Made by a program: the position numbers and the translations under genes. Positions 1-64,000 of a stretch of DNA of 64,000 bases are shown one piece after another. The stretch is from assembly GCA_034336665.1 (NCBI GenBank), contig JAPFBE010000068.1:186001-250000 (forward strand), given 5' to 3'. Position 1 is the first letter of the stretch. Each line of letters opens with the position of its first letter. The notes under the pieces are model-generated. The model saw only the letters and a list, made by a program, of their open reading frames with translations. It was not told the DNA's origin and did no database searches. Source of the stretch: Luscinia megarhynchos. Taxonomy: Eukaryota; Chordata; Aves; Passeriformes; Turdidae.

Positions 1-1735
1 GATGAGACACCAGGTCTACCCATAGACCTGAATCGGGGGGACACCAGGTCTACCCATGGAACTGGATTGGGGAGACAAGAAGTCTACCCATAGGGATGAG
101 TTGAGACACCAGGTCTACCCACAGACATAAGTTAACAGGTCTACCTGTAGACCTGACTCGGGGAGATACCAGGTCTACCCATAGAATAAGTTCAGTCACC
201 AGGTCTACCCATAGACCTGAATCAAGGGGACACCAGGTCTACCCACAGACATAAGTTGAGACGACAGGTCTACCCATAGACCTGAATTGGGAGGACACTA
301 GGTCTACCCACAGACATAAGTTCAGACAACAAGTCTACCCATAGACCTGAACTGGGGATACCAGGTCTACCCATAGACTTGAGAACACACCTATCCATAC
401 ACTTGAACTGAGGAGACACCAGGTCTACCCACAGTATGGAATGAGGACCACCAGGTCTCCCAATAGGGTAATAGCACCAGGCCTACACATGCAGTTGAAT
501 TGTGACGGCACCAGGTCTGCCCATAGATTTAAATCAAGGGGACAGCAGGTCTACCTGTAGATTTGAAATGGGATGCACTAATACAGAACGAGCATCAGGT
601 GTACCAATACATTTGTGAGGCCATCAGGTGTATCCATAGAGTAATATAGAACAAGCACCAGCTCTGCTCACACAGTTAAATTGTGAAGACATCAGGTCAA
701 CCCATAGACTTAAATCAAGGGGACACTAGGTCTACCCATAGGTCTGAATTTGGGGGTTACCAGGTCTACCCATAGAGTAATAGTAAAAGATCTACCCAGA
801 AAAATTGATTTGTAAAGACACCAGGTCTACCCATAGACAGAAACTAAGCAGGTCTACCTGTATGCATGATTTTTGAGGATACCAGGTCTACCCATAGACT
901 TGAGAACACCTACCCATACACTTGAACTGAGGAGACACCAGGTCTACCCACAGTATGGAATGAGAGGAGCACCAGGTCTCCCAATAGGGTAATAGCACCA
1001 GGCCTACACATGCAGTTGAATTGTGAGGGCACCAGGTCTGCCCATAGATTTAAATCAAGGGGACAGCAGGTCTACCTGTAGATCTGAAATGGGATATCAG
1101 GTCTACCCCTGCACTAATACCAATATATTTGTGAGACCATCAGGTCTATCCATAGACTAATACAGAACAAGCACCAGGTCTATTCACAGAATTAAATTGT
1201 GAAGACACCAGGTGGACCCATAGACTAAGTAAAAATCAGATCTACCCAGAAAAATTGATTTGTAAAGACACCAGGTCTACCCATAGACAGAAACTAAGCA
1301 GGTCTACCTGTATGCATGATTTTTGAGGATACCAGGTCTACCCATAGGCTAATACAGAGCTAGCATCAGGTCTGCCCATACAATTGTGAGGCTACCGGTC
1401 TTAAATCTACATCTGAGAGGACATCAGGTCTATCAGCAGGATTATATTGATGCAACACCAGGTTTACTCATAATATAGAGGGGGACAGCAGGTATATCCA
1501 TAGATTTAAATCCAGGGGACAGCAGGTCTACCCATAGACTGGAATTTGGGGGATATCAGGCCTACCCATAGACTAATTTAAAACAAGCACCCAGTCTACC
1601 TTTGCAATGTCATTTTCTGTGAAGATGCAGGGTCTGCCCACAGACATAAATTAAAAAGACACCAGGTCTACCCATAGGTGTAAATTAAATGGACAGCAGG
1701 TCTACCCGTAGATTCATACACTGGGGCAAATTCGG
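1..1735. repeat. Tandem repeat, core AGGTCTACCCATAGAC, intron of KMT2B
   Basis: Degenerate array built on the core caggtctacccatagac, with spacers such as ctgaattggggagacac. A higher-order period of about 518 bp is visible: the blocks starting near 381 (tgagaacacacctatcc) and near 898 match, as do ccaggcctacacatgcagt at about 477 and 995. No exon was recognised. The same core occurs in reverse complement at 42185-44170. The region is the intron upstream of the first recognised exon, so the start of this intron lies outside the window. Confidence 0.85.
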
Positions 1736-1844
1736 GGGCATCCCCGAAAAGAAGTTTTGGGGGTTCACAGGAAGGTTTTGGGGATTCTCAAAGAAAGTTT
1801 TGGGGGTGGGGGGGTCTCACCCTTCCGTCCCTCCGTCTCCCCAG

Positions 1845-1998
1845 CTATGAAAGCACTGCGTCACCGGGGCCACCGCCGGGCTGCTGCCTGGCCGCTGGCA
1901 GCCAATTATCACTTCATGTGCGCCCGGCTGCCAGGCCGCCTTCTCCTCAGGGACAAGAGGGTGTTCTGCCAGCGGCACGGGCGCTGCTGGGCGGGGAC
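1845..1998 (+). CDS. KMT2B: KMT2B exon: end of extended PHD finger (ePHD)
   Basis: Acceptor ccgtctccccag precedes 1845 and donor GTGAGT follows 1998. The exon encodes an ePHD tail: GATxGCCLAG-like residues in a shifted frame, then NYHFMCAR, then RDKRVFCQRH, matching the zinc-binding NFHFMCAR...DDKKVFCQKH of the family. The ePHD of MLL proteins packs with the bromodomain or helps target chromatin. At least three single-base shifts are needed: near 1885, before the NYHFMCAR segment, and in the HADLLGGD-like end, where an extra g converts it to HGRCWAG. The codons for CxF before LRDKR are damaged here but preserved as GCPFLRDK in the downstream copies. Confidence 0.85.
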
Positions 1999-4900
1999 GT
2001 GAGTCTGGGGGCGATTTTGGGGGATTTCGGGGGTCCTGGAGTGCGATTTGGGGGGGATTTTGGGGGTCCTGGGGGAATTTTGGGGGGTCTTGGGTGGGTT
2101 TTGGGTGCCCCTTCGTCAGGGACAGGAGGGTGTTCTGCCAGCGGCACGGGCGGCTGCTGGGCGGGGACGTGAGTCTGGGGGGATTGGGGAGATTTTGGGG
2201 GTCCTGGGGGATTTTGGGGGGTCCTGGGGGGATTTTGGGGGGTTCTGGGTGGGTTTTGGGTGCCCCTTCCTCAGGGACAAGAGGGTGTTCTGCCAGCGGC
2301 ACGGGCGCTGCTGAGGGGACGTGAGTCTGGGGGGCGATTTTGGGGGGATTTCGGGGGTCCTGGGTACGATTTGGGGGGATTTTGGGGGGTCCTGGGGGAA
2401 TTTTTGGGGGGTCTTGGGTGGGTTTTGGGTGCCCCTTCGTCAGGGACAGGAGGGTGTTCTGCCAGCGGCACGGGCGGCTGCTGAAGGGGACGTGAGTCTG
2501 GGGGGGATTGGGGAGATTTTGGGGGGTCCTGGGGGGATTTTGGGGGTCCTGGGGGATTTTGGGGGGTTCTGGGTGGGTTTTGGGTGCCCCTTCCTCAGGG
2601 ACAAGAGGGTGTTCTGCCAGCTGCACGAGGCTGACTGCTGGGCGGGGACGTGACTCTGGGGGGCGATTTTGGGGGGGATTTCGGGGGTCCTGGGTACGAT
2701 TTGGGGGATTTTGGGGGGTCCTGGGGGGATTCTGGGGGGTCCTGGGTGGGTTTTGGGTGCCCCTTCCTCAGGGACAAGAGGGTGTTCTGCCAGCGGCACG
2801 GGCTGACTGCTGGGGCGGGGACGTGAGTCTGGGGGGGATTGGGGAGATTTTGGGGGTCCTGGGGGATTTTTGGGGGTCCTGGGGGGATTTTGGGGGTCCT
2901 GGGTGGGTTTTGGGTGCCCCTTCCTCAGGGACAAGAGGGTGTTCTGCCAGCGGCATGGGCGGCTGCTGGGCGGGGACGTGAGTCTGGGGGGCGATTTTGG
3001 GGGGATTTCGGGGGGTCCTGGGTACGATTTGGGGGATTTTTGGGGGGGTCCTGGGGGGATTTTTGGGGGTCCTGGGTGGGTTTTGGGTGCCCCTTCCTCA
3101 GGGACAGGAGGGTGTTCTGCCAGCGGCACGGGCTGACTGCTGGCCGGGGACGTGAGTCTGGGGGGGATTGGGGAGATTTTGGGGGGTCCTGGAGGGATTT
3201 TGGGGGGTTCTCGGGGAATTTCGGGGGTCCTGAGCACGATTTTGGGGGATTCTGGGGGTCCTGGATGGGATTTGGGGGATCCTGGAGTGGATTTTGGGGG
3301 ATTTTGGGGGTCCTGGATGGGATTTTGGGGGTCTTGGAGTGGATTTTGAGGGAATTTTGGGGGTCCTGAGGGGGATTTGAGGGGATTTTGGGGGGTCCTG
3401 GGGGGATCTGGGGGGATTTTTGGGAGTCCTGGGGGGATTTTGGGTGGTCCTAGGGGGATTTAGGGGGTCCTGGGTGCGATTTGGGGGATTTTGGGGGTCC
3501 TGGGGGGATTTGGGGGGATTTTGGGGGGATTTTGGGGGATCCTGGGTACGATTTGGGGGGATTTTTGGGGGGTCCTGGATGGGATTTTGGGGGTCTTGGA
3601 GTGGATTTTTGGGGGAATTTTGGGGGTCCTGAGTGGGATTTGGGGGGATTTTGGGGGTCCTGGAGTGAATTTTGGGGGGATTTTGGGGGGTCCTGGGGGG
3701 ATTTCGGGGGATTTTGGGGGTCCTGGGGGATTTAGGGGTCCTGGGTACTATCTGGGGGGATTTGGGGGGTCCTGGGGGGGATTTGGGGGGATTTTGGGGA
3801 TCCTGGGTATGATTTCGGGGGATTTTGGGGGGTCCTGGGAGGATTTTGGGGGTCCTGGGTACGATTTGGGGGGATTTTGGAGGTCCTGGGGGGGATTTGG
3901 GGGGATTTTGGGGGGTTCTGGATGGGATTTTGGGGGGTCTTGGAGTGGATTTTGGGGGGTCCTGGGGGGGATTTGGGGGATTTTGGGGAGTCCTGGGTGG
4001 GATTTTGGGGTGCTGATCCCGATTTTTGGGGGTGCTGATCCCGATTTTGGGGTGCCAGGAGCTGGTTCAGGACGGGGATTTGGGGTTTTGGGGTGTTTTT
4101 GGGGGGTCTCAGGTGGTTTTTCGGGGTGCTGGTCCCGATTTTTGCGGTTCTGGTCCCGACTTTTGGGGTGCTGATGTGGATTTTGGGGTTCCCTGGATGA
4201 TTTTTGGGGTGCTCATCCCAATTTTTGGGGTGCTGACCCGATTTTTGGGGTGCTGATCCCAATTTTGGGGTGCTGATCCCAATTTTGGGGTGCTGATCCC
4301 GATTTTGGGGTTTCCATGGCCATTTTTGGGGTGCTGATCCCGATTTCGGGGTTCCCTGGATGATTTTTGGGGTTCTGATCCCCATTTTTGGGGTGCTGAT
4401 CCCGATTTTGGGGTGCTGATGTGGATTTTTGGGTGCTGATCCCGATTTTGGGGTGCTGATCCCGATTTTTGGGGTGCTGATCCCAATTTTTGGGGTGCTG
4501 GTCCCGATTTTGGGGTGCCAGGAGCTGGTTCAGGACGGGGATTTGGGGTTTTTGGGGTGTTTTTGGGGGGTCTCAGGTGGTTTTTCGGGGTGCTGGTCCC
4601 GATTTTTGGGGGTGCTGATGTGGATTTTTGGGGTTCCCTGGATGATTTTTGGGGTGCTGATCCCGATTTTGGGGTGCTGATCCCGATTTTGGTGTTCCCA
4701 TGGCGGTTTTTGGGGTGCAGATCCGGATTTTGGGGTTCCCTGGATGATTTTTGGGGTGCCGATCCCGATTTTCGGGGTGCTGGTCCCATTTTTGGGGTGC
4801 TGATCCCGGATTTTGGGGGTGCTGATCCTGATTTCGCGGTGCCCTGGATGATTTTTGGGGTGCTCATCCCAATTTTTGGGGGTGCTAATGTGGGATTTTG

Positions 4901-7900
4901 GGGGTGCTGATCCCATTTTCGGGGTGCCGATCCCATTTTTGGGGGTGCTGATGCGGCTATTGGGGGTGCTGATCCCGGATTTTGGGGGTGCTGATTCCCG
5001 ATTTTGGGGTTCCTGGATGATTTTTTGGGGTGCTGATCCCATTTTTGGGGTGCTGATCCCGATTTTTGGGGTGCTGATCCCATTTTTGGGGGTGCTAATC
5101 CCAATTTTGGGGGTTCCCTGGATGATTTTTGGGGTGCTGATTCCCATTTTGGGGGTGCTGATCCCAATTTTTGGGGTGCTAATCCCAATTTTGGGGTTCC
5201 CACATGCATTTTTGGGGGTGCTGATCCCGATTTTGGGGTGCCGATCATGATTTTGGGGTGCTGATCCAAATTTTTGGGGTGCTGATCCCGATTTCGGGGT
5301 TCCCTGGATGATTTCTGGGGTGCTGATCCCATTTTTGGGGTGCTGATCCTGGATTTTTAGGTGCTGATCCTGATTTCATGGTGCCCTGGATGATTTTTGG
5401 GGTGCTCATCCCAATTTTGGGGTGCTAATGTGGATTTTGGGGTGCTGATCCCATTTTTGGGGTGCTAATCTCGATTTTTGGGGTGCTGATGCGGATATTG
5501 GGGTGCTGATTCCGGATTTTGGGGTGCTGATTCCGATTTTGGGGTTCCCTGGATGATTTTTGGGGTGCTGATCCCGATTTCTGGGTTCCCTGGATGATTT
5601 TTGGGGTTTCCATGGCAATTTTCGGGGTGCTGATCCCGACTTTTGGGGTGCTGGTCCCGATTTTTGGGGTTCCCATGGCGATTTTTGTGGTGCTGGTCCC
5701 AATTTTGGGGTGCTGATCCCATTTTTGGGGTGCCGATCCCATTTTCGGGGTGCCGATCCAAATTTTCGGGGTGCCGATCCCATTTTTGGGGTGCTGACCC
5801 CATTTTTGGGGTGCTAATCCCAATTTTGGGGGTTCCCTGGATGATTTTTAGGGTGCTGATCCCGATTTCGGGATGCCGTTCCCATTTTTGGGGTGCCAGG
5901 AGCTGGGACGGGGATTTGGGGTTTTGGGGGGTTTGGGGGGTTTTTGGGGTCCTGATCCCGATTTTTGGGGGTGCTGATCCCGATTTCGGGTGCCGATCCC
6001 GATTTTGGGGGTCCTGATCCCAATTTTGGGGGTTCCCATGGCGATTTTTGGGGTGCTGATCCCGATTTCAAGTGCTAATCCCAATTTTGGGGTTCCCTGG
6101 ATGATTTTTGGGGTGCTGTTCCCGCTTTTGGGGTGCCAGGAGCTGGTGTGGGGATCTAGCGGCTTTCACTGGGGTGCTGCCTCGGTGCTCTCGTGGATTT
6201 CGGGGGATCAGCCTCAAGAGGAAATTTTTGGGGGCCTGGAGCCCGAGGTCAGTCAACGCCATGATCGGTGAGAGGGGGACCCCAAAATTTGAGGGGGGAC
6301 CCCAAAATTTGGGGATTCCTGGGGGGATTTGGGGTTTTTGGTTTAATTTTGGGGGTTTTTTGGGGGTTTTGGGTTTTTGGGGGGAATTTTGGGGGGTTTT
6401 GGGGGAATTTTGGGGGTTTTGGGTTTTTGGGGGGAATTTTGGGATTTTTCTGAGGGGATTTTGGGGTGTCCTGGATGTTTTTGGGGAAAATTTTGGGGGT
6501 TTCCTGGGGGATTTTTGGGTTTTTTGGGGGGTTTTGGGTTTTTGGGGAGAAGTTTTGGGTTTTTGGGTGGTTTAGGGAAATTTTGGGGTTTTTATGCATT
6601 TCTGGGGGAAAATTTGGGGTTTTTGGGGGGTCCTGGATGTTTTTTTGGGGGGAAGTTTTGGGGTTTTTGGGTGGTTTTGGGGGAATTTTGGGGATTTTGG
6701 GTTTTTGGGGTGTCCTGGATGTTTTTTGGGGGGAATTTTGGGGTTTTTTGAGGGATTTTGGGATTTTTTTGAGGTGATTTTTTGGGTGATTTTTGGGTAA
6801 TTTTGGGGTGATTTTCTGAGATGTTTTGGGTGATTTTGGGATGATTTTTTTGGATGTTTTTGGGCTGATTTCTCGGTTTTTTTGGGTTATTTTTGGGGTG
6901 ATTTTGGGGTGGGTTTAGGGTATTTTTGGGGATGATTTTGTGGTGAGTTTTTGGGTGGTTTTGGGAAAATTTTAGGCTGATATCTGGATTTTTTTGGGGC
7001 TGATTTTGGGTGATTTTGGGATGATTTTCAGCTGATTTTGGGATGATTTTGGGTGATTTTTGGGCGGGTTTTGGGTGATTTTGGATTATTTTTGGGATGA
7101 TTTTTGGCTGATTTTTGGAATGTTTTGGGTGATTTTTGCCTGATTTTTGCTGATTTTTGGGAGGGTTTTGGGATATTTTGGGTGATTTTGGGATATTTTG
7201 GATGATTTTTGGGATATTTTGGGTGATTTTTGCTGATTTTTGGGCGATTTTTGGGCGGTTTTTGGGTGGTTTTTGGGATGATTTTTGGCTGGTTTTGGAA
7301 TGTTTTGGATGATTTTTGGCTGATTTTTGGGTGGTTTTTGGGTGGTTTTGGGGGATTTTTGGCTGATTTTTGGGGCTGATTTTGGGTGATTTTGGGATGA
7401 TTTTTGGCTGATTTTGGGATGTTTTGGCTGATTTTTGCTGATTTTTGGCGGATTTTGGGTGATTTTGGAATGTTTTGGGTGGTTTTTGGCTGATTTTGGG
7501 GCTGATTTTTGGGATTTTTTGGGTGATTTTTGGGATGATTTTTGGATGATTTTTGGGTGATCTTGGGATGATTTTGGGGGGTTTTCGGATATTTTGGATG
7601 ATTTTTGGGTGATTTTTGGGTGATATTTTGGGTAATTTTGGGATATTTTGGGTGATTTTTGCCGATTTTTGGCTGATTTTTGGGTGGGTTTTGGGTGATT
7701 TTGGGATGATTTTGGGATGATTTTTGCTGATTTTTGGGTGATTTTGGTGAAGTTTTTGGGTGATTTTGGGGTGAATTTTGGGTGATTTTGGGGTGAATTT
7801 TGGGTGATTTTTTTCGGTGATTTTTGGGATGATTTTTGGCTGATTTTGGAATGTTTTGGGTGATTTTTGGGATATTTTGGATGATTTTTGGCTGATTTTT

Positions 7901-10900
7901 GCTGATTTTTGGTTGATTTTGGGATTTTTTGGGATATTTTGGATATTTTGGATGATTTTTGGGATGTTTTTGGGTGATTTTGGGATATTTTGGGATATTT
8001 TGGATGATTTTTGGGGTATTTTGGGTATTTTGGGTGATTTTGGGATATTTTGGGTGGTTGTTTTTTGATATTTTGGGATTTTTTGGGATATTTCAGGATA
8101 TTTTGGGGATATTGTGGGATATTTTGGGATATTTTTGGATGATTTTTGGGATGTTTTTGGGTGATTTTGGGATATTTTGGGATATTTTTGGATGATTTTT
8201 GGGTGATTTTTGAATATTTTGGATGATTTTTGGGTGAATTTTGGGTGATTTTTTGGCTGATTTTTGCTGATTTTTGGGATATTTTGGCTGATTTTGGGAT
8301 TTTTTGGGATGTTTTGGGTGATTATTTTGGGATATATTTGGGTGATTTTGGGATGTTTTGGGATATTTTGGGATATTTTGGGATGTTTTGGGATACTTTG
8401 GGATTTTTTTGGGATGTTTTGGATGATTTTTGGGATATTTTGGGTATTTTGGGTGATTTTGGGTGATTTTGGGATATTTTGGAATATTTTGGGATATTTT
8501 GGATGATTTTTGGGATATTTTGGTTATTTTGGGATATTTTGGATGATTTTTGGGATATTTTGGTTATTTTGGGATATTTTGGGAATTTTGGGATATTTTT
8601 GGGATATTTTGGGATTTTTGGGATATTTTGGGGTGACTATTTTGGGATATTTTGGATGATTTTGGGATATTTTGGGATATTTTGGATGATTTTGGGGATA
8701 TTTTGGGTGACTATTTGGGGATATTTTGGGATATTTTTGGGTGATTATTTTTGGGATATTTTGGGATGTTTTGGTATTTTTGGGATATTTTAGGGGATAT
8801 TTTTGGGTGATTATTTGGGGATATTTTGGGATATTTTGGGTGACTATTTTGGGCTGTTTCGGGTCTCTCAGGCTCCATCGCACCGACCATACGACCGCCT
8901 GGGGTGCAAGACTGTCCAGGAGAGAGGCAGATGACTATTCCCAGTGGGGATACCAGTGAGCAACTGGGAGCCCGGACTAGGACGGACTGGGGGGGACTGG
9001 GACAGGACTGGGGGGACTGGGAGGGACTGGGATTGAACTAGGGAGGGACTGGGATTGAACTGGGAGGGACTGGGGCCCAGGACTGCGGGAGGGACTGGGG
9101 GGGAACTAGACTGGGGAGGAACTGGGATAGACTGGGATGGACTGGGAGGGACTGGGAGGGACTGGGGGGACTGGGATAGACTGGGACTGAACTGGGAGAG
9201 ACTGGGAGGGACTGGGAGGGAACTGGGAGAGACTGGGATGGACTGCGATTGAATTGGGAGGGACTGGGGCCGGACTGGGATCAGGGACTGGGAGAGACTG
9301 GGAGAGAACTGGGAAGGACTGGGAGAGACTGGGGATTGAACCGGGAGGGACTGGGAGGGAACTGGGAGGAGACTGGGAGGGAACTGGGATTGAACTGGGA
9401 GGGACTGGGAGGCACTGGGATTGAACTGGGATTGAACTGGGACGAACTGGGATGGACCCGGGAGGGACTGGGATGGGACTGGGACGGACCGGGAGGGACT
9501 AGGACAGACTGGGAGGGACTGGGAATGACTGGGAGGGACTGGGAGAGACTGGGAGGGACTGGGAGAGACTGGGGAGGGACTGGGGTAAACTGGGAGAGAC
9601 TGGGATTGAACTGGGAGGGACTGGGAGGGAACTGGGATGGACTGGGATTGAATTGGGAGGGGACTGCGGGACGGACTGGGACGCAGGACTGGGAGGGAAC
9701 TAGGGAGGGAACTGGGAGGGAACTGGGACGGACTGGGATTGAACTGGGAGGGACTGGGAGGGACTGGGATTGAACTAGGGGTGGACTGGGACAGACTGGG
9801 AGGGACTGGGAGGGGATTGGGAGGGAACTGGGATGGACTGGGAGAAACTGGGAGGGACTGGGGGGGACTGGGAGGGAACTGGGAGAGGACTTATGGTTAC
9901 TGGTTTATACTGGGAGGGACTGGGAATTACTGGAAGAGGATTTATAGTTACTGGTTTTATACTGGAAGGGACTGGGATGGACTGGGACGGACTGTGAGGA
10001 GTTTTGGGGTTACTGGTTTATACTGGTTTGCACTGGGAGGGGATTGGGAGGACTGGAAGGAACTGGGAGGGAACTGGGAAAGGATTTATGGTTACTGGTT
10101 TATACTGGGAGAGACTGGGGTTACTGGGAGGGACTGGGGGGGACTGGGACAAACTGGGAGTTACTGGGATTAAACTGGGAGAGACTGGGATGGACTGGGA
10201 GGGAGGTGGGCCAAACTGGGAGGGACTGGGAGAGGATTTATGGTTACTGGTTTATACTGGGAGGGACTGGGAATTACTGGGAGAGGATTTATGGTTACTG
10301 GTTTATACTGGGACGGTCTGCGAGGAGTTTTGGGGTTACTGGTTTATACTGGTTCATAGTGGGAGGGACGGAGAGTAGTTGAGAGGGGATTTAGGGTTAC
10401 TGGTTTATACTGGTTTGCACTGGGAGGGGGTTGGGAGGGACTGCAAGGCGCTGGTTTATACTGGTTTATACTGGTTTATACTGGGAGGGACCAGGAGGGG
10501 ATTTGGGGTTACTGGTTTGTACTGGTCCATACTGGTTTGTATTGGTCCATACTGGTTTGTACTGGTCCATACTGGTTTATACTGGTCTGTACTGGGCAGG
10601 TGTTGTCAGCTGTTCTGGAGCACGTGGGTCTGTACTGGTTTATACCGGTGCATACTGGTTTATACTGGTCCATACCGGTCCATACTGGTCCGTACCGGTC
10701 CATACTGGGTTATACTGGTCCATACTGGTCCATACTGGTCCATACTGGTGTCCCCAGGTGCTGGAGGCTGTACTGGAGCACGCGGGACGCTGTTGGGCTA
10801 TACTGGGTTATACTGGGTTATACTGGGTTATACTGGTTTCTATGGGTTTATACCGGTCCATACTGGTCCATACTGGTCCATACTGGTCCATACTGGTCCG

Positions 10901-13900
10901 TACTGGTCCATACTGGTTCTCCCAGGTGCTGGAGGCTGTACTGGAGCACGCGGGACGCTGTTGGGTTATACTGGGTTATACTGGGCTATACTGGGTTATA
11001 CTGGGTTATACTGGGTTATACTGGGTTATACTGGGTTATACTGGGTTATACTGGGTTATACTGGTTTCTATGGGTTTATACCGATCCATACCGATCCATA
11101 CTGGTCCATACCGGTCCATACTGGTCCATACTGGTTTATACTGGTCCGTACAGGTGCTGGAGGCTGTACTGGAGCACGCGGGACGCTGTTGGGTTATACT
11201 GGGTTATACTGGGTTATACTGGGTTATACTGGGTTATACTGGGTTATACTGGTTTCTATGGGTTTATACCGATCCATACTGGTCCGTACTGGTCCATACT
11301 GGTTTATACTGGTCCGTACAGGTGCTGGAGGCTGTACTGGAGCACGCGGGACGCTGTTGGGTTATACTGGGTTATACTGGGTTATACTGGGTTATACTGG
11401 GTTATACTGGTTTCTATGGGTTTATACCGATCCATACCGATCCATACTGGTCCGTACTGGTCCGTACTGGTCCATACTGGTGTCCCCAGGTGCTGGAGGC
11501 TGTACTGGAGCACGCGGGACGCTGTTGGGTTATACTGGGTTATACTGGGTTATACTGGGCTATACTGGGTTATACTGGGTTATACTGGTTTCTATGGGTT
11601 TATACCGATCCATACCAGTCCATACTGGTCCATACTGGTCCATACTGGTTTATACTGGTCCGTTACCCAGGTGCTGGAGGCTGTACTGGAGCCGCAGCGG
11701 AGACGCTGTTGGGTTATACTGGGTTATACTGGGTTATACTGGGTTATACTGGGTTATACTGGTTTCTGTGGGTTTATACCCATCCATACCGATCCATACC
11801 GATCCATACCAGTCCGTACTGGTCCGTACTGGTCCATACTGGTCCATACTGGTGCCCCCAGGTGCTGGAGGCTGTACTGGAGCCGCAGCGGGGCGCTGTT
11901 GGGGTTATACTGGGTTATACTGGGTTATACTGGGTTATACTGGGTTATACTGGGTTATACTGGTTTCTATGGGTTTATACCGATCCATACCAATCCATAC
12001 TGGTCCGTACTGGTCCATACTGGTCCATACTGGATCCCCCAGGTGCTGGAGGCTGTACTGGAGCACGCGGGACGCTGTTGGGCTATACTGGGTTATACTG
12101 GGTTATACTGGGTTATACTGGGTTATACTGGGTTATACTGGGTTATACTGGTTTCTATGGGTTTATACCGATCCATACCGATCCATACCGGTCCATACCA
12201 GTCCGTACTGGTCCGTACTGGTCCATACTGGTCCATACTGGTGCCCCAGGTGCTGGAGGCTGTACTGGAGCCGCAGCGGGGCGCTGTTGGGCTATACTGG
12301 GTTATACTGGGTTATACTGGGCTATACTGGGTTATACTGGGTTATACTGGGCTATACTGGGTTATACTGGGTTATACTGGGTTATACTGGGTTATACTGG
12401 GTTATACTGGGTTATACTGGTTTCTATGGGTTTATACCGATCCATACCAGTCCATACTGGTCCATACTGGTCCATACTGGTTTATACTGGTCATTACAGG
12501 TGCTGGAGGCTGCATACTGGAACCTAGCACGGGGCGCTGTTAGGGTTATACTGGGTTATACTGGGTTATACTGGGTTATACTGGGTTATACTGGTTTCTG
12601 TGGGTTTATACCGATCCATACCGGTTTATACCGGTCCATACTGGTCCGTACTGGTCCATACTGGTCCGTACAGGTGCTGGAGGCTGTACTGGAGCACGCG
12701 GGACGCTGTTGGGCTATACTGGGTTATACTGGGTTATACTGGGTTATACTGGTTTCTATGGGTTTATACCCGATCCATACCGATCCATACTGGTCCATTA
12801 CTGGTCCATACTGGTTTATACTGGTTCTCCCAGGTGCTGGAGGCTGTACTGCTGAACCGCAGCGGGGCGGCTGTTGGGCTATACTGGGTTATACTGGGGT
12901 TATACTGGGTTATACTGGGTTATACTGGGTTATACTGGTTTCTATGGGTTTATACCGATCCATACCGATCCATACCAGTCCATACTGGGTTATACTGGTC
13001 CATACTGGTCCATACTGGATCCCCCAGGTGCTGGAGGCTGTACTGGAGCACGCGGGACGCGCGCCGCCGCTGCTGGTATCGCTGCCGGATCCTGGAGCAG
13101 CCGCCGGGCGCCGCGGGGGGGGGAGGGGCCGAGACCCCCCCGGGGAACCCCCCGGAGCAGAACCGGACCATCGCCCACGGGAGCCCCGGTACCGAGACCC
13201 CTCCCCAAATTAAAATAACACTGAGACCCCTCCCCAAATTCACTGAGAGACAGAGACCCTCCCAAATTCACACTGAGACACTGAGACCCCTCCCCAAATT
13301 CACACTGACCCCGGGCAGAACTGACCATAGCCCGCGGGGACCTCCGATGCGGAGACCCCTCCCCAAATTCACTGAGACCCCTCCCAAATTAACACTGAGA
13401 CACAGAGACCCTCCCCAAATTCACACTGACCCCGGGCAGAACTGACCATTACCCACGGGACCCCGGTCGCGGAGACCCCTCCCCAAATTAAAATAACACA
13501 CAGAGACCCCTCCCCACATTCACACTGACCCCCCAGAGCAGAACTGACCATTGCCCACGGGACCTCCGATGCGGAGACCCCTCCCAAATTCACTGGGGAG
13601 CACAGAGACCCCTCCCAAATTCACACTGGAGCCCCGAGCAGAACTGACCATAAGCCCACGGGACCCCCGGTGCGAGACCCCTCCCAAATTCACTGAGACC
13701 CCTCCCCAAATTAGAATAACACAGAGACCCCTCCCCAAATTCACTCTGAGACACTGAGACCCCTCCCCAAATTCACTCTGAGACACTGAGACCCCTCACC
13801 AAATTCACACTGACCCCTCCCCAAATTCACTGAGACCCTTCCCCAAATTCACTGAGACCCCCTCCCCCAAATTCACACTGCCCCCCCACCCCGGGCAGGA

Positions 13901-16430
13901 GCTGACCATCGCCCACGGGACCCCCGGTCACGGAGACCCCTCCCCAAATTAAAATAACACAGAGACCCTCCCCAAATTAGAATAACACTGAGACACTGAG
14001 ACCCCTCCCCAAATTAGAATAACACACAGAGACCCCTCCCCAAATTAGAATAACACTGAGACACTGGGGACCCCTCCCCAAATTAGAATAACACACTGAG
14101 ACCCCTCCCCCAAATTCACACTGGCCCCCCAAGAGCCAGAACTGACCATGCAGCCCACGGGACCCCCGGTCGCAGGAGACCCCTCCCCAAATTCACACTG
14201 AGACCCTCCCCAAATTCACTGAGACCCTTCCCCCAAATTCACTGAGACCCCTCCCCAAATTCACTCCTGAGACACTGAGACCCCTCCCCCAAATTAAAAT
14301 AACCCTGAGACCCCTTCCCCAAAATAACCCTGAGACCCCTCCCCAAATTAACCCTGAGACACAGAGACCCTCCCCCAAATTCACACTGAGACCCCTCCCC
14401 CAAATTAGAATAATCCTGGGACCCCTCCTCAAATTAGAATAACACAGAGACCCTCCCCAAATTCACACTGACCCCCCAGGGCAGGGAGCTGACCATCGCC
14501 CACGGGACCCCCGGTGCGGAGACCCCTCCCAAATTCACTGAGACCCCTCCCCAAATTAATCCTGAGACCCCTCCCCCAAATTCACTGAGAAACACAGAGA
14601 CCCTCCCCAAATTCACTGAGACCCCTCCCCAAAATAGCCCTGAGACACTGAGACCCCTCCCCAAATTGGGATAACACAGAGACCCCTTCCCCAGTTCACT
14701 GAGACCCCTCCCCAAATTAAAATAACACAGAGAGACCCTCCCCAAAGTAACCCTGAGACACAGAGACCCCTCCCACATTCACACTGAGACCCCTCCCCAA
14801 ATTCACACTGACCCCCCGGGTGAGAGCTGACCATCACCCACGGGACCCCCGGTGCAGGAGACCCCCTCCCAAATTAGAATAACACAGAGACCCCTCCCCC
14901 AAATTAGAATAACACAGAGACCCCTCCCCCAAATTCACTCTGAGACCCCTCCCCAAATTTACAGACACACCCCCAGGGACCCTCCCCTCCCCCCAAACAC
15001 AACCCCTACCCACAGGACCCCTCCCCAAATTCAGCCCTGGGACCCTCCCCAAAATATTCCTGAGACCCCTCCCCAAATTCACACTGAGACCCTGAGACCC
15101 CCCCTCCCCAAAATCACCCTGGGACCCCTCCCCAAAATCACCCTGGGACCCCCTCCCAAAATCACCCTGGGACCCCTCCCCAAATTCACCCCCGACCCAC
15201 CCAAGCTCCTCCCCCACCCCTGGGACCCCTCCCCCAACTCCTGGTGACCCCTCCCCACCCCATTTCCACCCCCCAGACCCTTTTTTTTGGGGTGGGGAGG
15301 GGGATCTAGCACCCTCCCCCTCTCTGATTTTCTCCCTCCCTCCCCCCCCTCAGGTTCCAGCCCGGGACCCCCCCAACCCGGGGGTGGGGGAGGAGGAGAG
15401 AGAAGAACACTAAGTCCCGATGTCCCCAAGGCGCCGCCCCTCCCCCGGGGGTGTCACCCCCATACGGCCCCCCGAGGGAGCTCCTCCTTGGCCCCTCCCC
15501 CGGGTGAGTGGCGGGGGACACTGGGGGGACACTGGGGACACTAGGGGGACACTAGGAACATTAGGGGGGATTGGAGACTACTAAGGGGGACATTGGGGAC
15601 ATTAGGGGACATTGGGGGATTGGAGACACTGGGGGGACATTGGGGACATTAGGGGACACTAGGGACATTGGGGACATTAGGGGGACATTAGGGGGGTGGG
15701 GACATTGAGGGACATTAGGGGACATTAGGGGGAATTTGGGAACATTAGGGGACATTAGGGGACACTGGGGGGGACATTGGGGGGCGTTGGGGGGACATTG
15801 AGGGACACTGGGGGGACACTGGGGGGACATTGAGGGGACATTAGGGGACACTGGGGACATTAGGGGGTGATTGGGGACAATGGGGACATTGGGGGACATT
15901 GAGAGAGGATTGGGGGACATTGGGGACATTAGGGGACATTAGGGGACACTTTCGGTGACACTGGTGACACTCAGTGACACTGTCGGTGACACTAGTGACA
16001 CTCAGTGACACTTTCGGTGACACTTCGGTGACACTCAGTGACACTCGAGTGACACTTCGGTGACACTGGTGCCACTTCCCGGTGCCACTCGGTGACACTC
16101 GGTGACACTCGGTGACACTCAGTGACACTGGTGACATCGGTGACACTGAGTGCCACCAGTGCCACCAGCTGTCCCCCTCAGGCCAGCCCCGGCCGTGCAG
16201 CTCACATCCCCACAGTGGGTGACCCGAGTGTCCCGAGGCCTAGGTGGCAGCACTTGGCGCTGTCTGCAGTGTCCCCAGGGGTGTCCCCAAAGCGTCCCCA
16301 AGGGGGTGTCCCCAGTGTCCCCAGGGGTGTCCCCAGCCGGTGTCACCACGGGGACACCCCTACCACCAGACACGGTGTCACGAGCAGGGCGAGGGGACAG
16401 GGGAACAGGTGAGAGTGTCACCCACGGGAT

Positions 16431-16461
<31 letters not shown>

Positions 16462-16719
16462 CTTGAACAGGGGCGGGGGACAGCGAACAAGGTGAGTGTC
16501 ACCCACGGGATGGGGACAGGGGACAGGGACAGGGACAGGGGACAGGGACAGGGACAGGGAACAGGTGAGTGTCACCCACGAGGATGGGACAGGGACAGGG
16601 ACAGGGACAGGGGACAGGGACAGGGACAGTGTCACCTCCTGGGGCAGTGTCACCCACGGGATGGGGACAGGGACAGGGACAGGGACAGGGAACAGGTGAG
16701 AGTGTCACCCACCCGGGAT

Positions 16720-16758
<39 letters not shown>

Positions 16759-16934
16759 GCTGTGTCACCCGAGGATGGGGGACAGGGACAGGGACAGGGA
16801 CAGGGAACAGGTGAGTGTCACCCACGGGGATGGGACAGGGACAGGGACAGGGGCAGGGACAGGGACAGGGACAGGGGAGAGTGTCACCCCCAGGGTCAAT
16901 GTCACCCCCAGGGGCAATGCCACCCAGCAGGATG

Positions 16935-16970
<36 letters not shown>

Positions 16971-17047
16971 GGGGCCGGCCGAACAGGTGAGTGTCACCCA
17001 CAGGGATGGGACAGGGACAGGGACAGGTGGAGTGTCACCCACGGGAT

Positions 17048-17098
<51 letters not shown>

Positions 17099-17229
17099 GG
17101 CTGTGTCACCTCCTGGGGCTGTGTCACCCAGCGGGATGGGGACAGGGACAGGGACAGGGGAGAGGGACAGGGACAGTGTCACCCCAGAGTCAGTGTCACC
17201 TCCTGGGGCAGTGTCACTTACGGGGGCCG

Positions 17230-17261
<32 letters not shown>

Positions 17262-17534
17262 TGCCACCTCCTGGGGTGAGTGTCAGCCACGCGAGGGCGG
17301 GGGACAGGACAGTGTCACCCCAGGGTCAGTGTCACCTCCTGGGACAGGGACAGGGAGAGGGAGAGGGACACCAGCCAGGTCAGTGTCACCCCCAGGGCCA
17401 CTGTCACCTCCTGGGGGCTGTGTCACCCTGGCCCAGGGATGGGGACAGGGACAGGAGGGACAGGGGAGAGGGACAGGGACAGTGTCACCCCAGAGTCAGT
17501 GTCACCTCCTGGGGCAGTGTCACCCGCAGGGACG

Positions 17535-17566
<32 letters not shown>

Positions 17567-17742
17567 TGCCACCTCCTGGGGGTGGTGTCAGCCACGGAGA
17601 CCCGAGGGACAGGGACAGTGTCACCCCAGGGTCCAGTGTCACCTCCTGGGACAGGGACAGGGGAGAGGGAGAGGACACCAACCAGGTCAGTGTCACCCCA
17701 GGGCCACTGTCACCTCCTGGGGCTGTGTCACCCAACGGGATA

Positions 17743-17786
<44 letters not shown>

Positions 17787-20700
17787 TGCCACCCCAGGGT
17801 CAGGGTCACCACCTGGGGGCATGTGTCACCTCCTGGGACAGGGACGGGGACAGATGCCACCCCCAGGGCCACTGTGTCACCTCCTGGGGGCAGTGTCACC
17901 CAGCAGGACAGGGACAGGGACAGGGACAGGGACAGTGCCACCCCAGGGTCAGTGTCATCCCCCAGGGTCAGTGTCACCTCCTGGGGTGGTGGCACCTCTG
18001 GGTCACTGTCACCCCAGGGGCAGTGCCACTCCCAGGCCGTTGTCACCTCCTGGGGCGGTGGCACTTCCGGAGTGGCGTCACCTCAGTGTCCCGCTGTCAC
18101 CCCCAGGTGATGCCACTCCCGAGGCCGTCGTCCCCAGTGTAGCGTCACCCAAAGGCCTTGAGTGGCGTCACGGTGTCACCCGATGGGGCCAGCCAGCTCT
18201 GGGGACAGCGGTGGCGCTGGAGGTGGCAACCAGGTCAGTGCCACCTCCCTCGGGGGGCATTGTCACCTCCCTCTGGGGGTCATTGTCACCTCCTCTGGGG
18301 TCATTGTCACTTCTCTGGTTGTGCCACCCCTAATGTCGTTGTCACTCCTTGAGACAATTGCCACCCCCGTTGTCACCCCTGATCCCATTGTCACCCTCAT
18401 TTTAACCCCCTGTCCCCATTGTCAAGCTCATTGTCACCCCCCGACCCCCATTGTCACCTGTCCCCTTTGTCACCTCCTGTCCCCATTGTCACCTGTCCCC
18501 ATTGTCTCCTGTCCCCATTGTCACCTCCCTGTCCCCATTGTCACCCCTCCATCCCCATTGTCACCTGTCCCCATTGTCACCTCCCTGTCCCCATTGTCTC
18601 CTGTCCCCATTGTCACCTCCCTGTCCCCATTGTCACCCTCCATCCCCATTGTCACCTGACCCCATTGTCACCCCCATCCCCATTGTCACCTGTCCCCATT
18701 GTCACCCCCCATCCCCATTGTCACCTGTCCCCATTGTCACCCCCATCCCCATGGTCACCTGTCCCCATTGTCACCTCCATCCCCATGGTCACCTGTCCCC
18801 ATTGTCACCTCCCTGTCCCCATTGTCACCTGTCCCCCATTGTCACCTCCTTGTCCCCATGGTCACCTGTCCCCATTGTCACCCCCCCATCCCCATGGTCA
18901 CCTGTCCCCATTGTCACCTCCCTTGTCCCCATTGTCACCTGTCCCCATTGTCACCCCCCCATCCCCATTGTCACCTGTCCCCATTGTCACCTGTCCCCAT
19001 TGTCACCCCCCATCCCCATTGTCACCCCCATCCCCATTGTCACCTGTCCCCATTGTCACCCCCCATCCCTATTGTCACCTGTCCCCCTTGTCACCTGACC
19101 CCATTGTCACCCCATCCCCATTGTCACCTATCCCCATTGTCACCTGTCCCCATTGTCACCCTGTCCCCATTGTCACCCCCCATCCCCATTGTCACCTGTC
19201 CCCATTGTCACCCCCATCCCCATTGTCACCTCCTTGTCCCCATTGTCACCTGTCCCCATTGTCACCCCCATCCCCATTGTCACCTCCTTGTCCCCATTGT
19301 CACCCCCATCCCCATTGTCACCTGACCCCATTGTCACCCTCCATCCCCATTGTCACCTGTCCCCATCCCCATTGTCACCTGTCCCCATTGTCACCCTGAC
19401 CCCCATTGTCACCTGTCCCCATTGTCACCCTCCATCCCCATTGTCACCTGTCCCCCTTGTCACCTGACCCCCATTGTCACCTCCCGTCCCCCATTGTCAC
19501 CTGTCCCCATTGTCACCCCCCATCCCCATTGTCACCTGTCCCCATTGTCACCCCCCCCATCCCCATTGTCACCTCCTTGTCCCCATTGTCACCTGTCCCC
19601 ATTGTCACCCCCATCCCCATTGTCACCTGTCCCCCACTGTCACCATCCCCTCTGTCCCCGCAGGCCCCTCGTCACCCGGCCGCTGCCATCCCCGCCCAGC
19701 GGTGACACCAGCGAGGGAGCAGGGACGATGCCACTCAGCTCAGTGCCACCTCGGGGACAGGGACAGGCACGGGGACAGGGACAGGGACGGGGACAGGCAC
19801 GGGGACAGGGACAGGGACAGGAGCCAGGGACAGGGACAGGCACGAGGACAGGGACAGGGACAGGGACGGGGACAGGGAGCGATTCTGCTCGGCTACAGCC
19901 GCACCCAGTAGTGGCCAGTGGCTGTCCCTCTGTCCCGCTGTCCCCGTGTCCCCACATCCAGCAGCTGGGACGGGGCCATGACTTGGCCAGTGTGGAGGGG
20001 ACAGCGGGGACAGCAGAGGGGACAGCAGAGGGGACAGGGCCACCCCGGGGCCACCAGCCGCCCCCCAGGAGGGGCTGCCCCCGACATCGTGGAGTTACGT
20101 GCTGCTTGGCGTCACGGGGGACGGGGGACAGCGAGGGGACAGCGAGGGACAGCGGGGACCCAGTGGCGCCCTGGCGGGGACGAGCGGCGATGGGGGCAGC
20201 GGGCAGGGAGCCACCCGGCTTAGGGACATCCAACAGAGCCACCCGCTTGGGGACATCAGGCAGAGCCACCAGCTTGGGGACATTGGCCCAGGACACCGGC
20301 TTGGGGACGTTGATGGAAGCCACCAGCTTGGGGACATTGGCCAAGGACACCAGCTTGGGGACATTGATCAGAGCCACCAACCTGGGGACATTCGTCAGAG
20401 CCACCAGCTTGGGGACATCCATCAGAGCCACCAGTTTGGGGACATGGATCAAAGCCACCAGCTTGGGGACATCAGGCAGAGCCACCAGCTTGGGGACATT
20501 GATGGAAGCCACCAGCTTGGGGACATCCATCAGAGCCACCAGTTTGGGGACATGGATCAAAGCCACCAGCTTGGGGACATCAGGCAGAGCCATCGGTTTG
20601 GGGACATCCGTCAGAGCCACCAACTTGGGGACATTGGCCAAGGACACAAGTTTGGGGACATCAGTCAGAGCCACCAGCTTGGGGACATCACCGAGAGCCA

Positions 20701-23700
20701 CCAGCTTGGGGACATGGATGGAAGCCACCAGCTTGGGGACATTGGCCAAGGCCACCAATTTATGGACATTGATGGAAGCCACCAATCTGGGGACATTAAT
20801 CAGAGCCACCAATCTGGGGACATTAATCAGAGCCACCAGCTTGGGGACATCGATCAGAGCCACCAGCTTGGGGACATCACTCAGGGCCACCAGCTGGGAA
20901 ATGTCCATGGCCACCAGCTTGGGGGACATCAGCCATGGCCACCACCTCGGTGACGTCACCCGGGGCCACCCCGTGGTGGTGGTAGTGCCACCAACGGCCA
21001 CGGGGGACGCCCTTGGGGACAGCTTGGGGACATGCCAAGAGACCGGGGAGGGACGGGGCCGGGGACGAAGAGACCATGGCTGGAGCTGGACAGTGGGGAC
21101 AGCAGGTGGGGACACTGGGGACACTGGGGACACTGGGGGAATTTGGGGACACTGGGGGATTGGGGGACACTGGGGGACACTACGGGGACACTGGAGGGGT
21201 TGGGGGATTGGGGACATTGGGGAATTGGGGACATTAGGGGACACTGGGGGGATTGGGGGGATTAGGGGGACATTGGGGGACATTGTGGGGATTGGGGGAC
21301 ACTGGGAATTGGGGACAGTGGGGGACATTGGGGGATTGGGGACATTGGGGACACTGGGGGAATTTTGGGACATTGGGGGACACTGTGGGGATTTGGGACA
21401 GTGGGGACACTGGGGACATTGGGGGACAGTGGGGGACATTGGGGAATTGGGGACACTGGGGAACATTGGGGACAGTGACAGTTTGGGGTCACCTGTCCCA
21501 ATTTTGGGGTCACCTGTCCCCGTTTGGGGGTCACCTGTCCCGATTTTGGGGTCACCTGTCCCAATTTTGGGGTCACTCTGTCCCAGTTTGGGGTCACCTG
21601 TCCCAGTCTGGGGTCACTCTGTCCCGATTTGGGGTCACCTGTCCCAATTTTGGGTCACCTGTCCCAATTTTGGGGTCACCTTTCCCAATTTTGGGGTCAC
21701 CTGTCCCAGTTTGGGGTCACCTGTCCCAATTTTGGGGTCACCTGTCCCAGTTTGGGGTCACCTGTCCCGATTTTGGGGTCACCTCTCCCAATTTTGGGGT
21801 CACCTGTCCCAGTTTGGGGTCACCTGTCCCAGTTTGGGGTCACTCTGTCCCGATTTTTGGGGTCACCTGTCCCAGTTTGGGGGTCACCTGTCCCAGTTTG
21901 GGGTCACCTGTCCCGATTTTTGGGTCACCTGTCCCGATTTGGGGTCACCTGTCCCAATTTGGGGTCACCTGTCCCAATTTTGGGGTCACCTGTCCCAATT
22001 TGGGGTCACCTGTCCCAGTTTGGGGTCACCTCTCCCAATTTTGGGGTCACCTGTCCCGATTTTGGGGTCACCTGTCCCAATTTGGGGTCACCTGTCCCAG
22101 TTTGGGGTCACCTGTCCCAATTTTGGGGTCACCTGTCCCCGTTTGGGGTCACCTGTCCCAGTTTGGGGTCACCTGTCCCAGTCTGGGGTCACCTGTCCCG
22201 ATTTGGGGTCACCTGTCCCAGTTTGGGGTCACTCTGTCCCAATTTTGGGGTCACTCTGTCCCAGTTTGGGGTCACCTGTCCCAGTTTGGGGTCACCTGTC
22301 CCAATTTTGGGGTCACCTGTCCCAGTTTGGGGTCACCTGTCCCGATTTTGGGGTCACCTGTCCCAATTTTGGGTCACCTGTCCCAGTTTGGGGTCACCTG
22401 TCCCAATTTTGGGGTCACCTGTCCCGATTTTGGGGTCACGTGTCCCGATTTTGGGGTCACGTGTCCCCTCCCCTCCCCCCAGGGTGAAGGAGGAGCCGGA
22501 GGAGCTGATGAGCGACAGCTGCGGGTGAGACCCAAAATATCCCAAAATATCCCCAAAAATATCCCAAAATATCCCAGAAATATCCCGAAATATCCCCAAA
22601 AATATCCCAAAATATCCCAAAATATCCCAAAATATCCCCCAAAAATATCCCAAAATATCCCAAAATATCCCAAAATATCCCAAAAATATCCCAAAATATC
22701 CCAAAATATCCCAAAAATATCCCCAAAAATATCCCAAAATATCCCAAAATATCCCAAAAATATCCCAAAAATATCCCAAAATATCCCCAAAATATCCCAA
22801 AATATCCCAAAAATATCCCAAAATATCCCAAAATATCCCAAAATATCCCAAAAATATCCCAAAAATATCCCAAAATATCCCAGAATATCCCAAAATATCC
22901 CCAAAATATCGTAAAATATCCCTAAAATATCCCTAAAATATCCCCAAAATCACCCCAAAATATCCCATAATATTCCCAAAAATATCCCAAAATATCCCAA
23001 AATATCCCAAAATATCCCAAAATGTCCCAAAATATCCCAAAATGTCCCAAAATATCCCCAAAATCACCCAAAATATCCCAAAATTCCCCAAAAATCCCCA
23101 AAATATCCCAAAATATCCCAAAGTATCCCCAAAATATCCCCAAAATCACCCCAAAATATCCCATAATATTCCCAAAAATATCCCAAAATATCCCAAAATA
23201 TCCCAAAAATATCCCAAAATATCCCAAAATATCCCCAAAAATATCCCAAAATATCCCAAAATATCCCAAAATATCCCAAAATATCCCGAGAAATATCCTA
23301 AAATATCCCAAAATATCCCAAAATATCCCCGAAAATATCCCGCAAAATATCCCAAAAATATCCCCAAAATCACCCCAAAATATCCCATAATATTCCCCAA
23401 AAATATCCCAAAAATATCCCAAAATATCCCAAAATATCCCAAAATGTCCCAAAATATCCCTAAAATGTCCCTAAAATATCCCCAAAATCACCCAAAATAT
23501 CCCAAAAATTCCCCAAAAATCCCCAAAATATCCCAAAATATCCCAAAGTATCCCTAAAATATCCCCAAAATCACCCCAAAATATCCCATAATATTCCCAA
23601 AATATCCCAAAATATCCCAAAATATCCCCAAAAATCACCCCCAAAATATCCCATAATATTCCCAAAATATCCCAAAATATCCCAAAATATCCCAAAATAT

Positions 23701-26700
23701 CCCAGAATATCCCAAAATATCCCAAAAATATCCCAAAATGTCCCAAAATATCCCAAAATATCCCAAAATATCCCAAAATGTCCCAAAATATCCCAAAATG
23801 TCCCAAAATATTCCAAAATACCCCAAAATATCCCAAAATATCCCGAAAATATCCCAAAATATCCCAAAATACCCCAAAATATCCCAAAATATCCCCAAAA
23901 TAATCCCAAAATATCCCAAAAACATCCCAACAATATCCCGAAAATATCCCAAAATATCCCAAAATATCCCAAAATATCCCAAAGTATCCCAAAATATTCC
24001 AAAATATCCCAAAATATCCCAAAATATCCCGAAATATCCAAAAAATATCCCGAAAAAAATCCCAAAATCACCCTAAGTATCCCAAAATATCCCCAAAATC
24101 ACCCCAAAATATCCCACAATTACCCAAAATAAACTAAAAATATCCCAAAATCACCCAAAATATCTCAAAAAAATCCCAAAAATATTCCAAAATATCCAAA
24201 AAATATCCCAAAATTGCCCAAAATTAACCAAAAATATCTCCAAATAACCCAAAAATATCCCAAAATATCCTAAAATACCCCAAAAAATCCCCAAAAATAT
24301 CCCCTAAAATCACCCAAAAATATCCCGAAATATCCCGAAAATATCCAAAAATATCCCAAAATCACCCAAAATCACCCAAAAATATCTCAAAATCACCCAA
24401 AATATCCCAAAATCACCCGAAATATCCCCAATATATCCCCAAAACCACCAAAAATGTCCCGAAATCACCCAAAATCCACTAAAATCGCCCAAAATGTCCC
24501 TAAAATCCCTTAAAATTGCCCCAAAATATTCCCAAAACCGCCTGAAATTGCCCCAAAATATTTTCATCATTCCCCAAAATCATCCAAAATGGCCCCAAAA
24601 TGTTCCCAAAATTGCCTCAAATTCCCCAAAATCCCCAAATCCCTGAAAATTCCCCCAAATCCCTCCCTGAACTCATCCCAAAATTCCCCCTAAATTCACC
24701 CAAATCCCCTAAAATTTCCCCAAATTCCCGAAAATTTTCCCCAAAATCCTCCCTGAAATCCACAAAAGATTCTCCAGAACCTCCCCAAATTCTCTTAAAT
24801 CACAAAAAAATCCCCAAAAATCCCCAAAAATTCCCAAAAAACCCCAAAAAACCCCAAAAATTCCCCCAAAAATCCCCAAAAAATATCCCAAAAATTCCCA
24901 AAATTCCCCTAGCCCTCAAAAATCCTCAAAATCCCTCAAAAATTCCCCAGAGATTCTCTAAAGTCCCCAAAATCCCCTAAAATTCCCTAAAATTCCCCCA
25001 AAAATCCCAAAAATTCCCTTAAAATTCCCTCAAAATCCTCAGAATTCCCTCTAAAAACTCCCCAAAATTCTAAAAAATCCCTAGTAAAAATTCCCCCTAA
25101 AAATTCCTCAAAAATTCCCCAAAAATCCCCAAAAATTCTCCAAGTCCCAAAAATTCCTCAAGTGATTCCCTCAAAAACCCTAAAGGGTTCCCTCAAAAAT
25201 TCCCAAAATTCCTCCCAGGTCTCCCCCAGTGACGTCATCTCGGCTCTGAGCCACACCCATGTCCCAGGTGAGGGGGAGGGGCGGGATGTGGGGAATTTTG
25301 GGGAATTTTGGGGGATTTTTGGGGAATTTTGGGGAATTTAGGAGCAATTTTTGGTCGATATTTGTTGATTTTTTTTTGTTGATTTGAGGTAAAATTTGGG
25401 TTAATTTTGGGCACATTTGGGGATTTTGGCCGATTTTGGGATGATTTTGGGGTGATTTTGGGTTGATTTTGGCTGATTTTGGGGTGATTTTGGGTTGATT
25501 TTGGCCGATTTTGGGGTGATTTTGGGTTGATTTTGGCCGATTTTGGGGTGATTTTTGGGTTAATTTTACAACATTTTGGGTTAATTTTGGCTGATTTTGG
25601 CCGATTTTGGGGGTGATTTTGGGTTGATTTTGGGATCATTTTGGGTTGATTTTGTACGATTTTATCGCATTTTGGGTTGATTTTGACCGATTTTGGGGTG
25701 ATTTTGGGTTAATTTTGGCCGATTTTGGGATGATTTTGGGATGATTTTGGCCGATTTTGGGGTGATTTGGGCAGATTTTGGCCGATTTTGGGGTGATTTT
25801 GGGTTGATTTTGGCCGATTTTGGGATGATTTTGGGTTAATTTTGGCTGATTTTGGGATGATTTTGGGATGATTTTAATGATTTTTGGGGTGATTTGGGCA
25901 GATTTTAACCGATTTTGGGGTGATTTTGGGTTAATTTTGGCTGATTTTGGGAGTGATTTTCAGCCGATTTTGGGGTGATTTTGGGTTGATTTTAACCGAT
26001 TTTGGGGTGATTTTGGGTTAATTCTTGGCTGATTTTGGGGTGATTTTAACCGATTTTTGGGGTGATTTTGGGTTAATTTTAGCCGATTTTAGCTCGATTT
26101 TAAAGTGATTTTAGCGATTTTGGGATGATTTTGGGTTAATTTTGGCTGATTTTGGGGTGATTTTGGGTTGATTTTGGGTTAATTTTGGGATCATTTTGAA
26201 GTGATTTTGGGACTCATTTGGGGTGATTTTAGCCGATTTTGACCCGATTTTGGGAGTGATTTTGGGTTAATTTTAGCTGATTTTGGGTTAATTTTGGCTG
26301 ATTTTTGGGGGTGATTTTGGGGTGATTTTGGCTGATTTTGGCTGATTTTGGGATGATTTTGGCCGATTTTGGGGTGATTTTGGGTTAATTTTGGCCGATT
26401 TTGGGGTGATTTTGGGTTAATTTTGGCTGATTTTGGGATGATTTTGGGATGATTTTGGCCGATTTTGGGTTGATTTTGGCCGATTTTGGGGTGATTTTAA
26501 TACGATTTTGGGGTGATTTTTGGGTTGATTTTGGGATCATTTTAGGGTTGATTTTGACCGATTTTGGCCGATTTTGGGGAGTGATTTTGGCCGATTTTGG
26601 GTTAATTTTGGCTGATTTTGGGGTGATTTTGGGTTAATTTTGGCTGATTTTGGGGTGATTTTGGGTTGATTTTGGCTGATTTTGGGGTGATTTTGGGTTG

Positions 26701-29700
26701 ATTTTGGCTGATTTTGGGGTGATTTTGGGTTGATTTTGGCCGATTTTGGGGTGATTTGGGCAGATTTTGTTAATTTTGGGTTATATATATATGTATTTAT
26801 ATATATATATATGATAATAGTTAATTTTGGGCGAATTAATTTTGGGTTAATTAATTTCACATTCATTAATTTTGGGTGAATTAATTTTGGCCGAATTAAT
26901 TTCACATTCATTAATTTTGGGCGAATTAATTTTGGCCGAATTAATTTCACATTCATTAATTTTGGGTGAATTAATTTTGGCCGAATTAATTTCACATTCA
27001 TTAATTTTGGGCGAATTAATTTTGGCTGAATTAATTTCACATTCATTAATTTTGGGTGAATTAATTTTGGCCAAATTAATTTCACATTCATTAATTTCGG
27101 GCGAATTAATTTTGGCCGAATTAATTTCACATTCATTAATTTTGGGCTGATTAATTTCGGCTGAATTAATTTCACATTCATTAATTTTGGGTGAATTAAT
27201 TTTGGGCGAATTAATTTTGGCTGAATTAATTTTGGCCGAATTAATTTCACATTCATTAATTTTGGGCTGAATTAATTTTGGCTGAATTAATTTCACATTC
27301 ATTAATTTTTGGGCTGAATTAATTTTGGCCGAATTAATTTCACATTCATTAATTTTGGTGAATTAATTTTGGCCGAATTAATTTCACATTCATTAATTTC
27401 GGGTGAATTAATTTTGGCCGAATTAATTTCACATTCATTAATTTTGGGCGAATTAATTTTGGATTAATTAATTTCACATTCATTAATTTTGGGCGAATTA
27501 ATTTTGGCTGAATTAATTTCACATTCATTAATTTTGGGCGAATTAATTTTGGATTAATTAATTTCACATTCATTAATTTTGGGTGAATTAATTTTGGATT
27601 AATTTTTTATAAATTATTTCGGGCTAATTAATTTCACGCGAATAACTAATTAATTAATTAATTTTGCCCCCCCCGCAGGCCAGCTCGGAGGAGGAGGACG
27701 AGCCCCTCCCCGGGCGGGCCCCCTCCCTCCCCCCCTCGCCCCGCCCTCCCCGCGCAGCCCCGCCCCTCCCGCCCCTCCCCACCTGAGCCGAGATCAGCAG
27801 CGAGGACGGGCTGAGGGTCACGGCTCCCCAGTTTGGAGGGTAACTATACTGGTTTATACTGGTTTGTACTGGTTATACTGGTTTGTACTGGTTTGTACTG
27901 GGATGGGACTGGGACGGGCTGAGGATAACGGCTCCCAGTTTGGAGGGTAACTATACTGGTTTATACTGGTTATACTGGTTTGTACTGGGATGGGACTGGG
28001 ACGGGCTGAGGTCACAGCTCCCAGTTTGGAGGGTAACTATACTGGTTATACTGGTTTGTACTGGTTATACTGGTTTGTACTGGGATGGGACGGGCTGAGG
28101 GTCACAGCTCCCAGTTTGGAGGGTAACTATACTGGTTATACTGGTTTATACTGGTTTGTACTGGTTATACTGGGATGGGACTGGGACGGGCTGAGGGTCA
28201 CGGCTCCCAGTTTGGAGGGTTTGTACTGGTTTATACTGGTTTGTACTGGTTTGTACTGGTTATACTGGTTTGTACTGGGATGGGACGGGCTGAGGGTCAC
28301 GGCGCCCAGTTTGGAGGGTTTGTACTGGTTTATACTGGTTTGTACTGGTTTGTACTGGGATGGGACTGGGACGGGCTGAGGGTCACGGCTCCCAGTTTGG
28401 AGGGTTTGTACTGGTTTATACTGGTTATACTGGTTTGTACTGGTTATACTGGTTTGTACTGGGATGGGGACGGGCTGAGGATAACGGCTCCCAGTTTGGA
28501 GGGGTTTGTACTGGTTTATACTGGTTTGTACTGGTTTGTACTGGTTTGTACTGGGATGGGACTGGGACGGGGCTGAGGATAACGGCTCCCAGTTTGGAGG
28601 GTTTGTACTGGTTTATACTGGTTTGTACTGGTTATACTGGGATGGGATGGGACTGGGACGGGCTGAGGGTCACGGCTCCCAGTTTGGAGGGTTTGTACTG
28701 GTTTATACTGGTTTGTACTGGTTATACTGGGATGGGACTGGGACGGGCTGAGGATAACGGCGCCCAGTTTGGAGGGTAACTGGTTATACTGGTTTGTACT
28801 GGGATGGGACGGGCTGAGGATAACGGCTCCCAGTTTGGAGGGTTTGTACTGGTTTATACTGGTTTGTACTGGTTTGTACTGGTTTGTACTGGGATGGGAC
28901 TGGGACGGGCTGAGAATAACGGCTCCCAGTTTGGAGGGTAACTATACTGGTTTGTACTGGTTTGTACTGGGATGGGACGGGCTGAGGATAACGGCTCCAG
29001 TTTGGAGGGTTTGTACTGGTTTATACTGGTTTGTACTGGTTTGTACTGGTTATACTGGGATGGGACTGGGAGCGGGCTGAGAATAACGGCCCCAGTTTGG
29101 AGGGTTTGTACTGGTTTATACTGGTTTGTACTGGGATGGGACGGGCTGAGGATAACGGCCCAGTTTGGAGGGTAACTGGTTATACTGGTTATACTGGTTT
29201 GTACTGGGATGGGGACGGGCTGAGGATAACGGCTTCCCAGTTTGGAAGGTACTGGTTATACTGGTTATACTGGTTTGTACTGGGATGGGACGGGCTGAGG
29301 ATAACGGCTTCAGTTTGGAGGGTAACTGGTTATACTGGTTATACTGGTTTGTACTGGGGATGGGACGGGCTGAGGATAACGGCTCCCAGTTTGGAGGGTA
29401 ACTATACTGGTTTATACTGGTTTGTACTGGTTATACTGGTTTGTACTGGGATGGGACGGGCTGAGAATAACGGCTCCAGTTTGGAAGGTTTGTACTGGTT
29501 TATACTGGTTTGTACTGGTTTGTACTGGTTATACTGGTTTGTACTGGGATGGGACGGGCTGAGGATAACGGCTCCCAGTTTGGAGGGTAACTGGTTATAC
29601 TGGTTATACTGGTTTGTACTGGGATGGGACGGGCTGAGGGTCACGGCTCCCAGTTTAGAGGGTAACTGGTTATACTGGTTATACTGGTTTGTACTGGGAT

Positions 29701-32700
29701 GGGACGGGCTGAGAATAACGGCTCCCCAGTTTGGAAGGTAACTATACTGGTTTGTACTGGTTTGTACTGGGATGGGACGGGCTGAGAATAACGGCTCCCA
29801 GTTTGGAAGGTAACTATACTGGTTTGTACTGGTTTGTACTGGGATGGGACGGGCTGAGGGTCACGGCTCCCAGTTTGGAGGGTAACTGGTTATACTGGTT
29901 ATACTGGTTTGTACTGGGATGGGACTGGGGACGGGCTGAGGGTCACGGCTCCCCAGTTTGGAGGGTAACTATACTGGTTTATACTGGTTTGTACTGGTTA
30001 TACTGGTTTGTACTGGGATGGGACGGGCTGAGGATAACGGGCTCCCAGTTTGGAAGGTACTGGTTATACTGGTTTATACTGGGATGGGACTGGGACGGGC
30101 TGAGGATAACGGCTCCCAGTTTGGAGGGTAACTGGTTATACTGGTTATACTGGTTTGTACTGGGATGGGACTGGGACGGGCTGAGGGTCACGGCTCCCAG
30201 TTTGGAGGGGTTTGTACTGGTTTATACTGGTTATACTGGTTTGTACTGGTTTGTACTGGGATGGGGACGGGCTGAGGGTCACGGCTCCCAGTTTGGAGGG
30301 TAACTATACTGGTTTGTACTGGTTTGTACTGGTTATACTGGGATGGGACTGGGATGGGACTGGGATGGGACTGGGACGGGCTGAGGATAACGCAGCCCAG
30401 TTTGGAGGGTAACTGGTTATACTGGTTATACTGGTTTGTACTGGTTATACTGGTTTGTACTGGGATGGGACTGGGACGGGCTGAGGGTCACGGCTCCCAG
30501 TTTGGAAGGTACTGGTTATACTGGTTATACTGGTTTGTACTGGTTTGTACTGGGATGGGACTGGGACGGGCTGAGGATAACGGCGCCCAGTTTGGAGGGT
30601 AACTGGTTATACTGGTTATACTGGTTTGTACTGGTTATACTGGTTTGTACTGGGATGGGACAGGCTGAGAATAACGGCGCCCAGTTTGGAAGGTACTGGT
30701 TATACTGGTTTATACTGGTTTGTACTGGTTATACTGGTTTGTACTGGGATGGGGGACGGGCTGAGGGTCACGGCTCCCCAGTTTGGAGGGTAACTGGTTA
30801 TACTGGTTTATACTGGGATGGGACTGGGATGGGACTGGGACGGGCTGAGAATAACGGCTCCAGTTTGGAAGGTTTGTACTGGTTTATACTGGTTATACTG
30901 GGATGGACGGGCTGAGAATAATGGCCCAGTTTGGAAGGTTTGTACTGGTTTATACTGGTTTGTACTGGGATGGGACTGGGATGGGACTGGGACGGGCTGA
31001 GGGTCACGGCGCCCAGTTTGGAGGGTAAATGGTTATACTGGTTATACTGGTTTGTACTGGGACGGGCTGAGGATAACGGCGCCCAGTCTGGAGAGTGGAT
31101 TTTGCGATAATTTTGGGAAAACTTTGGGATAATTTTGGGTGATTTTGGGGATGATTTTGGGGATAATTTTGGGATGATTTGGGGCAATTTTGTGGATAAT
31201 TTTGGGTGATTTTAGGGATAATTTTGGGTGTTTTTGGGCTTATTTTGGGGTTGATTTCGGGTGATTTTGGGGATAATTTTGGGGTTGATTTTGGGATAAT
31301 TTTGGGTGATTTTAGGGATAATTTTCGGTGATTTTGGGGATAATTTTGGGATGATTTTGGGATAATTTTGGGCTTACTTTGGGGATGATTTTGGGTGATT
31401 TTGGGGATAATTTTGGGGTTCATTTTGGGATAATTTGGGAGTTGATTTTGGGGATAATTTTGGGTGATTTTGGGGATAATTTTGGGTGATTTTGGGGATG
31501 ATTTTGGGGATAATTTTGGGAGATTTTGGGAATGATTTTGTGGATAATTTTAGGGTGATTTTAGGGATAATTTTGGGTGTTTTGGGCTTATTTTGGGGTT
31601 GATTTTCGGGTGATTTTGGGGATAATTTTTGAGTGATTTTGGGATAATTTTGGGTGATTTTAGGGAAAATTTTGGGTGATTTTGGGCTTATTTTGGGGTT
31701 GATTTCAGGGTGATTTTAAGGATAATTTTGGGTGTTTTGGGCTTATTTTTGGGGTTGATTTGAGTGATTTTGGGGATAATTTTGGGTGATTTTGGGGATA
31801 ATTTTGGGGTTGATTTTGGGATGATTTTGGGATAATTTTGGGTGATTTTGGGGATAATTTCGGGTGATTTTAGGGTTGATTTTGGGATAATTTCGGGTGA
31901 TTTTGGGGATAATTTTGGGATAATTTTGGGGGTTGATTTTGGGATAATTTCGGGTGATTTTAGGGATAATTTTGGGATAATTTTAGGGGTTGATTTTGGG
32001 ATAATTTTGGGGATGATTTTGGGATAATTTTAGGATTTTGGGGATAATTTTGGGTGCCCCCAGGCACTGGCCGAGCGATGCTGGGCAGCGTGCAGGAGGC
32101 AGCTTGGCGGCCACCTGAGACACCTGAGCTTGGGTGAGACCCCAAAAACTCCCCCAAAACACCCAAAACACCCCAAACACCCCAAAAATACCCAAAAACA
32201 CCCAAAAACACCCCAAAATAACCCAAAAACACCCAAAAACATCCCAAAACATCCAAAACACCAAACACCCAAAAACACCCAGAAATACTCCCAAAACTGC
32301 CCTAAAATACCAATCACCCCAAAACACCCCAAAACTCCCAAAATCACCCAAAACACCCCAAAAATACCCTAAAACACCAAAATACCCCAAAATGCCCTAA
32401 AACACAAAATGAGCCAAACACTCCACTTGAGACACCTGAGCTTCCATGAGGTGAGACTCCAAAAACACCCAAAACACCCCTAAAACACCCCAAAAACACC
32501 CCCAAAATGCCCAAAACTGCCCCAAAATCACCCCAAAGTACCCCAAAAACACCCCAAAAACTTCAAAATCACCCCAAAATACCCCTAAAAACACCCAAAA
32601 ACACCCGAAATCACCCCTAAAACACCCCAAAATTACCCCCAAATCACCCCCAAAATGAGCTAGCGCCACCTGAGGGACACCTGAGCTTGTGGGTGGGACC

Positions 32701-35700
32701 CCAAAAACTCCCCAAAAACACCCAAAATACCCCCAAACACCCCAAAAACACCCCAAAATACCCCAAAACACCCCAAAAATACCCCAAAATGAGCTAACGC
32801 CTACCTGGGACACCTGAGCTTCGCCCGGTGAGACCCCAAAACTGCCCAAAACACCCCAAAACACCCCAAAACACCCCAAAAATGCCCCAAAATGCCCAAA
32901 AACACCAAAACCACCCCAAAAATGCCCCAAAAACACCCAAAATCACCCCAAAAATACCCCCAAAATGAGCCAGCACCCACCTGAGACACCTGAGCTTGCA
33001 GGGTGGGACCCCCAAAACACCCAAAAACTTCCCAAAAACACCCCCAAAATGCCCCAAAATCACCCCCAAAATACCCCCAAACTGCCCCCAAAAACACCCA
33101 AATCAGTCCAAAACACCCCAAAAACACCCCAAAACCACCCAGAAATACCCCAAAACTGCCCCAAAACACTTGAAATCACCCTGAAACACCCCAAAATACC
33201 CCAAAAACACCCCAAAATACCCCAAAATACCCCAAAACACCCCAAAATGAGCCAACGCCCACCTGGGACACCTGAGCTTCGCAGGTGAGACCCCAAAAAC
33301 TCCCAAAACACCCCCAAAAACACCCCGGAAATCACCTCAAAACACCCCAAAAACACCCAAAACACCCGAAATCACCTCAAATCACCCCAAAAACACCAAA
33401 ACACCCCAAAAATACCCCAAAATGAGCCAGTGCCCACCTGGGACACCTGAGCTTCACAGGTGAGACCCCAAAACACCCCAAAAACACCCAAAACACCCCA
33501 AAAACACCCAAAATCAACCCAAAACACCCCAAAAATACCCCAAAAACACCAAAAATACCCCCAAAATGAGCGGCGCCCACCTGAGACACCTGAGCTTCGC
33601 AGGTGAGACTCCAAAAACTCCCAAAAACACCCAAAATACTCCCCAAACACCCCAAAAACACCCCAAAATAACCCAAAACACCCCAAAACCACCCAGAAAT
33701 ACCCCAAAACTGCCCCAAAACACCCCGAAATCACCTTGAAACACCCCAAAACTTCCCAAAATAGTCCCAAAAACACCCCCAAAATGCCCCAAAATCACCC
33801 CCTAAAACACCCTGAAATCACCCCAAAACACCCCCTAAAAACACCAAAACACCACAAAAATACCCCAAAAAGCCCCAAAATAACCCAAAAACCACCCCGA
33901 AATCACCCCAAAACACCCCAAAAACACCAAAATACCCCAAATCACCCCCAAAATGCCCCAAAACTGCCCCAAAATCACCCCAAAGTCCCCCAAAATGCCC
34001 CCAAAACACCCCAAAAACACCCAAAACACCCGAAATCACCTCAAATCACCCCAAAACACCAAAACACCCCAAAATGAGCCAGTGCCCACCTGGGACACCT
34101 GAGCTTGGCAGGTGAGACCCCAAAACACCCAAAACACCCAAAACACCCCCAAAAACACCCCTAAAATACCCCCAAAATCACCCCAAAATACCCCAAAAAC
34201 ACCCAAAAACACCCGAAATCACCCCAAAACACCTCAAAATTACCCCAAATCACCCCAAAATGAGCCAAGCCCACCTGAGACACCCTGAGCTTCAGCAGGT
34301 GAGACCCCAAAAACTCCCCAAAAACACCCCAAAACTGCCCCAAACACCCCAAAAACACCCCAAAATACCCCAAAACACCCCAAAATACCCCAAAATGAGC
34401 TAACGCCCACCTGGGACACCTGAGCTTAAGCACGGTGAGACCCCAAAAACTGCCCAAAACACCCCAAAAACACCCCAAAACACCCCAAAATACCCCAAAA
34501 TGCCCCCAAAAACACCAAAACCACCCCAAAAATACCCCAAAAACACCCAAAATCACCCCAAAAATACCCCAAAATGAGCCAGCACCACCTGAGACACCTG
34601 AGCCTCATGGGTGGGACCCCAAAAACACCCAAAAACTTCCCAAAACACCCCAAAATACCCCAAAATCACCCCAAAATACCCCAAACTGCCCCAAAAACAC
34701 CCAAATCAGTCCAAAAACACCCCAAAAACACCCCAAAACCACCCAGAAATACCCCAAAACTGCCCCAAAACACCCCGGAAATCACCCTGAAACACCCCAA
34801 AATGCCCAAAAAACACCAAAATACCCCAAAAATACCCCAAAACACCCCAAAATGAGCCAGCCCACCTGGGACACCTGAGCCATGGGTGGGACCCCAAAAC
34901 TCCCAAAACACCCCCAAAAACACCCGAAATCACCTCAAAACACCCCCAAAAATACCCCCCAAAACACCAAAACACCCCCAAAAATACCCGAAAACACCCC
35001 AAAATGAGCCAGCGCCCACCTGAGACACCTGAGCTTCGCAGGTGAGACCCCAAAAACTCCCCCTAAAAACACCCAAAATACCCCAAACACCCCAAAAACA
35101 TCCCAAAATACCCCAAAACACCCCAAAACCACCCAGAAATACCCCAAAACTGCCCCAAAACACCCCGAAATCACCCCGAAACACCCCAAAAACTCCCCAA
35201 AATACCCCAAAAACACCCCAAAATACCCCAAAAACACCAAACACCCCAAAAATACCCCAAAACACCCCAAAATGAGCCAGCGCCCACTTGAGACACCCTG
35301 AGCTTCATGAGGTGAGACTCCAAAACACCCAAAACACCCCAAAACACCCCAAAACACCCCCAAAACTGCCCCAAAATCACCCCAAAATACCCCAAAAACA
35401 CCCCAAAATACCCCCAAAATGAGCTAACGCCCACCTGGGACACCTGAGCTTCAAGCCGGTGAGACCCCAAAACTGCCCAAAACACCCCAAAAACACCCCA
35501 AAACACCCCAAAAATACCCCAAAAAACACCAAAACCACCCCAAAACACCCCAAAAACACCCAAAATCACTCCCCAAAAATACCCCAAAAATGAGCCAGCA
35601 CCCACCTGAGACACCTGAGCTTCATGAGGTGAGACCCCAAAAACACCCCAAAACACCCAAAATACCCCAAACACCCCAAAAAACACCCAAAATCAACCCA

Positions 35701-38700
35701 AAACACCCCCAAAAACACCCAAAATCCCTAAAACATCCCAAAACACCCCTAAAAACACCCAGAAATACCCCCAAAACTGCCCCAAAATACCCGAAATCAC
35801 CCCGAAACACCCCAAAAACACCCCCAAAACACCCAAAATCAACCCAAAACACCCCAAAAACACCCCAAAAACACCAAAATACCCCCTAAAATACCCCAAA
35901 ACACCCCAAAATGAGCCAACGCCCACTTGAGACACCTGAGCTTCGTGAGGTGAGACTCCAAAACACCCAAAACACCCCAAAAACACCCCAAAAACACCCC
36001 AAAATACTCCCAAAACTGCCCCTAAAATCACCCCAAAGTACTAAAACACCCCAAAATGCTCCCCAAAATCACCCCTAAAATGCCTAGCACCCAAAACACC
36101 CAGAAAGTCACGTAAAACACCCCAAAATTACCCCAAACTCACCCCAATGAGCTAGCGCCTACCTGAGACACCCTGAGCTTCGAGTGGAGACCCCAAAAAC
36201 TCCCCTAAAAAACACCCAAAATACCCCAAACACCCCTAAAACACCCCTAAAATAACCCTAGACACCCCAAAACCACCCAGAAATACCCCAAAACTGCCCC
36301 TAAAAACACCCGGGAATCACCCTGAGAACACCCCAAAACTCCCCAAAATACCCCTAAAAACACCCCAAAATACCCCAAAAACACCAAAATACGCAAAAAT
36401 ACCCCCAAAACTGTCTCCCCAAAAATCACCCCTAAAAACACCCCCAAAAACACCTCAGATACTCCTAAAAGATCACCCTAAAATACTCCCAAAGATCACC
36501 CCAAAAGACACTCTAAATCACCCCTAAAGCACCCCTAAAAAGACACCCCAAACACCCCAAAACACCCTAAAAGATCCCCTAAAATAACCCAAACCACCCC
36601 AAAACACCCCCAAAAATACCCCAAAAACACTCAAAATACCCCAAATCACTCCCAAAATACCCCTAAACTGCCCTAAAACACCCCAAAAACACCAAAACCA
36701 CCCCAAAAATACCCCCAAAAACCCCAAATCACCCCAAGATCCTCCAAAATCCCCCAAAATCAAATCTTGAAATCTCCCAAATCATCCCAAAAATTATCCC
36801 AAAATCTCCCAAAACCCCAAAAATTTCCCCAAAATCCTCCCCCAAAATCAGCCGAAATCTCCCAAATCACCCCTAATTTTTATCCCAAAATCCCCGAAAT
36901 TCACCCAAAATTCCCCAAAAATCTCCCAAAATCCCCAAAAATCTCCCAAAACCCCCCAAAATCCCCCAAAAGACCTCCCAAAATCTCCCCAAAAATCCCC
37001 CAAAATCCCCAAAAATCATCCCAGCCCCCAAAAAATTCCCAAAATCCCACCAAATCCCCCAAAATTCCCAAAATCCCTCCAAATCAAAATCCCCCAAAAA
37101 TCCCCAAAATCCCCCAAAAATCACCCAAAATCCTCCCAAAATCTTCCCAAATCTCCCCCAAAACCCCCAAAAATCACCCAAAATTCCCCCAAAATCTCCG
37201 AAATCCTCCCAAAATCTCCCCAAACCCCCCAAAATCCCCCAAAAAATCACCCAAAATCCCCCTAAAATCTCCCCAAATCTCCCAAAATCTCCCAAAAACC
37301 CCAAAAATCTCCCCAAAATCTCCCAAAACCCCCAAAATCTCCCAAAATTCCCAAAATCTCTCAAATTCTCCCCAAAATCACTCAAAATCTCCCAAAATTC
37401 CCCAAAATCCCCAAAAATCATCCCAGCCCCCTGAAAAAATTCCCGAAATCCCTCCAAATCCCCCCAAAATCTCCCAAAAATCCCCCCAAAAATCACCCGA
37501 AATCTCCCCCAAAATCGTCCCATAAAATCATCCCAATCCCCTAAAAATCACCCAAAATTCCCCAAAAATCTCACCGAAATCCTCCCAAAATCTCCCTAAA
37601 ATTCCCCCAAAATCCCCCCAAAAATCACCCAAAATCTTCCCAAATCATCCCAAAATCCCCCAAAATCTCCCCCAAATCTCCCCAAAACCCCCAAAAATCT
37701 CCCCAAAATTCCCCAAAATCTCCCGAATCCTCCCAAAATTCCCCCCAAAATCCCTCAGAATCCTCCCAAAACCCCCCAAAAATCTCCCCCAAATTCCCCC
37801 AAAATCTCCGAAATCCTCTCAAAATCCCCAAAAATCATCCCAGCCCCTGAAAAATTCCCAAAATCTCCCAAAATCTCCCCAAACCCCCAAAATCTCCCAA
37901 AATTCCCCAAAATCCCCAAAAATCATCCCAGCCCCCCTGAAAAAATTCCCGAAATCCCTCCAAATCCCCCAAAATCTCCCAAAATCCCCCCAAAAATCAC
38001 CCGAAATCTCCCCAAAATCGTCCCAAAATCATCCCAAAATCCCCAAAAATCACCCAAAATTCCCCAAAATCTCCCCGAAATCCTCCCAAAATTTCCCAAA
38101 ATTCCCAAGTCCCCCAAAATCACCCAAAATCTTCCCCAAATCATCCCAAAATCCCCCAAAATCTCCCCAAATCTCCCAAAACCCCCAAAAATCTCCCAAA
38201 ATTCCCCCAAAATCTCCGAAATCCTCCCAAAATTCCCCCAAAATCCCTCAAATCCTCCCAAACCCCCAAAATCTCCCCAAATTCCCTAAAATCTCTCGAT
38301 TCCTCCCAAAATCCCCCAAAAATCATCCCAGCCCCCTGAAAAAATTCCCAAAATCACCCCAAAAAATCCCCCAAAATCTCCCAAAATCCTCCCCAAAATC
38401 ACCCAAAATCTCCCCAAATCATCCCAAAGTCATCCCAAAATCTCCAAAATCCCCCAAAATTCCCCTAAAATCTCCTCGAAATCGTCCCAAAGCTCCCCAA
38501 AATCCCCCAAAAATCATCCAAAAATCCCCGAAAATCCCCCAAAATCTCCCCAAAATCCCTCCCAAAATCTTCCCAAATTATCCCAAAAATCTCCCAAAAT
38601 CTCCCAAAACCCCCCAAAAATCTCCCAAAATTCCCCAAAATCCCCAAAAATCATCCCAGCCCCTGAAAAAATTCCCAAAATCCCTCCAAATCCCCCAAAA

Positions 38701-41700
38701 TCTCCCAAAATCCCCCCAAAAATCACCCGAAATCTCCCCAAAATCGTCCCAAAATCATCCCAAAAATCCCCAAAAATCACCCAAAATTCCCCAAAATCTC
38801 CGAAATCCTCCCAAAATCTCCCAAAACCCCCCAAAATCCCCCCAAAAATCACCCAAAATCCCCAGAAAATCCCCAAAAATCTCCCCCAAATCTCCCAAAA
38901 TCTCCCAAAACCCCCAAAAATCTCCCAAAATCTCCCAAAAACCCCCAAAAATCTCCCAAAAATTCCCCCAAAATCTCTCGAAATTCTCCCAAAAATCACT
39001 CAAAATCTCCCAAAATCCCCCCAAAATCCCCAAAAATCATCCCAGCCCCTGAAAAATTCCCCAAAATCCCTCCAAATCCCCCAAAATCTCCCCAAAATCC
39101 CCCCCAAAAATCACCCGAAATCTCCCCCAAAATCGTCCCAAAATCATCCCAAAATCCCCCAAAAATCACCCAAAATTCCCCAAAATCTCCGAAATCCTCC
39201 CAAAATCTCCCAAAACCCCCCAAAATCCCCCCAAAAATCACCCAAAATCCCCCCAAAATCCTCCCAAAATCTTCCCAAATCATCCCAAAATCTCCCCCAA
39301 ATCTCCCAAATCTCCCAAAACCCCCAAAAATCTCCCAAAATTCCCCAAAATCTCTCGAAATCCTCCCAAAAATCACTCAAAATCTTCTAAAATCCCACCA
39401 AAATCCCCAAAAATCATCCCAGCACCCCCCGAAAAATTCCCCAAAATCACCCCAAAAATCCCCCAAATCCCCCCAAAATCCCCCCCAAAAACCTCCCAAA
39501 ATCTCCCCAAACCTCCCAATCGGCTCTAAAACCCCCTCGAGATCCCCCCAAGTTTCTGTGAAGCCCCCAGACCCATTTCTGAGCCCCCCAGACCCATTTT
39601 GGACCCCCAGACCCATTTTGGAGCCCCCAGCCCCATTTTGGAGCCCCCAGCCCCATTTCTTTGGACCCCCAGACCCATTTTAGTGTCCCCAGACACGACG
39701 CTTGAAACCCCCCCAGACCCATTTTGGAGCCCCCAGACCCATTTTGAAGCCCCCAGCCCCATTTTGGAGCCCCCCAGTCCCCTCTTAAAGACCCCAGACC
39801 CATTTCAGAGCCCCTGAACCTTTACTTAGAAGCCCCCAGACTCATTTTTGGAGCCCCCCAGACCCCATTAAATCCCAGTTCTGGAAGCCCCCAGCCCCAT
39901 TTCTGAGCCCCCAGACCCATTTCTCAGCCCCCCAGACCCCATTTCTCAGCCCCCAGCCCCATTAAATCCCAGTTTCTGAAGCCCCCAGCCCCATTTCTGA
40001 GCCCCCAGCCCCATTTCTCAGCCCCCCAGCCCCATTTCTGAGCCCCCCAGCCCCATTTCCCCCAGGCATGAGCTGGCTGAGGGCTGCTGTCCACCACCAG
40101 CCCCCCAGCCCCATTTCTGAAGCCCCCAGCCCTTTCTCAGCCCCCAGCCCCATTTCACAGCCCCCCAGCCCCATTTCTCAGCCCCCAGCCCCATTTCTGG
40201 GGCCCCCAGCCCCCACTCAGCCCCCAGCCCCATTTTCTGAAGCCCCCAGCCCCATTTCTCAGCCCCCAGCCCCATTTCTGAGCCCCCAGCCCCATTTCCC
40301 CCCCTTGAGGGATGAGCGGGCTGAGGCTGCTGGGCATCCACCACGACGCCCCCAGCCCCATTTCTGAGCCCCCAGCCCCATTTCCCCCAGGGGATGAGGC
40401 CGGGCTGAGGGCTGCTGAGCATCCCACCACGACGCCCCCAGCCCCCATTTCTGAGCCCCCCAGCCCCATTTCCCCCCCGCAGGGATGAGGGCTGAGGCTG
40501 CTGGGCATCCACCACGACGCCCCCAGCCCCATTTCTCAGCCCCCAGCCCCCATTTCTGAAGCCCCCCAGCCCCATTTCCCCCCGCGAGGGATGAGCGGGC
40601 TGAGGCTGCTGGGCATCCACCACGACGCCCCCAGCCCCATTTCTCAGCCCCCAGCCCCATTTCCCCCCAGGGATGAGCCGGGCTGAGGCTGCTGGGCATC
40701 CACCACGACGCCCCAGCCCCATTTCTCAGCCCCCAGCCCCATTTCCCCCCGCGAGGGATGAGCGGGCTGAGGCTGCTGGGCATCCACCACGACGCCCGTG
40801 CTGTTCCCTGCTGGAGCAGCTGCCGGGCGCCGGGCGCTACTCCCGGTACCGGTTCGGTACCACCCCCCGCCGGGACCCCCCACGCCCCCCCCCATGAACC
40901 CCTCGGGCTGCGCCCGGGCCGAGCTCTACCCTGCGGTGAGGGGCTGGGGGGGCACTGGGAGGCACTGGGAGGGGATTTGGGGGGACTGGGAGGGGACGGG
41001 AGGGACTGGGAGGGGCTGGGAGGGACTGGGAGGGAATTTGGGGGGAACTGGGAGGAACTGGGAGAGGATTTGGGAGTACTGGGAGGGGCTGGGATAGACT
41101 GGGAGGGACTGGGAGAGGATTTGGGGGACTGGGAGGGGCTGGGGGGACTGGGAGAGGGATTTGGGGGACTGGGAGGGGCTGGGGGGGAACTGGGAGGGAT
41201 TTGGGTGTACTGGGAGAGACTGGGAGGGGACGGGGAGGGACGGGAGGGCCTGGGAGGGAATTTGGGGGGGACTGGGAGGGGCTAGGATAGACTGGGAGGG
41301 GACTGGCAGTGAACTGGGAGGGGATGTGGGGGGACTGGGAGAGACTGGGATGGACTGGGAGAGGATTCGGGGGTACTGGGAGAGACTGGGGGGGACTGGG
41401 GGGGATTGGGAGGGGACGGGGAGGGACTGGGATGGACTGGGAGGGACTGGGAGGATTTGGGGGTACTGGGAGGGGACTGGGAGGCGATTTGGGAGGACTG
41501 GGATAGACTGGGAAGGACTGGGAGGGGGTTTGGGGGGGACTGGGAGGGGCTGGGAGGGAACTGGGAGAGACTGGGATGGACTGGGAGAGGATTTGGGGGG
41601 TACTGAGAGGGGCTGGGGGGGACTGGGGAGAGGATTTGGGGGGTACTGGGAGAGACTGGGAGGCACTGGGAGGGGATTTGGGGGACTAGGGAGGGACTGG

Positions 41701-44700
41701 GGGGACTGGGAGGGATTTGGGGGACTGGGAGGGACTGGGGGGGACTGGGAGGGATTTGGGGGACTGGGAGGAACTGGGTTAGACTGAGGCGGTGTTATGG
41801 GGGGAACTGGGAGAAGGACTGAGAGGGACCAGGAGGGAATTTGAAGGGACTGGGAGGGAACTTGGGGGGGGACTGGGATAAACTGGGAGGGACAACTCTG
41901 GGGGTGCCCCGGGGATTTTGGGGGTGTCCCTGTGGGTGGGGGAGGGGCCGGCCATGGGGGAGGGGAGGGGTCTCCCCTGAGGCCGCCCCTCCCCCGCAGG
42001 AAGTGCACCTTCGACATGTTCAGCTTCCTGGCGTCCCAGCACCGCGCCCTGCCCCAGGGACCCCCCCCCCGCGAGGAGGAGGAGGACGAGGTGCAGCTCA
42101 AGCCCACCCGGTGAGGCCTCCCCCACCCATGGGTGCCCCTCGACATTTTGGGGACCCCCCCCAAAATTGTTTCTCCCACTCCCATAGGAGTTTATGGGTA
42201 CACCTGATGTCGTTATAGTCTATGGGTAGACCTGTTGTCTTCTCCATGGGTAGACCTGATAGCCCTGCAATAGTTCCTTATGGGTAGACCTGGTGTCTCT
42301 CCAATTCATGATTATGGCTAGACCAGATGTCCCTCCAGTTTTACCCTGGCATAGACCTGGTGTCCACCCACCTCAGGTTTATGGGTAGACCAGATGTCCC
42401 TTATATGCGAGCCTATGGGTACACCTGATGTCCTTGTTATAGTCTGTGGGTAGACCTGTTGTCTGCCCTGTGGGTAGACCTGATACCCCTGCAATAGTTC
42501 CTTATGGGTAGACCTGGTGTCTCTCCAATTCATGCTTATGGGTCATGTCCTTTATATGCAAGCCAATGGATAGACCTGTTGTCTCTTCACATCATGGTTG
42601 TGGGTAAACTAGATGTCCTTTATATGCAGGCCAATTGGGTAGACCTGATGTTCTCCAGTTATAGTCTATGGGTAGACCTGGTGTCTTCTCCATGGGTAGA
42701 CCTGATAGCCCTGCAATAGTTCCTTATGGGTAGACCTGGTGTCTCTCCAGTTCATGATTATGGCTAGACCAGATGTCCCTCCAGTTTTACCCTGGCATAG
42801 ACCTGGTGTCCACCCACCTCAGGTTTATGGGTAGACCAGATGTCCCTTATATGCGAGCCTATGGGTACACCTGATGTCCTTGTTATAGTCTGTGGGTAGA
42901 CCTGATACCCCTGCAATAGTTCCTTAGGGGTAGACCTGGTGTCTCTCCAGTTCATGCTTATGGGTCATGTCCTTTATATGCAAGCCAATGGATAGACCTG
43001 ATGCCCTCCAGTTATAGTCTGTGGGTAGACCTGGTGTCTGCCCTGTGGGTAGACCTGATACCCCTGCAGTAGTTCCTTATGGGTAGACCTGATGTCCCTC
43101 CAGTTTTACCCTGGCATAGACCTGGTGTCCACCCACCTCAAGTTTATGGCTAGACCAGATGTCCCTTATATGCGAGCCTATGGGTACACCTGATGTCATC
43201 CAGTTATAGTCTATGAGTAGACCTGGTGTCTTCTCTATGGATAGACATATCCCTGCAATAGTTCCTTATGGGTAGACCTGGTGTCTCTCCAATTCATGGT
43301 TATGGGTCATGTCCTTTATATGCAAGCCAATGGATAGACCTGTTGTCTCTTCACATCATGGTTGTGGGTAAACTAGATGTCCTTTATATGCAGGCCAATT
43401 GGGTAGACCTGATGTTCTCCAGTTATAGTCTATGGGTAGACCTGGTGTCTACTCTATGGGTAGACCTGATACCCCTGCAATAGTTCCTTAGGGGTAGACC
43501 TGGTGTCTCTCCATCTCATGATTATGCATGTCCTTTATATGCAAGCCAATTGGGTAGACCTGATGTCCTCGTTATAGTCTGTGGGTAGACCTGTTGTCTT
43601 CTCTGTGGGTAGACATGGTACCCTTGCAATAGTTCCTTGTGGGTAGACCTGGTGTCTCTCCAATTCGTGCTTATGGGCAATGTCCTTTATATGCAAGCCA
43701 ATGGGTAGAACAGATGTCGTTATAGTCTATGGGCAGACCTGATAGCCCTGCAATCGTTCCTTACGGGTAGACCTGGTGTCTCTCCAGCTCATGATTATGG
43801 GTGATGTCCTTTATATGCAAGCCAAAGGGTAGACCTGATGTCCTCCAGTTATAGTCTGTGGGTAGACCTGTTGTCTGCCCTGTGGGTAGACCTGATACCC
43901 CTGCAATAGTTCCTTATGGGTAGACCTGGTGTCTCTCCAGTTCATGATTATGGCTAGACCAGCTGTCCCTCCAGTTTTACCCTGGCATAGACCTGGTGTC
44001 CACCCACCTCAGGTTTATGGGTAGACCAGATGTCCCTTATATGCGAGCCTATGGGTACACCTGATGTCCTCCAGTTATAGTCTGTGGGTAGACCTGGTGT
44101 CTTCTCTATGGGTAGACCTGGTGTCCTTTCCATTCGAGTACATGGGTAGACCTGGTGTCCTCCCATCTGAGTTTGGCTTTCCCCAGCACCCATAGGTGTC
44201 CCCCAAAATATTGAGGATCCTCCCAGCACCTTTGGGTGACACCTCCACACACCCCTAAAACACCTGGGAACCCCAAAACTCCCTCAGGGAACCCAAAAAA
44301 TCCTTTCAGAGACTTCCCTAAATTGATCTCCCTTGTAGAACTGTGTGGGTAGACCTGGTGCCCCCCCACACCTGAGACCTGTCTGCTGCACCCACAAGTG
44401 CTCCCCAAAATATTGGGGACCCTCCCAGCACCCTTGGGTGACACCTCTAGACACCCCAAAACACTTAAGAACACCAAAAAACAGGGACCCCCCCCTATAG
44501 CTGTCCTTGGGTAGACCTGATGTCCCTTCCACACAACTCTAAGGGTAGACCTGGTGTCCATCCCACACCTGAGAGGGATTTTTGTGGTTTCCCCAAAATT
44601 TTGGGGGGTTGGGTGGGGTTTAAAAGGGGTTTTGGGCACCCATGAAGGATTTTGGGGTGTCCCAGATTGGAGGTTTTTGGGGAGGAAGGATTTTTTGGGT

Positions 44701-47700
44701 TATTTGGGATTTTTTGAGATCCTCCCCCTTTTTAGGGATGCCTTGGCACCCCCTAAAGAGGAGCAAACCATTGGGGGGAATTGTGGGGGGTGGATTTTTT
44801 GGTTCCTGTGGGGGGATTTTTAGGGATCATTTGGGGATTTGGAGTTATTTGGGTTTTTTGGGGGGAGGTTTGGGGCTGTCCCAATTTTTGGGGACTCCCA
44901 TAATGAGAATTTGCCCATTGGGGAGGGAATTTTGGGGGTGGTTTTGGGTTCCCATTGGGGGGTTTTAGGGATGGGGCTTTTTTTGGGATTTTGGGGTTTT
45001 TTGGGATTTGGGATTTTTTCTGGGGGGGTTTTGGGGGGTCCCCCCGATTTTGGGGACCCCCTGACGCCCTCCCAGCCGCGCCACCAGCCTGGAGCTGCCC
45101 ATGGCCATGCGCTTCCGGCACCTGAAGAGGACGGCCAAGGAGGCAGTGGGGGTCTATCGGTGAGTGGGGGCACCTGGGCACACCTGGGGGCATCTGGGCA
45201 CACCTGGGCACACCTGGGTTATACCTGGGCACACCTGGGGGGCACCTGGGGGCACCTGGGTTATACCTGGGCACACCTGGGATACACCTGGACACACTTG
45301 TGGGCACCTAGGGGGCACCTGGACATGCCTGAGATACACCTGGGCACACCTGGGGGCACCTGGGGCACACCTGGGGGGGCACCTGGGTTACACCTGGGCA
45401 CAGCTGGGGGCACCTGGGCACACCTGGGGGGCACCTGGGCGCACCTGGGATACACCTGAGCACATCTGGGGGGCATCTGAGGGGCACCTGGACACACCTG
45501 AGACACACCTGGACACACCTGGGTTGCACCTGGGCACACCTGGGGGGCACCTGGGATACACCTGGACACACTTGGCCAGGCTCCTAGGGGCACCTGGACA
45601 CACCTGGGGGGCACCTGGGCACACCTGGGATACACCTGGGCACACCTGGGGGCACCTGGGCACACCTGAGGGGGCATTTGGGGGCACCTGGACACACCTG
45701 GGTTATGCACTGGACACACCTGGGATACACCTGGGCACACCTGGGGGGCATCTGGGGGGCATCTGGGCACACCTGGGATACACCTGGGAACAGCTTGGGG
45801 CACCTGGGCACACCTGGGATGCGTCTGGGGGGCACCTGAGGGGCACCTGGGGGGCACCTGGGATACACCTGGACACACTTGTGGGCACCTAGGGGCACCT
45901 GGACATGCCTGAGATACACCTGGGCACACCTGGGGGGCACCTGGGTTACACCTGGGGGGCACCTGGACACACCTGGGGGGGCACCTGGGGCACCTGGGAT
46001 ACACCTGGGCACATCTGGGGGGGCATCTGAGGGGCACCTGGACACACCTGGGAGACACACCTGGGCACACCTGGGGGGCACCTGGGATACACCTGGACAC
46101 ACTTTGGGGGCACCTGGGGGCACCTGGACACACCTGGGTTACACCTGGGCACACCTGGGGGCACCTGGACACACCTGGGCACACCTGGGGGGCACCTGGG
46201 ATACACCTGGGGGGCATCTGAGGCCACCTGGACACACCTCAGGATACATCTGGGCACACCTGGGGGGGCACTTGGGGGCACCTGGACACACCTGGGCACA
46301 AGTGGAGGGACACCTGGGCACACCTGGGGGACACCTGGGGACACCTGAGATACACCTGGTTGGGCACCTGGGGGGTATCTGGAGGGCATTTGGGGCACAC
46401 CTGGGATAGACCTGGACACACCTGGGGACACCTGGAGGGGATCTGGGCACACATGGGGGCACCTGGGATACACCTGTTGGGCACCTGGACACACCTGGGC
46501 ACACCTGGGATACACCTGGACACACCTGGGGCACATCTGGGATACACCTGGACACACCTGGGCACATCTGGAATACACCTGGACACACCTGGGCACACCT
46601 GGGCACACCTGGGCACACCTGGGATACACCTGGGCACACCTGGGCACACCTGGGCACACCTGGGATACACCTGGGCACACCTGGTCAAACCTGGAGTGGA
46701 TTTTTAGCCAGTTTTGGGGGGTGCTAGTGGGATTTTTGCAGGTTTTGGGCATTCCCAGATGGATTTTTGGGTGGATTTTGGGATTTTTTGGGGTTTTTAG
46801 GGTTTGCCCCCATTTCCAGCTCAGCCATCCACAGGTGGGGAGGATTTGGGGTTCCTGGGGGCATTTTTGGGGTGAAATTTGGGATTTTTAGGTCGATTTT
46901 ATGGGGTTTTCAGCATTCTCGGGTGGATTTTTTGGGGATTTTGGGATTTTTGGGGTTTCGGATTTGGGTGACCCTGTGCCCCCCCCTTTCCAGCTCGGCC
47001 ATCCACGGGCGGGGTTTGTTCTGCAAGAGGAACATCGAGGCCGGGGAGATGGTGATCGAATATTCCGGGATCGTCGTGCGCTCCGTGCTCACCGACAAGA
47101 GGGAGAAGTTCTACGACAGCAAGGTGAGCACGGGGGGAACCCCGAAATTTAGGGGGAAAAATCCTAAAAATGGCAAGAACACCCCAAAAAATGGGAAAAA
47201 TAAATGAGGATGCCTCAAAAAACGGGGGGAATAACTGAAAAAAATGGAGAGGGGAAGTTCAGAAATCGAGGAAAGTTGAAAAAATTGGGGTAATTAAGAA
47301 ATGGGGAAATGAAAAAAATTGGGAGGGAAACCCAAAAATTGGGGGGCGAAGACCCAAAAAGTAGGGGAGGAAGCCCCAAAAATTGGGATGGGAAGTGTAA
47401 AAATTAAGAATATGTCTGAGAAAATGGAGAGAAAATGGCAAAAATGGGGAGAAAAGTTAAAAAATAAAGGAAATCCTAAAAATGGGGGGAATATTTTAAA
47501 AATTTAGGAGGAGATTTCAAGAAGGGGGAATATAAAAAAAAAATTGGTGGGGGGAGATGGAAAAAAATTAAGGAGGAGAACCCAAAAATTGAAGGGACAC
47601 AGAAAAAATTGGGGAGATGCCAAAAAAATTGGGGGTGCCGAAAAATGAGAAGTATGTGCCACAAAAAGTGGGAGGAAAAACCCCAAAAATTGGGAGGGAA

Positions 47701-49860
47701 AGGTCAAAAAAAAAAGGTGGGAAATGTGAGTGGGAAATGGCGGGAAATGTATGGGGAAATGGCGGAAATGTGAGGGGAAGTGGCGGAAATGTGAGGGGAA
47801 ATGGCGTGAAATATAAGGGGAAATGGCGGGAAATGTGAGGGGAAAAAGGCGGAAAACGTGAGGGGAAATGGCGGAAATGTGAGGGGAAATGGCGGAAATG
47901 TGAGGGGAAAAAAGGTGGGAAATGTGAGGGGAAATGGCGGAAATGTGAGGGAAAATGGCGGGAACGGAGGGGAAAATGGCGGAAATGTGAGGGAAAATGG
48001 TGGAAATGTGAGGGGGAAAAAGGTGGGGAAATGTGAGGGGGGGAAAAAAAGGTGGGAAATGTGAGGGGGGAAAAAAGGTGGGAAATGTGAGGGGAAAAGT
48101 GCAATGTGAGGGGAAATGGCGGGAAATGTGAGGGGAAATGGCGGGGAAATGTGAGGGGGAAAAAGGCGGGAAACGTGGAGGGGAAAATGGCGGGGAAATG
48201 TGAGGGGAAAAGGCGGGAAAACTTGAGAGGGGAAAAAAGGCAGGAAGTGTGAGGGGAAATGGCGGGAAATGTGAGGGGAAAAAGGCGGGAAATGTGAGGG
48301 GGGAAAAAAGGTGGGAAATGTGAGGGGGAAAAAGGCGGGGAAAGCGTGAGGGGAAGAAGGCGGGAAACGTGAGGGGAAATGGCGGGAAATGTGAGGGATA
48401 GCCCCCCTTTCCGATGTCACAAACTCTCAGCCGCGCGATGTCCCGAGCCTGGTCGGTGTCCCCAACTCTTGGCCATGACCCCGACCCTCGGCCACGCCCC
48501 CAACCCTTGACTGTCCCCTAACTCTTGACCGTGGCCAAACCTTTGACCGTGTTTCACGACCGTTGACCACGCCCTCAACCTTCGGTCGCGACCCCAACTC
48601 GTGACCTTGTCCCCTGTCCTTGACCGTGTCCGAACTCTTGACCACGCGTGTCCCAACCCTTGAAGATGTCCCCAACCCTTGAGCACGTCCCCAACCCTTT
48701 TGTCCCCAATCCTTGACCATGCCCCAACTCTTGACCACCAACCACTGACCACATCCTGACCCGTTGGCCATGACCCCAACTTTGACTTTGTTCCCAACTC
48801 TTGACCACGTCCCCAACCCTTGACCACGCCCAAACTCTTGACTGTGTCCCAACCCTTGACTTTGTGCCAAACCCTTGACCATGATCCCAACTCTTGACTG
48901 TCCCCAACCCTTGACCATGTCCAAACTCTTAATGACGTCCCCAACTCTTGACCGTGTCGCCAACCCTTGACTTTGTCCCCAGCTCTTGACCACACCCTGC
49001 AACCATTGAGCACATCCCAAACCCTCGACCGTGTCCCAACTCTTGACCACGTCCCCAACTCTTGACCATGCCCAAACTCTTGGCTGTGCCCCAACCCTTG
49101 ACCACATCCCCAACTCCTGACCACGTCCCAACCCCTTGACCACGCCCCCAACCCTTGACCACGTCCCCAATTCTTGACCACGTCCAAACCCTTGACCACG
49201 TCCCCAACTCTTGGCCGTGTCACCAACCCTTGACCTTGTCCCCAATCCTTGACCATGGCCAGACTCTTGATGGCGCCCCCAACCATTGACCATGAATCCA
49301 ACCTTGACCACATCCCCAACTCCTGACCACATCCCAACCCTTGACCACGCCCCCAACCCTTGACCACATCCCCAACCCTTGACCACGCCCTAACCCTTGA
49401 CCCCGCCCCCCAACCCCTTGACCCACGCGTGCCCAACTCTTGACCACACGTCCCAACCCTTGACCATGTCCCCAACCCTTGACCACATCCCCAACTCCTG
49501 ACCACTCCTAACCCTTGACCGCTTCCCAACCCCCGGCCACGCCCCCCCACCCCGCTGACGCCCCTGGCCTCCCCCCGCGAGGGCATCGGCTGCTACATGT
49601 TCCGTGATCGACGAGGCCGAGGTGGTGGGACGCCACCATGCACGGCAGCGCCGCGCGCTTCATCAACCACTCGTGCGTAGCCCAACTGCTACTCGCGTCA
49701 TCCACGCCGAGGGCCACAAGCGCGATCGTCATCTTCGGGCTGCGCCCGCATCCTGCCTTGGCGCAGGAGCTCACCCACGACTACAAGTTCCCCATCGAGG
49801 AGCCGGGCGCTAAGCTGCCCTGCAACTGCGGGCGCCAGCTGCCGGCGCTTCCTCAACTGA
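1845..49860 (+). CDS. KMT2B: KMT2B 3' half (multi-exon, spans introns)
   Basis: Composite span of a multi-exon gene for a lysine methyltransferase 2B (MLL family), the catalytic subunit of a nuclear COMPASS-like complex that methylates histone H3 lysine 4. Visible protein order matches the family: ePHD end, FYRN, Pro-rich linker with KIX-binding motif, FYRC, pre-SET helix, SET, post-SET. Paralogue choice rests on KMT2B-type residues: RKCTFDMF (KMT2A has RKSAFDMF), RATSLELPMAM (KMT2A SMDLPMPM), SAIHGRG (KMT2A SPIHGRG) and SGIVVRSVLTDKREKFYD. The CXXC, PHD1-3 and bromodomain exons must lie upstream of the window. Exons sit in about 48 kb, nearly all of the rest being minisatellite. Several exons need one-base corrections to read through. 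The locus is either a functional gene with assembly errors or a decaying copy; intact late exons favour the former. Confidence 0.93.
1999..3240 (+). repeat. Array with seven extra copies of the ePHD exon 3' end and its donor
   Basis: Units of about 160 bp alternate G-rich intron (gggggattttgggggtcc) with a copy of the last about 60 bp of the exon at 1845-1998. Exon-like segments end at 2168, 2320, 2491, 2649, 2822, 2977 and 3151, each directly followed by GTGAGT except the fifth (GTGACT). Each begins gggtgccccttcctcaggg, encoding GCPFLRDKRVFCQRH. The cttcctcag inside each copy also resembles a 3' splice site, giving possible 46-51 nt mini-exons starting at 2120, 2275, 2444, 2599, 2772, 2929 and 3102. 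Copies vary (CGGCTGCTGG versus CTGACTGCTGG), so they are not one recent amplification. Confidence 0.9.
3241..4010. repeat. G-rich minisatellite (GGGGGATTTTGGGGGTCCTGG)
   Basis: Intron array of units such as ggggggattttgggggtcct, with variants ctgggtacgattt and ctggatgggatttt. Very strong G over C asymmetry on the coding strand, with many runs of four or more G. No exon seen. Confidence 0.9.
4011..6139. repeat. Minisatellite GGGGTGCTGATCCCGATTTT with three decoy acceptor copies
   Basis: Unit of about 20 bp (ggggtgctgatcccgatttt), interspersed with gttccctggatgattttt. Embedded at 4059, 4522 and 5900 are three copies of the acceptor and 5' edge of the next exon (gccag then gagctggttcaggac), which ends at its genuine location at 6140. 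The copies encode ELVQDGD before dissolving into repeat. Confidence 0.9.
6140..6267 (+). CDS. KMT2B: KMT2B exon: start of FYRN domain
   Basis: Acceptor ggtgccag precedes 6140; donor GTGAGA follows 6267 and splits the glycine codon. Visible residues are ELV at the start, SSGF and VL, then ISLKRKFLG (2 frames), LEPEV and VNAMIG, matching the family order EIVNPDGF..VLRRVYVDFEGI..KRKFLTGLEPDAINVLIG. FYRN pairs with FYRC after Taspase-1 cleavage to hold MLL N and C fragments together. Frame changes occur around 6155-6200 and near 6240. The phase-1 junction to 8872 (atc g | gc tcc atc) restores IGSI, which supports both splice sites. Confidence 0.85.
6268..8871. repeat. G/T-rich minisatellites in FYRN intron
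   Basis: Three grades of simple array: gggggttttgggtttttgg (6290-6780), ggtgattttgggatgatttt (6780-7850), and gggatattttggatgatt (7850-8860). The coding strand has almost no C. No exon-like segment was found, and open frames here translate only to WDILGYFG-type repeats. Confidence 0.9.
8872..8955 (+). CDS. KMT2B: KMT2B exon: middle of FYRN domain
   Basis: Acceptor gggtctctcag precedes 8872 and donor GTGAGC follows 8955. Codons read SI(R)TD, then in a shifted frame RLSRREA, then FP-GYQ split as tac ca|g, matching family residues SIRIDSLG...LFPIGYQ. Both junction phases fit (IG|SI before; Q|C with the exon at 13028). One base is missing near 8880 and a further shift lies near 8925. Length of 84 nt is compatible with the short exon of the family. 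Confidence 0.75.
8957..10400. repeat. Minisatellite GGGACTGGGAGGGACTGGGA
   Basis: Array of 10-bp type units (ggactgggag) with variants attgaactgg and gatggactgg. From about 9890 it mixes with ttatactgg units (ggtttatactgggagggact). A related array lies at 40936-41890. No exon seen. Confidence 0.9.
10400..13027 (+). repeat. TATACTGG minisatellite with twelve decoy copies of the next exon's 5' edge
   Basis: Array of tactgggtta and tactggtcca 10-mers. Twelve copies of a segment starting gtgctggaggctgtactgg, each after a CAG and usually a short pyrimidine stretch, begin at 10758, 10926, 11154, 11322, 11490, 11671, 11862, 12043, 12250, 12500, 12674 and 12834. They encode CWRLYWST(RD) followed by repeat, while the full exon starts at 13028. 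Spacing is about 165-250 bp. Two classes exist: gagcacgcgggacgctg and gagccgcagcggggcgctg. Very long open frames here (up to 944 codons) are by-products of 10-mers read in three frames. Confidence 0.93.
13028..13188 (+). CDS. KMT2B: KMT2B exon: end of FYRN domain
   Basis: Acceptor gatcccccag precedes 13028, donor GTACCG follows 13188. In one frame it reads CWRLYWSTRDARRRCWYRC, then RILEQPPGAAGGGGAETP and EQNRTIAHGSPG. Human KMT2B has the same order, CSRLYWSTVDARRRCWYRC...ENQTIVHS. The exon start completes the Gln codon of 8872-8955. No frameshift is needed. This is the only one of thirteen related segments that continues into the full domain. Confidence 0.92.
13189..15353 (+). repeat. C-rich minisatellite GAGACCCCTCCCCAAATTCAC with eight copies of exon 3' edge
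   Basis: Units of gagacccctccccaaattcac or ttagaataacac. Near 13315, 13437, 13538, 13637, 13898, 14138, 14486 and 14823 are copies of the last part of exon 13028-13188 (agaactgaccatcgcccac then gggacccccg), followed by GT (gtcgcg, gtgcgg, gtcacgg), encoding E(Q)N.TIAHGTP. The array is C-rich on the coding strand, the reverse of the preceding introns. From 15180 it fades into pyrimidine-rich sequence before the next acceptor. Confidence 0.9.
15354..15503 (+). CDS. KMT2B: KMT2B exon: Pro/Ser-rich linker
   Basis: Pyrimidine tract and CAG precede 15354 and donor GTGAGT follows 15503. One frame reads SSPGPPQPGGGG...LSPDVPKAPPLP; a shifted frame reads RRRPSPGGVTPIRPPEGAP, resembling YSPSRRPLGGVSFGPLPSPG of mammalian KMT2B. 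A single indel near 15430 would join them. The segment is a disordered linker between FYRN and the activation region. Confidence 0.65.
15504..16181. repeat. Minisatellites GGGGACATTAGG and GGTGACACTCAGTGACACT
   Basis: Array of ggggacattagg and ggggacactgg units to about 15950, then tcggtgacactcagtgacac to 16140. A related ggggacattgggg array occurs at 21105-21480. No exon recognised. Confidence 0.9.
16182..16408 (+). CDS. KMT2B: KMT2B exon: linker with IPTVGDP motif
   Basis: Acceptor gtccccctcag precedes 16182. The frame gives SPGRAAHIPTVGDPSVPRP, matching SLTHHIPTVGDPDFPAPP of human KMT2B. After about 16260 the coding potential becomes unclear because the sequence turns into gtccccaggggtgtcccc units. 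The end is set at a donor after gggaacag (GTGAGA at 16409), chosen because the same aacag/GTGAG junction recurs downstream. The 5' half is firm, the 3' end tentative. Confidence 0.65.
16409..18106 (+). repeat. GGGACA minisatellite carrying donor-like exon edges
   Basis: Dominated by ggacaggg hexamers and tgtcacccacgggatg. Copies of gaacag followed by GTGAGTGTC occur near 16490, 16565, 16695, 16811 and 16988, mimicking the end of exon 16182-16408. Two further junctions, ccagccag and ccaaccag followed by GTCAGTG near 17378 and 17694, mimic the end of the segment at 18107-18233. Also many cacctcctgggg units. Confidence 0.8.
18107..18233 (+). CDS. KMT2B: Possible KMT2B linker exon
   Basis: A less repetitive 127-nt stretch between a CAG (18104-18106, after a short pyrimidine run) and GTCAGT at 18234. 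One frame gives DATPEAVVPSVASPKGLEW, another GPASSGDSGGAGGGNQ at the end. The latter vaguely resembles the Ser/Gly-rich segment following the activation loop in mammalian KMT2B. Support comes mainly from duplicate junctions upstream (17378, 17694), the pattern seen next to firm exons. Weak by homology. Confidence 0.35.
18234..19663. repeat. Minisatellite CCATTGTCACCTGTCCC
   Basis: Highly regular array of ccccattgtcacctgt with variants ccccatcccc and ccctgtcccc. C-rich on the coding strand. No exon recognised; ends at ctgtccccgcag, the acceptor of the next exon. Confidence 0.93.
19664..19752 (+). CDS. KMT2B: KMT2B linker exon (5' part)
   Basis: Strong acceptor (ctctgtccccgcag) precedes 19664. 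Translation begins PLVTRPLPSPPSGDTSEG, close to the SVVTALTPTSGEL segment of human KMT2B. The 3' end is uncertain: the sequence runs without a clear donor into ggggacagggacagg repeats, so the exon may continue to 20215 with the repeat inside coding sequence. An open frame does continue through this region. Confidence 0.55.
19753..19880. repeat. GGGACAGGCACG minisatellite
   Basis: Short array of ggacagggacaggcacgg, the same family as 16409-17960. It separates two KMT2B-like coding stretches and is open in the same frame as both, so it may be an insertion within a coding exon or a short intron. Confidence 0.8.
19881..20215 (+). CDS. KMT2B: KMT2B segment with KIX-binding transactivation motif
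   Basis: Reads HIQQLGRGHDLASVEGT (19960-20005), matching PRIEQLDGVDDGTDSE of mammals with one or two substitutions or indels. At about 20074-20115 it reads LP-DIVE, then in a shifted frame FVLLGVTGDGG (or YVLLGV). This corresponds to LPSEIVDFVLKNLGGPGDGG, the MLL transactivation motif that binds the KIX domain of CBP/p300. A one- or two-base insertion in gagttacgtgctg explains the shift. Boundaries are approximate: no clear acceptor upstream, and the 3' side merges into the 27-bp array. Confidence 0.65.
20216..20945. repeat. 27-bp tandem array, about 27 units, open in all three plus frames for long stretches
   Basis: Units of ttggggacatccatcagag plus ccaccagc, 27 bp, a multiple of three. Frame 1 reads repeats of ATSLGTSIR, frame 2 SHQLGDIDQ; the minus strand is open as well (VPKLVALIN). 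Changes such as catcaggcagag, cattgatggaag and catggatcaaag are mostly substitutions, so the frame stays open for about 240 codons. It directly follows the activation motif. Whether it is translated cannot be settled here. Confidence 0.85.
20946..21104 (+). other. Non-repetitive stretch, possible end of KMT2B linker exon
   Basis: Sequence between two arrays that is not simple repeat. It stays open in the same frame as the preceding array (VVVVVPPTATGDALGDSLGT) and ends with gggacagcag followed by GTGGGG at about 21105, a possible donor. No convincing similarity to KMT2B recognised. Confidence 0.3.
21105..22482. repeat. Minisatellites GGGGACATTGGGG and GGGGTCACCTGTCCCAATTTT
   Basis: First an array of ggggacactgggg (to 21480), then about 45 units of ggggtcacctgtcccagttt or aatttt (21480-22470). 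Open frames of several hundred codons are repeat artefacts. Ends in cccctcccccccag, the acceptor of exon 22483. Confidence 0.92.
22483..22524 (+). CDS. KMT2B: Small KMT2B linker exon
   Basis: Strong polypyrimidine acceptor before 22483 and GTGAGA donor after 22524. Reads VKEEPEELMSDSCG, an acidic peptide with no repeat character, flanked on both sides by arrays. Position between the activation motif and FYRC fits the KMT2B linker, but the sequence match is too short to assign exactly. Confidence 0.55.
22525..25218. repeat. AATATCCCAA minisatellite grading into AATTCCCC repeats
   Basis: Regular 10-11 bp units (aaaatatccc) to about 24060, then degenerate caaaaatcaccc and aaaattcccc units to 25215. 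A longer period of about 600 bp is suggested by recurring ccataatattcccaaa blocks (22970, 23165, 23388, 23588, 23650). Purine-poor coding strand apart from A; almost no G. Confidence 0.92.
25219..25267 (+). CDS. KMT2B: Small KMT2B exon before the acidic SSEEE exon
   Basis: Acceptor cctcccag and donor GTGAGG bracket 49 nt reading SPSDVISALSHTHVPG, the last glycine codon shared with exon 27679. In mammals the corresponding place holds a short peptide ending QWHHYSG before EASSSEEE. The conservation is modest (SALSHTHVPG), but splice sites and position fit. Confidence 0.45.
25268..26770. repeat. GATTTTGGGGTGATTTTGGGTT minisatellite
   Basis: Units of ttttgggttgattttggcc and gattttggggtga, with drift typical of old arrays. 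T and G rich on the coding strand, opposite in composition to the A and C rich array just upstream of exon 25219. No exon seen. Confidence 0.92.
26771..27664. repeat. AT-rich 45-bp array (TTAATTTTGGGCGAATTAA)
   Basis: Begins with a tatatatatatgtatttatata tract (26784-26812). Then about 17 units made of aattaattttgggcgaa and ttaatttcacattcatt. The recurring attaattaat steps are self-complementary. Ends with attaattaattaatt at about 27648-27662. It stands out as the most AT-rich stretch of the gene. Confidence 0.93.
27679..27839 (+). CDS. KMT2B: KMT2B exon: acidic stretch and start of FYRC
   Basis: Acceptor cccccccgcag precedes 27679; donor GTAACT follows 27839. Starts ASSEEEDEP, then a Pro-rich stretch, then in another frame AEISSEDGLRVTAP and, after an extra c at the cccca before 27831, SLEG. 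Human KMT2B has ASSSEEEPP...HLRFEISSEDGFSVEAESLEG. The FYRC half-domain folds with FYRN. The frame needs one correction near 27785, where an in-frame TGA appears, and one near 27828. The downstream copies carry the intact cccagtttggagg form. Confidence 0.85.
27840..31095 (+). repeat. Array with about 38 extra copies of the FYRC exon 3' edge plus donor
   Basis: Units of about 70-105 bp. Each contains gacgggctgagggtcacgg or the variant gaggataacgg, then ctcccagtttggagg and GTAACT or GTTTGTACT, followed by tatactggtttgtactggga. Exonic codons DGLR(V/I)TAPSLEG are kept in nearly every copy. I counted 39 occurrences of the gtttgga core between 27831 and 31090, including the host exon and two one-base variants. 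Two donor classes alternate: GTAACT and GTTTGT or GTACTG. Confidence 0.95.
31096..32063. repeat. GGGATAATTTTGGGTGATTTT minisatellite
   Basis: Regular array of ggataattttgggtgatttt and ggcttattttggggttga. Ends at gtgcccccag, the acceptor for exon 32064. No exon seen. Confidence 0.92.
32064..32133 (+). CDS. KMT2B: KMT2B exon: FYRC continuation
   Basis: Acceptor tgcccccag; donor GTGAGA after 32133. Reads ALAERCWAACRRQLGGHLRHLSL, corresponding to AWRTLIEKVQEARGHARLRHLSFSG in human KMT2B. The 3' end (agcttg then g) is three to four bases shorter than in the downstream copies (agcttcgcag), which encode LSFAG, the family residues. So the host exon end appears damaged while copies preserve the ancestral junction. 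Confidence 0.82.
32134..36740 (+). repeat. AACACCCCAAAA array with about 18 copies of exon 32064 3' edge plus donor
   Basis: Background of aaaacaccccaaaatacccc with inserted copies of cccacctgagacacctgag and cttcgcag followed by GTGAGACC. Copies lie near 32430, 32670, 32805, 32980, 33260, 33435, 33580, 34087, 34272, 34408, 34588, 34863, 35020, 35285, 35430, 35605, 35925 and 36160. Each encodes HLRHLSFAG or a variant (CTTCATG, CTTGCAGG). Spacing is irregular, 135-500 bp. Most copies also carry aatgagccagcgcc just upstream, so the unit includes a fixed leader that is not from the exon. Confidence 0.93.
36741..39540. repeat. AAAATCTCCCAAAATCCCC minisatellite
   Basis: A and C rich array; higher-order blocks marked by aaaaatcatcccagcccc recur near 37015, 37400, 37827, 37920, 38320, 38650, 39035 and 39412. 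No exon edge found inside these blocks. Confidence 0.92.
39541..40755 (+). repeat. AGCCCCATTTCTGAGCCCCC array with six copies of the next exon's 5' edge
   Basis: Units of cccccagccccatttctga. Six copies of the 5' edge of exon 40756 start near 40067, 40312, 40395, 40486, 40590 and 40671. Each has an AG after a C-rich tract followed by ggatgagcgggctgaggct and gctgggcatccaccacgac, then turns straight back into repeat. They encode GMSGLRLLGIHHDA with small changes. The copy at 40486 has a normal CGCAG acceptor, while the host exon has GCGAG. Confidence 0.93.
40756..40935 (+). CDS. KMT2B: KMT2B exon: FYRC core
   Basis: Follows ccccccgcgag (AG at 40754-40755) and ends before GTGAGG at 40936. Reads GMSGLRLLGIHHDA, then across frameshifts EQLPGA, RYSRYRF, RYHPPP, NPSGCARAELY, matching GMSGARLLGIHHDAVIFLAEQLPGA...NPHGAARAEVYLR. 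At least two single-base losses between 40798 and 40830 and one extra c at ctctaccctgcg are needed. The end cg joins g aag of exon 42000 to give LRK. Confidence 0.9.
40936..41990. repeat. GGGACTGGGAGGGGATTTGGG minisatellite
   Basis: G-rich array of ggactgggag and gaggatttggg units up to about 41890, related to 8957-10400. Followed by a short unique G-rich segment (41890-41980) and a cccctcccccgcag acceptor. No exon seen. Confidence 0.9.
42000..42110 (+). CDS. KMT2B: KMT2B exon: end of FYRC and acidic linker (intact)
   Basis: Acceptor ccgcag, donor GTGAGG, 111 nt with no frameshift. Reads RKCTFDMFSFLASQHRALP, then QGPPPREEEEDEVQLKPTR, nearly identical to the human exon LRKCTFDMFNFLASQHRVLP...EEEDEVQLRSTR. 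RKCTFDMF separates it from KMT2A (RKSAFDMF). Phase 2 at both ends matches neighbours 40756 and 45076. Confidence 0.97.
42185..44170. repeat. GTCTATGGGTAGACCTGGT array (reverse complement of 1-1735 family)
   Basis: Core tatgggtagacctggtgtc. A higher-order unit of about 200 bp is marked by ctgcaatagttccttatgg near 42267, 42490, 42710, 42910, 43065, 43252, 43475, 43627, 43750 and 43905. The core is the exact reverse complement of the gacaccaggtctacccata core at 1-1735, although the spacer sequences differ. Confidence 0.92.
44171..45075. repeat. Degenerate intron sequence, partly duplicated
   Basis: Two diverged copies of a block containing cagcacccataggtgtccc, caaaatattgaggatcctc and cagcacctttgggtgacac (44186-44260 and 44385-44460), then unique G/T-rich sequence (ggggattttgggg type) up to the acceptor gacgccctcccag. 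No exon seen. Confidence 0.7.
45076..45159 (+). CDS. KMT2B: KMT2B exon: pre-SET helix (intact)
   Basis: Acceptor ccctcccag, donor GTGAGT, 84 nt, no frameshift. Reads RATSLELPMAMRFRHL then KRTAKEAVGVYR, almost identical to human RATSLELPMAMRFRHLKKTSKEAVGVYR. This segment precedes SET and holds the WDR5-RbBP5-Ash2L-facing region of MLL catalytic fragments. SLELPMAM is KMT2B-type. Confidence 0.97.
45160..46690. repeat. CACACCTGGG minisatellite
   Basis: Very regular array of ggcacacctggg and gatacacctgg 10-mers, reading open in several frames on both strands. No exon or exon edge inside it. Confidence 0.94.
46816..46842 (+). other. Decoy copy of SET exon 5' edge
   Basis: catttccag followed by ctcagccatccacaggtgg copies the acceptor and first codons (SSAIH) of exon 46994, about 175 bp upstream of it. 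It also carries caggtgggg, a donor-like junction, so a 14-nt pseudo-exon is possible. Only one such copy occurs here. Confidence 0.75.
46994..47123 (+). CDS. KMT2B: KMT2B exon: SET domain N-terminal part (intact)
   Basis: Acceptor cctttccag, donor GTGAGC, 130 nt with no frameshift. Reads SAIHGRGLFCKRNIEAGEMV, then IEYSGIVVRSVLTDKREKFYDSK. The GRGLF and EY(S)G motifs are the AdoMet-binding and catalytic-fold hallmarks of SET. Human KMT2B differs at very few positions. Ends in phase 0 ahead of the GIGCY exon. Confidence 0.98.
47124..48420. repeat. Intron: AAAAATTGGGG degenerate repeat, then GGCGGGAAATGTGAGGGGAAA array
   Basis: 47124-47700 is a weak, diverged repeat of aaaaattggggg. 47700-48400 is a regular array of ggaaatgtgaggggaaatgg. 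The second family reappears beyond the gene at 51570-51832. Confidence 0.9.
48421..49572. repeat. CCAACCCTTGACCACGTCC minisatellite
   Basis: About 60 units of ccaacccttgaccacgtcc with variants aactcttgaccgtg. Runs to about 49 bp upstream of the last coding exon. No exon edge recognised inside. Confidence 0.93.
49582..49860 (+). CDS. KMT2B: KMT2B last exon: SET core, post-SET and stop
   Basis: Follows ccccccgcgag (AG at 49580-49581). Recognisable blocks in changing frames: GIGCYMFR, IDEAEVV, ATMHGSAARFINHSC, VIHAEGHK, IVIFGLR, LTHDYKFPIEEPGAKLPCNC, and CRRFLN then TGA (49858-49860). FINHSC carries the catalytic-pocket residues of the SET pseudoknot; CNCG..C is the zinc-binding post-SET. At least six single- or double-base changes are required: after CGTG, in GGTGGGAC, in GCGTAGCCC, in TCGCGTC, in AAGCGCGATC, and near the end. 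So as assembled this exon would not encode an active enzyme. Protein-level conservation outside the indels is very high. Confidence 0.93.
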
Positions 49861-51120
49861 GCCGGGGAGGTGTGGGAGGTTCTGGGGGTGGTTGGGGGTG
49901 CCGGGGGTGTTTTGGAGAAGGTTCGGAGGTGGCTCTGGTCAACAGAGAGTTGTTGGGGTCAACCAAGAGTCGTGGAGGTCAACCTGGAGTTGTGGTGGTC
50001 AACCAAGAGTTGTGGAGGTCAACCAAGAGTTCTGGTGGCCAACCAAGAGTTGTGGTGGCCAACCTGGAGTTGTGGTGGCCAACCAAGGGTTGTGGTGGCC
50101 AACCTGGAGTTGTGGTGGCCAACCAAGAGTCGTGGAGGTCAACCAAGAGTTGTGGTGGTCAATCTGAAGTTGTGGTGGCCAACCAAGTGTTGTGGTGGTC
50201 AATCTGCAGTTGTGGTGGGCAACCAAAAATCATGGTGGTCAACAGAGAGCCGTAGAAGTCAACAAAGAGTCCTTGGGGTCAACCAAGAGTCATGGAGGCC
50301 AACCAAGGGTCCTGGTGATCAACCTGCAGTTGTGGTGGCCAACCAAGAGTCGTGGTGGTCAACCAGAATCATGGTGGTCAACAGAGAGCCGTAGAAGTCA
50401 ACAAAGAGTGATTGGGGTCAACCAAGAGCCTTTGGCATCAACCAAGAGCCATGGGGGTCAACCAAGAGACTTTGGGGTCAACCAAGAATTATGGAGGTCA
50501 ACCGAAATTTGTGATGGTCAACCAAGAATCATGGTGGTCAACCAAGAATCATGGTGGTCAACCAAAAGTCATGGCAGTCAACCAAGAATCATGGACGTCA
50601 ACCAAGAATCAATAGGGTGAAGCAAGAGTCTTTGGCATCAACCAAGAGTCGTTGGGATCAGCCAAGAATCATGGTGGCCAATCAAGAGCCTTTGGGATAT
50701 ATCAAGAATCATGGTGATTACCAAGAGTCATTGGGGTCAACCAACGGTCATTGGGGTCAACCAGCAGTCATTGGGGTCAACCAAGAGTCATGGTGGTCAA
50801 CCAGGAGTCAATGGTGAACAACCAAGGGTCATGCTGGTCAACCAGGAGTCATTGGGGTCAACCAAGAGTCATGGTGGTCAACCAGGAGTCATGGTGGTCA
50901 ACCAAGAGTCAATGGGGTCAACCAAGAATCATGGTGGTCAACCAAGAGTCACTGGGGTCAACCAGGAGTTTTTGGGGTCAACCAAGAATCATGGTGGTCA
51001 ACCAAGGGTCATGCTGGTCAACCAAGAGTCATTGGGGTCAACCATGAGTCATGGTGGTCAACCAGGAGTTTTTGGGGTCAGCCAAGCGTCTTTGGGGTCA
51101 ACCAAGCGTCCTGGTAAAAA
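49861..51120. repeat. 20-bp minisatellite GGTGGTCAACCAAGAATCAT in the 3' UTR region
   Basis: After a short G-rich stretch, units of ggtggtcaaccaagagtcat run from about 49930 to 51115. It lies between the stop and the poly(A) signal, so it would be transcribed as part of the 3' UTR unless removed. Confidence 0.92.
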
Positions 51121-51476
51121 GTCCTTGAGCTGCTCCCGGAAGCCCTCGAGAGCCTCCAGTCAACCAGAATTTCCCAAAAACCACGGGAACGAAATTTCGG
51201 GGTGCTCCCGGAAGTTCTGGATTAGCCTCCCGACCCTGGGGAGCCCCTGAAATTTTGGGATGTTCCCGGTGCCTCCTCCAGCCCTGGAGACCCCTCCCCA
51301 CCTCCCACCCCCTCACGGGCTCCCCCTCAAACCCCGCCCTTGGGCTCCCTCCCCCATTCCCCCCCTCGAAATGGGTCCAGCCCCTCCCCCGCAGGATTTT
51401 TTGGGGCTTTTCCGGGTGTTTTTGGGAGTTTAGGGTTTTGTATTTTTAATTTAAAGTATGGCGAAGCTCCTACCAC
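51121..51476 (+). other. KMT2B: Non-repetitive distal 3' UTR of KMT2B
   Basis: Unique sequence following the minisatellite. Contains two gggtgctcccgga-like elements and, just before the poly(A) signal, an AT-rich segment (ttgtatttttaatttaaag) typical of a 3' UTR end. No coding potential recognised. Confidence 0.6.
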
Positions 51477-51482
51477 AATAAA
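51477..51482 (+). terminator. KMT2B: Poly(A) signal AATAAA of KMT2B
   Basis: AATAAA within taccacaataaagacactg, followed within about 30 bp by a GT/T-rich stretch (ggttctggtttttttgggg), the usual downstream element. It lies 1.6 kb after the stop codon on the same strand. Confidence 0.8.
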
Positions 51483-51499
51483 GACACTGATTGGACCGG

Positions 51500-52700
51500 G
51501 CGGTTCTGGTTTTTTTGGGGGGCACGAAATGGGGGAGAAAAGTCATTTTTGGTGTTTTTGGGGGGGAAAATGGAGTGGGAAAAGGTGGGAAAATGGCGGA
51601 GAAAAGGCGGGAAATGTGAGGGGGAAATAGCGGGAAATGTGAGGGGGAGAAAAGGCGGGAAATGTGAGGGGGAAATGGCGGAAATGTGAGGAGGGAAATG
51701 GCAGGGAAATGTGAAGGGAAATGGCGGGAAAACGTGAGGGGAAATGGGGGAAATGGTGGGAAAACATGAGGGGAAAATGGGAAAATGTGAGGGGGAAATG
51801 GCGGGAAATGTGAGGGGGAAAATGGCGGTGATTTGGGTGAAATTTTGGGGATTTTTGGTGAAATTTTGAGGATTTTGGTGGAAATTTGGTGATTTTGGTG
51901 AAAATTCGGGGATTTTGGTGGAACTTTGGGGATTTTGGTGTAATTTTTCTGGATTTTTGGTGGAATTTGGGGATTTTGGTAAACTTTTGGGGATTTGGGT
52001 GAAATTTTGATGATTTGGGTGAAATTTTGGGGATTTTGGTGGAAATTTTGCTGATTTTGGTGAAATTTTGGTGATTTTGGTGAAAATTTGGGGATTTTAG
52101 CGACACTTTGGGGATTTTGGTGAAATTTTGGGGATTTTGGTGAAATTTTGGTGATTTGAGAGAAATTTTGGGGATTTTTGGTGGGATTTTGGGGATTTTG
52201 GTGATTTTGGTGAAATTTTGGGGATTTTGGTGTAATTTTGGGGATTTTTGTGAAATTTTGAAAATATTTGGTGGAATTTTGGTGATTTTTGGTGAAATTT
52301 TGGGGGTTTTGGTGAAAATTTGGGGATTTTAGTGAAATTTTGGTGGAATTTTGGGGATTTTGGTGGAGTTTTGGGGATTTTGGTGAAATTTTGGGGATTT
52401 TTGGTGGAGTTTTGGTGAAAATTTGGTGAAAATTTTGTGAAATTTTGGGGATTTTTGTCAAAATTTGGGATTTTGGTGGAAATTTGGTGATTTTGGTGGA
52501 AATTTTGGGGATTTTGGTGAAATTTTGGGGGGTTTAGTGGAATTTTGGTGATTTGGGTGGGAATTTTGGTGATTTTGGTGGTTTTGGTGATTTTGGTGAA
52601 ATTTTGGGGATTTGGGTGAAATTTTGGGGGTTTTTTGGTGGAAATTTGGGGGGATCTGGGTGGAATTTTTAGATTTCAGTGGAATTTTAGAGGATTTTGA
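51500..52700. repeat. GGGAAATGTGAGGGGGAAATGGC and GGGGATTTTGGTGAAATTTT arrays
   Basis: 51570-51832 repeats the family seen at 47700-48400. 51833-52700 consists of ggggattttggtgaaatttt units. Both lie downstream of the KMT2B poly(A) signal; no exon recognised. Confidence 0.92.
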
Positions 52701-52860
52701 GCAAAATTTTGAAGTTTTGACCCAAATTTTGGCGTTCCTGGTGAGATTTTGGGGTTCTGGGATGGAATTTTTGGGAATTCCCGATGGAATTTGGGGGGTT
52801 TAACCCTTTCTGCCCCTTCCCTCTCTGCTGCCTCTGAAGGACCCCAGGTAAGTCCCCCCC
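52701..52860 (+). other. Non-repetitive stretch with a strong donor-like site
   Basis: Contains a pyrimidine-rich tract (ctgccccttccctctctgc), ctctgaag, then gaccccag followed by GTAAGT at about 52850. This could be a tiny exon or exon end of the downstream gene. No protein similarity was recognised. Confidence 0.25.
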
Positions 52861-54925
52861 AAAATTCACATTTTTTCCCCAAAATTCCCGTTTTTTCTAC
52901 CCAAAATTCCCATTTTTCTACCCAGAATTCCCATTACTTTTTCTAAAGTTCCCATTTTCTTCCCCAAAATTCCCATTTTTATCCTCAAAATTTTCATTGT
53001 TTTTCCCAAAAATCTCATTTTTCTTCCCAAAATTCCCATTTTTCTCCTTAAAATTTCCATTTTTCTACCCAAAATTGCCATTCTTCTTCCCAAAATTACC
53101 ATTATTTTCCCCAAAATTCCCGTTTTTTCTCTCAAAATTCCCATTTTTCTCCCTAAAATTCCCATTTTTCTCTCAAAATTCCTATTTTCTTACCAAAATT
53201 CACATTTTCTTTCCCAAAAATCCCATTTTTTCCCAAAAATCTTTTTTCCCCAAAAATTCCCATTTTCTTCCCCAAAATTCCCAATTTTCTTCCCCAAAAT
53301 TCCCAATTTTCTCCCCAAAATTCCCATTTTCTTCTTCAAAATTCCCATTTTTTCTCTCAAAATTACCATTTTTTAATCAAATTTTGCATTGTTTTTCCCA
53401 AAATTCCCATTTTTTCTCCCTATAATTCCCTTTTTTCTTCCCAAAATTCCCATTATTCTCCCCAAAATTCCCATTGTTTTTCTCCCAAAATTCCCATTTT
53501 CTCCCTCAAAATTCCCACTTTTCTCCCTAAAATTCTCATTTTTGCTCCCAAAATTCCCATTTTTTTCCAAAAATCCCATTTTTCTTCCTAAAATTCCCAT
53601 TGTTCTTTCTAAAACTCCCATTTTTTTCCCAAAGTTCCCGTTTTTTCCCCAAAATTCCCATTTTTTCTCTCAAAATTCCCATTTTTCTCCCTAAAATTCC
53701 CGTTTTTTCTCCCAAAATTCCCATTTTATCCCCAAAACTCCCATTATTTTTCCCAAATTTCACATTTTTTCTCACAAAATTACCATTTTTCTATCAAAAT
53801 TCTTATTTTCTTTTCCAAAATTCCCATTTTCTTCCCCAAAAATCCAATTTTTTCCCCAAAGTTCTCATTTTTCCTAAAATTACCATTTTTTGCCCCAAAA
53901 TTCCCAGTATTTTTCCCAAAATTCGGATTTTTTCTCACAAAATTACCATTTTTTAATCAAAATTCGCATTATTTTTCTCCCAAAATTCCCATTTTCTCCC
54001 CCAAAATTCCCATTTTTCTCCCTAAAATTCCTATTGTTCTTTCTAAAATTCTCATTTTTCCCCAAAATTCTCATTATTTTTCTAAAATTCCCTTTTTTTC
54101 CCCGAAATTCCCATTATTTTTCCCAAACTTCCCATTTTTTCTCTCAAAAATCGTATTTTTTCCCCAAAATTCTCATTTTTACCCCCAAAATTCTCATTTT
54201 CTTTTCCAAAATTCCCATTTTTCCTCCCAAAATTCCCATTTTTTCTTCCAAAATCCCCATTATTTTTCCCAGAATTCCCATTTTTTCTCACAAAATTACC
54301 ATTTTTCTTTCAAAATTTCCATTTTCTTCCCAAAAAATCCCATTTTTCCCCAAAGTTCTCATTTTTCCTAAAATTACCATTTTTCTTCGTAAAATTCCCA
54401 TTTTTCCTTCTAAAATTCCCATTTCTCTTCTCAAAATTTCCAATTTTCGCCCCAAAATTCCCATTGTTTTTCCCAAATTTCCCATTCTTTCTCACAAAAT
54501 TACCATTTTTCTATCAAAATTCCCATTTTCTTTTCCAAAATTCCCATTTTCTTCCCCAAAAATCCCATTTTTTCCCCAAAGTTCCCATTTTTCTTTCCAA
54601 AATTCCCATTTTTCCTCCCAAAATTCCCATTTTCTACCCCAAAATTCCCATTTTTCTTCCCAAAATTCCTATTTTTTGTCCTAAAATTCCCATTATTTTT
54701 CGCAAAAATCCAATTATTTTTCCCCAAAATTCCCTTTTTCTTCCCCAAAATTCCTAATTTTCTCCCTATATTTCCCATTTTTCTCCCAAAATTCCCATTT
54801 TCTTCTCCAAAATTCTCATTTTTCTTCCCAAAATTCCCATTTTTCTCCCTAAAATTCCCATTTTTCTCCCTAAAAATCCCATTTTTCCCCCAAAATTCCC
54901 ATTTTTCCCCTCCAAAACCCCCTGC
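52861..54925. repeat. AAAATTCCCATTTTTCTCCC minisatellite
   Basis: Regular array of 20-bp type units (aaaattcccatttttcttcc). Pyrimidine-rich on the plus strand. No exon seen. Confidence 0.93.
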
Positions 54926-55803
54926 AGGATTTCGGGGTCCCTCCCCCATTTTTTTTCCCCTCCCCCACCCTGACTCTCTCCCTTCCCCCATTTTTGGGTC
55001 GTTTTTCCCCATTTTTTGGAGTTATTTCTCTTAATTTTTTCTCCCTGTTTTAAGGCCATTTTTGGGTCTTTTCTCCCCATTTTTGGGTCGTTTTCTCCCC
55101 ATTTTTGGGTCATTTCCCCCAGGATTTTTCCCTTTTCCCCCGTTTTTCCCCCCCGCCTCCCCCCACCCCTGACTCTCTCCCTCCCCCCATTTTTCACTCC
55201 GTTTTTTCCCCATTTTGGGTCATTTTCCCCAGGATTTTTTCCCCTTTTCCCCGTTTCCCCCGCCCCTCCCCACCCCTGACTCTCCCCTCCCCCATTTTTC
55301 GCTCATTTCTCCGCATTTTTGAGTTATTTTTTCTTAATTTTTTCTCTCTGTTTTCAGGTCATTTTTGGGTCGTTTTTCCCCATTTTGGGTCTTTTTCCCC
55401 CAGAATTTTTTTCCCCTGCCCTCCCCTTTTCCCCCCGCCCCTCCCCCACCATGGCTCTCTCCCCTCCCCCCATTTTTGGGTCCTTTTCCCCCCATTTTGC
55501 AGGGTCATTTCCCCAGGATTTTTTCCCCTTTTTCCCCCGTTTTTTCCCCCGCCCCTCCCCACCTCTGACTCCTCTCCCCCCCCCATTTTTGGGTCGCTTT
55601 TTCCCCATTTTTGGGTCGTTTCCCCCAGGATTTTTTTCCCCTTTCCCCGTTTTTCCCCGCCCCTCCCCACTCCTGACTCTCTCCCCTCCCCCATTTTTGG
55701 GTCGTTTTCCCCATTTTTGGGTCATTTCCCCAGGATTTTTCCTTTTTCCCCGTTTTCCCCCGCCCCTCCCCCGCGCTGACTGTCTCTCTCCCTCCCCCCC
55801 CAG
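54926..55803 (+). repeat. Array duplicating the polypyrimidine acceptor region of the physin exon
   Basis: About eight units, each with cccctccccacccctgact, ctctcccctcccccatttt, gggtcattttccccagg and atttttcccctttt. They are copies of the pyrimidine tract leading to the exon at 55804 (cgctgactgtctctctccc then cccccag). Some carry ttccccag or tgcag junctions at 54925, 55122, 55232 and 55515, which are acceptor-like but not followed by exon sequence. Confidence 0.8.
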
Positions 55804-55969
55804 GACCCTGGTGGCCTCGGGGCTGGTGGCCGCCCTGTGGCTCGTGGCCTCCTCGGCCTGGGCTCCAGGCGCTGGGAGCACGTCCGAGCCACAGTGGCCG
55901 CGCGCTGCCCCTCCCCCACCGCCAGCTGCGCCCGCACCGCGCTCACGGCCATGGCTGGGGGCCTCCGTG
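55804..55969 (+). CDS. Synaptophysin-family (physin) exon: TM3 and lumenal loop 2
   Basis: Acceptor tccccccccag, donor GTGAGG. Reads TLVASGLVAALWLVASSAWA, matching the third membrane segment of physins (FMWLVSSSAWA). Beyond about 55860 the frame must shift: the other frame gives AARCPSPTASCARTALTAM, matching the loop CRQTGNTC with its paired cysteines. Physins are four-pass MARVEL-domain vesicle proteins. The residues do not allow a choice between SYP, SYPL1, SYPL2 and SYNPR. One indel is needed within the exon. Confidence 0.75.
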
Positions 55970-56409
55970 GTGAGGGATTTTTGGGGGGTGGGAGGGATTT
56001 GGGGGGGCTGGGAGGGGATTGGGGGGCTGGGGGTGTCTGTGGTGAGGACTTTTGGGGGTGGGGAGGGACTGGGGGCTAGGGGCCCTTCCGTGGTGAGGAT
56101 TTTGGGGGATTTGGGGGATGGGGGAGCTCAGGGGATTGAGGTCCCTAGTGAAATTTGCGTGGGGGAACAGGAGGAAATGGGGGAGGGATTTGGGGGGTGG
56201 GAGTAGGGATTTTGGGAGGGTGGGGAGGAGGATTTTGGGTGGGGAGGGGATTTGGGGAAACAGAACAGGGAAACTGGAGGCAAGAGTGGGCCAGGGCTGG
56301 GAATTTTGGGGGACAGCGAGGGCAGGGGTGGGGGAGGGGCTTTGATGGGGGTACCGAGGAGGGGAGGGGCAGATGGAGCTGTGCTTTAACCCCATTTCCC
56401 TCCCCCCAG
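55970..56409 (+). repeat. G-rich intron with two copies of the physin exon 3' edge
   Basis: Short G-rich repeats (gggatttggggggctggga). Two copies of the preceding exon end plus donor occur: gtgtctgtg followed by GTGAGG near 56039 and cccttccgtg followed by GTGAGG near 56091. The rest is diverged repeat ending in ttccctccccccag. Confidence 0.75.
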
Positions 56410-56505
56410 GCCTCGGATTCCTCAACCTGGTGCTCTGGGCCGGGCGGCTCCTGGTTCGGCTCTGCCAAGGAGACGCTGGCCAGACCAGCGCGCCCTGCCC
56501 CCTGA
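56410..56505 (+). CDS. Physin last exon: TM4 and short C-terminus
   Basis: Acceptor ccctccccccag. Reads GLGFLNLVLWAG, then in a shifted frame GGSWFGSAKETLARP and a stop (TGA, 56503-56505). It matches physin TM4 GFLNLVLWVGNLWFVFKET. One indel within gggccgggcggc explains the shift. The cytoplasmic tail is only a few residues, unlike the long Tyr/Gly-rich tail of synaptophysin, so a SYPL-like or truncated member is more likely. The start codon, TM1 and TM2 exons were not found in the 4.3 kb between here and the KMT2B poly(A) site. Confidence 0.75.
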   Translation, partial: ASDSSTWCSGPGGSWFGSAKETLARPARPAP

Positions 56506-56610
56506 CTCCCGCCCCCTGCCCCCTGTGACCCGCCCTTCCCCCTCGCAGGGTCCTTCCCTTTGTCTTTGGCCAAACTTGGGGGCGGGCTGAGAATCGGCTG
56601 AGGAGGCTTT
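56506..56610 (+). other. Short unique 3' flank of physin gene
   Basis: Cytosine-rich sequence after the stop (ctgactcccgccccctgcc) leading into the next array. I see no AATAAA here. Confidence 0.4.
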
Positions 56611-59560
56611 GTGCTGAGCTTTAGGCGCTGGCGGGGTTGGTTGCTGAGCTTGACCTCGGCGGTCCTGGTTGGTTTGGGGTTGAGCTTTGGGTGACCTTGA
56701 CCTGCCTGAGCTCGGTGGAAGTGGCCTTGACCTTTGGCTTGGTCAGTCTTGGCTGTTGGCCATTATTTCTTCAGTTGGCCGCTTGGTTGACCTTTGACCT
56801 CACCATGACCCTCGGGTTGGAGTTGGAGCTGATTGGTTGAGATTTGACCTTTGGGTGATCATTGGTTAGTTTGCTGACTTTGCGACCTTTCGACCTCACC
56901 TGAGCTTGCGGGCGTGGTCTTGACTTTTGCTGGTCTTGACCGCTGGTTGGTCGGCCTTGACTGCACTGGACTATTGGTCTGTCTATGGTTGATCATTGGG
57001 TGATCCCTTTTGACCTTTGCTGGGTTGGTCTTAACTTGACCTTTAGGTGGTCTCTTCAGCCATTGATTGCGGGATCTTGACCTTGCTGACCGTGATTGTT
57101 GCTCTTCCCTTGACCATTTGCGACTCTTGGATTGGTCTTGGCCTTTTGGTTGGTCGGTCTTGATTTCGCTGATCGCTGATCAGTCTTCAGTTGACCGCTA
57201 GGGTGATCTTGACCTTGTGTTGGAGCTGGCCTTGGAGTTGGAGTTGACTCATTGGTTGGTTGAGAGCTTGACCTCAATGGGCATGGGCTGGTTGGCTTTG
57301 GGGTCAGATCCTTGACTCCTCGCTCGAGGCTTGGGTGGGCGTGGTCTTGGCTATGGGTTGAGATCTTGACTTTCTGCCAGGTGGTCTTGACTTTGGGGTT
57401 GGTCTTGACTTCGGGTTGGTCAGCCTTGACTTCGTTGACCATTGGTCGCTTCTTCTCACTTGACCCATTGGGTGACCTTGACGTGATTTGGGTTGAAACT
57501 CTGCACTTGACCTTGGGAGTGGTCGTCATGGTTTTGGTCAATCTTGACCTTATTGATCATTGATTGCTCTTCTCTTTGACCATTGGGTGACTTCTTGGAT
57601 TGGTCTTGGACCGCTGGTTGGTCGGGTCTTGGCATCAGCTGACCATTGCTTTCGGTTTCCAGCTGACCGCCGGGTGACCTTTGACCTTGGTTTTGGCTGG
57701 TTTCAACTTGATCTTGGACTGATCTTGATGTTGTGATCAGCGTTGGCGATCTTTGGCCATTGGTTGGTTTTCAGTTGACAGTTGGGCGACTCTTGGACTG
57801 AAGTCTTGACCATTGGTTGAGTCAATCTTGACTGTTGACCATTGGTTCATCTCCACTTGACTGTCATGTGACCTTTGACCTTGGCTTGACCTTGGGCTGG
57901 AGTTGACCATTGGTTGGTTGACCTTGACCTCACTGACCATTGGTTGGTCCCACTTGGAGCTGACCATGGGATTGAGTCTTGACTTGACCAAGGGTTGTCC
58001 AGTCTCGGCGCTTTGGTCGTTGGGTTGGTTTGGACTTTGCTGACCAAGAGTTGGGGTTGACTTTGGAGTTCGGGTTGAGTTGGGTTGACCCTTCAATTTT
58101 GATTGACTTTGGGTTGGGTTGACCTTGAGTTGGATTCACCTTGGGTTGACTTGGATTGGGTTGGCCTTGCTGACGTTGGGTTGAGTTCAGCTTTGGTTGA
58201 TTTTTGGGTTGGGTTGACCATGGCTGACCTTGAGTTTGTTTGACCTTAGTTGAGTTGGGTTGACCTTGATTGACTTCAGGTTAGGTCGGGTTGTTCTTTT
58301 CTTAGGTTTGGTTGACTTTGAATTTGGGTTGGGTTTGGTTGACCTTGGATTGGGTTGGGTTGACCTTGAGCTTTCGGATTGGCTGGACCTTGGGCTGAGC
58401 TTGACCTTTGAGCTTGGGCCAGCTGGGCTTTGCTTAACTTTGAGCTGAGCTGGGCTGATCTCTTGGGTTGGAGTTTGTCGTTGACTCCTTTGAGCTGCTT
58501 GGGTTGGGTTGGGTTGACCTTCTTGGGTTGACTTTGGTTGACTTTGAGCTGGGCTGGATTGACCTTGGGTTTGGTTTGGCTGACTTTGGAGTTGGAGTTC
58601 GGTCGACCTGAGTTGACTTTGAGCTGGGCTGGGCTGGGTTGAGCTCCTGGGTTAGCCTTTGGCTTCAGACCTTGAGTTTGGCTGACCTTGGGTGTGGCTG
58701 GGTTGGGCTGGGCTGACTTTGGCTGACTTTGAGCTGGGCTGGGCTGGGCTTGAGCTGGCTGGTTTTGGTGACCTGAGCTAGCTGGAGCTGGAGCTGGGCT
58801 GACCTTAGGTTGGAGCTGAGTTGACTCGAGTTGGGCTGTGGCTGACTTCAGTTGACTTTGGAGTTGAGTTGGCTGGGCTGACGCTGCTGGCTGGCTCTTG
58901 GCTGACCCCTGAGTTTGGCTGACCTTGGATGTAGTTGGGCTGGGATAGAGCTGACCTTGGAGTTGGGCTGGGTTGGGTTGGGCTGAGTTGGGCTGGCTTT
59001 AGCTGACCCTTGGGCTGGGCTGGGTTGCTGGGCTGGGCCAGCACCCTGAGCTGGGGCTGGGCTGACTCTGAGCTGACTTTGGAGTTGCTGGGCTGGGCTG
59101 AGTCAGGGTTGGCTTTGGCTAACCTTGGACGGGGTTGGTTTGACTTTGGGCTGGGTTGGGCTGACCTTGGGTTGGACCTTGGGTTGACTTGGAGTTGACT
59201 CTTTGAGCTGGGCTGGGTTGCAGCCTGCTAGTTTTGGCTTTCACCTTGTAGAGTTTGGCTGACCTGGGTGTGGTAGCTGGGCTGGTGCTTGGACTTTGGG
59301 TTGACTTTGAGCTGGGTTGGGTTGGGCTGGTTTTGGATTGACCTTGGATTGGGATTGGGCTGACCTTGCTGGGTTGGCTGGGATTGACCTGCCAGCTGAC
59401 TTGAGTTGACCTTGGAGTTGGGTTGGGCTGAGTTGGGCTGGTTTTTGGCTGATCTCTTGGAGTTTGGTTGGACCTTGGATTGGGGTTGGGTTGAGTTGAG
59501 CTGACTCTTTGGCTGACGTTGAGTTGGGCTACAGCTGCTGGGTTGGGCCGGGTTGATCTT
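56611..59560. repeat. TTGACCTTGG / GGGCTGAGCTGACTTT degenerate arrays
   Basis: 56611-58150 is built on gaccttgggttggtcttga, often with ttgaccattggttggt. 58150-59560 grades into ttgggctgggctgactttg and gagctgggctgggct units. TGACC half-site-like hexamers are abundant simply as part of the unit. Both strands show open frames without gene-like content. Confidence 0.88.
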
Positions 59561-59800
59561 GAGTTTCTGGCCTTGGACCTTGGGTGACCTCTCCTTGACC
59601 TCGCTGCTGGCTCCCTGCCCCGATCGGGCTCCCTCCCCCACTCCATTGGCCCCTCCCTCTATCTCCCCCATTGGCCCTGCCTCTTCCAAGTGGCCACGCA
59701 CTCCGGCCCTCCCCCTGCCTCCGGGCAGTGTTACCACAAACGGAATTCTGGGAAAATCTTCCGTGGTCACTGCCAGAATAGCCTCCCTCCCACCGGGGAC
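59561..59800. promoter_or_regulatory. Non-repetitive segment with two inverted CCAAT boxes
   Basis: Unique sequence containing ATTGGCCC twice (about 59644 and 59669), GC-rich stretches and the segment gaattctgggaaaatcttc. CCAAT boxes in this orientation would suit a minus-strand promoter, but no minus-strand first exon was recognised beside it, so function is open. Confidence 0.25.
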
Positions 59801-59872
59801 CCTTTGGGGACATTGGGGAGGACATCGGGGGAGGGGACACCAGAGTCAAGGCTGGGTTCCCCGGGTTTGTTG

Positions 59873-59878
59873 TTTATT
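59873..59878 (-). terminator. Poly(A) signal AATAAA, minus strand
   Basis: TTTATT on the plus strand (gttgtttattgtcaccg) gives AATAAA on the minus strand. It is placed about 1.1 kb downstream of the protease stop at 60974-60976 in that orientation, with G/T-containing sequence beyond. Plausible 3' end of the protease gene. Confidence 0.5.
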
Positions 59879-59899
59879 GTCACCGACTCCCACATCACA

Positions 59900-60973
59900 A
59901 GGCTCCCTCCACACGCCTGGTGGCACCTTTTTGGTGGCACCTTGGTGGCCCTTGGTGGCACCTTTTAGTGGCACCTTGGTGGCCCAAATGCTCAAGCAAA
60001 TGTGGCTCTTGGTGGCACCTTTGCATTGTGGCACCTTGGTGGCAACTGGCCACCACCTCCCCACCCCCTGCTGGGGTCTCCTCGGGCTTCTGTGTCCTCC
60101 CTCTGGAGGCTGTCCCCCTCGGGTGTCCCCAATGTCCCCAATGTGTCCCTGGCAGGTCCCTAATGTCCCCACTGTGTCCCCAAGGTGTCCCTCCTAGGGT
60201 GTTCCGGATAGATCTCAGGCTGTCCCCCAAGGTGTGCCTGCTATGTGTCCCAAAGGTGTCCCCAATGTCCCCTCCTTCTGTGTCCTTTGCTAAAGTCCCC
60301 ACACGTCCCTAAGGTGTCCCCTAAGGTGTCCCAAGGTGTCCCTGCATTTGTCCCCATGATCTCACTGTCCCCTCACGGTGTCCCTGTACCCCAAGGTGTC
60401 CCAAATGTTCCTGCAAGGTGTCCCCAAAGTCTCCATGTCCCTGCTGGGTGTCCCCTAATGTGTCCCCTGTAATGTTCCCAAGGTGTCCCCATGTCCCCAC
60501 ACAATGTCCCCAAGGTGTCCCCTTAGGTGTCCACACGTGTCCTCAAGGTGTCCCCTGCACAATGTCCCCAAGGTGTCCCTAATGTCCCCTGGGGCAAGGT
60601 GTGTCCCTCAGTCCCCAAGGTGTCCCAATGTCCCAATGTGTCTCCACAATGTCCCCACGGTGTCCTCGTGTCATCCTTTTCCAATGTCCCCATCCCTGTG
60701 TCCCCACGGTGTCCCCAAGCTGTCCCCATGTCCCAAGGTGTCCCTAAGGTGTCCTAAATGTCCCCAAGGTGTCCCTAATGTGTCCCTCATAGGTGTCCCC
60801 TGTACCTATGGTGTCCTGTGTCCCAAGTGTCCCTAATGTGTCCCCAAGGTGTCTCAAGGTGTCCCCACAATGTCTCTCAAGGTGTACCCAGCAGTCCCTT
60901 AATTGAAACCCCATGTTCCCAAGGTGTTCCCAAGGTGTCCCCAAGGTGTCCCTATAGTGTCCCCAATGTCCCT
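59900..60973. repeat. GGTGGCACCTTGGTGG and AAGGTGTCCCCAATGTCCC arrays
   Basis: 59920-60050 consists of ggtggcaccttttggtggc. 60100-60960 consists of aaggtgtccccaatgtccc. Lies between the putative protease stop and its poly(A) signal, so it would be 3' UTR on the minus strand. Confidence 0.9.
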
Positions 60974-61040
60974 CTAGTTGCTGTCCATGAAACTCTGGAT
61001 CCGGCATCGAACCGACACACTTTGGTGTGTGACTCCTGTT
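60974..61040 (-). CDS. Serine protease C-terminus, copy with stop codon
   Basis: On the minus strand a segment reads, with one or two indels, GV.TKVCRFDA.IQSFMDSN followed by TAG (61-nt block ending at 60974). This is the last helix of trypsin-fold proteases (GVYTxVCxxxxWIQxxM). It is separated by about 130 bp of aaggtgtcccc repeat from a second, closely similar C-terminus at 61168-61240. One of the two is a repeat-captured duplicate; this one has the natural stop. Confidence 0.6.
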
Positions 61041-61167
61041 GTGACCCCAGTGTCCCCATCCCTGTGTCCCCAAGGTGTCCTTACAGGTTCCCAAGGTGTC
61101 CCCTATGATCTCAGGTTGTCCTTTGCAGTTCTTAAGGTGTCCCCTGGGTAAGGTGTCCCCTAATGTC

Positions 61168-61322
61168 CCTAAGCTGTCCATGGTGTCCTGGATCCAGGGC
61201 ACTAACCCGACACACTTTGGTGTACACCCCCGGGTGTCCGGCAGGGCTACGCAGGTCTGGAGCCCCCAGGACACGATGCCCCTGCAGGGTCCCAAGAATG
61301 AAAGAGGGGACCCCGAGTCACC
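61168..61322 (-). CDS. Kallikrein-like serine protease last exon (S195 region)
   Basis: Minus-strand acceptor (gttcccccag) then GGT GAC TCG GGG: GDSGSPL. Then CRGIVSWGLQTCVALPDTRG and, after a one-base shift, GVYTKVCR and LVPWIQDTMDS. GDSG contains the catalytic serine, SWG forms the S1 entrance, C-ALP-xPGVYT is typical of kallikrein-related peptidases and trypsins. The exon starts with GGT GAC as in kallikrein genes (phase typical of that family). The usual GDSGGP is GDSGSP here. Earlier exons (His57, Asp102) were not found to the right, up to the window end. Could also be another trypsin-like PRSS gene. Confidence 0.7.
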
Positions 61323-62035
61323 CTGGGGGAACACAAGGGGTCAGGGGTCATTCAGGGGTCACCAGGGGTCACCAGGGGTCAGGGGGTCACCTGAAATACC
61401 TGGAGCCCCCAGGGACACATGCTCTGGAGGGTCCCACAGAACAGAGGGGACCCCGGAGTCACCCCTGTGGACAGGGGGTCAGGGGTCACTCAGGGTCACT
61501 GGGGTCAACACCTAGGGTCACCAGGGGTCAGGGGGTCACTGGGGTCATCTTCAGGGGTCAATTTGGAGCCCCCAGGGACACGAGCGTCCTGAGGGTCCCA
61601 AGGGGACCCCGGTCACCCCTGGGGGCCACAAGGGTCAGGGGTCATTCAGGGGTCACTGGGGTCACTCAGGGGTCACCGGTCACTCAGGGGTCAGGGGGGT
61701 CACCCAGGGGTCACTCAGGGGTCACTGGGGTCACCAAGGGTCACTCCTAGCTCCCTAGGGGTTTCAGCCTCCCAGCCCCCCAGGACACGATGCCCTGCAG
61801 GGTCCCAAGCTGCAGGGACAGGGACCCCGAGCCCCTGGGGATGCAGCCACAGGGGGTCACCCAGGGGTCAGGGGGTCACCCAGGGTCAATCGGGTCAGGG
61901 CCACTCAAGGGTCACCCAGGGGTCAGGGGTCACCCAGGGGTCACCAAGGTCAGGGAGGTCACCCAGGGTCACCACAAGGGTCACTCAGGGTCACTGGGGT
62001 CACTCTGGGACGGACAGGGGACAGAGGGGAAAAAT
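61323..62035 (-). repeat. CAGGGGTCACTGGGGTCA array with three more copies of the protease exon 5' part
   Basis: Plus-strand units of ggggtcactcaggggtcac. On the minus strand three segments near 61465-61400, 61612-61560 and 61838-61775 repeat the acceptor and start of the protease exon: (c)cacag or ccccag, GGGTGACxCGGGGTCCCC, then a piece of the GIVSWG coding region (cagggcatcgtgtcctggg in the last). They break off into repeat after SWG. Confidence 0.8.
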
Positions 62036-63300
62036 CGGATTTGAGGATTTTGGGGAGAATTTTGGGGGTCCTGGGGCTGATTTTGGGGCAAACTTGTGGA
62101 TTTGGGGCTTAATTTTGGGATCAATCTGAGGCTGATTTTGGGGTGGATCTTTGAGGGTCCTGGGGGCTGATTTTAGGGTGGATTTGGGGCAAAATCTGGG
62201 GGCGAATTGGGGCAGATTTGGGCAGATTTTGGGCAGATTTGGGGTGGATTTTGTATCGAGATTTTGAGGCAGATTTTGAGCAGATTTAAAGGACTTAGGG
62301 CTGATTTAGGGCAGATTTTGGCAAGCAGATCTTGGGGCACACCCTTTATTCTATCAGATTTGGAGGTGCAGATCTTAGTCAGATTTGGGAGCCGAAGCGG
62401 ATCTTGGAGGCAGATTTTGGGCAGATTTTGGGGCAGATTTTAAAGCACACCCTTGGGGCGGATTTTGGACATAATCAGCAGATTTGGGGCAGATTTTGGG
62501 GCCGATTTTGAGGCAGATTTTGAGCAGATTTGGAGCGATTTTGCAAGCAGACATGGGTCAGGATTTGGGCTGATTCTGGGCTGATTTTGGGGGAGATTTG
62601 TAGCAGATCGGGGCAGATTCAAGATTTCAAAGCAGATTTGAGGCAGATTTTGTGCAGATTTTGAGGCATTCTTTGGGGCAGATTTGGGGCGCGATTCTTC
62701 AAAAGTAGATTTTGTGCAGATTTCAGCAGATTTTAAAGGATTCTAGCAGATTTGGGGCAGATTTTGGGGCAGATTTTAAGTGCATTTCTCCCGGTGCAGA
62801 TTTTAAAAGGTAAGATTTTGTGGCAAACCTTGGGGCGGATTTTCCTTGGACACATTTTAAAGCAGATCACTCTGGGGCAGATTTTAAATGATTTTGAGGC
62901 AGATTTTGAGCAGATTTGGAGCCACGGATTTAGGCAGATTTGGGGCAGATTTTATGCAGATTTTGGGGCAGCATGTATGGGTCAGATTCAAATGGATTCT
63001 GCAATGATTTTGGGAGATTTGGGCAGATTTTGCACGGCAGATTTTGGGGCAGACTGAGGCAGATTTTGGGGCAGATTTAAGTCAGATTTTGTGCAGATTT
63101 GGGGCTGCGGATTTTTGGGCTGATTTTGGGCGATTCTTTTACTTAGGATTTGGGCCAATTTTGTGCAGATTTTTTGCAGATTTGGGGCCGATTCTGGGCA
63201 GATTTTAAATGATTTAAAGCAGATTTGGGGCAGATTTTAACGGATCTCTTTGGTGATTTTCAGATTTGGGCCCCATTTTGGGCCGATTTGGGGCCGATTT
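62036..63300. repeat. GCAGATTTTGGGGCAGATTT minisatellite
   Basis: Degenerate array of ggggcagattttgggcaga units with interruptions. No exon recognised on either strand. Confidence 0.9.
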
Positions 63301-63455
63301 TGGGGTCATCTGGGGCGGCCAGCCATTCCACGCTGGGCGGTCGCTGACGCGCAGAGCATGCTGGGCGGATAAGGCGCCATGCGGGTAATGCGCGCGGCCA
63401 CGCTGCCTCCGACAGAAAGCAGCCAATGAGCAGGATCAGGCGGCTCGGGAGCGCC
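63301..63455. promoter_or_regulatory. CpG-rich non-repetitive island with CCAAT box
   Basis: A short unique stretch with about 20 CpG dinucleotides in 160 bp, a CCAAT box (cagccaatgagc, about 63421), ctgacgcgcagagcatgc and a gcatgctgggcgg element. Its composition differs sharply from the arrays on both sides. A minus-strand frame here resembles a signal peptide (LPSRLILLIGCFLSEAAW) but lacks an ATG. It could be a promoter or the remnant of a first exon. Confidence 0.35.
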
Positions 63456-64000
63456 ACCGCGGGTCACTGGGGCTCACCGAGGGGTCACCGAGGTGGGTCA
63501 GCTGGGATGTGGGAGCGCCCCCCAGGACCCACCCTGGGGTGGCCAGGGAGCTACTCAGGGTTGCCCAGTGGTACCTCATGGGTTACAAGGCTAAGAGGGG
63601 TCACTGAGGTGGGTCACTGAGGGGTCGCCTGAGGGGTCACTGAGGGGTCATGGGTGGGGACACCCCCCAGACCGTCCTGAGGGGTCTGGGGTTTTCACTA
63701 GGGGCTACTCAGGGGTTACCAGAGGTTACTCAGCTGCTACTCAGAGGTTGCCTAGGGCTGCTGGGGTTGGTGAGGGGTCACTGAGAGGTCACCAGAGTCA
63801 CCTGAGGAGTCAGCGGGCGGGACACCCCCAGGCCCATCCTGGGGTAAGGTCTGGGAGCTGCCCAGGGGCTACTCGTGGTTACCATGGGTTACTCATGAGT
63901 CACTCAGGGTGCCAAAAGGAGTCAGCAGGGCTCAGCAGGGCGGGGACACCCCCAGGACTGTCCTGGGAGTGGCCAGGAGCTACCAGGGGTTGGCTACTCG
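63456..64000. repeat. GAGGGGTCACTGAGGGGTCA array
   Basis: Units of gaggggtcactgaggtggg and longer blocks with ggacacccccaggaccctc and gctactcaggggttacc of about 170 bp (63500, 63650, 63810, 63940). Related to 61323-62035. Continues to the window end. Confidence 0.85.

Follow-up and report, generated by a model that had tools for sequence, protein, structure and literature searches.

In chicken, Hron et al. (2026) described exon stuttering in 115 genes and 236 introns, 190 on dot chromosomes (PMC12954441). A lateral stretch of exon is copied, together with its donor or acceptor, into the adjoining intron in blocks of tens to hundreds of bp and in 1 to 44 copies, the exons stay intact, and the arrays vary strongly in length between individuals. 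(Exon stuttering is presented there as new, and the term mirage is not used.) Mirages were described in amphioxus in a 2010 paper, which credits earlier work on Adh3 (PMC3087553). They are minisatellite-like tandem duplications across intron-exon boundaries, with copy-number differences between haplotypes, and regular splicing is undisturbed. In humans, the polymorphic 31-bp VNTR of CBS (c.1444_1467+7; 16 to 21 copies) spans the donor of exon 13 and intron 13, by its coordinates (PMC2630376, PMC5188458). Finally, GC-rich chicken genes such as TNF-alpha have introns that consist wholly of tandem repeats (Beauclair et al. 2019; PMC6792250).

The junction arrays in KMT2B are real, and they are a strong new case of the local DNA instability known from birds and lancelets. 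The original prediction did not recognise them as a described class and was mistaken in this, as all of the systems that cross a junction were already in print. KMT2B is not named in the main text of Hron et al. 2026, and we found no open-licence paper that joins KMT2B and "dot chromosome" (the gene may still be in print elsewhere). What we add to that work is the comparison of eight junctions across two contigs and a placement test based on the ohnolog KMT2A. The likeness to mirages extends to copy-number differences between haplotypes, if our two contigs are taken as haplotypes, but the amphioxus globin genes described there have at most 6 units, as against eight junctions and up to 38 copies in KMT2B. 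Also, our source is a vertebrate and not a cephalochordate, since the genome has both the KMT2B and KMT2A ohnologs. Thus, the KMT2B case works like a mirage but is not filed as one. The CBS unit crosses a donor as the KMT2B units do, but it is a single short-unit array in one human gene. The repeat-filled introns of Beauclair et al. resemble those of KMT2B, but junction-crossing units are not seen in the available part of that paper. The KMT2B case ties the bird work of 2026 to the human CBS VNTR and to the mirages known for longer from amphioxus. A single chromatin gene displays both exon edges captured at high density, in two contig versions, with a clean ohnolog as a control.

The window is the whole stretch of 64,000 nucleotides that we analysed (positions 186001-250000 of contig C886, which is 250,533 bp long; the assembly has 1.09 Gb in 1235 contigs). 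It carries the 3' half of KMT2B on its plus strand, and the gene is probably avian, to judge by the size of the genome, the gene context, and the likeness to published bird cases. The best PDB match for window positions 46995-47123 is KMT2B (7bre, E = 1.4e-22), and Pfam domains were detected in two of the four exons that we submitted (FYRN in X4 and SET in X11). The remaining exons were positioned using splice sites and what we take to be the human KMT2B sequence:

1845..1998, plus strand: exon X1, end of the extended PHD (NYHFMCAR...DKRVFCQRH)
6140..6267, plus strand: exon X2
8872..8955, plus strand: exon X3, without junction copies
13028..13188, plus strand: exon X4 (FYRN), with arrays on both sides and a single-copy core
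27679..27839, plus strand: exon X6 (EISSEDG...)
32064..32133, plus strand: exon X7 (HLRHLSL...), frame uncertain
40756..40935, plus strand: exon X8
42000..42110, plus strand: exon X9, without junction copies
45076..45159, plus strand: exon X10, without junction copies
46994..47123, plus strand: exon X11, first part of SET
49582..49859, plus strand: exon X12, the last exon (SET); frame broken on C886, open on contig C395

X6 is presumably part of FYRC, judging by the same human sequence. The large linker exon that is expected between X4 and X6 from human KMT2B was not found in the window. Four further KMT2B exon pieces lie upstream, on C886 146001-186000. At two of these (W2 and W4), arrays abut the acceptor AG, and the copies have little or no exon (C886 162190-162229 and 182640-182701; L026 and L028). 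The donor of W1, in the same upstream region, has no crossing copy.

We searched the whole window for copies of the 21 junctions of these 11 exons, using 28-mers (20 exon and 8 intron bases) as queries. With up to 6 edits, 84 of 85 plus-strand matches were in the intron that adjoins the source exon (62 donor and 22 acceptor). The single exception was an X10 acceptor match, and there were no matches on the minus strand. At this threshold, five shuffles of the window gave 2 matches combined, and reversed queries gave 2. When 7 edits were allowed and the queries were drawn from every contig, the adjoining introns contained 70 donor copies and 22 acceptor copies, so the predicted totals of 72 and 22 were nearly exact. 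There was also one adjacent X8 donor match without GT, which we treated as chance, and 13 matches elsewhere. These 13 are near the chance level, since the controls (with a single query set) gave 20 matches in five shuffles and 7 with reversed queries. Overall, 8 of the 21 junctions, in 6 of the 10 introns, are captured, and 13 junctions are not. At least seven introns with captured edges had been expected; by our present gene model, the eight captured junctions fall in six introns. (The gap between X4 and X6 may hide exons.) The arrays are:

1951..3232, plus strand: donor array of X1, in which about 64 exon nt and GTGAGT recur as 7 extra copies at a median spacing of about 165 bp
4054..6139, plus strand: X2 acceptor copies, 3, sparse (hundreds of bp apart) within a 20-21-bp intronic array
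10545..13027, plus strand: acceptor array of X4, in which the CAG/GTGCTGGAGGCTG edge recurs as 12 extra copies (10757-12831) at a median spacing of 181 bp, with a weaker match at 10545
13189..15031, plus strand: X4 donor array, 7 extra copies (13463-14851)
27840..31096, plus strand: donor array of X6, with 32 extra copies at 6 edits and 38 at 7 edits, about 36 exon nt apiece, median spacing 87 bp
32134..36200, plus strand: X7 donor array, 16 (6 edits) to 18 (7 edits) extra copies (32449-36184)
40066..40755, plus strand: acceptor array of X8, in which the AG/GGATGAGCGGGCTGAGG edge recurs as 6 extra copies
46773..46840, plus strand: X11 acceptor edge, one extra copy

The units are repeated 1 to 38 times, and median spacing is 86-250 bp in six of the seven C886 arrays that hold more than one extra copy. 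As predicted, the units span exon-intron junctions and mostly keep the GT or AG, donor copies lie downstream of their exon and acceptor copies upstream, and exon bodies are single-copy. On C886, an intronic copy exists for just 1 of 115 exonic 28-mers that are at least 40 nt away from the nearer end of their exon, as compared to 12 of 44 that lie within 8 nt. (On a second contig with KMT2B, C267, these numbers are 2 of 107 and 12 of 44.) On C886, the copies extend into the exon by a median of 33-68 nt in seven of the eight arrays and 107 nt in X2. On C267, the medians are 34-78 nt in six arrays, 100 nt in X2, and 123 nt in X8. The long values may reflect alignments that run on.

We also applied the main cut-offs of the published screen (blastn-short, 20 nt, 42.1 bits), on the plus strand only and without the single-source filter or manual review. 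As in exon stuttering, KMT2B has matches of at least 20 nt and at least 42.1 bits in the adjoining introns: 40 on C886 (in 4 of 10 introns) and 45 on C267 (in 5 of 10), with no other matches on either contig and none in shuffled introns. Five of the 8 junctions pass 42.1 bits on C886, five on C267, and six on either contig. (X2, the X4 donor, and X11 fail on C886, and X2 and X11 fail on C267 as well.) The match stops no more than 1 nt from the border of the exon in 26 of 40 cases on C886 and 40 of 45 on C267, as compared to over 90% in Hron et al.

Could these arrays be an artefact of assembly, with false tandem copies made out of error-prone reads? The consensus is indeed error-prone, since indels in exons such as X2, X3, and X12 mostly differ between contigs. 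Nevertheless, C267 carries KMT2B in the same order and is colinear with C886 across most of the gene, among the matches listed, and it captures the same 8 of 21 junctions at different array lengths, with 42 copies of donors and 23 of acceptors (a further 20 matches lie elsewhere in 90 kb). With up to 7 edits, the copy numbers on C886 and C267 are 7 and 4 for the X1 donor, 3 and 4 for the X2 acceptor, 12 and 11 for the X4 acceptor, 7 and 7 for the X4 donor, 38 and 26 for the X6 donor, 18 and 5 for the X7 donor, 6 and 7 for the X8 acceptor, and 1 and 1 for the X11 acceptor. All 10 introns differ in length (the X7-X8 intron is 8623 bp on C886 and 4876 bp on C267), and the two contigs are either haplotypes or two loci of one assembly. 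Furthermore, KMT2A is clean in the same assembly, and Hron et al. verified the arrays of PHF8 against raw nanopore reads (PMC12954441). An artefact is therefore extremely improbable.

In the X6 array of C886, the most similar copies cluster (mean rank distance 8.05 versus 13.07 expected; 0 of 500 permutations were as low). The other five copy sets tested lack this clustering of similarity by position (P = 0.08 to 0.85). Between the contigs, nearest copies intermix for X6 and X4 and not for X7.

A third contig, C395, carries X10-X12 with two X11 acceptor copies. Among the matches listed, C395 2215-7661 (L016) matches the window at 56-63 kb and C395 9-20 kb matches the window at 42-52 kb. C395 is probably misjoined, or rearranged.

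The arrays might instead sit in a decaying KMT2B pseudogene. The reading frames of X2, X3, and X12 are broken on C886, X2 and X3 look damaged on C267 also, and both contigs lack a G at the X1 edge that most of the array copies have. But the X11 protein is identical on C886 and C267, and it is 93% identical to what we take to be the human KMT2B sequence. Also, the last SET exon, X12, is fully open on C395, so the frame breaks in the window are probably consensus errors. We conclude that KMT2B is most likely intact, with X2 and X3 still unproven, and that a pseudogene is hardly credible. (On C886, X12, at window positions 49582-49859, has several indels, often at GCG contexts by eye, and none of these are on C395, which is a local problem of consensus quality.)

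We then compared KMT2B to its ohnolog KMT2A (contig C27), which has homologous junctions and eight matched introns of 78-423 bp. The KMT2B introns are 1.1 to 14.5 kb and are mostly tandem arrays. As in exon stuttering, the KMT2B stretch is heavily covered by tandem repeats (TRF arrays cover 89% of 1845-49859), whereas coverage of the KMT2A stretch is 0%. None of the 18 KMT2A junctions that we tested has a nearby copy (3 matches were all far away), and the published cut-offs gave no adjacent matches. KMT2B junction 28-mers match a 50-kb KMT2A region at 4 homologous junctions only, with 6 edits.

The original prediction also proposed that arrays seed at exon-intron junctions. Preferential seeding of this kind would be brought about at splice sites by R-loops, by pausing, or by some other structure linked to transcription. 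The capture of 8 of 21 junctions in one gene speaks for such seeding. The rule about sides is uninformative, because a tandem unit that crosses a donor must copy downstream and one that crosses an acceptor must copy upstream. We asked how often capture would occur by geometry alone, on the assumptions that the introns of KMT2A have the ancestral lengths of KMT2B introns and that each intron received one long-unit seed. A random 100-bp unit that touches a KMT2A-sized intron crosses a junction with a probability of 0.38 to 1.0, depending on the intron. Summed over the eight matched introns, about 4.3 captures are expected with 100-bp units (3.8 with 80 bp and 6.4 with 200 bp), and 4 of the 8 are captured. 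Also, 3 of the 4 uncaptured introns have short periods (10-21 bp), as geometry predicts. The test is rough, because capture has occurred at both ends in two introns (X1-X2 and X7-X8), and long-period arrays are present in some of the uncaptured introns (219 and 353 bp in X9-X10 and 109 bp in X11-X12). Both of these observations would fit seeding at junctions; there are six captured junctions over the four captured matched introns, and capture at both ends of an intron requires more than one seed. G4-type motifs occur on one or the other strand in all 8 arrays (raw occurrence, without a shuffle control). However, the coding strand is G-rich in 5 of the 8 junction arrays and C-rich in 3 (GC skew is positive and negative, respectively), so a transcription-linked, G-rich non-template strand is not a general feature. 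Under the stated assumptions, the rate of capture is compatible with units placed at random in introns that were once short, and special seeding is not supported. Junction-directed seeding is not needed to account for the capture, and we consider it unlikely. Since the capture rate expected from short introns alone has now been shown, junction-directed seeding is directly testable genome-wide.

Exon stuttering is very probably the right description of these arrays: segments are duplicated locally in tandem, and the arrays then expand and contract, within the repeat-filled introns of a KMT2B gene that is probably intact and presumably lies on an avian dot-type microchromosome. If the ancestral introns were as short as those of KMT2A (78-423 bp), then a unit of about 100 bp, placed at random, would frequently span one of their junctions. 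Such a duplication would be tolerated because one whole exon, with its own splice site, stays at the edge of the array, and duplications that disturb the exon body would be removed by selection. Afterwards, unequal exchange, slippage, or gene conversion would alter the copy number. As for the copied splice sites, they are most likely by-products, and the spliceosome would mostly ignore them.

As sequence, decoy splice sites do exist, and the copied sites could work. GT lies within 4 nt of its expected position in 67 of 70 donor copies on C886 and 40 of 42 on C267, and 47 of 70 and 34 of 42, respectively, fit the donor consensus no worse than their source does. (By a 3-nt rule, 58 of 70 donor and 19 of 22 acceptor copies on C886 have the splice dinucleotide.) Each of the 7 X1 copies in window positions 1951-3160 is 46-51 nt long and is bounded by a GT and by a CAG that follows a pyrimidine-rich run, which is the form of a ready-made micro-exon. 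On C267, at least three X1 copies have this form, among the matches listed.

If the copied sites were functional, whether as alternative donors, as cassette micro-exons, or as decoys that modulate splicing, we might expect their dinucleotides to be conserved. We aligned the copies of 7 of the 8 arrays (X11 has too few copies). In the X6 array, GT is invariant in 64 of 64 copies, as compared to 26% of the nearby columns. Over the 7 arrays, the weaker base of GT or AG has an identity of 0.77 to 1.0, which is matched by 26% to 98% of the columns nearby. The GT or AG columns are above the mean of the neighboring columns in 5 of the 7 arrays, although this test favors them, because copies were chosen by likeness to the junction. 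Since GT and AG are not clearly better conserved than their neighbors, we dropped selection on the copied dinucleotides as an explanation. Weak constraint is possible, with X6 as the best case. Copy numbers also vary strongly between contigs, and the length of the X1 segment varies from 46 to 51 nt (consensus errors may contribute), both of which argue against function. Judging from the sequence, function of the copied sites is very unlikely. There is a small chance that some copied units act as alternative donors, or that X1 units act as micro-exons bounded by AG and GT; array length would then alter the amounts or forms of KMT2B, and birds would have in such arrays a lasting supply of new exons and introns.

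Other repeats in these introns vary or recur as well. In the X4-X6 intron, an array with a 41-bp period spans about 1 kb of the window (24 copies, at 21479-22467) and 3.7 kb of C267 (89 copies, at 52831-56530). The motif AGGTCTACCCATAG, with up to 1 mismatch, has 27 plus-strand copies upstream of X1 (window positions 12-1711) and 29 minus-strand copies in the X9-X10 intron (42220-44552), as compared to 0.02 expected by chance. As one minisatellite is found in two introns 40 kb apart, in inverted orientation, not all of the repeats here are strictly local stuttering.
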